Source: Undaria pinnatifida (lineage: Eukaryota > Sar > Phaeophyceae > Laminariales > Alariaceae). From it: a stretch of 64,000 nt of DNA. Made by a program: the position numbers and the translations under genes. Location of the stretch: positions 7,675,473 to 7,739,472 of the forward strand of contig JABAKD010000005.1 of the NCBI GenBank assembly GCA_012845835.1, written 5' to 3'. Of this stretch, positions 1-64,000 are shown piece after piece; position 1 is the stretch's first letter; the number at the start of each line of letters is the position of its first letter. The notes beneath the pieces are model-generated. The model had not been told where the DNA came from and did no database searches. It was given only the letters and a program-made list of their open reading frames with translations.

Positions 1-432
1 TTGTTCGCCGTAGTGCCGCCGGTCAAGAACACGCACGTATCAATGACGTTCTGCCAGGGCGTCAGACCTCGTGATGATGGTGATGCGCGTGCCGCAGAAG
101 GCGATACGCGCTGTTGATAAGTACACCCCGGCGTGTACAGCAGCTTTGGGCACCAGGAATCCAATTAGTGAAGGAGAAATGATGATATGCGCGATAACGT
201 GACACGGCGCGCGAGCGATCATGTAGCCCACACAGCGCAGAAGACCGAAGTTGAGGGTTCCGCACATATCTCAGGGGTGGGACGCCAGGGAGGTTTCTAG
301 GTACAACCCACTAGCAACCACCGCAGCCAGCTGCGGTTTTCGGCATAACAGCAACAATCAGCCGTCGTGGAAATATTGCCTGCGACTTGAGGAGACGGGT
401 GACCTGCCGTCAATGCGAGCACCCGAACCTGT

Positions 433-2005
433 AGCTGTGACTAGAGATGGGGACCGGATGAAAAAAGAACCGCGGTTTTTGAAAACCCAGCAGGCATAGA
501 CTAGACTAGATAGTCCGGACTACGAGTACGTCGTATGATGTTATTACTCGGTTTTTCATAACATGAACTGGCAGTTGTTGAGGTCCGGTTAACCGGTTAA
601 AACGGCTAAAAACCGGTTGACTTGTTATACACTAAAATGTGCCTGCAGCAGTGAATTAAGTGGATTGTGCGCGGAATAATCGACGTTGGATCACCCCCCA
701 CCTCCCACCCCGCTAGGGTTAGTAACTATGGATGGGCTGTGAGCCGGAAGGAATTAACTACTAACAACTAAATGGTTCCGTTAGCCGACTAATTGGCTTT
801 AATCGGCGAGTCGTCTGGCGAACCCACCTGGATGGCCAGCCGACTTGCCGACTTCAGTCAGGCGAGCAAAGCGAGCCAATTAGCCCTCCGGGGGGGGGGG
901 GGCACAAGAAGGAAAAAAATGAGTCCCGCATTATCCAATCCTTCCATGTATGGAAACAAAATAAGTCGGATAATCGACACCTTTGGGAAACGATTAATTT
1001 TTAATCCGACGATTAAGTAGTTGGTGACATAAATCGTGACAACTCACACCTCTATCTAGTTACAACACACGCATATATTGTGGTCGCTGTTTTGCCGTTT
1101 ACACTACTGTCTAGGCTGAAATAACTGCTTGCAGGAGTAGCCGTTGCACAGACAGCCGCCGTATGTATGTCGTAGTGAATATGTGAATGCTGGTCATTTC
1201 ATCGCACGACAGATGTTGATCACGTTGTCGTTGGCAAGGGCAAAGGTGTTCAGAGTGTGCTTTTGGATGACTTCCAGCGGTTTACATAATATTGTTGCGG
1301 ATACGTCTTGGAGTCATTAGTTTTTTACTGTTGTTGGAGAATTTTGTACAATGCAGTCTGTGTGTTTTTTGTTTTGTCCCGTTGCCTTTCCAGCTCAACT
1401 GGCGGAGGTTATTTCACAAATAACGGTTTTCTTCTGGATACCACCTGTGTTCACAGGTATTTTCCGTTGTCTCCCCGGTGCATATGCCTCCAGTTACAGT
1501 ACGCAGCAATGATAGTTTAGATTTTAGCGGGGGTTTTAAGTCGTGTCCTGTGGACTAGAGGGCGACTGTTGCTTGTACTCGTCGCACGATGGTAGCCGTG
1601 GCTGTGATTTGAGGAGGTTCGGGAGCATGGGATGTGCGAGTCTCTGGTTGTGGTGGTTTTGAAGCAGCCTGACGCCGTGCTTTTCACCAAGGATAATTTT
1701 CATCAAATTAATCAAAACACGAGACAATACATCTTGAAAAGACGAATTATTTGCGAACGGAACCAAACATGCACTTACTTGTGAGTACACCACAAGGTGC
1801 CACTTGATGAAACACCAACCTGGTTTTCAATGTTATGGATGCTTTACCACTAAAAAGACGGTTTAATTTGTTCTCGGTTAACCGGTTAAAACCGGCTGAA
1901 AAATATCGATTAAACCGTTTTTTTTTTCTTTTAAAAATAACGCCTCCTATCCGTTTTTCGAGCTTCTTCGAAAAATCTCGTCCGGTGCCCATCTCTAGTT
2001 GTGAC
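433..2005. repeat. Inverted pair of a dispersed repeat (CCGGTTAACCGG family)
   Basis: Plus 433-625 and minus 2005-1835 both run from CTAGAGATGGG.ACCGGA through an A-rich segment to CCGGTTAACCGGTTAAAAC-like text. Spacer about 1.2 kb. Related AATTGGCTTTAATCG text lies at 785-820. Confidence 0.7.
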
Positions 2006-2924
2006 GTCCAGGTCTTCTGATCCTTCTTGTTGTGCCCGCGCCTCCTGAAAGAAAAGCGTTGGAGGCAATAAACTGTGTCGGGGTGGTGACATGGAGGTGG
2101 CCCTTGTAAGCCCAACCGTCCCACCGTCCTTTGCACTGAGCAAGGCACCAAGCACAAGCGAGGCGTAGCAGCCAGGTTCCCGAGCTTTCTGTAGCCCATG
2201 GTTGTCTTTTGTCGTGGATCGACCGATGTCTGTGAGCCTGTGAGTGGAGGATTCCTCGTCATCAGCGGATAGCGTCGATCGACTCTTTGCAACAGAACCA
2301 CCACCAGCCAGCAGCAGCAGTTGTTATACAATGGTGGTTCCGACCTATTTTTGGCATGCCACTGCTGTAGACTATGGGCTATGACGAGTACCTGGTATGC
2401 ATGGTGGTACGCGAGCGACGTGGCCGCTGGTAGCCCATCGGTTCCGACGGATGGGACCCGCAATATCACGGCCCGCGCAGCATGCGGGGCAAGATTGAGG
2501 CTTGCACGGCATACGGCAAAGTTTACACGTGATCCTGACGGAGGGCGAGGGCAGCTTATTTTACATGCGGACGTCCCGCCCCGGCTCTTGTGATCGGGTG
2601 GTGGGAAGGTGGCAGCACGTCAGGAACGGGCCATGCCGTACTGATCGGCGCTGGAAAATGGTCTGTTTTGTTTCGTGGGAAAAGCATGGTATCGTGCCCG
2701 CACCATTGTATAAGATCCATCCCTTGACAGGGAGTGTTGCAATGCGCTAGGCTAGGGGACCACCACGGGGTGTTTGGGCAACTGGGCCAGTGTGCCATGG
2801 GACCGCCCAACTTGAATGAGAAAATCAATACCGTGGCAGTGCCTGAGAGGCGGTTGTTCGGCAATGGGGAGACTGATTTTACGATATCCCCCCCCAAAAA
2901 GCAGCAATTTTCTTTAACGAACGT

Positions 2925-2925
<1 letters not shown>

Positions 2926-2956
<31 letters not shown>
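2926..2956 (+). repeat. (CAT)n microsatellite
   Basis: About ten CAT/TCA units. Confidence 0.95.
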
Positions 2957-4429
2957 GGCTGCTCGATACGAGGAGGGATGCTACGAAAAGTATATCTTCA
3001 CATATGTTTTTGTTCGCGAAGGACTGTGATCGACCGATCACGTCGGAGTGGCAAAGGGCACCGTATCTCAGGAGATGCGGCCGCGGGCTGATTTCAAAAC
3101 CGACGATTTCGGTAAAGAAAAGTTGGGGGGGCTACCGTAGAACGACTCGGGAGCAAGAGCGGCTAGAGTATAGCACGTACGGACAGATGGGCGGACGGAT
3201 GGATTGACGGATAGACGTTTTATGAAAAGAACGCCACTGCTCTAATCGGCGATGACGTCATCGTATCATAACATCAACATTGGCAGCAATCTGAGCGCCT
3301 GACAGGCAGGCGCTTGATCCGACAAACCGACACATGAACGAGTACGTCACCGATTTGCAGACATTCTCGCCGTCCGCGTCAATAATGGCGAGGCATGAGA
3401 GACAAACCAATGAATACAACTAGATTACTTGAGAAAAGACAACTGTTTAAACTAGTCGGCTTTTGGAAAAAACAGCTAATTAAACTAATCGCCATGTCCC
3501 TGCAAGTGAGTGAGTGGCTCAAGTCCGGTAGTGGAAATAGCCGGCACAAGACCTGCAATAGTAACTCCGTCACGCTGACGGCGACGTCTGCTTTGCCCTG
3601 GTCTACGTTCGCTCCACGTCCTGCACGTGTCTGTGGAGGTAACAACAAGGACACGTCGGTCGCCGCGACTTCTCCGACGGCGTCAAATCCAGCCAATAAG
3701 GTCACGTCCAACAAGTAGGTGTTTTACACTCTTCCGCTTTACAAATGGGATTAAAGCCCTTGTTCAATGATAATGTCCTCGAGGTTTTAGATAATGATTG
3801 TAGGCCCCGTGATACCATGCGAGTTGCGAATCTGTGGGGTTTTGATCTCCATAGGAGGACGGCGGTAGTATTCATATCCAATAGCGCGAAATGAGGTAGA
3901 TATATGCCTACGGGGCCTGTCAGGTTGCTGGGTCTAAGGCGAAGGAGAAAATAGGGGTGGTGTACCGTGGACAGTACTTGAGAGGCAACTGTTAGGCAAC
4001 GGGCGGCGAGAGCCGCCCGGGTACAACACGGTCGGGTGGACGGATGGACTTCCCTCGAAAAGAACCCTCCGTCGTCGGCGATGGCGTCCTTGCAATATTG
4101 GCAGGCGTCTGAGCGGCCGACAGGCAGGTGTATGGTTCAACCAACCGACGCATTGAAAAGCATGCCGCCGATTTTGAGGATGTTGTAAGTTAAAGACACG
4201 GAAAATTCTGCTGGAACCAAATATCTGGTGGTGCTTAGTTGCGTGCTGCCCATTCGAGCTGTCGAGTGCAGGGCTTTGATGTCAACGCTGTCACCTCCGT
4301 TTGCCCTGTCGGGATCCATGTGAAAAATAGAGACAAAAAGGTTAAAAATGCGGCCATGTCATGTTGTAAACGTGCAGCATACGATAGTCCATGCCATTCT
4401 TATGTGTCGTACAACCCCTTGCAGTTATT

Positions 4430-4710
4430 CCCGACATGAACAGGCATCTTGCCGTAAACTAGCAGCTCGCGTTGCTTCGCGTGGCTGATGCTGCAATCGT
4501 CGGGTGCCATACACCTCTTCCCAGTGATGTCGGACATGAAGGCATCGCCTCCTAGCCTAGCAGCCCGCAAATATTGCTCCGTGGGGCCAGGTGTTGGAGT
4601 AGTCGCGTGCCGTATAACTCCTCGCCTTGATGTCCGACATGAAAAATGTCGCCATCTAACCTAGCTGCCCGCGTTGCCTCTCGTGGCTGATGCTGCAATC
4701 GTCATTTTTT
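4430..4710 (+). repeat. Three-unit repeat, period about 100 bp
   Basis: Units share CCGACATGAA, GGCATC..GCC, CTAGCAGC(T/C)CGC and, in units 1 and 3, GTGGCTGATGCTGCAATCGTC. Confidence 0.85.
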
Positions 4711-4869
4711 AGTCCGTCATTTAGTTTTCCTCTGAAGTTCCCAAAAGGGTTATCACCCTCGTCCGGCCAAGTTACCGCCTGCCTATACCATGACAAACCT
4801 TTCCTCACTCGCCGCAATCTAGAAGTCCCTCTTTAACCGTGTATGTTGCTTGTGCTTACGGCGAAGTTT

Positions 4870-4985
4870 ACTCCTAGTACATAAGGAGTAATAACATCGT
4901 ACAAAATCCGACAATAAAGATGGTTACTCCCAGTACTAGGAGCATCATCGTACAAAATCCGACAATATATATGGTACGTAGTCTC
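4870..4985 (+). repeat. Two-unit repeat of about 60 bp
   Basis: GTTACTCC.AGTAC...GGAG...ATCGTACAAAATCCGACAAT occurs twice in tandem, just downstream of the cyclase stop codon, possibly within the 3' UTR. Confidence 0.9.
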
Positions 4986-5146
4986 CTACTATTACTAATA
5001 ATAAAAATTGCTACCTGTGGTATGAGGTATACGCAGTAAACTGACGAGCATCACGCCAGCGCATATCGATGGCGCTGCATTACAGCGTATTACTAATCTA
5101 ATGTTACTGTGAGGTATGTTTTCTACCCAAGCGCAAAGCCGAAATG

Positions 5147-5419
5147 CTACAAAGCGATTGTGGAAGCGGCTTTGCTGCCATCGCCACTGCCACCCCCAAC
5201 CCCACCGCCCCCACCGCCCCCCCCGCAGCCCCCGCCGCCCCCGCTCCCATGGGGAGTTTCCCCAGGTTTTGGTTCAGCTATTGGAATCAAGCAAGCTCCC
5301 ATTCGGTGCAGGGTTCGCCTTCCGCGCCTCGCCCTAGCTCGCCGCTCGTTCATTGGAAGACGCTTGAGACGAGTGGAGTGCAGCAGGAGAAGCCCAGCTG
5401 CGTAGGGGAAATGTACATC
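5147..5419 (-). CDS. Cyclase exon 39: C-terminus and stop codon
   Basis: Acceptor TACACAG|GAT, phase 0, 90 codons plus TAG at 5149-5147. FPYAAGLLLLHSTRLKRLP and ERRARARRG follow the usual last TPR pattern ('mpYe.A.a.lelgr.l...errar..ra'). It ends in a Gly-rich tail (from about 5240) encoded by a GC-rich run. This closes the gene inside the window. Confidence 0.82.
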   Translation of the reverse strand, partial: DVHFPYAAGLLLLHSTRLKRLPMNERRARARRGRRTLHRMGACLIPIAEPKPGETPHGSGGGGGCGGGGGGGGVGGGSGDGSKAASTIAL

Positions 5420-8400
5420 CTGTGTACGTGGTAACAAGCGAGACACACAACCGATACAAGCGCGTCAACGTGGTCGAATCGTCAAGAAGGGTAGTCGGAC
5501 TGAAATGTCTTGGCACAAAATAAATCCGAATTTCGAAAGAACAAAGCACTGTAAGTACGAAGATCGGACCATTTTTGCAGTAGTAGATGGGAGGCTGTTC
5601 ACCTGCAGGACAAATCTGAGGGACGTCACTATTAATAGAATCCGAGAATCCTAACTCAAATCTGAAAAAAAACAGGCTCCAGTCCGTAACTCGTTATTGC
5701 CGTGAAATTGTAGAAATATGTGTTTGGACTTCAGTAGCAACGAGCGGTTTGGCACGTTGATCAGGATCTGGGTAGCACAGATACAGCCCACGAAACGTGT
5801 GCATGAAACATAGGCTAGGTCACTTAAATCGATCGGCTATCACCCGGCAACACAATTCATAGGCAACGGAGACCAGGGATATGTCTGCTCTGAAACACAT
5901 AGGTCAAGTACATAAGGGAATTTAACTTGTCCCGCGTGTACAGGGATGCGATGGTACACATATGGTGTGACAAGATATGGAAGGACAGCGCCAAAATGTG
6001 GGGGGAAACGAGCAATAACTTCATCCCGACGACCGCACCTCTTCGCTGATATAAAGGCCCAACTCGATCGCCTTCTCTGCTGCTCGGTCCATCCCGTGCA
6101 ACAAGCTCCAGCGTCCCCGGCTGAGGTGATGAAGCGGTGATATCAAGTCGAAAACCTGCACCATACGCCACACAACGAAGGAGGGTGCTAACCGAAACGT
6201 GCAAATATAAGGGAGCACCCTTTGGCTCCTTATCCGAGGAAAAACCAAAGTAACTCGGAATCCTAACAGTGTTTTACAATGTTAATCGAAGTAAACCAAT
6301 AAACAGGCCTTTCAGGTCTGGGAAAACCAGCCGGAAAGGGAGCTCGACCCGATAAGCGATATCATGTTGCTCGTCGAGTTGAGCGTACAATTATGATGTT
6401 GCTTATCGAGTTGAGCGTACCATTGTTCTCAAAGTCAGGGGTTGTGTGAGCGACTGGGCTCCTGGAGTGAGGGTGTTCAGATAAACTTGTACGTCCTACT
6501 CCTACCGTAACAGGCACCCTAGCTTCAACAGCGACCATCACAGCGACCAACTTCAACAGCGGCCATTACAGCGACCATCACAGCGACTCATCAAAGCGAC
6601 TCATCACAGCGACCATCACAGCAACCATCACAGCGACCATCACAGCGACTCATCACAGCGACCATCACAGTGACCATCACAGCGGCCATCACAGCGACCA
6701 TCACAGCGACCATCACAGCGACCATCACAGCAACTCATCACAGCGACTCATCACAGCGACTCATCACAGCGACCATCACAGTGACCATCACAGCGACCAC
6801 CACAGCGACTCATCACAGCGACCATCTCAAGGACCATCACAGCGACCATTACAGCGACCATCACAGCGACCGTCACAGCGACCATCACAGCGACCGTCAC
6901 GGCGACTCATCACAGCGACCATCACAGCGACCATCACAGCGACCATCACAGGGACCATCTCAGCGACCATCACAGCGACCATCACAGCGACTCATCACAG
7001 CGACCATCACAGCGACTCATCACAGCGACCATCACAGCGACTCATCACAGCGACCATCACAGCGACTCATCACAGCGACCATCACAGCGACCATCTCACG
7101 GACCATCACAGCGACCATCACAGCGACCATCACAGCGACCGTCACAGCGACCATCACAGCGACCATCACAGCGACCATCACAGCGACCATCACAGCGACT
7201 CATCACAGTGACCATCACAGCGACCATCACAGCAACCGTCACAGTGACTCATCACAGCGACCATCACAGCGACTCATCACAGCGACCGTCACAGCGACCA
7301 TCACAACGACCATCACAGCGACTCATCACAGCGACTATCACAGCGACTCATCACAGCGACCAGCACAGCGACCATCACAGTGACCATCACAGCGACCATC
7401 ACAGCGACCATCACAGCGACCATCACAGCGACTCATCACAGCCACCATCGCAGCGACCATCACAGTGACCGTCACAGCGACTCATCACAGCGACCATCAC
7501 AGCGACCATCACAGCGACCATCAGAGCGAACATCACAGCGACCATCGCAGCAACCATCACAGTGACTCATCACAGCCACCATCGCAGCGACCATCACAGT
7601 GACCGTCACAGCGACTCATCACAGCGACCATCACAGCGACCATCACAGCGACCATCAGAGCGAACATCACAGCGACTCATCACAGCGACCATCACAGCGA
7701 CTCATCACAGCGACCATCACAGCGACCATCTCACGGACCATCACAGCGACCATCACAGCGACCATCACAGCGACCGTCACAGCGACCATCACAGCGACCA
7801 TCACAGCGACCATCACAGCGACCATCACAGCGACTCATCACAGTGACCATCACAGCGACCATCACAGCAACCGTCACAGTGACTCATCACAGCGACCATC
7901 ACAGCGAATCATCACAGCGACCGTCACAGCGACCATCACAACGACCATCACAGCGACTCATCACAGCGACTATCACAGCGACTCATCACAGCGACCAGCA
8001 CAGCGACCATCACAGTGACCATCACAGCGACCATCACAGCGACCATCACAGCGACCATCACAGCGACTCATCACAGCCACCATCGCAGCGACCATCACAG
8101 TGACCGTCACAGCGACTCATCACAGCGACCATCACAGCGACCATCACAGCGACCATCAGAGCGAACATCACAGCGACCATCGCAGCAACCATCACAGCGA
8201 CTCATCACAGCGACCATCACAGCGACCATGACAGCGACCAGCACAGCGACCATCACAGTGACCATGACAGCGACCATGACAGCGACCATCACAGTGACCA
8301 TCACAGCGACAATCACAGCGATCGCCACAGCCACGATCGCAGCGACCATCACAGCGACCATCACAGCGACCGTCACAGCGACCGTCACAGCGACCATCAC

Positions 8401-11400
8401 AGCGACTACATCACAGCCACCATCACAGCGACCATCACAGCGACCATCACACGACCATCATAGCGACCATCACAGCGACTGTCACAGCGACCATCACAGC
8501 GACCGTCACAGCGACCATCACAGCGACCATACCATCACAGCGGCCATCACAGCATCGGTCACACGAATCAGTCCAGGCTATTGGTGTAGGGGGGGTGTCC
8601 GAGCTTCAATTGCAAGGGGCTGTAAAACACGTGCAAAGCATGATGATGCTTGCACTGCCGCGCGCTCTTTCTTGGATGCTCGATACCACCACACTCGGCC
8701 ACTTGTGGTCAGAGTACATGGTTCCCAAAGGGGGTAATGCGTGGGCGCACAGGCCTTAGCTAGCCACGGGGCTTGCCACAGGCCTCGCCAAAGGCCCCTC
8801 TCCCCCCCTCCCCTCCCCTCCCCTCCCCTCCCCTCCCCTCCCCTCCCTTCCCCTCCCCCCCCCCCCCCTCCCTTCTCCTCCCCTCCCACCTCCTCCCCTC
8901 CACTTCCCCCCTCTTGCCTCCGCTCTCCAGAAGAACGCATCTTACCTGTGCGAACCTTCCGAGGGTTCGCATGAGAACCCGCGCGGCTGCGAAAACTCTC
9001 CGCCGGGGTTCGGGGCCGGGGGGAAGCATGTCTTGCTCTAGAGTTGTAAAACAAGCTTCGGCCGCCAGATACAAGAACAGGCCGGAGCTAAATCGCAGAG
9101 CGCTGGATCGAGACAACCGAATCGATGCTCGACACACGCCTTTGAGGGCTGCTTTTCCGTCTCCCTGTGTTGGTTGAGGGCGGGCGGGGGGGGGGGTAGG
9201 GGGAGGGATAGGAGGGGGGGGTACTCAATATAATGTATAGCCGTAGTCGTTAGCGCCATAAGTTAGGGTTAGGGTTGGTGGAAAGCCCTCGCATTCCTAC
9301 AATGGCGGAACGAACCAGGGGGGAGCGGGGGGTACGTGCAGGAGGGAGGAGGGGGACGATGGACAAAGAAAGAATGGGGTATTAAGATGTCACCCTCTAC
9401 GCCTGCGGTGGTAGCCTCCCTTCGCCCGGCGTGCATCACAATCGATGGTGGCAACACTAGTGTGTTTCCGTGTGTTTTTTTGCCTCTTAGCACCCCGATC
9501 TTGATTTTCTCGACAAGTGTTTATGCTTCAGGGGGGCAAGGAGAAACTGCGAACACGCTAGTATTGCAGATTTGTCGCAATTTTGTAAAACTGTAACAAG
9601 TCACGCGCGGTAAAACAACATGTCGGTCCGTGTGGAGTTCCTCGAGGAATCGACTGGCGTTTTTTTACCGTGCTGCGGTAAGGGGGTTGGACTTTTTTCA
9701 CTCCAAATGAATTTTTTTTCTCACGAACGGGGACACCTCAAACTGAGAACCTTCCCCAACATATTTGGATTCGATTAGCATTATTATGGCAATATGGTAC
9801 TATACCCTCGTTTTGAATCGTGCTAGGATAAGGTTTGCACTTTTTGGTGAAAGTACAGGAATTTCTGAACGACGGAGCTCCGTACCCTATTAATACTGTT
9901 GATGCCATTAATAAGATCGTCGGAATGGTGTTCTTTGTACCCCTAGTCTAGCGATGAGTCTTACCCTCGCTGCAGCTAGGTAGGCGTCGAGGGTTTCCAT
10001 AACGATCAAGGAGGCGTGGCTCGTGCCCTCTGTTACCGCCGCTAGTCGCCCCCTCCTTCTCCTCCGCCTCGCCCAATCCTCCTCGACGACGGCTCGGAGC
10101 TGCGCTAAGCTTGCCGAGGCTTCCCCCATGTTGCCCATTAGCGCGTGTACGAGGGCCGCCCCGTGGAGTGATGACTGCAGCGTAAATAGTGTTCGCGATC
10201 AAAACAAACAAAAAACGGGGTTGGTTTGATATTATATCAACCAAACAACAATCAAAGATGGCATATATTTGAAAATATTGATTAATTTGGTTTTCCTATT
10301 CGCGATTGATTGATCGTGAATATTTAAGCGGTTGATTTGTGCGACGTTTAAAAAGTCATCAAACAGTCTGTGTGTCTGCCGAGGCTTCCTCCGTGTTGTT
10401 CATGAGCGCGTGTACGAGGGCCTCCCCGCGCAGTGATGACAGCTAGAGTGTTGGCAACCAAACCGAACAAAGTTAACTGATTGATTGTTGATTAGTTTGG
10501 TCTATTCGTGTGACGAAGTAATCACATGATCACTTCACGATTAGGTGCTTCGTATAGCATATGGATAGCTTTTGTTGGTTGCCAATCACGGCTGCAGCAG
10601 TCTACTGAGAGAGCAGTTTGTTGAGCGGGGGTTGGTGTGGGTCAGGCGAAGAACACAAAAAACGACGACTTCAGTACCTTAAATAGCAATTTGTTGGGTG
10701 GAGCAAAACTTTATATATGTAGGTCGCGATGGCGGTTGTGATGGCTACTATACATTAATCAAACAGTGTGCTGAGTGGGGTTGACCGAAGGAGATCAGGG
10801 GCGTGAGATACGGGTCGCGATCGGGCGCTCTTCGAAAGGCCGACGTTTCTTGCAGCGTACAAGGGTCCTGTGCAGCGATGACTACGGTACACGAGGAAGC
10901 AGCCTTCCTCCCGGTGTGATGTCCCCTCCCTTCTTCCTCTTTCCTCCTTTAGTGAGGTTTGGTGGAGATCACGCAAGGAGGAAATCAAATATATGTATAC
11001 ATGTCGTGTGGTCTGACTTTTGGTGATGATTACTGTACGTGACGGCGCAACTTTTATAGTAGGTTCATTGACGGGGATGTAGTCGGGGATCAAAATAACA
11101 GATTCACGGGTCGTGATCGGCCCGTGATTACTACAACTAATACACGAAGAGAAGCAGTGTGTTGAGCGGGGATTGCTTGATGAGGACCAACCAGGAGATG
11201 AGAAAAAATGTGATATATAGGTCGCGATCAGGGTACCTCTTCGACGCCTCCGATATATTGGGTTGCCCATGATCGCGTGTACAAAGGCCGCCCCGAGAGG
11301 AGTCTACGGAACGACAGACAGCAGCGTTTTGAGTGGCGTTTAGACGGAGCTGTCAGGTCAGAAAGGATCTAGCTCAAAAGTGCTAGCCCTATCGCAGTAC

Positions 11401-14400
11401 GCTCCACACCTGCGAGAGGAAGTCGTCCTTGTGCGTCAACGCCACGTCCCGAACTTCCGTGAACATGAAAAGCGCGTCTTCTGTGTCCCCCAGGCACAGC
11501 TTCACGTATGCCGACTCCACCATCACCTCTCCGCATCGTGACGTGTCGCCGACCTAAAAGATGGCGACGGGTGGGTACGCAGGTGCGGCAAGCATGTACC
11601 GGCCGATTCCTCTCACATCAGAATTACGTTTTCGATGATGATGCGGTTTTGACCAAGAGAATAATTTTGACGAGTGTTTGTGTTTCGTGTGCACCGAGAT
11701 CAACGCCTGAAGTTTTAGACTTCTGAGAGGAGGACAGGGAAGCGATGCATCTAACCTTACACCAAAACTAGCGGCACGGTACGAGGGCGGAGCGGTTTGT
11801 AGACGATCAACTTGAACGCGGTTTTGGAGGCCGTGAATTAGATTTCCACTGGAAAAAGATGCGATGTGTACGAATGTAGTGTGGCGCAAGTACATGCTGC
11901 ACGTGTAACTAGTGGCACAGTATAGTGTGGACCGCTCATAGCCCGGAAATGTGAAGGTTATTTCAGGTCATGAGATTGATCCCGCCAGAAACGATTTAGT
12001 GTGTATAGGTGGGCACAAGGGTCGTTATTCACGAACAAAATATGTGTCTCAAATCGTGACTGTTGTAAAAAAGTTCACAAAAAAACCACAACATCAGACA
12101 AAACGATTCGTACCAAACAATATTATAGATAGGTACCATATACATAGGCTTGTCTAACAGAAAACGAGACACAACGCCATCGTTTCTCAAAACATCACAA
12201 ATCGTGATTGCTTGTCACGAATCCTGCTTTTTTTTAGTCGCTAAGCGTGACTTTTTGTCGTGAGTCGTGCTTTTCGGTCACAAATCGTGACTTTTTGTCA
12301 CGAATCGTGATTTCTTTGTGACGATATATTCGATGTAATCGTTAGTTCGTCTCGACAAAAAGTCGTGCTTTTTTGGGGTTCGAACGTTCGAACGTTACCA
12401 TAGGAATCGCCCTTACCGGCGCAAGAATTTCGAAAGCTTCGGCAAAATCATCCTGCGCATCCTCCGCATGCCCCTCCCCGGCATTGTGTTTTCCCGATGC
12501 GATAAGAATGATTCCCTTTGCGTTTTGTACCATTCAGAAAAAAAAAATCGACACGGGCCAAAGGCGGGAGGGACAGAAGGAGGAAAGGAGGGGGGGAGGG
12601 AGGGAGGGAGGGAGGGAGGGAGGGAGGGAGGGAGGGAGGGAGGGAGGGAGGGAGGGAGGGAGGGAGGAAGGAAGGGAAGGAGAGCGGGGCGGGGCGAACG
12701 TTAGACCTCTGACGCATGGTACCATAGAGGGGTGCACCGAATGCCTCTGGGGGTGCTCACTTACGGCGAGCTATTTCACGGACGTTTGGGAGAAAAACGA
12801 CGGTCCAAAACAGTCCAAACCCGATGACCAGTCTCAAGGCCTAGATACGAAAAGAACATGCACCATCGAAAACACACAAATGCGACTCCAATGGTATCGG
12901 GCAGTTCTTCAGTTGGGGGAGCGGTGTTAATCAGAACAAAAAAAATCGGCCAAAAAATGCTTCGTGCCCCTATCGTAGAGAACGCATTTTTTTTTTTTTT
13001 TCAAATTTAACTCTCGGCGGATGAGAAAAAAAGCACCTTAACCTTTTTAGAACCACGAAAACTATTCCACGCCAACTCCAAGGAATCTGTCCCTGTTGAG
13101 AAGTTCGCCACAATCACTGAAAAGCTAAATCAGCGATATTATTTGAAGGGTAGCTCAGTGGCTACAACTTCAACTATCTTGTCCGTGGTCACTGGGCTAA
13201 TCAGCGCTGACGGGTTTTAGCTCTGGGGTTGTGGTGTATCTCTGCCACGCCATTTCGGGAACACGCACCGCGATCCCCGATAGTACCCAAAAAACGTGCG
13301 GGCGGTTCTAAAGGGTCAAGCTAACCGCAATTCCAGGTATGTGTAGTGCGTCAAATTTACCTTGAAACAGGGGGTGAGGGCGTTTTTTTCGCCCCAGGGG
13401 AGATAACGTTGATGGACACAAGAGAGCGAGAGCAGTCGACGACAGAACCCTCGACGGTGGTCAGCATCAAGCCCGGGGAAATAGAACGATCCAACCGGTA
13501 CGCAAGTAGAATCGTCCACGATAGCCAGCATCAAGCCCGGGAAAATGAAACTATCTTCCAGTTCCTGCGTAAGTGGACCTTGACGTTACGACGAATTGCT
13601 CGCGGTGTGCACCTTTATTGACCCTTGTGACGGGATCGTCGGCTTACTCGGAGATGTATGAGCGCGAACAGAACTCTCGACGATGGTCAACATCATGCCA
13701 TGGAAAACGAAACCATCCAACTCTCCCAAGTCTACCCAAGTAGATCCCAACAATGCTGGAGCTACTAACTTCCCGCAGTGTATCTCGACATTGAAACCAA
13801 CGATTCGCGGTCTGCCACTACACTTACCCTTGTGATGGGATCTTCGACTTCGTCGGTCAGCTCGAGAGCGCGCTCCATCAGAACCGTGGCCTTTTGATGC
13901 CGTCCTCTCGACACCTCCTGCGCAAAATCCGTTCAAGAGAAACGGAGCTTAATCGGCCGTTGTCGAACCCGGAAGGTAATAACGCCTACACACCAACACA
14001 CCACCAACGCCACACTCACAGCCGTGCAATTCCAAAATCAGCCGATCGAAACGCAAACATGAACAAAAGAGCAGCGACATGAACCGCAGCGATGAACAGG
14101 ACGCAATGTGAATGACTTAAAGAAGCACATGCGTCAACGGCAGCTCGTACCGCAAAAAAAAACGTGATACACTCCATACATTGCACAGTTCAGATCTCCA
14201 TTCATAATATATGCCATGCAGGGCAGATACACCCCTGGTCTTTATCCGTGTGATCTGCGTGCTCCATTTTATAGAAAAATTCGAAGTACGTCAGCTGTGA
14301 GGGTCGACAACTTTATGGTCGACACTCTTCTTTGCAAGCTGCGCGATGCACCGGCCGCTCGTTTTCTTCAGGTGTATCACCCTTTGAATGTATGTGACTC

Positions 14401-17400
14401 TTATATATGTTGCCAGGGCGAACATCAACAAAAAGCGGTCAATAATAATGTTAGCTACTATATTTGTAGCACATGTTTTCCTGGCTCGGATCTGTATTGC
14501 ACAGATCCTGAACAACATATAGCACCATAGCGACAGATGTATATAGATATCTAGATGGTGATCTATCCGATGTGTGAAGCACATACAACACCTATTAATA
14601 GCGACAGATGAAGTATATATATTACTTAGATTTGCGATCTGTCTGCTCTATGAAGCACTCGCCTGCTGCGCTATGTTGGCCATAGCGTGTGCTCCTTCGC
14701 TCGTGCTGTTCATGAACTCCACCCCTTGAACGCTCGCTTTCAGCAGGCTGTTGATGAAGGCGAGATTGCCGCCCGCACCGGCCTGCAGGCGGGGTGATTC
14801 GTTTTAGATACAAACAACAGCGTGGTCAACGGAGCCAGAGATCATAGCACGTATTGTGCGTGGACGCCCTCGCCGATTAGTAACGTTCGATAGCTGCATA
14901 AAACCAGATGTGGTCAGTTTGGAGGGCTCAGGTCCGAGTGGGAGTAGGGATGGGGTCAGGGTGCCAAGCGAGATACTGGTATGCTATGTGCTGCATGCAG
15001 GCACAAATAGTGCCACCATCCCATTATATCCAGCAGTCTGATGCAGAGAGCAAACGTGGTACTCGGGAGCTCGCGCGCTGGTCAACAGAAACGATAAACT
15101 TGTGCGCCGTACTCGTAAAATTATCAGAGATCTGAATGGCTGAAGAGCATGTGATGTCTGGCGGAAGTATTGGCAGTGCCCGGGTTTCTTCATCTATTCC
15201 AGAGTCAACCGTAAGCGGCAATATGAAATGTTGAAGGCTCGGTGGGGTACCATGATATCCTTTGGGAACGCTCCCCTCCATGAGAACGCCCCCCCAAAAA
15301 AAACACCGCCGGCGGAGTCCAAACAAATTGAGAACGCCTCGGGGTAATATTATTATCTTTTTGCGCCCCGCTACCTCGGACGTCGCCCCGGGGTGTTCGT
15401 GTTTCGCCTATTTTTTTGCCGCCCCACGAGGCTTTCACAGAAAAATACAAGGCATTCATTCCGGCAGCATTGTTGTTGCTGTTGTTGTCGTTGCTGTTGC
15501 TGCCGCTGTTGTTATTTTTTCCCTTTAAAAAACTTTCAATCAACATAAAAACGAGCACCACCTCGTGCTCTTGCCGACAAACAAACGACTTTCGCTGCCC
15601 GGCGGGTGCCCCGAACAGAAAAAAAACATGCCAACACTCCGGGGACTCTTCGCCCCGGGGTGGTTTTCGTTGTTGCGGTGGAAAGGTTATCCCTCTACCT
15701 CTGAGAGCGCCCCGGGGTGTCGTCTTCCACCAAAAATATGAATGCGCCTGGGGTGGGCGTTCTACAAAAATGTTAAGGTAATACTTCCCGCATATGATTT
15801 TATCGCGGTCGAAACAATTCCAAGACGCGTAAATCAGAGCCCATTGGACGGTAGGTACATTGAACGTCGTTTAAGGGTTTTTCTACTGTTTGTTCGGGCC
15901 GCGATTCAATGCAAAATAGAGCTGCCATGTACATTGTTGGGATTTTGCTGTAGCACGGCAAAAGAAATGTTGGCGCTGAATCGGTTGCGTTCGTATGTAA
16001 TATCAGATTGGGAAAAAAATATACGGGAAACAACAGTATCGTCGTGCTAAGCTCTTTCTCACATAAAATTGAAAATAGACGCGTCAACTGTGAGCTTTGT
16101 CAGTTGTGAGTTTTACCAATGGCATGGTCGGTGCTCAGCTTTGCAGCTTTGCTAGATGGGTGACGTAACACGTCGGCTGCGCGTGTTCCGCCTTTTATCG
16201 AGAATTTTATGAAAATGTTGTAGACCCCCGTCACCTTGATGCTGATGTCCGCGATCGAGCTGTACAACCGAACGGCAAAGAGCGAGTCGTCGACGTCGCG
16301 GGGTGTTCTCCTCAAGCACTCCAGTGCTATACAAAGCGCCCTCTGCATTGGCAGGGTTTGCGATGGTATCGGCTTGAACCCTAGATACGCCAACGCTTCC
16401 TGAATGTCCGGTGGGGGGGAAGCGGGGGGAGAGGGGCGAGTCCATAGAGTAGGGTGAAGTATGAGGGTAGGGTTCGTACTCGTTTGCAGCTTGCGTTTGT
16501 AGCTTGCCTTAGTCATTAGAAAATAGACAGCACAGCGTAGTTCTACACTAGGCCAATCCATCAATCCACTATGGACGAGGAGAAAAAAGACAGCGTAGTT
16601 CTACATTGGTTGATGCTTCCTACACTGGTTAGCACGTTGTTCGTACATGATTGATCACTTCTGCTATGGTAAGATTGATGCTTTCTACGTGGAGTTGAAA
16701 CATTGTTACCACGCGGCACCTGCATGTGGTTGTGAGCCGGGAGGAGTCTCCCCATGCGCAGGTGGGCCATTCCAATCGCCCCAATCCACCGAGCCACTAT
16801 GGACGGGGAAAAAATTGGGTCCGAAAATTCCACCACTGGCAAAAAGTCCGACGCCCACAGCCACTCTTGGTCCTGTCACGGGCAGAAGCCAAAACAAGAA
16901 AACGAGAGTTAGCGAAGCTCGATTTTGCTTGCGAGGTGTAACAATTTCCCCAACAACAGAAGGAAATTACACGGAAAGCAGGGAGAGTTAAGAGATGCTC
17001 GATTTGGCGTGCGAAAAATAAACTATTCACCACAAAAACTTTGTATTAGACGGAATAAAAAAGATATTTAAGAGTGCTCGTTCGCTTTCGAAAAGAGATA
17101 TGAAATAGGCGGGGGGGGGGGGGATAGGTAAGAGTGCACGTTTGCTTTCGAAAGGGGGTATCTTCACCGCCAACAACAGAAATTAACCGGACAGTAGAGT
17201 GTGTTAGGCGTGGTCACTTGCGAAAAGAAACTATTCACAACAGAAATAAATTTGACAACGAGAAAAGAGAGACTTAGGGGTCGATCGTGTGCGGAAAGAA
17301 AATACCCGCAACATATGAAGAATTTTACAAGAAGTGGTGACGAGGGAGTTAAGCATGGTCATTTTTGCGAAATTTGATTGTTCACAAAAAGAAAAAAAAG

Positions 17401-20231
17401 AAAAATAAACATGAAGAGAAGGGTAAGCGAGTGGTGATCGCTTGCGACTAGGAATAATTTACAACAAGAACGTGGCACAAAGTCGCGTGCACCGAAGAAG
17501 CATCCTTCCGCTCTCTCGGTGATATCATTTTTGCCACGAGCATCACCCGATGCCGTTTAGTCAACTTGTGCGCGAGCGTCCTACCTGCGCGTAAAGCACA
17601 ATCTCTCGCGAATCTATCCGTAATTCGAGTACATACCCCGTATATTTTGGGAAAACTCGCCAATCCCAGGGACACAAAAAAAAAACATTTTAATGGTGTG
17701 TGCTGTTGTGCGCTCTCGACGGTTTCACCTTCGCCACAAGCATCGCTCGCTGCCGCTTGTTCAAGGTACCCACGGCACACCCCAGTCTCATCGCCGTCCT
17801 CACGGCATCTTTCCTCTCGGCAGCCTCTGCCTCCTCCCCGGTAAGCGGTGTCGACATCGGCACAATAATCGACGAGTACCGACGTCGATCTCTCCCCGCC
17901 CCCCCCCCAGTCAGCCAGCTAAACACCCCCCCCCCCTCCCGCGCCCCCACCCCGCCAGACGAACCGCCTCCGGTCTTTTTTCCGAGAGCGGATGCCGAAT
18001 CCTGTTTCGCCGATAGACCTTTCGTCTTTGGGCCGTTCGAGGGAACGCCTCCTTCTGTAGGGGAAATCGTGGCTGTTTTGGGCGAAATCTCGGGTCTCTC
18101 TTGCGCATCTAGAGTGGCCTCGACGAACGGTTCGAGCGAGATTATCGTGGCCGTTGCCATGTCTTTGCCGAACGCGATGGCCAGCAGTGTCAGCATGTGT
18201 TGGATCACCTGTTGAGGGGTGGGACGTAGGGGGAACCGGGGTGGGTGGGTATGGGAAAAAGAAGGTGTGGCGGAGGGGGGCGGGACATAAGCGCTTGGCG
18301 CTCGGGGGTTGGAGCTCGATTTCGATTCCCACTTACCAGCCCCAACACCAGGGTAAACACTCGCTCGACCCCGCGCATGTTGTTTGTGTTATACGTGTGT
18401 CGTGTTTTTTACAGACGGGTAAACACTCGCTCGACCCCGCGCATGCTGTTTGTGTTATACGTGTGTCGTGTGCTTCACAGACGCATGCTAGCTACGGTAC
18501 GGATGCACGTGATTTTTCTGAGACTTCTTCCTCCCTCCAAGAGCTGTACACATGCCATCATCATCACCCCCAAAACCAGCTTTGAGCAAAAAAAGAGCTG
18601 GATGTACAACCCAGCGAACAATCCCGCGGCTTCGTTAGATAAACGTTCACTATCGTAAAACGCGCTAGGCATTTCAGCGGGTGCTGGTTTTGAGGAGCCC
18701 CGCGGTTCAGAACTAGTGTGATCAAACAGTGCCACCCCCCAAAAAGTGCGACCCCCACGCTTGAAGTATTACGTTTACCCATCGACACCCAGGACATCCT
18801 GTACGTGCGTGCTCAGCTTCTCATGACTCGCTCTGCAAGTTTGTTCTAAAAGGCATGCTTCGGTAGAGGGGGTATTGTTGGCCCAACTGCGATACCCCTG
18901 GTGCAGCACGCGTCTCCCTAAACTGTATTCTCACCGCCTCGCTGTCGAAAGATTCCTGTGCCTTCGACGCCGCCAGCAGATAGCAGTCCACCTGAAACAC
19001 CCAATCGCCGACGCAAAAAAGAAGAGCGCGGTACGGTTCAGAATGCTTTGCGAATTGTGTTTTTTAACGTCAAGTTGAGTACCACTAACGTCAATACCGC
19101 GGGAGAACTCGTGCTAGCGGTGCTTCTTTGGTGTAAACGGGTGGGCTCTACAAGGACGTACTCGGCTATGAGCTGATGCTACACCGTGAGGCGTCCTTTT
19201 GGTGGATATTGCCGAACCTCATCCAATTCAAAATCAACATCAACACCAACATGACGGTCAACCTCAACCTCAACATCAACCTCAACATCCACATCCTCAT
19301 CCACATCAACATCAACATCAACATCCACATCAACATATAACGTCGACATCAACATCAACATCAACATCAACACCAACATCAAGGTCAACATCAACTCCAA
19401 CACCAACACCAACATCAATATCAACATCAACATCAAACATCAAGCATCAAACATCAACATCAACATCAAGGTCAACACCGACACCAACATCAATATCAGC
19501 ATCAACAACAACATCAACACCATCATCAACACCATCATACCAGTGCCCTCGTACTATTAAAACGAATTCTTTGTCGACCTATACAGTCAATCTGGGTAAC
19601 GCAGCGCAAGCCGGGCCAATGATACTACACACAGGTGGACACATAGACAATCTGATAAAGCGGTAATATCGGACATGCTTCTTCTTTGGCGTAAACCCGC
19701 GGACTCTTCAGTAAGAGCCGGGGCTAACGTTAGCCGCCGTCTTGCCTTCTTATGGGTGTTGCCAGATCTCATCCAGTGGTGCATGATGACGCTCTGGTAG
19801 TTGGCGTTGCCCTTGTGGTGCTTCTCGTACCACTGGGCACAGATTTCGTGCAGGTTCTCCTTTTGATCCGTGAGCATCATCTTGTACACAGTCTGAAGAC
19901 GGAAAAACAAAAAAACAAGGATGGCGCATGGAGGTTAAAGATGCATGCATTTCTATATGCGACAACGGTTGCCAGGTATGACGAAGGGATATTTGCAACA
20001 AGTCATAACGGCACGACGGGGGAAAGGGGATGGTTTAACAGGTTAGTATGCGTACACTTAGATTGTCGGGTGCTGAGCATCATCCTGTACACCGTTCAAA
20101 TACGGCAAACCGAAGGGCGAATTTTTGTTTCTGAGGCCGTATCATGAACAGCACAGACGTGAGGTATATGGTGCTACCATCGACTGCCTTAATAGGCAGG
20201 TCTTCCAGCTGACGGACGCTGTACCCAGGGA

Positions 20232-20278
<47 letters not shown>

Positions 20279-20347
20279 TCAGCAACAACATCAGCAACAA
20301 CATCAGCAACAGCATCAGCAACAACATCAGCATCAGCAACAACAACC

Positions 20348-20387
<40 letters not shown>

Positions 20388-23300
20388 CCCCTGCTAGCAC
20401 AATATAAACCCCAACAACTGCGTAGACCAGTATCAAACCACCCGATATCACAAACAGAGGTAAAAACGCAAGCAAATACGATTGTCGTCTGCCGAGCTTG
20501 AGCATCATCTTGTACACAGCAGTCTGCAGACGGAAAAATAGAAGTAAAAATAAAAGTGCATGGAGGTTAACATTTACATGTTCCACACTGATTCCGCGTA
20601 GTTAGGAGGGACCAATAAATACTGCAGGCACGAATTATGAGTAATGTGTCCCATCAAAATGTCGGAGCAGTTAGAGAGGGGTTAAGGCGTATGCATCAAA
20701 AAAAGACACGCCAGCTGTGAGGTCGAGGTTTTCGTCGAAGCTCGTATTTTTGCACGCTGCGCGTAATGCTTCGACCGCGCGTGCTACACGGGGTGTGTAT
20801 GTCATCTTGTCCGGCATGAGTTGATTTTTGGCAGATCAAGATCAACTACAGTAGGTACCTCTTGCACCGAAGTGTTCACAAAGCCTTTTAACGCATCGAG
20901 GAATACAAGGTATTGCGGTGATGCAGAGGCAGTAACACCTAGGGGATATGATGGTATCGAAAATATCGGTGGGGGGAAAAAAACGTCGGCCCCGCCTAGA
21001 AAAAAACATGTACAGCACGTCCCGCCATGACACGGCGCGAGCGTGGTGGAGGTCGCCCCCTGGTACAGACGGGGTCAGTGAAGTCAGAGAGCACGATGAG
21101 CGAGCAGTGGACAGAGAGGTGAACCTCAACGCGAGGAAACATGAAAAAAAACTCCAAAATCAATTTATGCAAAGCTGAGGAACTCTCCGGGCACAAAACG
21201 TGGGGCATTTTACATATATTTGTGTACCTCTTGGACAGATGTGTGCACAAAGCTGAAACGTTCCGTCTGACCGACGACGGATCTCGAGAGGAAGTTGGCC
21301 TCGATCAGCTTCAGCAGGGCGGTGTGCAAGATCTCCGTTCTGTCTCGACTTTTGTTTTGCAGCATGTGCAGCAGCAAGCTCTTGTCGAAGACCGCCCCGA
21401 TGACTGACAGCGACGGAAACAAACAAAAGAGACACGCACACAAGAAACAGCGCAAAGAGCGGGTTGTCTGTTGTCGCCAATAGCAACGGAGACGAGGTAA
21501 CAAAAACGCATGCTACGGTAGAGCAGGTGCACCTACCTCGTATATTTTTTTACCCTCTCCATTTGAGAATCTCTATCCCAAAAAACTGGCTTCGAGAAAA
21601 AATGAACCAGCAGCACAACGAAAATCAGATGGCCTAGCCTAGGTTATGTTCGGTGTATAACCAAAACGATGTACCGTAGTAACCCCCGTCAGTCAGCCGC
21701 AAATAATTTGGACCAAAAGTGCTACCCCGATTGCAAGCATGCGTCTCTTGTGCTTGAAACAGCGTGAGGTGTGGGGGACAGCAGAAATCCCCAGTGCGTC
21801 CTGATGCACGATGCGCTTGCCAACTGAACAACAAAACGCAGGAGGGGAAACAAACACACGTCCGCATCACCCCCTATCTCGAAGACAGACGCAACATAAA
21901 AAAGGTCCAAGAAAAACGCGTGTCCATGCGCCAGGCTGGATTCATACACGCATCTTCCCTGCGAATCAGGGGCAAGTGTTTTACAATAGTTTTCCGCTTG
22001 AGAGAAAAAAACGTTCTAATAGAAATTTGCGAGTTTTCCAATTTCGACTTCGCCGAAAGTCAGAAACCTTGTCCAGTTTCCTTAAGCGTCTACAAATCAC
22101 CAACGCATGAGTTGACAACAGCTTGGACTACAGGAGGCGGAGCCAAGTTGCTACACCCTATATTACCTGTGCCGGCTTTGAGCACCGTCTGCTCCGTTGG
22201 CTCCAGAGCGTCGAACCGGCTGACGATGAGCGAGTGGAAGAATCCCGCTGGTAGGTCCACAAGTGGCGTTACATTTCCCGACGACAACAGGTTGTCTCTC
22301 AAGGTCTTCAGCGATACCGTGTGCCAGAAAAAATTGCGGGGGGGGAGGGGAGGGAAGGGGGAGTGGTAAACGAAACGTTGGAAAACGAAAATAGGAACGG
22401 GTTGTTTCATACGATACACAGGTTGGTTCTCAACCTTTTCAACGAAACCGGCGTCAGAAAAATGGGAGGGGGGAGGGTTAACAAATAGTTAGCAAAAGCC
22501 AATTCAGGAAACGACTCTTTCTTACGAGCGGAAGAAAATCTCGCCGGTAGGTAGGTCCACAAGTGGCGTTACGTTTCCGACCAAGTCTACAATAGGGGGG
22601 GGTTCGCCTTTTTTCACGAGCGAGTTTGAGACACTCGCACGAGTGACTCTGTACCTCGCTGAAACAAAGACTGATAGGCTATTTGTTTGGCGTAGCGCAG
22701 CTAACCATCCCATAGCGGTTTCAGACCACTAAGAAGACTGCAAAGGAATAGGAGCGTCACTCACGAGCGTCACTCACGCGAGTGACCCCTACCCATCGCA
22801 AAAAGAGGAGCCTAAACTGACCCCCTTATCGTAGCCTTAGTTTTCCCAATCCGACGACACCAGATTGTCTCTCACGGTCTTCAATGATACCGATGTCGTA
22901 AACATCGTGCGGGGAAAGGGACGGGCTAACGACACGTTAGCAAACGACACACAGGTTGGTCCTCAAGGGCTTTGACAGCACCGGTGTCCGAAAAGTTGGG
23001 GGAGGGGAGGTGCTAGCCAAAACGTTGGCAATAAACATTGAGGGGTGGGGTATTTAAAAGGCGACCGTCCATCGAAGTACACGTGTGCCATTGTGCCCAT
23101 AAAAAGGGCGAAACGTGGTGCTGCGGTGATCGTCACTCGGAAACATATCACTTGGTACCAGGAAGCGCTCCCTCTCCCTTTCCCTCAACCTCCCCCCCCC
23201 CCCCCCCTCCCCGTGCCCCTCTCCTCTACATTTCCAGAGCTTTAATTTGACCTTTCCCCGTAAAACATGCCACAACATTCCCAAGCAACGTATGACAAAA

Positions 23301-26300
23301 AAACGGCCCAAAACGTGGATGCAGTTCTAGAAAGGTTAACCGCGCACGAACAGCGTTTACGTTTCCGACAGTTTAGCGTAGCGCTGTTTTTTTTTCGTTT
23401 TTTTTTGCTCATTCAATCTATTATCTTCGCACGTTTTCTTTTATGTTTCCCTCCCTAGACACACCTCAGGTCCAGGTGACTAAGCAGGCTCTTCTCCCCC
23501 AGCCCCACGACAGCACGTGCCTTCGTTTCTACCGCGAAGAGACTTCAGCCCTTTCTTTCCTCGTCGACTCGCATCGACTTGTGCTACTGCGAAAAGCACC
23601 CCATTCCATTTCCACGTAACGTTTCCCAAAGAAACGTGGTTGCAGTTCTCCACGGCTGATAGTTACTCACCACCGCAATGTTGCGCACGAACAAGGGATT
23701 CCCGCCTCCACTCTTCTCGTGCAAAACCACGTCAGACCCAGCCGGCAGGAGATCAGCCTCCGGGTAGGACGCAAACACGGCCTCTCCGACGACGTGTCGT
23801 GCCAATACCAGACAGTCCTCGGGGGACAGCGGCGACATGGCGATGGTGGTTGACATCTCACGGTACAGGGTGAACTCCTGTTGTGCGTGGCGCGTCGTGT
23901 CACGTCACGTCATTTGGGGCGCAGAATAAAAATGGTAGGTATTGGTTCAGTTTTTGATTCGGGCTTGGAATACGAAAAGGAGGGTACTTCCGTCGTCACT
24001 GCGGTTGAATTAGCGTGCAGGTAGGAAAGACATCGTGTTGCATTCTGAAACATGAACCGTTTTGGTGGGGGAGACATAGCGATGGTGGTTGACATCCCCC
24101 TAGCATAGGATGAAGCTCCTTTGGTGCGTATCGCGTCGGTTCTGGAGCAGAACACGAACGGGGAAAACCGGGAGGTGGCTGACTATACAAATGTTGAGCT
24201 AGTAGTTTGTCGCCGACAAGCTATTCCAGCCTAGTTGGCTAGATATTGCAGTTAGTTTCGTGTGGTCATTTGCAAAGGTATTCGTCTTTGCATTTGCCTG
24301 GCTTATTTTTCGCTCTCGGCGTGTGCGTATCGATACAAGGGAGGTGGTGTTTTCGTTTTCCATCCAGGCGCAAGAAAAAAACAAGGAAACAGTACGAGAC
24401 ATAAATATCACGCGCTGTCAACGTGTCACGCGGCTTGCAAAGCTGGGTATCGACCATTAAAATGGTCGCAGTTAGAGCTGGCGTGCTTGTTTTAGACATG
24501 TTTTATCCTAGGATGAAGAACCTGGACGGACACTGGGTGCGCATACCACACACTCACACACAACACTACCAGAATACCTGTGTCTTCTAGCGGAAAACTT
24601 TGGTATCTGGCATAACGCAAGTGCTACGTATGACATGTCCGATGGTGCGGTGCACACCTCGGACAAATATATCATACAGATCGTATATATCACATATGTC
24701 ATACTGATCATACAGATCATACAGATAATATAGATCATACAGATCATACAGATAATATAGATCACATAGACAATATAGAATATAGATCATATAGATGATA
24801 TAATATAAATATTATAGATCACATAGATCATATACACCATATAGATCATATAGATCATACAGAATATATAGATCATACAGATCATATAGACCATATAGAT
24901 CATATAGATCATTTACATATCATATACATCATATGTATCATACAGATGATATAGATCATGTAGATCATGTGTCTGCCGTTGTGAGATGTGTGCAGGGTGC
25001 AGGGTCTGTATGTAGAGAGTACAGATCTAACCCTGGAAACATTTGCTAGATCATGCAGATCGTATGGTTCCCACCCGATAGCATGAGCTACACCATACAC
25101 ATCTTCACTAAAACGCCTAAATAATCAAGTGGGGATGTGGTGGTCTGTCCTACGTGGTACTTAGTAACCGACCCCTAGCACTCACGTTGGGAACGGTCTC
25201 GAAGTACTCCTCGAACGGCCGAGCGGAAATGACGATCATCACTTTAAGCTGTGCTCTCGCCAACTGCTCGTAAAATTCCGGCCGTGTGCGAACGAGAAGC
25301 ACGTTATGTTCATCCAGCAAACGAGCAAACAGGGCACGGGCGGGCGGTAACATCAACGCAAGAACGAAAGCCCACCGCAAACACGCAGGAATCATCAACG
25401 TGAGCATGACGTTCATCATCTTTTGCTGCGCTCTCGCCAGCTCCTCGTTTCGATCACGTGTTGTGCGAAGCGAAAAATACCTTGGCTTTCACCCGGGCAA
25501 GGCGATGGTTTGATTGGGTTACGGTTACGGTTACGGTTACGGTTGCGGTTGCGGTTGCGGTTACAGTTACGGTTACGGTTACGGTTACGGTTACGGTTAC
25601 GGTTACGGTTACGGTTGCGGTACGGTTACGGCTGTGGTTACAGTTACGGTTACGGTTACGGTTACAGTTACGGTTGGGGTTACGGGTACGGTTGCGGCGG
25701 TTACGGCTGCGGTTGCGGTTGTGGTTACGGTTACGGTTGCGGTTACGGCTACGGCTACGGCTACGGTTACGGCTACGGTTACGGTTACGGTTGTACAACT
25801 GCTCCTTAATGGCGAGGATTTGTTAAGATGGCATGAAGATTCTTCTTACGACTTTTTTTTCTTGCATACTTGAAGGAGCAAACCGGGCACGGGCCGACTG
25901 TAACATGAAACGTGAGCATGATGATCATCGCCTTCACTATCGTCAGCTGTTTGTATGAAAATCACGCGCTAACGAGAAGCATGATATTTTCGTCCAGCAA
26001 GGCGAGGGTTTGTTAGGGTTAGGTGTGAAGCTGTTTCTTAAGGAGTGGGTTTGTTAGGCTATCATGAAGCCCCTCCCTATGGCGAGTTTTTTTCTGGATG
26101 GCATGACGCTTCTATGTAAGGCGAGGGTTTGCTACGATAGCATGCAGAAGAAAAACTGGGCTCGGGCGAACGATAAGCGTAAGCATGACGATCATCACCT
26201 TCAGCTGCGCTTTCGCCAGCTGCTCGTTCGATCGCGTACGAACGAAAGGCCTCAAGGAATTCACACCAAGCGAAAGACCGCAACGGGCACGGACAGGAGG

Positions 26301-29300
26301 TAACACTAGTCGTACCCCTAAGCTAGCCCCAACCCAGCAAAAGGGCAAACCGGGCGCGGACGAACGGTAACACACTAATGCGAGCAAACCGAATAAGCCT
26401 CGGACTCATTGGAGCACCCGGTGGCGCTATAAATCAAGCCCACCCTCACCATCTCGCAACCTACTTTAACGTGAATGTCGTGTGCTCCGCCCTAAGACCC
26501 ATCCTTCGCCCAACCCTAACCCTGGCACACATTCTTGCCTTCAGAAGCAGTTTCATGCTGTACGGATTCATCCACTGGGCGTCCTCGATGATCAGCAGCA
26601 GGCGCTTCCCTTCGCCTGACAGGGCTCTCCGCACCACTTCCACCACCAAGCGCTCCAGATTTCGGTGACGTACGTCCGGGGGCAGCGCGGAGATCACCCT
26701 GGGGGACAAAAAGAGGCGCTGTTATCGTTTGTGCTATTATTTTATGCTGTTCTTCTTACTATTATCGTTCTTACTGATGTTATTTACGTCACCCGTGGGA
26801 GATACCAAGCACTAACAAGAGGACAGGGAAGCTTAAGTGTGGGTTTGGGCATCTAGGCACGAATGTGTTGTCGAAAACTGACATATAAAATTAGGTTGAT
26901 ATCAGCTGGAGGTTCACATCAACGATTTTAGTTGCGCTGCGTCGTAATCCCGCCGCACACATGGTCCGCGGGAGAAATCCAATGCTGATGTCACGCGTGA
27001 TAAGATAAGAGGAAAGGGTTGAGTTTGGACATTTGGCCGGCCATGCGATCCGTGGGATAAATATAACACTGTAAAGTACGAGGAAGCATTGGGTTTGCGT
27101 TGGGAATATTATCGGAAAATAATCGTCGCACTGACCTGGAATCGGAAAATCCAGTGAACCTTAGCTCCTTCAAGAGGGGGGCTACGGCCACCATGTCCGG
27201 GCACTCGCGGCGCATCCACTCGATGATGTCCGCGGCCTGACCCACTCCACTGACGTCTTCAGCCTTCATTCCTTCCAACCCCTCCATCTGATCACCATCG
27301 GGTGTTCCAATTGGGCGCGGAGGGGCGGGGAAGGAGGGGTGGGGGGGGGGGAGGGGGGAAAGAGGGGTGTGGAAGGAAGGAGGAGGAAGGATGGCGGGGC
27401 GGGACGGGGGAAGAGGGGGGAGGGGGGAGGAGAGGGAAGGGGTGACCAACCTACACGTATCGGTGTCCGTGTTGTTTTTTCTTTGAGTATTGGGCCCCTG
27501 CTAAGCTGGAACAAAGCAGAACATGCATGCGTGAATCTACCGTACGGTATAAAAACTGCTACGGGGCGTGTCCTAAGCCTAACTCTAACCTGCACCAAGT
27601 GTCTATTGGCAGTGACGGGCCGCTTTGTGTTCCAGCCCTACACAACCGTTTACCTTCACGGGATGTAAAGCTACGGGACGTTTCGTGTTCTGTCCCTACG
27701 CGTATCCCTTCACTGTATGCTCCTCCTTTAGGATCGTTCCGTGTTCTAGCCCCAGCCGTTCACAATCACAGCATGTTTGTAGCTGAGGGATGGTTCGTGT
27801 TCCAACCCTAAGCCTGACCCTTCACGAAACATTTTCCCCTTTTAGGATCGGTTCGTATGTAAACCGTTAAGCTTTCGCCGCTATAAGTAACAGCTGCGGT
27901 CCGTTTCGTGTTCTAACCCAAAAACTCTTCACACCACCCGGACCGTTTATTTTTCTATCTCTAACCCTAACCCATTACCTTCGCAACACGTTTCTCTTTT
28001 AAGCCCTTTTCGTGTTTCAACCCTCATCTTTCACCCTGACAACATGTTTCTATCCCAGGATCATTTCGTGCCCTAACGCTAACCCTAACCCTAACCCTAG
28101 CCAATCACCTTAACAGCATGCTTCTCCTTTAGCACTTGCGCCGCCAGCACGCGGCTCGGTTGCGTCGGATGGCCTTCCGGAACAGCCCCCTCAACGGCCA
28201 TGTCCCCAGAACCCCCCCTGTTTGTTCAAAAATGTCGGCGCAAGGTTCATTCCAGGTAGGTATTAACACGTTCCGCAACGACGCCACCGGTGACTACTTA
28301 AACCCCCGTGATACTTCGGGGGGAGGGGGAACGTCGAAAGAATATGACAAATTGCAGCATGTCACCAACCACACCAACCAAGCCGGGCTGCTGATGTAAG
28401 GGATATTTTCCGAGCTTCCATTTCATGTTTACGCCTTTAGAACTGCGCCAACGTTTTTAGGCGCCAAAGGTCTTGGAGTTAGTGTGGGATATGTACATTT
28501 GCAATATTCAAAGGTTCAAAGGGCTGTCTATACGATGTCACTTTCTCAGGCAGCAGCACGGTGATACTTCGGATGCTGAATGCTTGCACCCGACGCTTGC
28601 TACAATTGCACTCATAAGTTGTTTTACTACTAGTAATAGTCGCGATCCGTGGGTTCTCAAGGGAGTATAGCCCGTCCGGGGTCCAGGTACCTAGCGACCC
28701 TCTGGTGCGGGCACGCGGCTCCAAGAGAAGTGTTGTACCGAGTGCGGGTCTTACAACTTTCTCGCATTGTATTTCGGGCACAAAACTCATCATCTCCCGT
28801 GAGAACAGAAGCCTGGGTCAACTCTTTACGCGTCATCATTTTTGTCGCTTTAGTTTTCGTGCAAAAAATAGTTTTTGGTGCACTAGGAGCAATACATCCT
28901 GAGGAGCGTGCTGTGTAGGGTGGTTAACCTCCGGAACAGACCATTTTTTTATATATGTAGTTATTTTCCTTTGAGTCCCCATAAATAATTTTACGCGCAT
29001 GTAATCATCGAGCGCTGTGGCAAGACTGAAGCCCTTTCTCCTTCTCGTTTACCCTTCGGCAAAATGCTGTCACTATCCAAAGACCAAGAGACGTTTTCTC
29101 TACCTGTTTGTAAACGCACCCGCGTTTAAGGGGAAGAAAAATCTGCCAGTAGGAATTAGTGTACGTTTTTTTTTTCAAAGTTCTAGTTGTACGAGAAGAA
29201 ATAAGCTGAGAATATTCCGTCAAAGTCGAAAAGGAGGAGAAACAACCCCTTTCCCAAGGTGGTTTGGACCATGCCATTCAACGTCCAAGCCGCGTTTGTT

Positions 29301-32300
29301 TTACGTGAACGGGACGAGGCAACTGGATATCTTGCGGTAAAGGTTCGGGGGGGGGATAATTCCTTCTCTTCTCCGGAGAGAGAGAAGGAGGCGGATGTTA
29401 CAGGATAGATCAACACCACGGGAAAGAAAAACAAGAGCACAACGTAGTTATCTTGTCATAGGAAAGTATCGATCTCCGTGAGCAAGCGTCAAAGCACAGC
29501 TGTACCGTAAGTCTTTTAAAAAGACCCAGTACATGGTGTAGGGGGCGGAGGGGGTGGTACGATAGAGGAAACACGTTTTCGCTGAAAATGGTTTTCCGAA
29601 TGAAGGCGCTCCTTAAGTCCAAAATCGTCGGAAACGTCACCTTTTTTTATATATATATGCATGCTTTGTGCACCTAGACCATGGGGTTATTCACCGGGCT
29701 GCACTTTCAGTTTTGCTCAGTATCACTTATTGCCTCAGAAGGAATATATATACAGAGCTTTTCACGGGTCAGGTCAGTTCTCGCGGGCCGGGTCGGGTCA
29801 GGGCGATCCGGCCCGACCTGACCCAGCCCGTGAGACTTTCAAGCCTCCGGCCCGAACCGAACCGTCCCGTGAGACCTCCCGACCCGACCCGACTCGACCC
29901 GCGAGAGTCTAGAAACCTAATATACCCCGCCCGCGGGTCGGGTCATGACCCGTGAAAAGCCCTGAAACCATCTAATATACAGCTAGCTCCTCCTAAAGAG
30001 GTTAAGAGCCTCGGAAACAAAATGGTGCACCGCTACCGCACTAATAGTAGTATTAGTATGCTATTAGTATGCTATTAGTATGGTTTTAGTATGCTATTAG
30101 TATGCTATTAGTAGCAGGTGTCGGTCCGTCTTGCTGTGTAGCGCGCATGTTGCCATACATGTCATACCATGTCATACCATGCCATACCATGTCATACCAT
30201 GTCATACCGTGTCATACCATGTCATACCATGTCATACCATGTTATACCATATCATATCACAGTACGGGTAGCATTTACGTTTTTTTCTGAAGCTCTCCAC
30301 TCGAGGAGCTCTGTGCGTCACATATTCACCTGACCGCCTGTGAACAAAAAATCTAACTTAATATTGTTGGGGCTTGCTAAGCAGGAGAAAACATGACGAA
30401 TAAAACTCACGATTGCAGCATCCTTCACACGAAACAACCCGGGTTGTTAGACTATTAATAGCTGACGACAACGTTTCAGTCCAGCTCCAACGAATATTAC
30501 CTGTAAGACACGCCAACGGCTTGCGATGCTGCCGTGTGATATAGTGAATGCTCGCACCATGATAAAACACGTTAATCCTTTGTCTTATCGCTGTAGCATC
30601 TAATATACCATGTAGTACATGGGCCCCAAAAGGGTCAATCCCAATAGACAATCGCATCAGCCAGGGGTTTAGAGAAATTTGTTGAAAAATCCGCAATGTA
30701 TCCCCTCATATTGGGCAGCGTAGTCATCGGTCGAGGAGCGCCGGAGTTATCCCACGCCAGGAGGGCTGCAGCAGATTTTTAAGAAGTTTTTTGCCCCTCC
30801 TACCATGAGGAGGTCAACATATCACCCACCTGAAACATGACTTCGAAGGCGTTCGTTCGCGAAACCCGACCAAACACCTCTATGCGCTAGTCCTAAAACC
30901 AAACATTGTACTCGTAAAAGATCATCACTACTATGCGATAGTTCCACACTTGAGGGGCTCAACCGCTGGCCAAAGCTACGGTAGGGGGAGGGTCCCTTTA
31001 TTAGGGATTTTTTTGCAGCGGCTTGGGGTCACTCGCGCGAATGACCCACCCCCCTGTTCCTTGCGGCCACAGGCTTTCGTGCTGTTTCAATTTTTCGATA
31101 TGAATCCTTGATGGGATGGCTGGCCAGGTTTGCGCCAAACGGATACCGGGGGGGGGGACACAGCTGGTACTGGTGATCGTTACAGTGCCCCCCCCCCTAA
31201 CCACCTAACGTGTTTTGATCGGTGAGGTACAGAGTCACTCGTGCGAGTATGTTGGCTCAGACCAGACAGTGACAAACGGGGGGGTACCCCCCTACCGTGG
31301 GATTCCCCCGCTCACAAACCTTTAGTTCAACAACTGCAACCCGTACCGTGGGATGACTCCCCGTCAGTCCGAAATAATTTTCCCCAGAAGGGTTACCCCC
31401 ATCATAGCACGCCTGACATCCATACACCACGCCACTACCTGGCGCTGGGCGACTCGCCTGGATACAGGAGTCCTTCGGGAGACCGGATCCCTCCGCGACA
31501 TTGCTCCTCTGGTAGAGCGCTCCAGCGAGATGGAGGTGCGGCCCCTGTCGTCGTTTTGTTGTTACGGGGATAGCGGTGGAGGGGAAAACAAAGAGAAAAT
31601 AGTTCCGAAAATTGCTTTTAAAGACATGGTAGTCGTCGGCTCGTCCAACGCTGCGAACTGTAAGGGTATTGGACGGGGACAAAGAAGTTCCCCTGCAGGT
31701 CTGCCAAATGAGCAAGTCCTCGGAGAGTACTCACTTTCTTAGCCTTCGCAGAGACGTAGCTTTATTCGATTCAACCAGAGCCCCGGAAGGCTTCTGAGAT
31801 CGGAGGCACGCGCCTCCGATCTATTTCCTGACTATCCCAAATATAAAAACCAACCTTATCATACAAAACCCATCCAAATTATCTCAATACGGATAATTAC
31901 ATGCCTTTCGAGGCCGTATCTTAACAATAGCCCACCCTGATGAACCGCATATGCAGAAGTATGGGAGATTCGGGGAAACTCCGGTTCTACGAAGTAGACC
32001 ACGAGTCGAAGATGCGGCTCCTCAAAACCCACTCCCACACCTCTAACGGTCTGGCTATGGAGCCAGGAACACGCGAAGAAAAGCATTTGAAGGAAACGCA
32101 GACCCTACAACAAGGCGAAAGCCACCCATCAAAATCCTGCCGCGTACCGTCGGGGGCAGAAAAGGTTCTAGAACCTGCCGCATATCGCCGCTGTGGTGGG
32201 GGGGGAAGGAAAGGCTCTACGGCAAACCAACCACAGAAAAGGCACTATGGCGAAAGGTTCGAGGCCGTATCTTAACAGAACATTATATCCCGGTGGCAGT

Positions 32301-35300
32301 TCTGCAGGGGGTTACGATTCCTGTTAGTAATATTTTTTAAGTTTGGAGTTTTTTCACGACAAACAAGAGTGTTTCAAAGATGTAGTTGAAAACAGTGTGA
32401 CGGGGGTGACGACGGTTGGGTTCTGCCGTAACATGATCTTCTTCGTGTGACCAATCTGTGGATAGTGCATGTATGCAGTACGTACACACAACAGCACGTT
32501 TTTGTGATCCAAGCCGGTAGCGGACCATGCACAGGGGAGTGTGAGCGAATAATAGTACAAGGCGTGTTCGGCTCACTCCCCTAGCATATGCCTGAGCAGT
32601 GCGGGGTGTCGTTCAGGCTCAGGGAAAGCGGATTCTCGCGGATTGCGATTCCTCGTCTGCAAATCGACAACATGCTTGGCCATGAAGAGAGGACAACATG
32701 TATTGAGTGTGCCGATCGATCTCACGAGTACGCTATTAATAGATATTATACACAGACATGATGCGAAGATGAACACTTGCAATGCGGGCCAACTGCGTCG
32801 CTCTCGACTCATAGTTTTCCATTCCAGCACCAAGCAAGGGACATGCCGACCGTACATCTAAAAATGCTCAATTTGATTAGCTCTGCGAATGGAGACCGGC
32901 CTGATCCGGGGCCAGAAAACCGGCTTGATTCCGGACCGGAAAACCGACTTGAACCCGGACCGACGGAGCAGACAACGATTCCACCACCCACTGTGGGTAA
33001 CGAAGACACAAACAACCTCTCTGAAATGAATACAAAGCACGATTAAATACAATACAGCAATGCTAGGTTGGCAACTAAAGCCGCTTGCGCGTAGCACCTG
33101 GTATTGCATTTTGGAAGGAACAAATCTGGACTCCCCGGCATAGAGACCACCTTCTACAACTGCAAAACATACCCCACTCTAATTCCAAGTATTTTCCTCC
33201 AAAAAACGTGGGGTGTAACTCTAAAGGGGTTAACACCACCTAGAAAAAATGGCTCGACAAAGGCATATACCAGGCATTCCGCCTGTGTCGGCAGGGATTT
33301 TTTGTGTGGTCCTCTCTCAGTCTGTGAGACACATACTTTGTACCAGGTACCTCTGTAGGATAATGAATCGAAGACGGGCACCGAGTGTGCTGATGTCGTT
33401 GAGTAGAAACAACGGCTAAAAAATTGTTCGTTTTCTCTGTCGCACAGTCTGCGAAACACATTACTTGCACCACTCTATCTCTCTCTAGGACGAAGAATCA
33501 GGATACACACTGAGCATGCCGATGATGCTCGGTAGAAAGAACGATTGAACAAAAAAGGCGTGCGCTGATATCGTCCGGCAAGCCGAAAGCGCGGTTCAAC
33601 GTGGAAGACGCCACCCACCTCCTGTGCGCCATTCCTGCTCTCGGCGCGATGGACCTTCTGGACGAGGCCCACTCTTGCTCCCCCCCCAAAAGCCCCGAGG
33701 TAACCTTAGCCACAGCCATTGCGCTCATTTTCCCGATATTGAAGTTTCGTCGGTCTCCCCCCGCTTGCGCCGCGGCATTGTTACTGAGTTTCAGGTAGGA
33801 AGGGCGTCTTCCCCTGCCTCCCCCCTCACCACCCGCCTCCTTCGCAGGGGCGGGAGCTTCCGCCGGCTGCCTTCCTATCCTTGACATCCGTCTTTGTTTC
33901 GGGACGATGGGTTTACCCAGAACGTCTTCTGATGCAGCACCCGGCTTGGAGAACGCCGCCGAGTCTGCTGTTCCCGCTTTATGGAGCGTCGGCTGCTCCT
34001 GATCGCCGTTTGGCCGATCCAACGTACTCTGGCGAGATACTGCCGACCGCGCGTCGCCATCGCTAAGATGGGCGGCCTCGCCTGAACCTTCCCTCGAGAT
34101 AGGCTGCTTTAGATCTGAAGAAAAGTTGCCGGCCGATCCACCCCCCCCCGCCCCGCCCCCATCCCCGCCCCCTTCCCGCGACGCCGCGGGCGTCACCAGC
34201 ACGTTTATAGGGGGCAGATGACCGCCCCCACGTAATTGGCTGTGTGAAAGGCTGTTGTAGTTTTTGATGCCTGGTTCGGCAGAAAACGTTTGGGTGGAGG
34301 AGCGCGGGGGGGTGGGTTGGAGCTGGAGTTTTGTACGAGTACCACGGTTGACAGGGTCGGAGCTGGTACTGCATTTTGTACACACATATCGCAAACTACC
34401 AGGCCTCCTCTCCTCTCGAAAGGCCAGTTCCCCGTAAATGCGACACATGAGGGAGGGACCACCGTGGTCCGATTAATCCGCCGTCCACCGTGGCAAAACT
34501 TGATGTCACACGTGGTTCGTTTTTTCTGTTTTCAATCTCATCCGGAAACCGACGAACACCTTTTCCACACCCGTCCGACCCCGATTTTGCCAGGAGAAAA
34601 AAATCAAAGGCCTCCTCTCGAAAAAAAAACAAAAACACCTGCTGAAGTCTACCTAGCCTTCTTGAAATTGGTCCATGACGTACTAGTAGTATAGCCAGCC
34701 AAACTCACAACCCTACAAACAAGAGCAAAAAATAATCATGAACATACCGCCGTCGCCGAGCTCTTTGTTGGTATCCCCTTCCTCGTCTTTAGATGTTGGT
34801 ATTAATGTTCCCGCAACGACGGCAGAGCGACTAGCCCCGCCAGCCCCCGCGGCCCGATCGTCCGCTCCGTCCTCCGGGGGTTTGACCATGATTTCAACGC
34901 GGGAGGGCTCCTGCTGGGTTTTACCCGTGGTGGAGGCTTTTTTCGCTAGGAGAGAGGGGACTTTGAACCCCTTGGCGGATGGGGTGGGCGGTTTCTGTTT
35001 TGAGGGCTGCTCGGGTTTCTTGTTTGGGAGATGGGGGGAGGGAGGGAGGGAGCGAGAGAGGAAGGGAGGGAAAGAGGGAGGTGGCGATGAATTCAGCAAT
35101 AGACAACGATCGGACAAAATAAAATACTGCGCTCGCATCACGGCTCAACTCTTGACACATGAATGGCGAGGAAGTACTTGATGGACAAAAATAAAACGGG
35201 GGAGGTGGAGGATAACGGCAAAACAGAGATTCAAACCAACGTAAAGTCACAGAAACGTGGTCATTGGCTTACCACGGCTGCGCACCACAAGATACAGTCA

Positions 35301-38300
35301 CGGTAGTGGATTGTCAACATGCCAGCGTTATTTCGCTTTCGGGAGCCACGAACATGTGGGCTGTGCCTAGAGCAGGCTGTTCTGATACTATGGGGGATCG
35401 TAGTGCCGAGAACCCGCTGTAGACGCAAAAAAAAAACTACGCGTTGCTCTCTTTTCACTAGCCATATTTGTTTCTGATTGATATGTTCCCAACTTCGCCA
35501 AGAATTGGGGCCCCCATCTTTGCAAAAAGTTTTGCAAAAACAATCGTGCTCGTTCGTGAAAAAAAAAAAAAAAAACGATAGGGGGCAATCTTTGCAAACT
35601 TTTTCGCAAAAAATCGTGCTCCTTTGTAAAGATTAGAAAATCTCTCGGAAAAACGGATTAATCACTCCTAACAGACAGAAAGTCTGATTTGTAGATCCAC
35701 GTGAGGTATGATACAGCCCGCTGAAATGGCGCAAAAACGAACGCTTCCCGAAGGTTAAGATCCCGCCCCCACTAGCACAGATATCATAGCTGATGTACTT
35801 GAAAATATACAAAATATGAGTCGGATCCGGTCGGGCCAGGAGGTTTTCGAAATCTCACGGATCGGGGTCGGGTCTCCCTCACCCCGATCCGATCCGCGAG
35901 AAGCGATTCGACCCGTCAAAAACCCCTGCAAATTTCTTACTCAGCATGCCCTGTCCGTACCCCTGATCGAATGCTGAAAATCTTGCGGAGAATGATGTTC
36001 CAGACGTAGTATGGCGTGTTGGCATGAACGTTTCGGCAGACCGTGATGATCGAAGGCGACTCTCCGCGCCCGTCGCCCTGGTCTTCGCCGCCTTCCGCCC
36101 CCGCCCCCGCTCCCGTATCCCTCCAAATGCGCTGCAGCTCTGAACTCCTGACAAGGTGTGTCTTGCCGGACCCCGCCTAAACGCATGCGAGAAAATCGGC
36201 AGATCCCGTATGAAGCACAGGACATCTAATTGAGAACTACTAAAAAAGGCGGGCTGGTAACGACAGGGATGCAAGAAGCCCGGGAGGCGTTATTCTTGAA
36301 GTTAGTAACGACAGGAACGTAAGAAATCCGGGAGCCGTCATGTTGAAGAGGCCACCCCACGAAATTTTTCTGAGCCCCGGCCATGAGGAGACTAGTGTCT
36401 CCCCTCGAGACGTGAATTCGAAGACGCTCGTTCGGGCAACCGGAACAATCTTTCCTGCGTTAGTCCTAACACAAAAAACGCCTGGTATGCTCGTAAATCT
36501 ACCACAGTAACCCACCGTTCATCACTCGAGGAGCTCAACCAATAACATTACCAGAAACGCCATATGGCCCTTAAACTCCCAAAAAAAAATACAATCCGTA
36601 CCGTGGGATGACCCTGAAGCTAGCGTAGAACGCGCCATCTCTGAAATAAGAAACTCAGCACAGGTCAGAATTTCTGTTCTTTGTTAGGGTTGGGATTCGG
36701 TGCCTTTTGTCGCAGCAGGGCACGGTGCCTTCACTTTGATGGTATGGTTGAGATGTGCAAGATACGAATATTGTTGTTGTTGTTATCGTAGTATCTCGCA
36801 AAAAATCAAATCCGTGGTCACAGGAAAGGCTCCAGTCACTCTGGAGCCGACGAATACCCCCCCCCCAGGAAATAACAAGAAAACAAAACCATCAGTGGTA
36901 CACAGCGTATGTAATACGCTGCGGGCGTGCGCACGAGGAGGCGTTCCCTTCTCGACAGGGCTCTCCCCGTTTTCGTCGAGGAAGTCGTACATCAGCCAAC
37001 AATAAAAAATAGAGGTGATATCGGCAGTCAGCATGAGTAACCCTAACCCCAACCCTGAAACTAAACAACCAATGTTTAGGATAGTTCTCTTCGTCCACAA
37101 CCAATGTTGAGGATGGTTGTGCTAGTTGTCTTCGCCCGAAAAATCAATGTTTAGAGCTAGTTCTCTTCGTCCCGTACACAGTACGATGCGCGAGTCAACC
37201 ATTGTGTTGAACAAGCGGAAGTCTACGTAATGTGTGGAAATGGCATCGCTCTCGATGGTTGACGTCTCAGGGACTCTGAACGCCCCCGCTTCGTCAGCGA
37301 ACGAATACCTTGCCAGTATACTGCAAGTATCGACCATTTGATCGGGTCGACATCACAGCAGACGGACTATACCTGAAAAATATTTTATAAAATATTTCAA
37401 GGGTGCACCATTGAAAAAAGCCAAACCTAACATTTTCTAAAATATTTAAGAGTGCACCATCAAAAAAAGGCCAAAACCTACAGTCTTTTTATTCTGGTAG
37501 TTTGTTTTTGTTTAATCCTCCTGCAGACGGGTATGTAAAACAAACAGTCACCCTTTTCACGACTATTACTAGGTTATAGTATAGCGGCATTAGAACAGCG
37601 ATAACGGGACCCCAGGTACAGCTACATAAAAAAAAACAGCAAAGTGCGGTTATACTATGTCAACCTTCCAGCAGGGAGGGCGTCAACTATGTACAAGCGT
37701 CGTCGTGCCGCGCGCGTGTCTTATGTCTCCTTACGTGGCACGTCGGGCGCAGCCTCCAGTCCACCCCGCTAGTCTGAGCTAGTTCGTGTTGCCGACGCCA
37801 TGGGTAGCCGGACCAACGCTGACGTAGGGGGGATGTTACACAATATTTTTCACTACCGAATGTAGGGCACTTGCGCGAGGGGCTCTGTACTCCGTTCTCG
37901 AAATGGGAAGAAAAAAATGTTGTTTTGGGCGCGGCGCACACAAAACGATTCCGGCGGTGGCGGCGGCGGCGCATGTCGCGAAGGAACCGAAAACTACAGA
38001 GGCGCTAGATTTGCAGAAAAGAAATAGGGTAGCCACTTGCCAAAACCGTAACGTGGCCCCTCCCTCCTGCCTTGGTCGCCGGTTCTGTAGGCATCAGTCC
38101 TTTCAAGATCCCAGGTATAGCGACGAATAAAGAAACGACAGTTGTGGTCGTATTTCGTCGGAAGAGTGTGCGACTTTGTGCGGGTATCACCGTGCTGCGA
38201 GCATGTTTTACATCCCCCTATGTTTGGATTTAGGACACATCCTTTCCCGCGTGGGACCTCGGCCGTGCCCACCTGTCCAATGATGGTGACGGGCCTGGTG

Positions 38301-41300
38301 AACCCGGAGGTCTGCAGCCGTTTCGCGACGGCTTCTATCGCTTCCAGTTCTGCGGTTACCCCCACCATCAGGTCGCTGCTCGTTTCGCCCTCCTGCATCG
38401 GTGGTGACACCAGGTCCCAGTACACAAAAGGGGCAAGGGACAAAGATGGAGGGATGATCTCTTTTGGAACAGGACTTGCTACGATCGTTATAACATTAGG
38501 ATGCTGGAAGCTATCGTCACCACCAACTCCACAATCACCACATATCACCACCACCACTACCTCCACAACAACAACACCTACAAACACGAAAACAAACACG
38601 AAAACCAGAACCACCGCCACCACCATCATTACCACCACCACCACCACCACCACCACCTCCATCACCACAACTACCACCACCACAACAACCACAACCACAA
38701 CAACACCCACAACCACCACAACCACCACTTCCACCAATCACTACCACAACTACAAGTATAACCACTGCCACCACCACCACCATAACATCACCGCACCTCA
38801 CTGTCGTCGTCCGTCAAAGCCTGACCAAGGGGTCTAAACACCGGGACCGGGTCTACGTAGCCCTTAGCCTTGATGGGGGTCAGGGTCTCGAAGTTGAAGA
38901 AATTGCATGCTCGTGACCAGACTTCGAAATCCACCTGCTTGCAAGCAACGGCGAAAGTTTGACAATCAAGCCCGGGGTGTTTTGTCTTCCAGGAGCGCTT
39001 GGTGGCGTTTCAGCCCTTGTAAGGCCCGGGCATAGAAACACAGAAAACGACTTAACAAATGTTAATAGTGCGGTCTTCTCAACCTGCTAGGAAGAGCAGG
39101 GTTAACATAATCGATTAGCACAAACATTCAGAACGAGATGGTATTCTCGTTCAACGCGCGAGAAAACTGGCTTTGACCTCGCTGCTGCCAGCGAAGAGCC
39201 AACAGTATCAGTACCTGAATGGTGTTCTTTGGCGCAGACGCCATGAGCCTAGCGCTTAAGTTTACGCTGCACCCCATCATGGCGTACTCGCATCGCTTCG
39301 AAGCACCCACAAACCCACAATACACCTGATTTTGGCCATAGCAGCGGTTGTGTGCGGAGCGGATCAATTAGCCCTTGAACAATCGAGGCAGTGGTAAAAT
39401 AAGGTGAGTGATACCGCCCAAATGTTTTCCATGACACTGGCGCCCTGTGGTTTCATGTTGCCTTCCTCAAAAATGCTTCTTGCATTAACAATCTCACCCG
39501 CACCGGCGATTCATATAACATTTAGAGTAAGTGGTCGGCTGGCTTGAAACCCCGGGGTTGTCTTGAATTGGAAAAAGAAGGGAAAATGACTCTTGAAGGA
39601 CAACGAAAAAAAACCTAGCCACCGCGCAAGTACCCCGGCAAGTTGCAGCGGCCAGCCCAAACGAGTTCATAGCTTAGTATTATAACACCTCTCTCTAAAA
39701 AGTGCCCGTGCTTGTTGCCGTTGCGCGGCCCCATGTGTGCTTTACAATCCGAATCGTTCTACAACTATCTGCGTCGTCGCCTCCCTCGTGTGCAGAAACG
39801 AAACGATTGCTTTCGTACGTGTTGTACGAGGTCATTGTACGTGACACCAACCCGTCCTTGCCTGACCCGTGGTAATACCGATGCTCGCTGCCAGGTCGAG
39901 ACCTTGAAACGCGTCGATTATATCCTTGGAGGCAGAAATAGCTCGAACCTCGTTGTCTTCGTAGCTGCGGGCGAAATGAGAAAAAAAGGTTTGAGGACGT
40001 ACGTATCAAGCAGCTCTGATTGTGTTTAACCCCTTTATGGTGGCACTGAGTCCTCTTTTTTTAGCAACAAACTACTTAGAATCACACTATGTTGTGGACC
40101 CCCTATAGCGCTGGTGTGTGCCAGCGGGAAAAACCGGCATTACAGCGGCAACATGGCACTAATCCGCATACTGTCACCGCTTGTTGTTCCTATCTGCGCC
40201 AAGCGGTTTCACAGGTGTTGTAGTGGGCAACCGGCTCTACTCAACCGGCACTATAGAGCGACCCCTGCTGCAGTATGGGGAAAACAACCCAGAACGGAGG
40301 CGTTCTCAAGGCAACGCCCCCCCCCCCCCCCCCATCCCTACGATACGTGCACTTCCTGAAGATACCTATCATTGGAAGTATCCCGACTGGGCACCGTGTG
40401 AGCGAGTCAAAGCTGGACGGACGCTGCACAATGCTTCTTACCGACGGAATATAGAGCTGTACGTTTCGTGAGGTATCTTTGTGGCACGCACCTGTATTGC
40501 GGGAGACCGAACGCCCCGATCATGACGCATCCTTTGTCGTCGACGACGAATTGACGAAGCACACCCCCAAACTTCGTCAAGCAACCCGTGCCCAGGTCCA
40601 TCGTCTGAAAGCACCGCGAAGCGAAACGGGCGCCACGCCAGGCAGACGGAAGACAAAAGGGTCGACAAAAAGAAAACAACCACCGTGAAGCGGACGGCGT
40701 CAGCCAGACGGACAGACAAAAATATCGACAAAACAATTCGTTTTATGCCAGGCAAGCGTCAGGCAGGGTGTCTGGCAGGGTCCACAAAAAACCTCTACAC
40801 ACGAGACTGGAACGGACGGGATTAGTTTGGGCATCGTTTTGTAAGCGTTGTGGGCGCGCAGAAGAAGTTGACGGTTCGATACGGAGGCGGCTTGGACGCC
40901 GCTCAGCGCACTGCGCACTGTTACGGTGACCAGCCGCATGGAAACAGAGCGAAACGTATGCCCTTTGTAAGTGCAAGGAGAGTTAGCTGGTGTGTTGTAG
41001 AGATAAACAATACACCACGGGTACGTGCACGAATTAAATGTATTGGTCCAAATATTTTGCACCCGGATTTCCAATGAGGACCAAAACAACAAAAAGTAAG
41101 AACATAAAATGCTGACATACGTGACATACCTGTTGCAGCAGAAACCCCCCGCCATGCTTAAGTTGGTCCTCCAGACCGTAAATATTGACGAAGATGGTTG
41201 TCACGAAGCGGATCTCGGCCAGGTATTTCACCGTGTCGCTTTCGATGGCGTGCCTTTCAAGGAAAGAGCACGCGAGCGGTACAGCAGCAGGGATGGATGT

Positions 41301-44300
41301 CAGTGCTAAGTCGACAGTGTCTGAGCTCTCGCCGGCGTGTCTTCCAAGCGAGTGACAAGGTTCCGCCGCTTCGGGAACCGAAAGCGGCGTAGTCTGATTT
41401 TTTTTGGCACGAAAAAAAAGGAGTTGTTCCACGTTCCGGTAAAAAGTCACAACATATGATGCCTATCATGACTGCTGGGAGCTCGTGTAGATAGGTAGAC
41501 CCTCATCGGTGTGCAGGGAACAGCACAGAGAAGGTTGGGCAAGCAGAGCAGCGGTACTTGATAGGCCAGTGATCAAGCGACAGGCCGGCTCTTGTGCTAA
41601 TATCTAGTGGGATTTCGTGAAGTTCCTGGTGTGTACCGTACACTAAGGTTAGATGTGAAGGCTGAATCGAAAAAAATGAGCTCTCGTCTGCGTGCCTTCC
41701 CAGCAAATATGTCAGACGAGATGCCATGCAAGTCAAAACGTACCCTGCAAAGGATGTAGCGCCGAATTTTCCACTCGAAAACCCAGTAGTTTGGCGTCAG
41801 TCAAAGGAAAATGAAGGCCAACTTGCTGTCTGCCCAGGGGTAACGGTGCTATCTCCTGACACTCTCGCCTTCCCAGGAAAGAGCACCCGGGCGATACACA
41901 ACGGTTGGCTGTGAGGGCTGAACAGCAAAATCTGTGGCAAAAAACGTACGACGTACCTGAACGTCGTTTTTTGTATGTGGCGTCCCATCAAATTGAAGCC
42001 GGGCGTCTCAATGCAACGTTAAGAATCCTCGTTATACAAACACTGCCAGGGGATAGATAGACCATCATGTTCCATCCTCTGTTTTTTTTCCTTCATAAAA
42101 GTCAGTTTTTGAGTGAGGACACTTCAAAACAGGAGCCTCACAGTTTTAGAGTTTTCACGCGCCAGGAGGCTTTTTTCAATGTCTCGCTGGTCGAGTCCGG
42201 CCGGGGTTAAGGAGGTGCTCGGAACCTCACGGATCGGACCGGACCGGGTCGGGAGAGTTTCCAAACCTCACGGGTTGCGTCAGGTCACCCGGACCGCACC
42301 CGTGAACATTACGTTGTACAGGTATACCCCTATCGAGGCGAGCATCTGTTGCCTACCTGGCGCTCTCTTGCGTGTATCCTCGGAGGGCGGTGCTCAGGTT
42401 CGTCATGGACTTCTCCACTCCTCCGTCATACTGGGCCTGCAAAGTCAACGCGTTTTGAGAAGAGAAAAAAACAGTAGAGAGCAAAGGCAGGGGGGGGCGG
42501 GGGGGGGGGGGGGGTATGATAAAAGTATTTCAATACAAGGGCAAAGGCAGGGAGATGCGGGTAAAAATGGCGCGTGTATGCCTGCAGGGGAAATCCTTCC
42601 TTCGTGCTGTATTCCGTTACTTTCCAACGTCGGATGGGCAACAGAGTCTCAGCTCTATCAACACCATGCCACACCTTCGCGGGATGTTTACAGAAATCAA
42701 GGCATTTTTCGTTACAAAAATGAAGGCACGCATCGGGGTGGAGGAAGGACGACACCTCCTTTTGGCACGGCCGTCTAGAAGACTGCTGGGGAACAAAAGC
42801 CCCTACGAGTTAAGCTGCAAGATAAATTGATAATTGAAGAAGGAACCACAAACATTACACGCGGCTCGCCGTGAGGTGCTTGGCTAAGTAGTTGCTGGCT
42901 TCACAGCACTGCGCCTTTATGGGATACTTACAGCACAACGTTCACATCATGTTCACCTTGATGTACTTGGCCAGGTACTCGCTCGCTTGCGCCCGATGCT
43001 TGTCGGAGATAGCTGGCGACGTGCTGATGTTGTGGGTCACCGTTAGACGCTGAGGCAAGGCAGGGTAATCCATATGACCCAGGGACGGGTCGGGGAGGGG
43101 GGAGGGATGGACTCATTTCATGTATGGTCATTGTGGTACGACCACAGACATTCGCATTCGTACAATGCCGGAACGGAGCACCGTTTCCACTCCTGATGGA
43201 GACACCTCCAACATTTGGACCGGGGGGAGGGGGAGGGGAGGCGTACTCATTTGTTGCTTGTCTTGGTCATTTGCCCATTGACCACGCATCCCTTTCGAGA
43301 CGGAGTACCGTTCCTACTCCTAATAGAGACACCTCCAACATGTGGGCGCTCATTACGCGTTTTACATATATTGCATAGAAACGGTTTACTTGTCCTATCC
43401 CCGTCCTGTTTCGCCGTCTGCGGCCATCATCTATCTCCTAGGATAGGGATCGTTTTCTCTCCACTCCCCAGTCTACCATTTGGATCGGGGGCGGGGGGAG
43501 CGAACAGGGCCAGTTCCGTACTTATGAGGTTGGACCAACATAAACTATTTCGATTGTGTAGGCACCCCCGTTCCTTCTGATCTTATGGGTGGCCGTTACG
43601 CGCTGAGGAGCGGACAGGATAACCCGTAGGCGGTAATGACACCGAGGGGTCCCCGCTGGCCGGACGTTTTTTTCGACAAAAAGTAAACGTGCCGCCCCTA
43701 TTATAGTATACGTCCGAACCAACCTGCTGGGAGAAGAACGGTCGATTCCTGTCAGTGATGGCCGGTCCGTCTTCTTCGTTCGATAACTCCTGCGCATGTG
43801 TCGGACACAAGGGACAATCATTGGAAGGCGTTATTAATAGTACTCAGGAAAAGGGGGTGTGGTTTAATCGTCGAAAAGGGGGAAGGGGAAAAGGGGGGTG
43901 ATAGGTTCATATATATGCGCTTCTTCTTATAAGTTGATGTGGTGCTTACAAAATCTTGCATTGCTCGATAAATCCTTTGGACGTGTCGGACGAAGAGCCA
44001 ATCATTAGAAGGTATCATTACGCAGGGGGCGATAGGTTGAGACACGTTTATTCTCATAAATCCATGCAGTGCCCGTAAATCGATCGACGTCCGTGTTATC
44101 AAACGACATGCTTCCCTTGTGTTGAAACATACCAAATAATAGAAAGGCATTCGTAGCCAGGTAAAGCGGGTGGGGGAACGGGAGGGGGGGGGTGGCATAT
44201 TCGTTTGTTGCTTGCCTTGAGTCATTTGACCAAAGTTGAGCATCGACCACTCATCCGGGTGAACTGACAGCTGACCTATGTAAAAGTAACAAACAAAAAC

Positions 44301-47300
44301 GAAAAGAAACCAAGATGCAATAGTAGTATTCTAACACGTTTTTTCATCATAGTATTACTTTTTTCTTTCCTCGGATGGGGGAAAAAATAAAGGCTAAGCT
44401 CACACCACTTTCCATGTATTTTTCACGCATGTTGTGTGTCAATTTAACTCAATTGATCTTTTCTTTTTCGTTCGTCAGGGATGACCGTAACATGAAAAAA
44501 AAAACAGCTTTCGTCGCGCGCCGTGAGATAAACCTGTCCCTCCCCCCCCCCTGGCCTTTGTAACACCGCAAACATGACCTCACCCTGATTCCAAGCAGTT
44601 GTGCCTCAATACCGTTGGTGGGGACTGGGGACACGAGCCACGGTAGAGGAGAACTGGCTCTGATTTTTTTGCCTTCGACTGATTCCACGATAGCCCCTCC
44701 CCACCCCCCAAACCATGCATTTTTTTTTTGCGAACATTTGATGCCTGCTCGACGTGAGGAAGGATGCTATCAAAATATATACTCCGGATTATATCCATAC
44801 TTTTTTCTTGTTTGCAAAGGGCTATCGAACGAAAAAAAAAGTGTTGCCACTGTCCTTTCTAACACAAAAAAGTGGTTTTGAAAAAAGATGAAAAGTACAA
44901 CCCCGATCAACAACTCTCATGGTCTAGGCATACAAAAAGCCGTACCTGGTACGTAGGGCAAGAGAGGAACGACATTAGGACGATTTGGGGTTAACGAATC
45001 CCGTCATTTTCAGATGTTTTTCTTTTTTCGCCCAAAAATGCTACCCGTACAGTATCACCGTCGCAATGCGTCTGGGGGTTCTAAATTTGGTTGCGCTGGC
45101 TGCACCATCATGTAGCCCAGTGATGATGGTGGATATTTTATCCAAGAGTGGAGCCTCCAGCCATGTCAAATCGACAACCAGCCAAGACGCTTTTTGGCGA
45201 AAACAGTTTCTGAATGACGGGGGGGGCTCCTTGACCCAAAATCGTCAGAAATGCGCCATTTTTTTTTGCTTGATTCTTGTTTGGTCTGTATACGAGGCCA
45301 CGGGATGTTTCGTCCGGCAGCAGTTTTGATTTTTTGTTCTCTTAGGGTCAGCGTTTGGGAGATGTCGTAAGCTCCCAAATTGAGGGGTAGTATTAAGAAA
45401 AAAAGTGGAGCACCTCTATCGTAGCGCGCGTCCATGCCGTGTCAACCAACGCAGGAGGCATGCAAGGCATGGCAGGGGGGGAGCGCCTGATCGTTTCTGA
45501 CGCTCCCGTGCTACCATACCCATACAGTGGTGTGTGCCCATCTTAAGACCATCCGATTTTTAAGATCACGGCAAAGATAAGACAAGGCAAATCGGCTTGT
45601 CACGACGAAAGAAACAACTTCTTGAAATTTGTGTGGGATGATTTTTACAGTAATAAAAGCTAAAACCGCAGTAGAGATAAAAATACCACCTGAATTGGCT
45701 TGCCACGGGGTGGCCTAAAACTGGGTACATCACTGTACCCAGACCGCGGGAAAAAACGAAAACGTTTACCCCGAGGAACACCCCCATGGCCTAGCATAGC
45801 ATGCCTAGCATAGCATGCCTAGCAGAGCATACAGCGATATAAAAAGCATTTCAAGGCGCAACTGGTTTTCCAGCGATGTTGGCCGGTGTCAGCCATTGGT
45901 TGAGGAGTCCCGTCAGTCACTAATATTTCGGCCAATGAAACGCTCCTATTTCGGGAATGTTCTGAGGAATGTTCTGAGCGATCAACGCTGAAATTAACAC
46001 CGCACGTTGTCGGACGGCAAGCGAAGTAGTAGTCAAAACATATCGCCGGACCTCATTACCAGGTAAACGAAGCATACAGCAGCAGCAGCAAAAAAAATAG
46101 AAGTAGCCCATACTTATCATTGGAACTCCTGTGTTCCCCCTTTTCGGCTTGAGACGCCCACGGGATACCAAGCCAATCCCATCCCGAAGGGGAACCTCGT
46201 AATACTATACAATATTATTAACACTATAACACTATAAAATACAATATAATACTAAATAATTTTCATTTTTTATAATACATATATATAATACTACAGTATC
46301 TAATACTATACTTCGGAGTAGAATACCATAAAACTGTAATATGGTCCCCTCTCGTGGTACGCGGGGCAATCTCTCGTCGCGCTCACCGAAGGGGAAAAAT
46401 CCCGCCGCCCGTTGACATCCTTCCTTCCTTTTCTCCGCATGGGACCGTCTCCCCCAGTAACGCTCCCGCTTCGGGCTGCCTTCTCCCCGCCAAGAGGCTG
46501 GGGGGTAGCTGCTTTCGTGTCAGGTCGAACAGACGCGGCAAATAAAGAGAGAAACGAAGAGAGAGAGAGAGGGGAGCGTTCTTGGCGTTTAGAATAACAC
46601 AACGTTGAAACGGGCGATGTGGTCAACTGTATCGAATACGCCGGCGAGAGGGCCAGGAGAGGCGGCTGCCATGTCGGGCCGAACTGACGGGGTATAGCAG
46701 GGAGAGGGGGAGCGACGCGTGCTACGATAGAGGTGCACCACTTTTTTTTTTAATACTACCCCTCAATTTGGGAGCTTAAGACCTCTCCTAAAAACTGATT
46801 TGGAGAAAAATAAAACTGCTGCTACCGGATGAAAAATACCATGGCGTAGGTACACGACGAGGATCACGCCAAAACGTAACCAATTTCCGACGATTTTCGA
46901 GTTGAGGAGCCCCGTAATTGATAAACCTTTTCAGACGAAAAGTGATACCTCCATCGTAGCCCGCGTCTAGTGAGCGGGGAGGTTTTAACGTTCGCGCAAT
47001 ACTAAATATAGATTAACGGCGGAGTCTAGTGCATTATTTGTTGTACTTGCGTCTTCCGGTGGGTGGGCAGGGATGAATCTTCATATCAGCACACTTCCAC
47101 GCATGTGTGTCGCGTGTCAGTTTAACCCGAGTGTCGAAACAACGGTTCGTGCGTGGTAACGGAAGCGCAACGGTAGAGAGAAAGACGGTGCGGCAATGTT
47201 CGCGTTTAGCCCGGTTTAGGATAGCACGACGTTGAAAAACGGACGGACGATAGAGTCGACTATATGGAAACATGCTGTGCTAGAGAGGGGTACGAACTGA

Positions 47301-50300
47301 ACTCATGCCACAGCAGCAGGGGTGTACTGCTGTTTTGCCGATTGGCTCCAAGCTTGAGCGGCAATACACCTCAATCAAATTACAAACAAAAAAAAAAGCG
47401 CGTCGATGAGCTTAACCCACGAGCCAACTGCGTCGAATGTACGAGATAGTAGCAAGAACAACAGCAGAAGGGTACCATTAGTGGTAGGTGGGTTGGGCGC
47501 CACCTGACGCAGCAGGAGGCATAAGAGAGGCGTTTTAGTTTTGAGGGGGGCGGGACAGGTATGGAAAATAGGTAGAGGGCGAGGTGGTTTTCTGTGGACA
47601 ATGGTACCAACCGTCGATCGAAAATACTTTTTTATTCTTAGGCGTAGGAGAGGCGACTGGGTTTGTTTGGGGAGAACAGGCACGGCATATTGGAGAGAGA
47701 TAGTGAGGCGTTGTTATTCGCGTTCATCCTGGTTTAGGATATATAACCGCGACGCTGAGATAGACGATGAGGTCAACTGTATCGAACACGCTGTTGCATC
47801 CTCAGGCGTGGGAGAGGCGGCTGGGTGTAGAGAGCACGGTACAAAGAGAGAGAGGACAGAACGTTCTTCACGTACAACAATGTCGGCGGTGGGATCTGGC
47901 TCACATCCCGTCCTATGTCGTCGTGAAGTCTTAGGGCTGGTCTCTGTTGAAACGTCTCCCGCGGACCCGCGCGATCTTCTCGGAGAAGCCGATCCCGACA
48001 CCGAACCCCCAAGGTTTGATCCGGATTCTCTCGTCGGGGTAGGCGGCCTAGAGTCTGGCGGTAGGGGGGAATGCGTGTCCTTCGGCTCTTTGAGCAGCCA
48101 GTTTCCCTTGAGAATCGCGAAAGGAGAACAAAAATAGCGGGGGCGGCGGGGGGGGAGAGGGAGCTACTCATGTCATGGGAGCGGGGGCGGGGCGTGTACT
48201 CATGTCATGGGGGGAGAGAGGGGGTACTCAGTTTCTGCTTGACCTGTTAATTTTGACCATTGACCACGCATCACATTGGAGATGGAGCAACGTGGTCTAA
48301 AGTAGGGAATGCGCATCCTTCGAGCTATTTGAGCAGCCAGGTGCCCTTAAGACTCTGCGAAAGGAAAACGTAAAGAGGGGAGGGAGGCGTTACTCATGTC
48401 GTGCATAGCCGCAGTCTTAAGACCGCAGACCCTCGCAATCCTACAAGGCCGGGACGAAGCACGTCGGGTTTTCGCCGATCAAGCAGACATCGCGTACACC
48501 AAGCGCGAAGCAGCGCCGTGAGGTGTTCGGCGAGTCGCATGAAGGCTGAGCTACGTCCTGCTAAGAACCGCTTGTGACGCGGACAGTTCGGCTACTTGTG
48601 CGTACCAGCTTACACATGGATGACAGCTTCAAATGCCCATTTTTCCTGGTTTGGCCACTTCCAGACACAGCAATGGGGGTGACGTGTAACTGCCTCATGG
48701 GTGGGTGGTTTACCCTGTTCACCCTACGTGATATCACGCCCCCTTCCGCAGAGATAAGGCTCCGCACCCCGCACAATATGATCTATACAGTAACTCGACC
48801 GCCATCTCGGTTTCCGCCACAAACCAAAAACGAGAATAAAACAGGCGGCACCCTGAGTGTCTAGCTCAAGCAATGAGAGGCGTGTTTTACAGCATCGTTG
48901 CCAGCCGACGCCAACCCAGGGTACGCAGCAGCAATAGCAGCAGCGTGAGGAGGGGGAGGGGTTATCAGGCTTAGTTAGATACCTGTGACCACGGCTTGTC
49001 CAGAATATATAGAAAGTAAACGTGATATTAAACAAAACGTGGTGATTTTTTTGCCGCACCTGAGGCGTCTTGGTCGCCAAGAAGTCGGTGGACGCCAAAT
49101 CCCAGGATTCCGGAGACAAGATAACCTTCCATTAGCGCCACATTTATCCCAGCACGAGAACGTCGATAACGGGGGGGGGGGAGGTAGCAGTAAGGTTAGC
49201 TCAGCAGGGGACGCATGCGTCGTCTGGAGGAGGAGGGGATGTGTGTCACGACAAGAATACCGTGGAGCACCCGATTTAAGAGCCACTCGGAACACATCAG
49301 TTCTGACGAGACGAGGCAAGTGTGCGAAGCGAATTTTTCAACCTCTCTTATGCCCATGCTTCACTTAAACCGATGTCCGTCAACCGTAGCCCCCGTTGCA
49401 TGAGCTTCGTGTGCGACGTTTATCGTCCTTCATGGATACAAGCCAACAAAATCATTTCGACTGTCGTAACAGGCCACGGCAGGTCAACGCGACAGCCGGT
49501 CGATTGACCTCGGCTTGCATTCATGGTGCTCGCATGCTCGCAATTATTTCGGCATAAATATATCTGTGTTGCTATATAATAAAGTGGCATAATTGTGGGT
49601 TTTCTTCATAAGAGTACCATATGTGAACCTTTCTGAGAGCACAACCAGCAATACAGGCATGAATGGGCGTAAATGATGAAAGCATAAAAGCATAATGGGA
49701 AAAAGATACAAATTTAAAAGACAAAAAAAACAAAATTGATAGCAAGCTTAGATTGACCTCCACGTGAACACGAAAGCTAGAGAGAGTCACAAGCACAACA
49801 CAACATACAATTCTGTCTTGCTTAACTAAAAACACGCACCTCTCCCTGCTTCGCTTCAGGTTCTGCCGATCCTATTTGGCGAAGGGGATCCCCGGCCACC
49901 AAGTACTCCCACCGATCTTCTCCTCCCACCAAGTACCCGTACATGTTCCCGCTGAAGTAATAGTTGTGGGGTTGGCGTTAAAAAACAGGCATCAGGGGTT
50001 AGGGTTAGCGTTAGCGATGAGGGCATGTTGCCGCTGAAACCATATGTTTGTGGGGTTGGCGTTAGAAATCAGGGGTCGAGGATTAGGGTTGACGTTAGAG
50101 ATGAGGGCATGTCGCCGCTGAAATTATATCGTTGTGGGAATGGCGTAAGCATCAGGGGTCCGGGGCTAGGGTTGTCGTTAGGGACAAGGGCAGCTGAAAT
50201 TACATTTTGTGGGGTTGGCGTTAGGTATAAGGTATCAGGGGTTAGGATTGGCCTTAGGGATAAGGGAAGGGCACGTTGCCGCTGAAATGGTATTTTTGTG

Positions 50301-53300
50301 GGGTTGGCGTTGAGAATCACGAGTCAGGGATTAGGGTTGGCGTTACGATAAGGAAAGCTGAAATCAAGTTCTGTGGGGTTGCAATTTGGCATCAGGGGTT
50401 GGGGTTGGCGTTAGGGATAAGGGCATGTTGCCGCTGAAATGATGTTTTTGTGAGCTTGGGGTTAGGAATCAGGGGTTAGAGGTTAGGGTTCGCATTATAG
50501 GCATAAGGACGTGCTGCCGCTGAAATGATACTTTGTGGGGTTGGCGTCAGTAATCAAGGGTCAGGGATTTGGGTGGGTGTTAGGGATAAGGGCAGCTGAC
50601 ATTATATTTTGCGGGGCTGGCGTTAGGAATTAGGCATCAGGGGCCAGGGTGGGTTGGCTTAAGGGAATAAGGGCATGTTGCCGTGGAAATGACAGTGATG
50701 GGGTTGGCACTAGGAATCAGGGGTCAGAGATTAGGGTTGGCGTTATAGAGGTAAGAGCATGTTGCCGCTGATTTTGTTTTGGGGGGTTGGCGTTAGGAAC
50801 CAGGGATCAGGGGTTAGGATTGGCGTTAGGGGTAGGGGCATGTTGCCGCCAAAAATATTGTTTGTGGGGTTGGCGTTAGGAATCAGGGGTCAGGGTTTGG
50901 AACAGGGGTACGGTTTGCGTCAGAGGTCACGGAATGTTGTTGCCGAAATGATATTTGGCCCACCAATGCCTAACTGGGGGACCCCTACAGATGTATATAG
51001 TTGTTGGTGGAGGGTGGCAAAGTTTTTGGAAGTGTAAGTATTTACGGAGGACCATAGTCACAATCAAAACCGACGATGCACCAAAACCTACATATTCCCC
51101 TCATTTTACCAGCCATCTTCGGTCCTGATTACTACTGGTATGTTGCCCCGTAATAGGAGACCGCGGTTCGACCGCTTGAATGGCCGTCCCTCTACACTGA
51201 ACCTGGTACGTTTAGGCAGAAGAGGTCTTGACAAGCCCAGAGATGCTAGGAGACCGCGGTTCGACCGCTTTGACTGACCGCCCCCCCCATTCTAAAACTA
51301 GCTTTAGTTGGGTCGAAAGAGGTCTTGACACGCCCAAATATGCAATCAAGGAGAATAGTAGCAATCAGAACCCACGATGTACACAATAATCTATACATTC
51401 CACTGTGTTTACAAACCATATTTGGTCGTGATTACTATGTTCCAACGTAAATAATTCTTGCTACTAAAACTGCAAGACTTTCATCATCAATTCTCATGCT
51501 CTAGGGAGACGGTGCCTCCGCGGACCTCTCTGCCCGTCGGAAAGGACCCCCAACTCTCAAGGGGCAAGTCGTATGCGCCAGGTGTGCGGCTGCTCTGAGC
51601 CATGCCAGAGCCCGCACCAGAGGCAAGCGCCCAGCAAACAGGCAGTCTCCCGATGCGACCGAGCTCCAAGCTCCAAGCTCAGCTGCTTGCAGCGCACCGA
51701 TATGCTACCGACACACTGACTGACACTACTGTTGTCGTGTAATAACTGATTTGTACAGTTAGTTTGCCGATGCAACCGAGCTCCAAGCTCCGAAGAGCTG
51801 CTTGCAGCGCACCGATGTGCTACTCACACACCGACTGACACTACTGTTGTCGTGTAACAACTGACTTTCTCTGTTGTTTTGCGTAGCAATGTGGCCGTCC
51901 CCAGTACCACCCACCTCCCCATCCCGCAATGAAGACGAAGCGCCACCGCTTCCTCCCCCTTCCCCACGTCGTACTTGCCGCACTCGCTAAGCATCGCCAG
52001 CGCGCACGCCGACGCCTGCATCGCGTTCGCCTGATGATTTTGTGCAACAAAACGCATGATGCAGCACACACCTGGCATGTTACTTGACTCCACACAGCGC
52101 TGGCAAGATCTTCAAGGGCGCGACTACACACAGCGCTATCAAGATCTTAAAAGAGAGGCGACTCGACTAGCTCCCGCGGCGGTAGACATACGGAACGGTT
52201 TCCAGATCGAACGCGCGACCACGTGCCCGCTACGGTACGCAGGGGCAGCACCTCCAAATTCTGAGGCTCGTAACCTGTAAGGAGTTATATTGGAGGCGTG
52301 CTTCCATAGGGGTTAAAAATTTTAGGCTACTTATGGCTAACAATATTTTTCTGGATGACGGGGCTTCTTGATTCAATGTGTTTGGACTGTCATTCTAACT
52401 TTTTCGTCATTATTCGTTGTATACCTAAGCCATGAGGCTTCTCTCGTCGGGATACAGTATCTTTTCGTCGTCGAAGTTAGCGTTTGGGTGGGACAGAGAG
52501 AACAGAGGGGACAAAGAGCACAGAGAGGACAGAGAGGACAGAGAGGACAGAGAGGACAGAGAACGCTCTTCTCTTCAACTGAGGAGCCTCAGAACCAAAA
52601 TGCGGTCATACTCTCTATCGTGGCACATGCGTCGTTCTACCTCACCACCCACGTACCGACTTTGGGACAGAACATTGTAGGCTAAGTTCGATACAAAACC
52701 CCATAGGTTACGTGGGCGTCTCGCGAGCAATGCAAGAACATACTACATCGGACCCGAAGATAAATAGCGTATGCAAACAGGTTCCCCTTTCGGGTTGCGG
52801 TTGGCTTGAAATCCTCGAGGGGGTGTCTTCAGTTGGAAAGGGGGACAAAACTCTTGCATGGACTGAAGAAAAATAACGTTTAGCCACCGCACAAGTAACC
52901 CGGTAAGTAACACCAAAGACAATAGCGTATACAAGATTACCCCTTCGGGATGCGGTTGGCTTGAAATCCCAGGGAGGTGTCACAAGTGAAAAAAAAAAGA
53001 GGGACACAGCTCTTGTAAAAACTGAAGCAAAAACCATTTGTCTACCGCACAAGTAACCCGGCAGGCAACACCGACCAGCCCAAAACGAGTTTTATAGCGT
53101 AGTTTAATAACTTCGCAGTTGAGGTACCCCGTCTGCCAGAAACAAATTAACCCCCCCAAAAGCTACCCTTATAAGGTCTCAGCACGTGTCATCAGAGGGC
53201 AGCGCACGAACGGTAGCGACAAGAGCTCTTCATCGAAAAAGGTGCGGTTTTGTTACTTTGTCCGCGAAGCGTTGACGGGACTTCCTCGTGTGGACAGCAG

Positions 53301-56300
53301 TGCTGGGGGGCGGGGTTACCGGTACATACGTAGATATACCATGAATGTACTATTATCAAGTGAGCTCGGGTGCTGCACCGCATTCATAATGCTTGTGCCG
53401 ACATCCCAATATCCCGCTACGACACTGTCAACCTACTATTGAAACTCCCTGATAACATCAAACCATCATCGTACCCGTGTCATAATACAAGCACAATTAG
53501 CCGGCGACGATTCGCCCGTTGTGGCTGAAAAAATCACCTGCAACACCCCTCTTGGTGCCCCGTACTCAGACGGCCAGATGATCATCACCGCATCGCCGCA
53601 AAATTTGATGATATCACCGCCGTACCTTGCCACCTGTGAAAAAGCATCGCACAACACCGTTCACTACTGAGAACACTGTTACCGCCGTCAAGATTTTTCT
53701 AACACTAATCCCAAGTAGCTTTCCCCCCACAACGCGGGTGCGCTTCTAGAGAGATTGAAGAGGTAAACTTCAGTGCATGTTAGTGACCTGTGTACACACG
53801 ATTCCTGGTGCTGGCCTGGCAGCTACGGCAATGCCTTCTGCTCGTACAGTCTGCTACCTCTACTCCGACGCGCACTCGTCTTGCTCCAAAATGACTCGTT
53901 CTCTCTTGGGAACTTAAAAAATGCCCGTATCCTACGGTGAGTCGGGATTTCGTTTTTCGGGAGCACGGCGTGTTGCCGATTCCCGTTCGCTCACCACGTC
54001 AATGAGCATGGTGAAGTACTGGTTTGTGTGGATCTTCAGCTGCTCCGCGTTAAGCCTGGCGCTGAGCCGCGTAAAGCCAGATATATCCGCGAACAGCAAA
54101 GTCGTCGAAAATCTCTGTTCCAGACCAAAACAAAGGCGAAACGCGAATAAGAAGGGGCATGGGGAACAGTAGGGTGCGGGCGAGTGCGATAACTCGTTTA
54201 GACCCCAATCAGAGCCCGTCCGCGATAATGGCGACAAACTACTTGGATTTAGTATGGGATCATTTTTGCAGAAGTCAAAGGGTTAAGACGGCACTACATA
54301 GCAGTGTTCGCCAGCCAACTATGAGCACCGGTAGTACCCGCAGTATCGAACGCCGAAATACTTGAACAGAGGTGGTATCAGAAGTACATAACCGCGAAAT
54401 ACTGCGAGTACTCGCAGTATGAACAGTACCGAACCGCTAGCAGCTGAGCGCGTTAGGCGGAGACATCGGAAACGTAGGGATTCCACCGTTAAACTGCAGC
54501 TGCAGTGTTCACCGCGTTTGTTTTGTTCGTCAATCCGATTCGCGCACGCCGTCGCTTAACTACGACCCTAGGCCGCGTTTTTGTTCCGCAATCCGGTTCG
54601 TACACGTCTTCGCTTGTCTATGGCATTAAACGCGTGCTGTGGTAGAGGCAGCACGATTTTTTTCGAGGTTTGCCCCCCACTTGAGTGGGTCCGTGTTGCG
54701 CCCAGTAATTCACTGTGAGATAAACCGTAAGCCAAGCCCGATACACAATCCCAGGGGCTGGGTACCAAACACATGCACAATATTGCAAAACACACGTCGG
54801 ATCCAAGGGTATTGGGTAGCTGTTCGGTTGAGGAGCGCAGCCATTGAGAAACGCTGAGGCCCAAACGTGCAACCCCTTCCGTAGCGCGGATCGCTATAAA
54901 AGCGCTAGCGTTTAGTATAGAATGATCCCGGCTGCACACGACTCTAGTTCGATCAGTCGGGTTCAGAAGGACGAACGCGGGCGCGTCGTTCTTCGTAGCG
55001 GCGCCGTTCGGACCCTACCGGGAGACGGCGGTCGTTGTCCGGCGGGAATGCTCACGCGTATCGTGGCTTCAGCGCGATTCCACAGAGCGAACGGGAGTAG
55101 GCCTTGATTTGACAAGAAATCTAAACCAACTCAACCAAACCCAACCCAACCCAACCCAGCCCAACCCAACCCAACCCAACCCAACCCAACCCAACCCAAC
55201 CCAACCCAACCCAACCCAACCCAACCCAGCCCAGCCCAGCCCAACCCAACCCAACCCAACCCAACCCAACTCAAGCACTGTGCTGTGGTGTCGCTGGTGG
55301 GCCCAACCCAACCCCGCCACCTACCCATCAACCAACCCACCCACCCACCCACCCGCTCACCCGTGTTGCTGTACCCCAACTCAACCAAGTCAACATAACC
55401 CTCTCTTTCAGATCGTTTTGATATGAAATTGGTGATGGTGACAAAATATTTTTTTGTCGCTCACTCCTACGACACCTAACACGGTCAGAAATATCTTGGT
55501 CCAAAAAACTGCTACCCAATCGTGGCACTCGTCCTTGCCTCGCAGGTGAACTCCTGTTCGACGGTGTCGTGTTCGAGGAACTTCTGCCTTAGCATGCGGT
55601 GAACTATCGCTGGAGAAAAGCGCGCCCACTCCTTGCAAAGAGCCTCGTACTTTGCCGTAGACGCGTCGGCGTTGCCAGCGGCCTGGCCGAAATAGAAAAA
55701 CCGACATGATCGCGGATGAATCGGAAAACCGAGATGATCGTGGACGAAACAGAAGATCCAGAAATAAAGAATGAAACAGACAACCGAGATGAATGCGGAT
55801 GAAACAGAAAGTCGAGGTGATCGAGGACGAAACAGAAAAACCGACGCGATCGAGGGTGAACCAGAAACTCGAGATGACAGAGGATGAAACATAAACCGAG
55901 ATGGCACAGGACGATAAATAATAATACATGCGCCAGCCTTAACATGGAGCAATGAGAACGGGTTTTTGGCAGAAGAGACACTAGAGCAAACTCTAGAGAA
56001 TACGAAAGCACTGCTCCACCCTTTGTGGACACACGAAAACTATGAAAATTCAAGACGACGAAAGGACGCATGTGCTAGGGGAAGGGTATCGCCCAATTTT
56101 TTTTAGGCTCCTCACTTCGAGCGTCCGACACCTCACCCAACGAACGACGGTTCAAGACAGTTGCAAGCTAAGCACCTGCTGCACAACCCCATGAGCTAGG
56201 CATCAAAAGAAATGGACTTACTGTAGTACAAGTCACCGTCGGATCCAACTCTACTGGGTAGCGAGAAATCTTCGTGTTCAAAAGTGCAACCCCTGCTTTA

Positions 56301-58503
56301 GCACGGCTCCAAGATTAAACGTTTAGAAATCTTCGTGTTCAAAAGTGCAACCCCTGCTGTAGCACGGCTCCAAGATTAAACGTTCAGAAATGTTCGTGTT
56401 CAAAAGCGCAACCCCTGCTGTAGCACGGCTCCAAGATTAAACGTTCAGAAATGTTCGTATTCAAACGTGCAACCCCTGCTGTAGCACGGCTCCAAGACTA
56501 AACGTTTAGCGTCCGCATGCACGTTTAAGTCGTGCGGCCGCGTCGGAGTGCAAAACGTTCGATGAGGTTAGGCCTGGACACTCAGTCCGTAAACGCAGCT
56601 CGTGACTAAAAAAGACGTCTGTGACAGTTCACGAAACTGAAAATAAAAAAGACAATAATATAGGTACTCGTAGCGAACCAAGAATACGAACGCCCTCAAA
56701 CCCTACGAGTGTACGCTGCAGCGGGCTAGTGACTTACCATGGACTGGCGTGTGCGTGGTTGTTTATAGGAAATGCAAGGCAAACGCGCGTTGTGGTGCCA
56801 TTTCGTTAAACGACATACGTCACTATCACCAGTACTACTTATCAGTAGCCGCACTACCTTCGGAGAGTAAAACGACATCGTGGGAATGACGTTTTGTCCA
56901 CCGCCCGTCACGTTCCTCCGGAGACCTCGTTTGACCTCCGCAGCGCTCAGCTGCTTCGCACGCTTGCGATTGAGCCCCGCCACCCGGAACATGCCTGTTC
57001 AATTCCACCCCGGGCAGGCCGGGCGCAGCAGAAGAGGGCGAACAAGCACAATGGGTGACAACTCAAGGCTACAGCAGGGGGAGTACCTCCACGTTCTCTA
57101 CCGAGAACAGGCAACTCGCGCGCGAGTGGATCGGCCCCTTGCTAAAAGAACGGAGCAAGAACACATTTCGTTGGAGCAGCAAAACAAACCACTCTATTAC
57201 GGTTGCGCATATCGCCAGCACAACAAGAACAAGAAGTTTGTTGTTGCAGCGATGCAGGGTAGACACTAGAGTGAGCCCCAAAAGTGGTCCGCCTGCCGTG
57301 GGACATAGGCGGTAGCCTCAAAAATACAAAACAGGAAGTAGATAAGGTAGGAAAACGTGGTTTATGTAACATGCGGAAGAAATGGAATGAGCGCCCAAAC
57401 GTCATTAGGAGTAGGAACGGTGCTCCGTCTCGAAAGGGATGCGTGGCCAATAGTCAAATGATTAAGGCAAGCAACAAATTAATACGCCCCCCCCGCCACC
57501 GTCCCGGCGTTATATGGATGCAAGGATCAATGACTACCGCTATGCATGAAATGAACACGCCCCCCCCTTCTGCAGTAGTAGCCATGCTTTCTACTGTGTG
57601 GGTCTACCACTCACCAAGGGCCATGAGCACCACCCGTAGCACCCGCCAGTGTCGCTGCGCCCGCTCTCTGTTGTGCCCCTCGGGGAAATCTTGCCATGAT
57701 CGCCCCTGCGCATCCAACGTCATATCTTCCCCACTCGCATACGATCTTCCTGAAGACATGCCGTCCCAACGGCTAGACCGCCCGTCGCTCATGCCCCCTT
57801 GACTGCTAGGCCTCGATAAGTCGCCTTTGTCGTTTCCTCTCTGGAAAAAGCTGGGAAGCGAGCGAAGCAGACCGCCATTATTGCTGTTCTTTTGCATCGC
57901 GGAAACTTCCGACGTAGGATTATCTCCTCCGCCGCCAAGTCGGGTGGAACCGACACCGCCATTACTAGCCCCAGCCCCCGAAGAATCTCTCTGTTGGTCC
58001 CCCGGACCACCGGGGAGACCGATACTGAAAGTACCCGTGGCCGCGTCTTCCCCTGCCGCACCTTTCACAGCAGAAATGGATAATGGCGGCGGCGCTTTTT
58101 GCAATGCTTCCCCCGTTCGTGCGCCATTTGAGGTAACACCTGCCTCAGTCAGGCCGCCACCTTGGAGGCTGTTGAGAGCAGAAGGTTGTTGCAAGGATAG
58201 AGGGTTCGAGCTCGCGGAGGGGCCTAGCGCGCTGCTTCCCGTATCGAGCGCTTCCAGAACCACGCGGCCGGTGGGGCGCGGCGGAGCGGTTGTGAGATCG
58301 GCAGACGCACTGAGAAGCTCGTTGGTTGCAAGGAGCTTGGGCGTCCATGCGTTCGGGTCGTCATGCGGCGCTTCCACGAGTGCGGAGAGGGTGGTATGAC
58401 GTTCATCGTCCGTGCTTCGGTCGTCGCTGATTGACGTGATCATCGAAATTTCTGGTGGGGAAGTGTTGCCCACCGGTAGCGGTGGTGACGCACCAACACT
58501 CAT
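5147..58503 (-). CDS. ADCY10-type soluble adenylyl cyclase, whole 39-exon gene
   Basis: This is the span of one minus-strand gene assembled from 39 exons (about 6.9 kb coding, about 2,300 codons). Domain order matches animal soluble adenylyl cyclase: C1 cyclase (about residues 391-560), C2 cyclase (about 718-925), P-loop NTPase (about 960-1450) and a TPR-like tail to the end. The family makes cAMP from ATP in the cytosol, cilia or organelles and is stimulated by bicarbonate. Seen directly: FADISGFT and KFCGDA metal-Asp motifs in C1, NLSAR in C2, GQAGSGKT Walker A, LLLIIEDAQW Walker B. Exon phases agree at every join except exon 36/37. The algal protein is longer than the animal one (about 1,600 residues from memory) because of low-complexity inserts. 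Five introns have GC donors. No promoter, UTR or poly(A) signal could be set. An intact, expressed gene is likely but not proven. Confidence 0.9.
6039..6155 (-). CDS. Cyclase exon 38: TPR helix
   Basis: Acceptor GGTGCAG|GTT, donor GAAGAG|GTGCGG, 39 codons, phase 0. RGRWSLLHGMDRAAEKAIEL matches the 'GR...l.G...kA...w..al' helices found near the C-terminus of cyclase/STAND proteins. Confidence 0.86.
6530..8565 (+). repeat. 2 kb minisatellite, unit GACCATCACAGC, with 635 bp higher-order period
   Basis: About 165 units of GACCATCACAGC (12 bp) interspersed with GACTCATCACAGC (13 bp) and point variants. Variant units such as CCATCTCACGG recur 635 bp apart (7095 and 7730), as does the whole 7080-7560 block, showing a higher-order duplication. 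All three plus frames are open (e.g. SDHHSD, TITATI), an effect of the period. Intron 37. Confidence 0.97.
8800..8912 (+). repeat. (CCCCT)n pyrimidine array
   Basis: About 17 CCCCT units and CTCC variants just inside intron 37. Confidence 0.97.
8946..9087 (-). CDS. Cyclase exon 37: TPR region, start uncertain
   Basis: Donor GCACAG|GTAAGA is clear. SGLFLYLAAEACFTTLEQDM and FAAARVLMRTLGRFAQ are TPR-like. The best acceptor, ATTTAG|C, leaves one base too many against phase 0 of exon 36; no upstream AG fixes this. Either a small exon is missing between 9088 and 9964 or the sequence has an indel. Confidence 0.7.
9180..9315 (+). repeat. Dispersed repeat copy with TTAGGG run
   Basis: G-rich run, TACTCAATATAATGTATAGCC, TTAGGGTTAGGGTT, CCCTCGCATTCCTACAATGG and CGGAACG; related to 43110-43200 and 48395-48460. 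Intron 36. Confidence 0.75.
9965..10174 (-). CDS. Cyclase exon 36: TPR with basic insert
   Basis: Acceptor GCTGCAG|TCA, donor GCGAGG|GTAAGA, 70 codons, phase 0. AALVHALMGNMGEASASLAQ is a TPR; WARRRRRRGRL is a very basic stretch; it closes with METLDAYLAAAR. Two decayed copies of its acceptor lie at 10377-10480 and 11260-11330. Confidence 0.87.
10377..11330 (-). repeat. Decayed copies of exon 36 acceptor border
   Basis: 10377-10480 and 11260-11330 repeat 10107-10200 (GAGGCTTCCCCCATGTTGCC...GCGCGTGTACGAGGGCC...AGTGATGAC). In between, further units of about 400 bp share GTGTGTTGAGCGGGG and TAGGTCGCGAT. Intron 35. Confidence 0.92.
11410..11553 (-). CDS. Cyclase exon 35: TPR pair
   Basis: Acceptor CTTTTAG|GTC, donor TCGCAG|GTGTGG, 48 codons, phase 0. 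AYVKLCLGDTEDALFMFTEV fits a TPR (A-x-x-x-L-x-L-G-D-x-x-x-A). Confidence 0.88.
12185..12320 (+). repeat. AATCGTGACTTTTTGTCACG repeats
   Basis: Five or six units of AATCGTGA(CTTTTTGT)CACG type, partly palindromic (TCACGA/TCGTGA). Intron 34. Confidence 0.8.
12417..12515 (-). CDS. Cyclase exon 34: TPR helix
   Basis: Acceptor CGCAAAG|GGA after a long pyrimidine tract, donor GCGCCG|GTAAGG, 33 codons, phase 0. DAQDDFAEAFEILAP is a typical TPR helix B. Confidence 0.78.
12590..12685. repeat. (GGGA)n array upstream of exon 34
   Basis: About 20 GGGA units on the plus strand (TCCC on the gene strand), 70 bp before the exon 34 acceptor. Confidence 0.97.
13450..13740 (-). repeat. About 60 bp repeats and decayed copy of exon 33 donor border
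   Basis: GTCAGCATCAAGCCCGGGGA-type text occurs at 13456, 13520 and 13686. ACCCTTGTGACGGGATCGTC at 13622-13641 repeats ACCCTTGTGATGGGATCTTC at 13827-13846, spanning the exon 33 donor. Confidence 0.82.
13828..13917 (-). CDS. Cyclase exon 33: TPR helix
   Basis: Acceptor TTGCGCAG|GAG, donor ACAAGG|GTAAGT, 30 codons, phase 0. ATVLMERALELTDEVEDP is a TPR helix. The 3' border is duplicated near 13620-13660. Confidence 0.83.
14663..14782 (-). CDS. Cyclase exon 32: helical (TPR-like) region
   Basis: Acceptor CCTGCAG|GCC, donor CAGCAG|GCGAGT (GC-AG), 40 codons, phase 0 at both ends. NLAFINSLLKASVQG and AHAMANIAQQ are helical. The GC donor is chosen because it is the only nearby site that keeps frame with exon 33. 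Confidence 0.8.
16235..16399 (-). CDS. Cyclase exon 31: helical (TPR-like) region
   Basis: Acceptor ACATTCAG|GAA, donor ATCAAG|GTGACG, 55 codons, phase 0. EALAYLGFKPI then FAVRLYSSIADISIK; similar in spacing to the ADCY10 segment around 'llwriYsySylF'. Confidence 0.87.
17480..17620 (-). repeat. Decayed copy of exon 30 3' part
   Basis: The minus frame reads KLTKRHRVMLVAKM, a copy of TLNKRQRAMLVAK|V at the end of exon 30 (17729-17770). The donor is lost (GTGAAA to ATGATA). Downstream intron. Confidence 0.9.
17729..18208 (-). CDS. Cyclase exon 30: helical region with disordered insert
   Basis: Acceptor CTCAACAG|GTG, donor GCGAAG|GTGAAA, 160 codons, phase 0. It begins VIQHMLTLLAIAFGKDM, has a Ser/Thr/Gly-rich centre and ends GTLNKRQRAMLVAK. 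The last part is duplicated and decayed at 17480-17620. Confidence 0.86.
18352..18481 (+). repeat. 65 bp direct duplication
   Basis: GGTAAACACTCGCTCGACCC ... GTTTGTGTTATACGTGTGTC ... ACAGAC occurs twice in tandem with only a few differences, so it is recent. Intron 29. Confidence 0.95.
18935..18991 (-). CDS. Cyclase exon 29: TPR helix
   Basis: Acceptor GTTTCAG|GTG, donor GAGGCG|GTGAGA, 19 codons, phase 0. YLLAASKAQESFDSEA is a standard TPR helix A/B pattern ('Yl.eAa..A...y...eA'). Confidence 0.82.
19225..19545 (+). repeat. (CATCAA)n-rich tract
   Basis: About 310 bp of CATCAA, CACCAA and CCTCAA units; intron 28. Flanked by a decayed copy (19105-19225) of the exon 28 3' border region at 19675-19775. 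Confidence 0.95.
19746..19892 (-). CDS. Cyclase exon 28: helical repeat, 'YELWLKDQR' equivalent
   Basis: Acceptor TCTTCAG|ACT, donor AAGAAG|GCAAGA (GC-AG), 49 codons, phase 0. TVYKMMLTDQKENLHEICAQ matches the ADCY10 segment where the protein turns into TPR-like helices; HHW near the end matches 'yHhf'. Two decayed copies of the 5' border lie upstream. Confidence 0.92.
20070..20582 (-). repeat. Two decayed copies of exon 28 acceptor border
   Basis: 20073-20110 and 20489-20580 repeat 19872-19945. Shared text: GAGCATCATCTTGTACACAG, TCTG.AGACGGAAAAA and GCATGGAGGTTAA. In the 20489 copy the acceptor CTGCAG|ACTGC still looks functional. Confidence 0.92.
20230..20390 (+). repeat. (CAACAG)n/(CAA)n microsatellite
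   Basis: About 160 bp of AGCAACAGCAAC then ACAACAACA repeats; intron 27. Confidence 0.97.
20848..20890 (-). repeat. Decayed copy of exon 27 donor border
   Basis: GTAGGTACCTCTTGCACCGA...CACAAAGC repeats TGTGTACCTCTTGGACAGAT...CACAAAGC at 21221-21253, spanning the exon 27 donor. It lies in the downstream intron. Confidence 0.8.
21228..21403 (-). CDS. Cyclase exon 27: winged-helix core, start of helical tail
   Basis: Acceptor GCTGTCAG|TC, donor CAAGAG|GTACAC, phase 1 to 0. VIGAVFDKSLLLHML followed by ALLKLIEANFL corresponds to ADCY10 'aaIIGltFttelLfeiL' and 'LvesniF'. A copy of the 3' border is seen at about 20848-20890. Confidence 0.94.
22167..22305 (-). CDS. Cyclase exon 26: winged-helix-like region
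   Basis: Acceptor GCTGAAG|ACC, donor GCACAG|GTAATA, phase 0 to 1. FFHSLIVSRFDALEPTEQTV is the common 'l...i..R...L...eq..L' helix that follows STAND NTPase domains. Several decayed copies of its 5' part lie at 22425-23030. Confidence 0.86.
22420..23030 (-). repeat. Decayed copies of exon 26 5' part
   Basis: 22530-22590 repeats GGTAGGTCCACAAGTGGCGT from inside exon 26. 22425-22475, 22858-22925 and 22958-23010 repeat its acceptor side (GGTTGTCTCTCAAGGTCTTC...GATACCG). Intron 25. Confidence 0.9.
23265..23370 (-). repeat. Decayed copy of exon 25 3' border
   Basis: AACGTGGATGCAGTTCT...CGCGCACGAACA repeats AACGTGGTTGCAGTTCT...TTGCGCACGAACA at 23633-23695, which spans the exon 25 donor. Intron 25. 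Confidence 0.75.
23671..23877 (-). CDS. Cyclase exon 25: NTPase lid region
   Basis: Acceptor CACAACAG|GAG, donor GCGGTG|GTGAGT, 69 codons, phase 0. MSPLSPEDCLVLARHVVGEA and GGGNPLFVRNI match the 'L.pL...d...l' and 'GNPlf..E' features of AAA/STAND lid modules. Copies of both exon borders lie in the flanking introns. Confidence 0.94.
24055..24150 (-). repeat. Decayed copy of exon 25 5' part
   Basis: Plus-strand GCGATGGTGGTTGACATC is shared with exon 25 (23840-23857), and text on both sides is similar (CAGGGTGAACTCCT versus ATAGGATGAAGCTCCT). A weaker third copy is at 24505-24545. The minus frame still reads MSTTIAMSPP. Confidence 0.9.
24655..24985 (+). repeat. ATAGATCAT-type AT-rich array
   Basis: About 300 bp of ATAGATCAT, CAGATCATA and related nonamers; intron 24. 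Confidence 0.95.
25186..25263 (-). CDS. Cyclase exon 24: NTPase strand after Walker B
   Basis: Acceptor CGAGCAG|TTG (alternative GCACAG at 25249, five residues shorter), donor CCCAAC|GTGAGT, phase 0. LKVMIVISARPFEEYFETVP aligns with ADCY10 'lpiFIIMSLCPF'. The longer form aligns without a gap. Three decayed copies of its 5' border lie upstream in the intron. Confidence 0.9.
25400..26390 (-). repeat. Decayed copies of exon 24 acceptor border
   Basis: The exon 24 border (plus GACGATCATCACTTTAAGCTGTGCTCTCGCCAACTGCTCG) recurs at 25408-25450, 25919-25950 and 26187-26228. The last copy still reads EQLAKAQLKVMIV on the minus strand. Flanking text such as CCGGGCACGGGC...GTAACA also recurs near 25890, 26280 and 26355. 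Confidence 0.9.
25514..25796 (+). repeat. (GGTTAC)n hexanucleotide array
   Basis: About 47 units of GGTTAC with GGTTGC and GGCTAC variants inside intron 23. It is open in all six frames, so long frames here mean nothing. Confidence 0.97.
26539..26698 (-). CDS. Cyclase exon 23: Walker B
   Basis: Acceptor CCCCCAG|G, donor CTGAAG|GCAAGA (GC-AG), phase 2 to 0. GKRLLLIIEDAQWMNPYS is a textbook Walker B strand with the 'DAQw.d..S' signature of STAND/AAA-like NTPases and ADCY10. Confidence 0.96.
27136..27287 (-). CDS. Cyclase exon 22: NTPase helix before Walker B
   Basis: Acceptor GTGATCAG|ATG, donor TTCCAG|GTCAGT, phase 0 to 2. VAVAPLLKELRFTGF corresponds to 'fycLLNdiFhvqF' of ADCY10. The preceding intron is the largest of the gene (6.4 kb) and could hide a further exon. 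Confidence 0.86.
27310..27445 (-). repeat. Polypyrimidine tract upstream of exon 22
   Basis: About 130 bp that is almost all C/T on the minus strand, starting about 25 bp before the exon 22 acceptor. Likely an expanded branch/pyrimidine region. Confidence 0.8.
27540..28135 (+). repeat. About 72 bp degenerate array with CCCTAA runs
   Basis: Units share (A/G)GGATCGTTTCGTGTTC.AACCCTA, CTTCAC and CAGCATGTTTCTCCTTT. A CCCTAA run (four units) lies at 28078-28102. Intron 21. Confidence 0.82.
29755..29964. repeat. GC-rich fold-back element with terminal inverted repeats
   Basis: The left end GAGCTTTTCACGGGTCA (29755-29771) is the inverted complement of TGACCCGTGAAAAGCCCTG (29946-29964). The interior is built of GGGTCGGGTC and GACCCGACCC blocks and can itself fold. 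Resembles a MITE; related copies at 35818 and 42161. Intron 21. Confidence 0.85.
30043..30260 (+). repeat. ATTAGTATGCT array then CATACCATGT array
   Basis: Five or six units of ATTAGTATGCT (30043-30112), then about ten units of the decamer CATACCATGT (30155-30258). Intron 21. Confidence 0.95.
30767..30966 (+). repeat. Dispersed repeat, copy 1
   Basis: See 36345-36541; about 200 bp, roughly two-thirds identical by eye. Intron 21. Confidence 0.85.
33705..34270 (-). CDS. Cyclase exon 21: long disordered insert
   Basis: Acceptor GAACCAG|GC, donor GCTAAG|GTTACC, phase 1 to 0, about 189 residues rich in Gly, Ser, Ala and Arg. The start is fixed by phase with exon 20. The end is less certain: the frame stays open to 33498 and GGAG|GTGGGT near 33618 is an alternative, but only 33705 matches the phase of exon 22. 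Confidence 0.72.
34748..35006 (-). CDS. Cyclase exon 20: disordered insert in the NTPase domain
   Basis: Acceptor CGAGCAG|CCC (an alternative AAG 12 bases upstream also keeps frame), donor GACGGCG|GTATGT, phase 0 to 1. About 86 residues rich in Lys, Pro, Ser, Ala and Asp; no animal counterpart. Confidence 0.8.
35818..35929 (+). repeat. GC-rich fold-back element, second copy
   Basis: GAGTCGGATCCGGTCGGGCC ... GATCCGATCCGCGAG ... CGACCCGTCAAAAACCCCTG. The outer parts are imperfect inverted repeats. Intron 19. Confidence 0.8.
35961..36176 (-). CDS. Cyclase exon 19: Walker A
   Basis: Acceptor TTTAG|GCG, donor TCAGGG|GTACGG, 72 codons, phase 0. It starts AGSGKTHLV, which with exon 18 makes GQAGSGKT, a perfect GxxxxGKT. 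A Gly/Glu-rich loop follows, then NTPYYVWNIILRKIF, matching the ADCY10 helix after the P-loop. Confidence 0.95.
36345..36541 (+). repeat. Dispersed repeat, copy 2 (mate of 30767-30966)
   Basis: Shared order with 30767-30966: CATGAGGAG, GACGTGAATTCGAAGACGCT (CATGACTTCGAAGGCGTT), TGCG.TAGTCCTAA, TGCTCGTAAA, GAGG.GCTCAACC. Both plus orientation, both intronic. Confidence 0.85.
38273..38392 (-). CDS. Cyclase exon 18: NTPase entry and first half of Walker A
   Basis: Acceptor GATGCAG|GAG, donor GGACAG|GTGGGC, 40 codons, phase 0. LMVGVTAELEAIEAV is the 'lvGR..El' entry helix, and PVTIIGQ is the strand plus first residues of the P-loop, which is split by the intron. Confidence 0.95.
38525..38790 (+). 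repeat. (CAC/CAA)n trinucleotide-rich tract
   Basis: About 260 bp of CCACCA, ACAACA and CACAAC repeats just beyond the exon 17 donor, intron 17. Confidence 0.95.
38797..38985 (-). CDS. Cyclase exon 17: end of C2 and C2-NTPase link
   Basis: Acceptor TGGAAG|ACA, donor AGTGAG|GTGCGG, 63 codons, phase 0. It begins HPGLDCQTF (the 'PGIvtcD' segment), then TPIKAKGYVDPVPVFRPLG, the canonical 'lkGv..pvpvY' end of a class III domain, then an acidic linker. Confidence 0.93.
39215..39325 (-). CDS. Cyclase exon 16: C2 domain, Asn/Arg catalytic motif
   Basis: Acceptor AATCAG|GTG, donor ATTCAG|GTACTG, 37 codons, phase 0. EYAMMGCSVNLSARLMASAP contains the conserved Asn and Arg (NLSAR) that stabilise the transition state in class III cyclases. 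Where human ADCY10 has the adenine-recognising Thr (EYTVIG), Ala is seen. Confidence 0.96.
39862..39964 (-). CDS. Cyclase exon 15: C2 domain, helix and strand
   Basis: Acceptor CCCGCAG|C, donor GGTCAG|GCAAGG (GC-AG), phase 2 to 0. It encodes YEDNEVRAISASKDII and ends ASIGITTGQ, which runs straight into VYCGFVG of exon 16, so the GC donor is forced by the protein. Confidence 0.94.
40492..40604 (-). CDS. Cyclase exon 14: C2 domain, core hairpin
   Basis: Acceptor CTTTCAG|ACG, donor ATACAG|GTGCGT, phase 0 to 2. LRQFVVDDKGCVMIGAFG aligns with the ADCY10 C2 hairpin. At the position of the adenine-binding Lys of the human protein I read Gln. Confidence 0.95.
41130..41253 (-). CDS. Cyclase exon 13: C2 domain, first strand
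   Basis: Acceptor TTGAAAG|G, donor CAACAG|GTATGT, phase 2 to 0. LAEIRFVTTIFVNIYGLED is a clear match to the first strand of the ADCY10 C2 domain. As in animals, C2 has Asn where C1 has the metal Asp, so C2 should not bind metal here. Decayed copies of the 5' border occur at 41330-41930. Confidence 0.94.
41330..41930 (-). repeat. Decayed copies of exon 13 acceptor border
   Basis: The exon 13 border (plus-strand GCGTGCCTTTCAAGGAAAGAGCACGCGAGCGG) recurs at 41340-41375 (GCGTGTCTTCCAAGCGAG), 41675-41700 (GCGTGCCTTCCCAGCAAA) and 41868-41905 (CGCCTTCCCAGGAAAGAGCA). CTCTCG or GCTCTCG precedes each copy. Confidence 0.8.
42161..42312 (+). repeat. GC-rich fold-back element, third copy
   Basis: GCTTTTTTCAATG ... 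repeated GGACCGGACCGGGTCGGGA-type blocks ... CACCCGTGAACATT. Same architecture as 29755-29964 and 35818-35929, more diverged. Confidence 0.7.
42357..42436 (-). CDS. Cyclase exon 12: helix entering C2
   Basis: Acceptor TTTGCAG|GCC, donor GCCAG|GTAGGC, phase 0 to 2. It encodes MTNLSTALRGYTQESA. It completes an Arg codon with exon 13, whose first strand follows. Confidence 0.86.
42475..42550 (+). repeat. Short duplication around a poly(G) tract
   Basis: AGGGCAAAGGCAGGG-like text on both sides of about 25 G; intron 11. Confidence 0.75.
42957..43049 (-). CDS. Cyclase exon 11: helix before C2
   Basis: Acceptor GCCTCAG|CGT, donor ATCAAG|GTGAAC, 31 codons, phase 0. ASEYLAKYIK resembles the helix that precedes C2 in ADCY10. 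A decayed copy of its 5' border lies near 43575-43620. Confidence 0.82.
43110..43345 (+). repeat. Dispersed repeat, two tandem copies
   Basis: Two copies contain GGAACGGAGCACCGTTTCCA or GAGACGGAGTACCGTTCCTA followed by CTCCT.AT.GAGACACCTCC. Related text is at 44190-44255, 48200-48300, 48395-48460, 9180-9315 and inverted at 57395-57480, each near a G-rich run and TACTCAT. Confidence 0.8.
43575..43620 (-). repeat. Decayed copy of exon 11 acceptor border
   Basis: Minus-strand CTCAG|CGCGTAACGGCCACCCAT repeats CTCAG|CGTCTAACGGTGACCCAC of exon 11 (43049); the reading frame is lost after about 20 residues. Located in the upstream intron. Confidence 0.85.
43724..43789 (-). CDS. Cyclase exon 10: short linker exon
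   Basis: Acceptor ATGCGCAG|GAG, donor CAGCAG|GTTGGT, 22 codons, phase 0, acidic start ELSNEEDGPAI. There is no domain match; it is supported by frame continuity and good splice sites. A decayed copy of its 5' border lies at 43964-44020. Confidence 0.63.
43900..44150 (-). repeat. Decayed copies of exon 10 acceptor border
   Basis: 43964-44020 repeats 43781-43836 (CGATAA.TCCT...GTGTCGGAC...CAATCATT.GAAGG). A second repeat, GGTTCATATATATGCGCTTC versus GGTTGAGACACGTTTATTCT, follows with a period near 130 bp. Confidence 0.8.
45210..46915. repeat. Inverted repeat pair, arms of about 200 bp
   Basis: Plus-strand 45210-45435 and the reverse complement of 46708-46915 share AATACTACCCCTCAATTTGG, GTGCACCTCTATCGTAGC, a CAGCAG...TTTTGATTT block and ACGATTTT...GAGGAGCCCC. 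Spacer about 1.27 kb. Both arms belong to the dispersed GTTGAGGAGC family. Confidence 0.85.
46195..46320. repeat. AT-rich low-complexity (TAATACTATA-type)
   Basis: About 125 bp of TAATACTATA/ACACTATAA repeats within intron 9. Confidence 0.85.
46540..47840 (+). repeat. Three-copy repeat in intron 9, period about 550 bp
   Basis: Copies near 46575-46670, 47165-47260 and 47690-47840 share GTTTAGGATA, GACGTTGA/GACGCTGA, GTC(A/G)ACT.TATCGAA and AGAGGCGGCTG. The last abuts the exon 9 donor. Confidence 0.75.
47876..48106 (-). CDS. Cyclase exon 9: low-complexity C1-C2 linker
   Basis: Acceptor CTCAAG|GGA, donor ATTGTT|GTACGT, 77 codons, phase 0. It begins GNWLLKEPKDTHS, then becomes Ser/Pro/Arg-rich and probably disordered. 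Placed by frame and position. Its first bases and acceptor recur at 48305-48375. Confidence 0.7.
48305..48375 (-). repeat. Decayed copy of exon 9 acceptor border
   Basis: Plus-strand text GAGCAGCCAGGTGCCCTTAA repeats GAGCAGCCAGTTTCCCTTGA at 48092-48111, together with flanking GGGAATGCG and TCTGCGAAAGGA. It lies in the intron just upstream of exon 9. Confidence 0.85.
49060..49125 (-). CDS. Cyclase exon 8: end of C1
   Basis: Acceptor TGGAAG|GTT, donor CCTCAG|GTGCGG, 22 codons, phase 0. VILSPESWDLA corresponds to the 'ivvSPaaWeL' strand that closes class III C1 domains, directly after the QGE end of exon 7. Confidence 0.91.
49840..49951 (-). CDS. Cyclase exon 7: C1 domain, bicarbonate-pocket Arg segment
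   Basis: Acceptor TACTTCAG|CGGGAACATG, donor GGAGAG|GTGCGT; completes a Ser codon from exon 6. It contains YLVAGDPLRQIGSAEPEA, whose Arg aligns with the pocket Arg of human ADCY10. The acceptor and first exon bases are repeated about ten times upstream (49952-50960), yet only this copy opens into the long frame. Confidence 0.93.
49940..50960 (-). repeat. About 80 bp array containing repeated copies of the exon 7 acceptor
   Basis: About twelve units share, on the plus strand, GGGCATGTTGCCGCTGAAAT, TTTGTGGGGTTGGCGTTAGG, AATCAGGGGTCAGG and TTAGGGTTGGCGTTAGGG. Read on the minus strand each unit holds ATTTCAG|CGGCAACATG, a copy of the true exon 7 border TACTTCAG|CGGGAACATG at 49951. The first unit begins inside exon 7. 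Confidence 0.93.
51155..51345 (+). repeat. Two-unit direct repeat, about 93 bp
   Basis: Both units contain TAGGAGACCGCGGTTCGACC and AGAGGTCTTGACA.GCCCA. Intron 6. Confidence 0.85.
51915..52030 (-). CDS. Cyclase exon 6: C1 domain, middle helices
   Basis: Acceptor ATCATCAG|GCG, donor GGGGAG|GTGGGT, phase 0 to 2. It encodes ACALAMLSECGKYDVGKG followed by RLHCGMG, matching the ADCY10 helix and strand before the bicarbonate-pocket segment. Confidence 0.91.
52494..52562 (+). repeat. (GAGAGGACA)n nonamer repeat
   Basis: About seven units of GAGAGGACA and a variant; intron 5. Confidence 0.9.
53538..53633 (-). CDS. Cyclase exon 5: C1 domain, second metal-binding Asp
   Basis: Acceptor TTCACAG|GTG, donor TTGCAG|GTGATT, phase 0, 32 codons. 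RYGGDIIKFCGDAVMIIW carries the second metal Asp (in CGDA). Its Lys (IIKF) aligns with the Lys that helps form the bicarbonate pocket in human ADCY10, by my alignment from memory. Confidence 0.96.
53995..54114 (-). CDS. Cyclase exon 4: C1 domain, first metal-binding Asp
   Basis: Acceptor GAACAG|AGA, donor GACGTG|GTGAGC, phase 0, 40 codons. The motif TTLLFADISGFTRLSARL is the classic start of a class III cyclase domain; the Asp in FADISGFT is the first metal-binding residue. Confidence 0.96.
54640..54900 (+). repeat. Member of a dispersed repeat family ('GTTGAGGAGC')
   Basis: Contains the recurring order GGTTGAGGAGC ... GTGCAACCCCTTCCGTAGCGCG, also seen in diverged form at 46700-46960, 21540-21750, 52320-52640, 53110-53240 and 56095-56300. 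Degenerate; intronic. Confidence 0.55.
55135..55350 (+). repeat. (CCAAC)n pentanucleotide array, then (CCCA)n
   Basis: About 26 near-perfect CCAAC units at 55135-55270, followed by CCCACCCA units near 55335. It lies in intron 3. Confidence 0.95.
55539..55682 (-). CDS. Cyclase exon 3: N-terminal helix leading into C1
   Basis: Acceptor GGCCAG|GCC; 48 codons, phase 0 to 0. The segment WARFSPAIVHRML resembles the helix that precedes the first cyclase domain in ADCY10. The donor is GAG|GCAAGG, a GC-AG intron: the nearest GT (GTAGCA, 18 bases on) would break the frame with exon 4. The polypyrimidine tract before the acceptor is the last unit of a repeat array at 55684-55920. Confidence 0.85.
55684..55920 (-). 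repeat. About 34 bp array ending in the exon 3 polypyrimidine tract
   Basis: About seven diverged units whose minus-strand text is of the type TTTCTGTTTCGTCC...GATCATCTCGG. The last unit (TTTTTCTATTTCGGCCAG) is the polypyrimidine tract and acceptor of exon 3. Confidence 0.85.
56263..56508 (+). repeat. Four-copy tandem repeat, period 61-62 bp
   Basis: Four copies with very few differences of a unit containing TTCGTGTTCAAAAGTGCAAC and CACGGCTCCAAGATTAAACG. The high identity suggests recent amplification. It lies in intron 2. Confidence 0.95.
56858..56994 (-). CDS. Cyclase exon 2: basic linker before C1
   Basis: Acceptor GAACAG|GC, donor CCGAAG|GTAGTG, phases 1 to 0. It encodes about 45 residues beginning MFRVAGLNRKRAKQL, basic and probably helical. 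It completes the Gly codon split from exon 1 and runs in frame into exon 3. No domain is recognised. Confidence 0.72.
57395..57480 (-). repeat. Dispersed repeat copy (inverted relative to 43.2 kb)
   Basis: The minus strand carries GCCACGCATCCCTTTCGAGACGG-type text preceded by TTGTTGCTTGCCTTAATCATT, nearly the same as plus-strand 43253-43340. It lies in intron 1. Confidence 0.8.
57615..58503 (-). CDS. Cyclase exon 1: start codon and low-complexity N-terminus
   Basis: The ATG at 58503 is preceded in frame by a TAG three codons upstream, so it is the first possible start. The exon encodes about 296 residues rich in Ser, Gly, Pro and Thr with no recognised domain, ending in an Arg-rich helical stretch (QRHWRVLRVVLMALG). 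The donor is CTTG|GTGAGT, phase 1, which joins in frame to exon 2. The attachment to the cyclase rests on frame and order only; the animal proteins lack this extension. Confidence 0.75.
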
Positions 58504-58576
58504 CCAACGCTAGCTAGCGCTCGCGAAGATGACGGAAGGTTTAGGTGTTTTCATGCAGGAAAATGAAATCGAGGCA

Positions 58577-58752
58577 CCGTTGCCTCGCCTGCGAGGTGCG
58601 ATACAGTGCCAGCGCGCGAGCGAGCATCAAGGCGTTCATCAAGGCACGGAGCAATGTATCCATGCAGGGAGTCGGGGTACCATTGCCTCGCGAGTGAGAT
58701 ATTGTACGTTGGCGGAAAGGAGCGAGCATCAAGACGTTTATCAAGACGCGAA
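58577..58752 (+). repeat. Two-unit repeat near the cyclase start codon
   Basis: Two diverged copies of about 65 bp, each with GTTGCCTCGC/ATTGCCTCGC, a GAGCGAGCATCAAG segment and GTT(C/T)ATCAAG. They lie 70-250 bp upstream of the ATG at 58503, i.e. in the 5' UTR or promoter. Confidence 0.7.
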
Positions 58753-59149
58753 ACTTTTAACCCTTTGCGACCCCACGTATAGCGACCAAAAAAGCAATGA
58801 CGATGATCCCATCAAACGTCTCGAACGCGCCTGCAGCAGATCGAGTATCACCATGCTGCACGCGTGTCGCACAGCTCCAAACATAGTGCAGTTCGGGCAC
58901 AAGACTTGACTTATCGGGAACCTCCAGCGGCACGATTTGTTCTCATCCGTTGCCGACAAATCTACAAAATTCCTCTGGGTTAAACCACTGTTCACGTTTG
59001 CAGCATGTCGCTTGAAAGAGGAGACAAACTGCGCGGACAGTGCGTGCATGTGCTTGCAAGAGTGCCGTAGTAGCTTCTGTGCATAAATCGTCAACGCGTG
59101 CTTACAACGAAAAAAAAATCTAGTTATACTTTGTCAGGAAAAAAAACGC

Positions 59150-60250
59150 ACGCCGGTGCACAGCCCTGGGAAGCTGCCCGCCGAGACAATTTCCAACGTG
59201 GGCAAGGAATCCTCCATACATGTTGTACAACCAAGTACCTGCACCTCTCCTCTCCTCTCATTTCCTTGTCTTTTTCGAGCAGCGTCGACCGCAACGTTAA
59301 ACTAGGCTCGGGTTCCAACCCTTCGCTCTCTCACTTCCACTACGATATATACCATTGGTGCAAATGGGCAGTCCGCGCGTTTCCGCGTTGTGACCACCGA
59401 CGAATGGGATTTTGCTCAAGGTACGGGACGCTACGTATTACAAAAGGCACTACAAACACTTTTTAGGACTCGCGCGTACGGTGGTGCAGGCCCCCACTGT
59501 TCGTCGAAATAATTTCCAAGTCGCGCAGGGAATCCTTTATTTCGTGCAACATCGAGCACAAAGCTAACCAGGTTCGGATACTAACTCTTCGCTCACCCAC
59601 TTTCACTACCAGTACGACGTATGCCGCCGGCACAAGTGGGCGGTCAGCGCGTTTCGGCGCTGATACCACTCAATGAGGTTGGTCTACATGAGACGCTACG
59701 ATACAAAAAAGTGCACTTCCACGTAAGTTTTGGAACAAAGCCGTACCGTGCAGTCAGGGGACTGCTAAGTCGAAGGACCGCTCGTCGAGATGAATTCTAA
59801 GTCGCGCAGGGAACCCTACATTTTGTGCAGCATCGATTGCAACGTCTAACCAGGCTCGGGTACTATCCCTTCGCTCTCGCTCTTGCGCTACGAGTTATCA
59901 CATACCGTCGGCGCAATTGGGCAGGCGGCGCGTTTCCGGTTTTTCCACTGACAAATTTTGCTTTGCATAGGACGCTACGTATAACAAAGACACCTTCCGT
60001 ACTTTTTTAGGAAAAAGCCGCGTATACGATGCAGACAGGAGAGTGCTTGTCGAGATCAGTTCCAAGTTCTGCAGGGAATCCTCTCCTTGTATTGACATCG
60101 AACGCAGCGTTCAACTAGGCCCGGGTACTACCTCTTCGCTCTCGCTCTTCCGTCACGAGTACCGTGGTACGTATACCGTCAGCGTAAATGGGCAGTCAGC
60201 CCGTTTCCGCGTTCCCGCCGACGATTTTTTGTTCTGCGTGGGATGACCGG
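59150..60250 (+). repeat. Four-unit tandem array, period about 260-300 bp
   Basis: Four diverged units share: a start near GTCGAGAT/GTCGAAAT, CGCGCAGGGAATCCT, a CATCGA...CAACGTTAAACTAGGCTCGG segment, CTTCGCTCTC, ATACCGTCGGCGCAA-type text and GGGCAGTC.GCGCGTTTCCG. It starts about 650 bp upstream of the cyclase ATG, so it lies in the probable promoter region. No coding potential is evident. Confidence 0.85.
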
Positions 60251-61509
60251 GAGACGTCTACCCACCGTCTTTACGGGGAGATAAAGATACACGGACTCGC
60301 GGCTAGCGTCGAAAAACGTCCAGTGCTTGTTTACTCGCTCAATCGAATCGTCGTGACACCAGGAGTGTGTGTGCTCCTCGATTAATCATCCGTCCGCGCA
60401 CGATCAGCTGACTTTGCTAGAGATAACTGCGGAAGAAGCCCTTCGTCCAATATGCTAAAGTACGCTGAAAATTTATACGGCGCAGGTATGGAAAGGATCG
60501 TTTTCCCTGATCGCATCGGCACCGATCCTTTCCTAGAAGTTAAAAGCTTACCTCTTGAGAGCGTTGCTGCGTAGAATCATCTACTGCCGTGCATCATCCC
60601 TCCTGCCCACACCAGCCAGCCCTACCTCACCGACAATAAGAAAGCTTGTTGGTCGAAGATGTCGATGCCCTCCCGAAGCCCGAAGCAGCCTCAAGCCCTC
60701 AATCTCGGACCAAAAGGTGCGAGCAGCAATCTGAAACCGTCGGAACAAAGTCAACCGGAACTTAGAAATTTACAGTAAACTTCGGAGAAGCACTGAACAC
60801 CGAACACCGCGAAACTTTGCTTTTTCTACAGATCCACAACGAAAATCTTTCCAGCTTTTTCATGGCAGCTGCAACAGTACTGCACTCACCGCTGCCACTG
60901 CAGAGAGACTAACTCCCCCCATTCCTTCCCTTTTCCGATCCCTGCTGGCCCCTGCCCTTCGGCACTCGGCACGCAGCAAAGAGTTTATCTCCGAAGGATT
61001 TTGAGGGTTTCCAAAAATGATTTATTTTTCTTGTTTCGGGTGTCCGGGGGCAGTGCGAGAAATTACGCCGCATGCAGGCATATCTAGGTGATGTATAATT
61101 AGTGATGTATGATGTATTATTTGTATAATATGTAGGATGTCAATGTTATTATCACACGTAAAAAAGCTAAAAAAAGTCCATGTGTTCTCTTTTCGCCGTT
61201 CTCCGCCGCAGAATTATGGGAAATTTTCGCGTACCAATTACCCGCTGTATGATACCCGCAAAGAACAGCAGTCCTACTCTGTAGACTTTTTATCCACCCG
61301 TATTTGCCGCCATCGTGATGCACCGGTGCTTTCGACACACTCCGTCACTACCGGTAGTACAGCAAGTGTGCTTGCCAAGACGTCCAGTCATAATATCCGC
61401 GCTTCTTCGAGAATACCAGAGATCCAATTCGACCAGGCAAGCATCGAGTAGTGCGATTGCTAGGAACGACAGCTGCACCGAGTCTCAACAACTGCTGCCG
61501 CTGTTGCAG

Positions 61510-61666
61510 TCGAGCAAGAAGGACCAACAGAGCACCGGCAGCAGCAGAGGCGTCGGCTTAGAGTCCTCGCTGGTCTCAGGAGGTCTTCTTCTCGGCTTGC
61601 TTTTGGGTTCGGAAGAAGGGCGCGCTGAGGAGGTGCGGTGCGAGGTCAGGACTCGGGCAGCGCAAG
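61510..61666 (+). CDS. Possible plus-strand exon, unknown product
   Basis: Acceptor GCTGTTGCAG|TCG and donor GCGCAAG|GTAAAA bracket 52 open codons, with a hydrophobic stretch LVSGGLLLGLLLGS followed by an acidic/basic segment. No family is recognised and no partner exon was found. It may be chance. Confidence 0.25.
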
Positions 61667-62160
61667 GTAAAATACTTGCCTGGTATGTTGCGTGTGTGCT
61701 GTAATGCTGTAGTCTAATGCTGAGTTCGAGCACCAGCACAGGTACACAGCAGTAGTATCATATCATGTGACAGCGCGACACAGCAGCAGTACTCGTAGCA
61801 ATGGCACCAACAATATGATAGTTGACATTGGGGGTAGAAGAGATGTTTCCATGTTTCTGGCGTGTACGTGTTCAAAGAGCAGCAATCCACACAGCAGCAG
61901 CAGCAGGCAGGTTATTTCGTATGTTTTTGCTAATAAATAGAAGTGGTTCTTGCTCTTGTTCCGGAAGACGGTTCGTAGTTTCACCTGTGCATGGTTGTGA
62001 GCTACGAGGTTAGCTCCGGTACGGTACGGGTATGATAAACTGCAAGTAGGAAACCTTTTTACTTCCCAAACGAGGGAGACATAAACGATCATGATACACT
62101 TGTACTGCTGTAGACTGAGGAACACTACGACACGTAGGCTCAACACCGAATTACTATTCG

Positions 62161-62166
62161 TTGTTG

Positions 62167-62198
<32 letters not shown>

Positions 62199-62218
62199 GG
62201 TGGTGGTGGTGGTGTTGG
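62161..62218 (+). repeat. (GTT)n then (GGT)n microsatellite
   Basis: About eight GTT units followed by about eleven GGT/GTG units. Confidence 0.9.
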
Positions 62219-62265
62219 TGTTCTCGCATAATCTAGTCCGTGGTCACAGGACAGGCTCCAGTCAC

Positions 62266-62368
62266 TCTGGAGCTGAGGAATACCCCAGGGGAAAACACAA
62301 ACCAAAGGTGGTACACACTCTGGAGCTGAGGAATACCCCAGGGGAAAACACAAACCAAAGGTGGTACA
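62266..62368 (+). repeat. 52 bp direct duplication; related copy at 36800-36910
   Basis: Two adjacent copies of a unit containing CTGGAGCTGAGGAATACCCC and CAAACCAAAGGTGGTACAC. The flanking GTGGTCACAGG...CTCCAGTCACTCTGGAG also occurs at 36810-36850, so this is a dispersed repeat that was locally doubled here. Confidence 0.8.
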
Positions 62369-62590
62369 CGCGTATATCACGGCTGACGCCATTCATGCCT
62401 CCACCAGAAACATATAAAAGTGAAATCGGGAGTCAGCCTACGATGTGCCAGGTCCATACTGGTCCATACGTCTCACTACCCGCGCCTGGAAAAACCGACT
62501 ATACCGCTTGCCACCCAAGACTACCACGTATATATTGTATGTAGTACCTATCACTACTCATACGCACGACAGACGCAAGTCAATTGGAAA

Positions 62591-62735
62591 AAAAAAAAAA
62601 AAAAAGATAATGGAATGGAAAGAAAAGACAAGAAAGCGACAAAACGAAAAAGGAAAGGCAAGAAAAGAGAAGACAAGAAAAACAAGAAAAGACAAGACAA
62701 GAGGAAGCAAGTGAAGGAAAAGAGAAAAAAATGTC
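62591..62735 (+). repeat. Purine-rich AAGAAAAG tract
   Basis: A-rich, G-containing tract starting with a run of 17 A. Could be the remnant of a retroposon tail or simple expansion; no coding signal. Confidence 0.7.
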
Positions 62736-62850
62736 ATACTAGCAAGCCAAGGAACTGACTAAAGACGGCATTGGACTCATAGAGGGTATGAATTGCATCA
62801 TCAATGGTACTGGGGAGAGAATGCAACATGGCGAAGAAGTCAGGGCGGTC

Positions 62851-64000
62851 TTACGCTATCTTGTGACGGCCATTGGAAGGCCTACAAATTTTAAGACGAT
62901 GATGGCCAGACCCAGACTTCGGTCTCTTGGGCACAACGCCCCCCCTTCCCCCCCCCCTCCCCTTGCCCCCTCCCCCCCCCCCCCCCCCCCCCCCCTTCTC
63001 CCCTCCCCTCTCCCTCCCTCCCCCCTCCCTCCCTCCCCCCTCCCCCCCTCCCCCCTCCCCCCCTCCCCCCTCCCCCCCTCCCCCCTCCCCCCCTCCCCCC
63101 TCCCCCCTCCCCCCTCCCCCCTCCCCCCTCCCCCCTCCCCCCGACCGCTTAGAGATGCCGACGGTGGATGGCGCTGCCGCAGCCTTTGCGCGTCGCTCTG
63201 CAGCTTTGCGTCTCTCCGTGTCATGCCAATTCCGCATGAACAACTCGGCTCCCTCCTCTACTCGTCGAACCCATCTGCCGGCCTTCTGAGCAGCCTTTCG
63301 CCACCATTCGAATTTCATTCCAAAGACCGACATATCCTCCTTCAGATGAGCCATCCAGTCCTTCTCTTGCCCCCCTGAATAGCCCTTACCCCCAACAAGC
63401 TCCCCAAACATCACCCTCTGTGGCAGACGCTCCTCCCTCATACGTGCTACGAATCCCGCAAACAATATCCTCCGTTTGCGCACTATCGCCTCTATGCTCT
63501 CGGAAGCTGTCTTGGCAAGCGCGTCGGCGTACGATAGGGTGTAGCCGTCGCGCTTCCGTTTCCACCATCCGAGGCATCGGAGGAGCATGGAGTGGTGAAC
63601 GCGTCGTAACCGATCATAGTCAGGCTTGTTCGGGCTCCACGTCATGCAACCGTAAAGCAGTGTCTCGATCACCTCAGCTTTCAGCAACCGCACTTTCAAC
63701 GGTAAGCGCACACCAGGGCGATCATAGATTTCCATCTTGTACCGCTGGAAGCACGCCCAGGCCCTCTGAAGACGCCGCGTTATTTCAATGCTAAGGTCTG
63801 TCTGCGGTGATAGCCCCGCCCAAGTACACAAATTCGATTATTCGTTTGTGTATCTGGCCGGCTGCATTGATTGAGAACAACACCTTCCCCCCGCCTTTGG
63901 TTTGCACGCACATAATCTCTGTTTCCGCCTCGGAGACCGTAAGCCCGAAGACGCCGAGCACGTAGTCACGATCACCGTCATCATCCTCTCTAGCCCTTCT
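62851..64000 (-). mobile_element. Non-LTR retrotransposon (LINE) ORF2, 3' part, frameshifted
   Basis: The minus strand encodes the C-terminal part of a LINE reverse transcriptase and its tail: GLTVSEAETEIMC, then VYLGGAITAD, then (after a one-base shift near 63800) LSIEITRRLQRAWACF, PLKVRLLKAEVIETLLYGCM and RRVHHSMLLRCLGW, ending in a basic helix and a Gly/Arg tail from a poly(C)/poly(G) tract. The YLG..I..D....EI motif and 'tLLYG...W......RL...h...LR..lg' are standard for these elements. The 5' part lies beyond the window edge. The frameshift makes it a dead copy. It lies upstream of the cyclase gene, same strand. Confidence 0.85.
62938..63143. repeat. C-rich low-complexity tract (CCCCCT repeats)
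   Basis: About 200 bp of almost pure C/T on the plus strand with a 12-18 bp periodicity of CCCCTCCC type. It overlaps the 3' end of the LINE coding frame and would give a Gly/Glu/Arg tail there. Confidence 0.9.

Follow-up and report, generated by a model that had tools for sequence, protein, structure and literature searches.

The introns of a soluble adenylyl cyclase (ADCY10-like) gene in the brown alga Undaria pinnatifida have probably been lengthened through repeated tandem duplication, local and in direct orientation, with the copies of exon borders found inside them as its decaying remnants. By this mechanism, duplication would recur locally and in direct orientation, so that introns grow; part of the duplicated units would straddle an exon border; the splice site beside the intact exon would remain the one used; and the surplus border copy, together with the first exon bases, would be stranded in the intron and decay. 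The border copies are most likely harmless fossils and not a special splice-site mechanism.

The window, which is the whole 64,000-nucleotide stretch that was analysed and is rich in simple and tandem arrays, carries the gene on its minus strand, in a model of 40 exons:

5215..58451, minus strand: soluble adenylyl cyclase (ADCY10-like) gene, assigned from a self-trained exon model, a PDB match, homologues, tblastn exons and PF00211

The gene was located by self-trained exon prediction first and by homology second. Its PDB match is ADCY10 (E 8e-6), brown-algal homologues of the protein were found and exons were placed by tblastn, and PF00211 was detected in two of the three protein pieces scanned, giving the two class III cyclase domains by which ADCY10-like membership was judged. 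The 5' and 3' ends of the 40-exon model are uncertain, its exons 19-21 come from prediction only, and its introns 9 and 20 may conceal more exons; the earlier border and tandem-unit analyses were performed on a 39-exon model, which exon 29 (18935-18991) entered later. Pfam returned no domain for nine ORFs or for two 10-kb stretches of the minus strand read in three frames, the tRNA scan and the Rfam scan (gathering threshold) of the window were empty, and viral contigs searched with P0002 yielded no relative and no orthologous DNA.

An earlier note on this DNA had named 13 exon borders with copies between 10175, the intron base immediately before model exon 37 (9965-10174), and 50960, the exon-distal limit of the array that precedes exon 7. 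At 12 of these borders a direct copy was confirmed in the adjoining intron, namely at nine acceptors (exons 7, 9, 10, 12, 24, 25, 26, 28 and 37) and three donors (exons 27, 30 and 34), under a mapping in which exons 7, 9, 24-28 and 30 are presumably numbered identically in the note and the model, and exons 11, 13, 33 and 36 of the note presumably correspond to model exons 10, 12, 34 and 37. The note's own exon 10 could not be confirmed, as that position has no homology-supported exon and the nearby repeat stops 22 bases short of the predicted border, on its upstream side. One case, the exon 21 donor of the model, is additional to the original list. The copies are as follows:

49942..50960, minus strand: array of period ~83 bp preceding exon 7; the last unit takes in 10 exon bases and, at 49951/49952, the acceptor of exon 7, and eight further units resemble the acceptor and exon start, six of the eight keeping CAG
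48305..48389, minus strand: copy of the exon 9 acceptor border (source 48067-48148; E about 1e-12), identity 35/41 in the exon part and 34/44 in the intron part
43577..43628, minus strand: weak copy of the exon 10 acceptor border (source 43024-43074; score 36), identity exon 20/26, intron 19/26
41867..41919, minus strand: copy of the intron end before exon 12, with just 2 exon bases (source 41252-41307)
27694..28008, minus strand: the exon 21 donor border (source about 28085-28137) copied twice, at 27955-28008 and at 27694-27731
25406..26305, minus strand: serial copies of the exon 24 acceptor border (source 25222-25352), at 25406-25448 and 26176-26305, with a third at 25918-26000 under permissive scoring
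24070..24138, minus strand: copy of the exon 25 acceptor border (source 23831-23897), identity exon 39/49, intron 16/20
22525..23090, minus strand: tandem copy, by full-unit alignment, of the 294-bp exon 26 unit (source 22231-22524), which includes the acceptor and 75 nt of exon 26; the copy is interrupted at 22579-22850, and an additional partial copy (22411-22477) lies within the source unit
20855..20884, minus strand: copy of the exon 27 donor border (source 21224-21253), identity exon 22/26, intron 4/4
20074..20570, minus strand: the exon 28 acceptor border (source 19871-19938) copied twice, at 20074-20109 and at 20499-20570
17510..17564, minus strand: weak copy (score 35) of the exon 30 donor border (source 17710-17764), identity exon 27/36, intron 13/19
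13442..13872, minus strand: head-to-tail tandem duplication of 226 bp across the exon 34 donor (13828), halves 13442-13666 and 13668-13872
10377..11295, minus strand: two copies of the exon 37 start, one (10377-10471) including the acceptor region (source 10112-10212) and the other (11262-11295) exon bases alone

The similarity exceeds chance in most cases, with whole-window blastn E values between about 1e-4 and 1e-16 for exons 9, 24, 25, 26, 28 and 37; those for exon 7 are far smaller. The copies also proved to be in the same orientation and confined to the adjacent intron, as had been claimed: none of 80 borders matched the rest of the window on either strand (score 34). A dispersed element or introner was rejected on this result, within the window. 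No inverted copy of its own border was found in the intron for any of 39 acceptors and 39 donors at every threshold tried, and inverted templated copying at borders was likewise rejected. Across the introns, direct duplications cover 17% (16.8%) and inverted duplications 2.2%.

Three places show head-to-tail units: exon 7, with its array of ~83-bp period, exon 26, with a unit of 294 bp, and the donor of exon 34, with one of 226 bp. These units bear out one part of the idea that introns grow by tandem duplication across borders, that is, local direct duplication with some units crossing a border, whereas the part that makes borders special was not borne out. For exon 26, the similarity of the intron part by itself reached z 15.9 and 16.6 in two computations, and the halves at the exon 34 donor share 64% identity (E 3e-11, z 17.6). 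On the acceptor side, 50-nt exon windows compared with the upstream intron matched in 28 of 307 cases where their near edge lay 0-40 nt from the acceptor, in 1 of 134 at 40-60 nt and in 0 of 580 deeper; exon-derived copies on this side thus all stem from sequence near the border, the pattern expected from units that straddle it. On the donor side, six exon windows located 40-80 nt inside exons match the downstream intron and none of 300 nearer windows does, which speaks against neutral growth. The intergenic stretches of the window carry a duplication load (11.7% and 23.5%) similar to that of the introns (16.8%), and the growth process is presumably neutral and extends beyond the ADCY10-like gene.

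Border specificity is weak and its outcome varies with the method. With 60-nt windows at score 36, 10 of 39 acceptors matched against 3.1 expected, a count reached in none of 2000 draws, as did 2 of the 37 donors scored, the donors of exons 16 and 21 being unscored through masking; in 2 of the 10 acceptor windows, the match includes no exon base (exon 3) or just 2 (exon 12). With the score at 28, P for acceptors was 0.053. When matches were required to span the border, 8 of 39 acceptors stood against 3.9 expected under strict scoring (P 0.016) and 5.2 under permissive scoring (P 0.085); P for acceptors alone ranged from 0.016 to 0.096 by scoring, and donors numbered 1 or 4. The acceptor excess ranges from 1.5- to 3-fold with the scoring used, and donors have none. 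Duplications at random intron positions, which the earlier note had named as the observation that would count against it, are nearly as common as those at borders under permissive scoring (12 border matches against 10.3 expected, P 0.31), and the acceptor excess persists under stricter scoring. TRF arrays were masked in the border, duplication-load and exon-window tests, the exception being a rank test of acceptors against intron positions with simple repeats unmasked and with intron controls that omit 6300-8800, which gave P 0.25; there, 10 of 39 acceptors at score 36 compare with 10.1% of intron positions, a smaller excess.

These counts bear on a different account, in which duplication starts at, or is better tolerated across, 3' splice sites and growth proceeds mostly from the 3' ends of introns. 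In its favour are the contrast of acceptors and donors at score 36, the strict spanning test, the serial copies at exons 7, 24, 26, 28 and 37, and the greater duplication in the 300 bp on the acceptor side than in the 300 bp on the donor side (means 0.147 vs 0.063, paired P 0.003). It is weakened by the permissive spanning test, by a comparison of acceptors (10/39) with donors (4/39) that gave a Fisher P of 0.14, by an acceptor rate not clearly higher than that across the 200 nt upstream, by the unmasked rank test, and by the conservation of the acceptor region itself, which eases detection of its copies. Detection bias was rejected as the sole explanation, given that donors have the same conserved exon half yet no excess; it clearly contributes, because permissive scoring takes away most of the acceptor excess. 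Acceptor-anchored growth is judged rather unlikely, and the same doubt attaches to its wider form, in which repeated duplication of acceptor-anchored units would lengthen the introns of this lineage from the 3' end, spare the donor side and leave behind a datable series of exon-start fossils. The acceptor-side excess, the serial copies and the copies that keep a residue since altered in the exon are compatible with growth from the 3' end. The acceptor rate above the intron-wide rate under strict scoring speaks against neutral growth, which also does not predict the acceptor-side excess of duplication.

The whole-unit test covered exons 7, 9, 10, 12, 24, 25, 26, 28 and 37 and the exon 34 donor. 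At exons 9, 10, 12, 25 and 28, the border part alone is visible, with residual similarity absent from the intron beyond it (z -0.6 to 1.9); for exons 24 and 37 such similarity is weak (z 2.4 to 3.5). This also counts against neutral growth, as the exon parts of all seven are preserved about as well as that of exon 26. The five cases without residual similarity would suit non-tandem copying, in which border pieces of ~40-130 bp are placed some distance upstream via break repair or RNA. This is improbable: break repair would also yield inverted copies, which are absent at borders, the acceptor side has no deep-exon copies, three clear cases are tandem, and donor copies exist, which a route through the lariat intermediate would not yield. 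The preferred reading is recurrent tandem duplication, and the remaining border copies presumably arose by the same tandem route as those at exons 7, 26 and the exon 34 donor.

Most tested copies have decayed acceptors. Among copies with an AG near the expected place, 1 of 12 scores above the median of authentic acceptors and 11 score below it, where AG was sought within 6 nt of that place, so that a neighbouring AG may have been scored, and two units of the exon 7 array were taken. Mismatches between exon and copy number 11/154, 14/155 and 29/155 by codon position, as would be expected if the coding exon changes silently and the copy drifts freely. Selection that retains copies as alternative or decoy splice sites could draw on the second exon 28 copy (20499-20570), whose strong acceptor (20523) is kept at the 99th percentile of intronic AGs, and on the nearest exon 24 copy, which if spliced at its acceptor (25440/25443) would add 177 or 180 nt in frame and free of stops; the low scores of 11 of the 12 copies, and the stop codons that 4 of the 5 copies tested would introduce if used, make it very improbable, and the border copies are presumably unused in splicing. 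That duplicated AGGT-like sites brought about intron gain or a shift of splice sites, both raised in the earlier note, has next to no probability: border sequence is indeed duplicated inside introns, and one Ectocarpus gene model carries additional residues where exons 23 and 24 join, but the acceptor copies contain intron sequence upstream of the AG, which does not fit the AGGT route, and the protein junctions are unshifted relative to aligned relatives at exons 7, 9, 25, 26, 28 and 37.

Internal gene duplication, reportedly described by Gao and Lynch as duplications within genes that can cross exon borders, resembles the present case in this respect. The array upstream of exon 7 is itself an intronic minisatellite array, differing from others in that its unit takes in an acceptor and the first exon bases. 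In the review PMC3443670, tandem genomic duplication of an exonic AGGT segment creates a new intron; both there and here, tandem duplication within a gene yields surplus splice-site-like sequence, whereas here existing introns lengthen and the unit contains intron sequence. For Drosophila, PMC2891723 treats intron sliding together with tandem duplication at novel intron positions; local duplication near exon borders is likewise involved, proposed there to alter gene structure, but no shifted junction was seen at the six borders compared here. Introners (PMC9860276) place copies into many genes and share with the present copies an association of repeated sequence with introns; here, however, each copy resembles just its own exon border within the window.

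Border duplications are more easily seen than purely intronic ones of equal age, owing to their conserved exon bases, and their apparent frequency should be read with that caution. Duplications that cross borders strand coding pieces in introns, where their age can be gauged against the exon still in use. Should the acceptor bias hold genome-wide, intron growth would gain a direction and would show the tolerance of the splicing machinery; if it does not, the gene would still illustrate clearly the way in which long introns come about.

An exon model self-trained on the window scored 457 for a gene on the minus strand versus 165 for the plus strand, the minus strand also being the one used for training. 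In the PDB, a 183-residue stretch of the predicted protein hit ADCY10, the soluble adenylyl cyclase (E 8e-6), and Pfam placed the cyclase domain PF00211 in two of the three protein pieces, the C-terminal third piece having no Pfam match of any kind. The joined protein has homologues in Ascophyllum nodosum, Ectocarpus and Scytosiphon promiscuus, together with two distant ones (bacterial or unnamed), and when it is compared exon by exon with three proteins, one from each genus, all three show 65-66% identity. Most exon borders were set by tblastn with algal proteins and one short exon was added afterwards; exons 19, 20 and 21 are prediction only, support for exon 1 is weak and both gene ends are uncertain. 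The model comprises 40 exons running from 58451 to 5215 and 39 introns, with 39 AG acceptors, 35 GT donors and four GC donors, the latter all placed by homology:

55539, minus strand, GC donor of exon 3
26539, minus strand, GC donor of exon 23
19746, minus strand, GC donor of exon 28
14663, minus strand, GC donor of exon 33

A further minus-strand ORF at 62851-63837 (328 aa) looks by eye like the end of a retrotransposon reverse transcriptase and is without a Pfam match.

Local direct matches found by blastn span the acceptors of exons 7, 9, 24, 25, 26, 28 and 37 as well as the exon 34 donor, and base-by-base alignment adds two acceptors (exons 10 and 12) and three donors (exons 21, 27 and 30). 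The exon 12 border copy includes only two exon bases, and a match near exon 3 is intronic throughout. The earlier note had listed decayed copies at 13 borders, 12 of which are confirmed under an inferred mapping of its exon numbers to those of the model; the exception is the border it numbered exon 10, where the nearby repeat stops 22 bases upstream of the predicted border and the border is without homologue support. Its statement that copies keep the same orientation and lie only in the adjacent intron is borne out: inverted copies in the same intron were found for none of 39 acceptors and none of 39 donors, and, beyond its own exon and the introns beside it, none of 80 borders had a match in the window (score 34, either strand). 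Direct duplications cover 17% of the introns and inverted ones 2.2%, and a related count gave 995 direct and 86 inverted duplicated positions of 8772.

PMC3443670 reviews how introns can arise by tandem duplication, and PMC2891723 discusses such duplication together with intron sliding in Drosophila; among the titles listed in literature searches, none on decayed border copies inside existing brown-algal introns was noticed, which is not a claim of their absence from print. The exon 7 acceptor forms part of the final unit of an array that repeats every ~83 bp; eight other units resemble the acceptor and exon start, six of the eight keeping CAG. At exon 26, a 294-bp unit includes 75 nt of exon and its copy, interrupted by 272 bp, adjoins the source; the intron-only part of the unit, aligned beyond the border, scored z 15.9 to 16.6. 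The exon 34 donor lies within a 226-bp head-to-tail unit (z 17.6). Residual similarity beyond the border is weak at exons 24 and 37 (z 2.4 to 3.5) and absent at exons 9, 10, 12, 25 and 28 (z -0.6 to 1.9). For the copies at these seven exons we infer a tandem origin, given that matches to the upstream intron are confined to exon windows near the acceptor: 28 of 307 windows with their near edge within 40 nt, one of 134 at 40-60 nt and none of 580 deeper. If a duplication remains beside its source, exon bases within an intron imply that the border was straddled. The donor side is without this pattern: none of 300 windows lying up to 40 nt from the donor matched the downstream intron, and six of 238 at 40-80 nt did. 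The exon parts of donor copies measure just 24-36 nt, below the 50-nt window length. Other repeats in the gene include telomere-like TTAGGG-like repeats in the exon 7 array units (49942-50960) and beside the exon 21 donor (28071-28108), and a large ACAGCGACCATC array of ~2 kb in intron 38 (6528-8530, period 12/49).

Across 14 copies, exon and copy differ at 11 of 154 first, 14 of 155 second and 29 of 155 third codon positions, which fits a coding exon drifting silently and a copy drifting freely. Several residues special to the Undaria pinnatifida protein are common to exon and copy, for example at exons 25, 26 and 37, suggesting that the copies probably arose after this alga had diverged from the relatives sampled. 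Two copies, that of exon 26 at 22851 and that of exon 37 at 11262, carry a relatives-like residue where the exon differs; either an older state or a chance change could account for this. An AG lies within 6 nt of its expected place in 12 of 13 copied acceptors examined, and one of these 12 exceeds the authentic median score (4.3). The exon 28 border copy at 20499-20570 retains an acceptor that is still strong (score 5.8, at the 99th percentile among intronic AGs) and is a candidate cryptic site. Among five copies tested, use of those of exons 9, 25, 26 and 28 would introduce stop codons; use of the nearest exon 24 acceptor copy would lengthen the exon by 177 or 180 nt (25264-25443), in frame and stop-free. 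One Ectocarpus protein has extra residues at the exon 24 junction, and the Ascophyllum and Scytosiphon proteins are two residues longer than the product of this gene at the exon 5/6 junction (52030), a border without a detected copy.

When 60-nt border windows were compared with the rest of the same intron, copies were found at 10 of 39 acceptors versus 3.1 expected (score 36; none of 2000 draws as high) and at two of 37 donors scored; lowering the score to 28 gave an acceptor P of 0.053. A similar test gave 10 of 38 acceptors versus 2.0 expected, and a rank test of acceptors without masking was not significant (P 0.25). Tests of whether the recurrent duplication across exon borders proposed in the earlier note is specific to borders gave results of differing strength: acceptors spanned by duplications were in excess under strict scoring (8 versus 3.9 expected, P 0.016) and less clearly under permissive scoring (8 versus 5.2, P 0.085), but acceptors and donors jointly were not (strict 9 versus 7.7, P 0.35; permissive 12 versus 10.3, P 0.31), donors contributing one strict and four permissive cases. 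Permissive scoring is relevant here, since a pair of drifting intron arms loses similarity more quickly than an exon does with its copy. Acceptors compared with donors gave 10 versus 4 of 39 (Fisher P 0.14) or 10 versus 2 (P 0.025), and duplication is greater in the 300 bp beside acceptors than in the 300 bp beside donors (means 0.147 versus 0.063, paired P 0.003); the acceptor rate does not clearly exceed the rate over the 200 nt upstream. For this single gene, an acceptor-side bias in duplication is possible. By the same method, duplication load is 0.117 and 0.235 in intergenic stretches of the window and 0.168 in introns, and we take duplication to be a feature of the non-coding sequence here in general.
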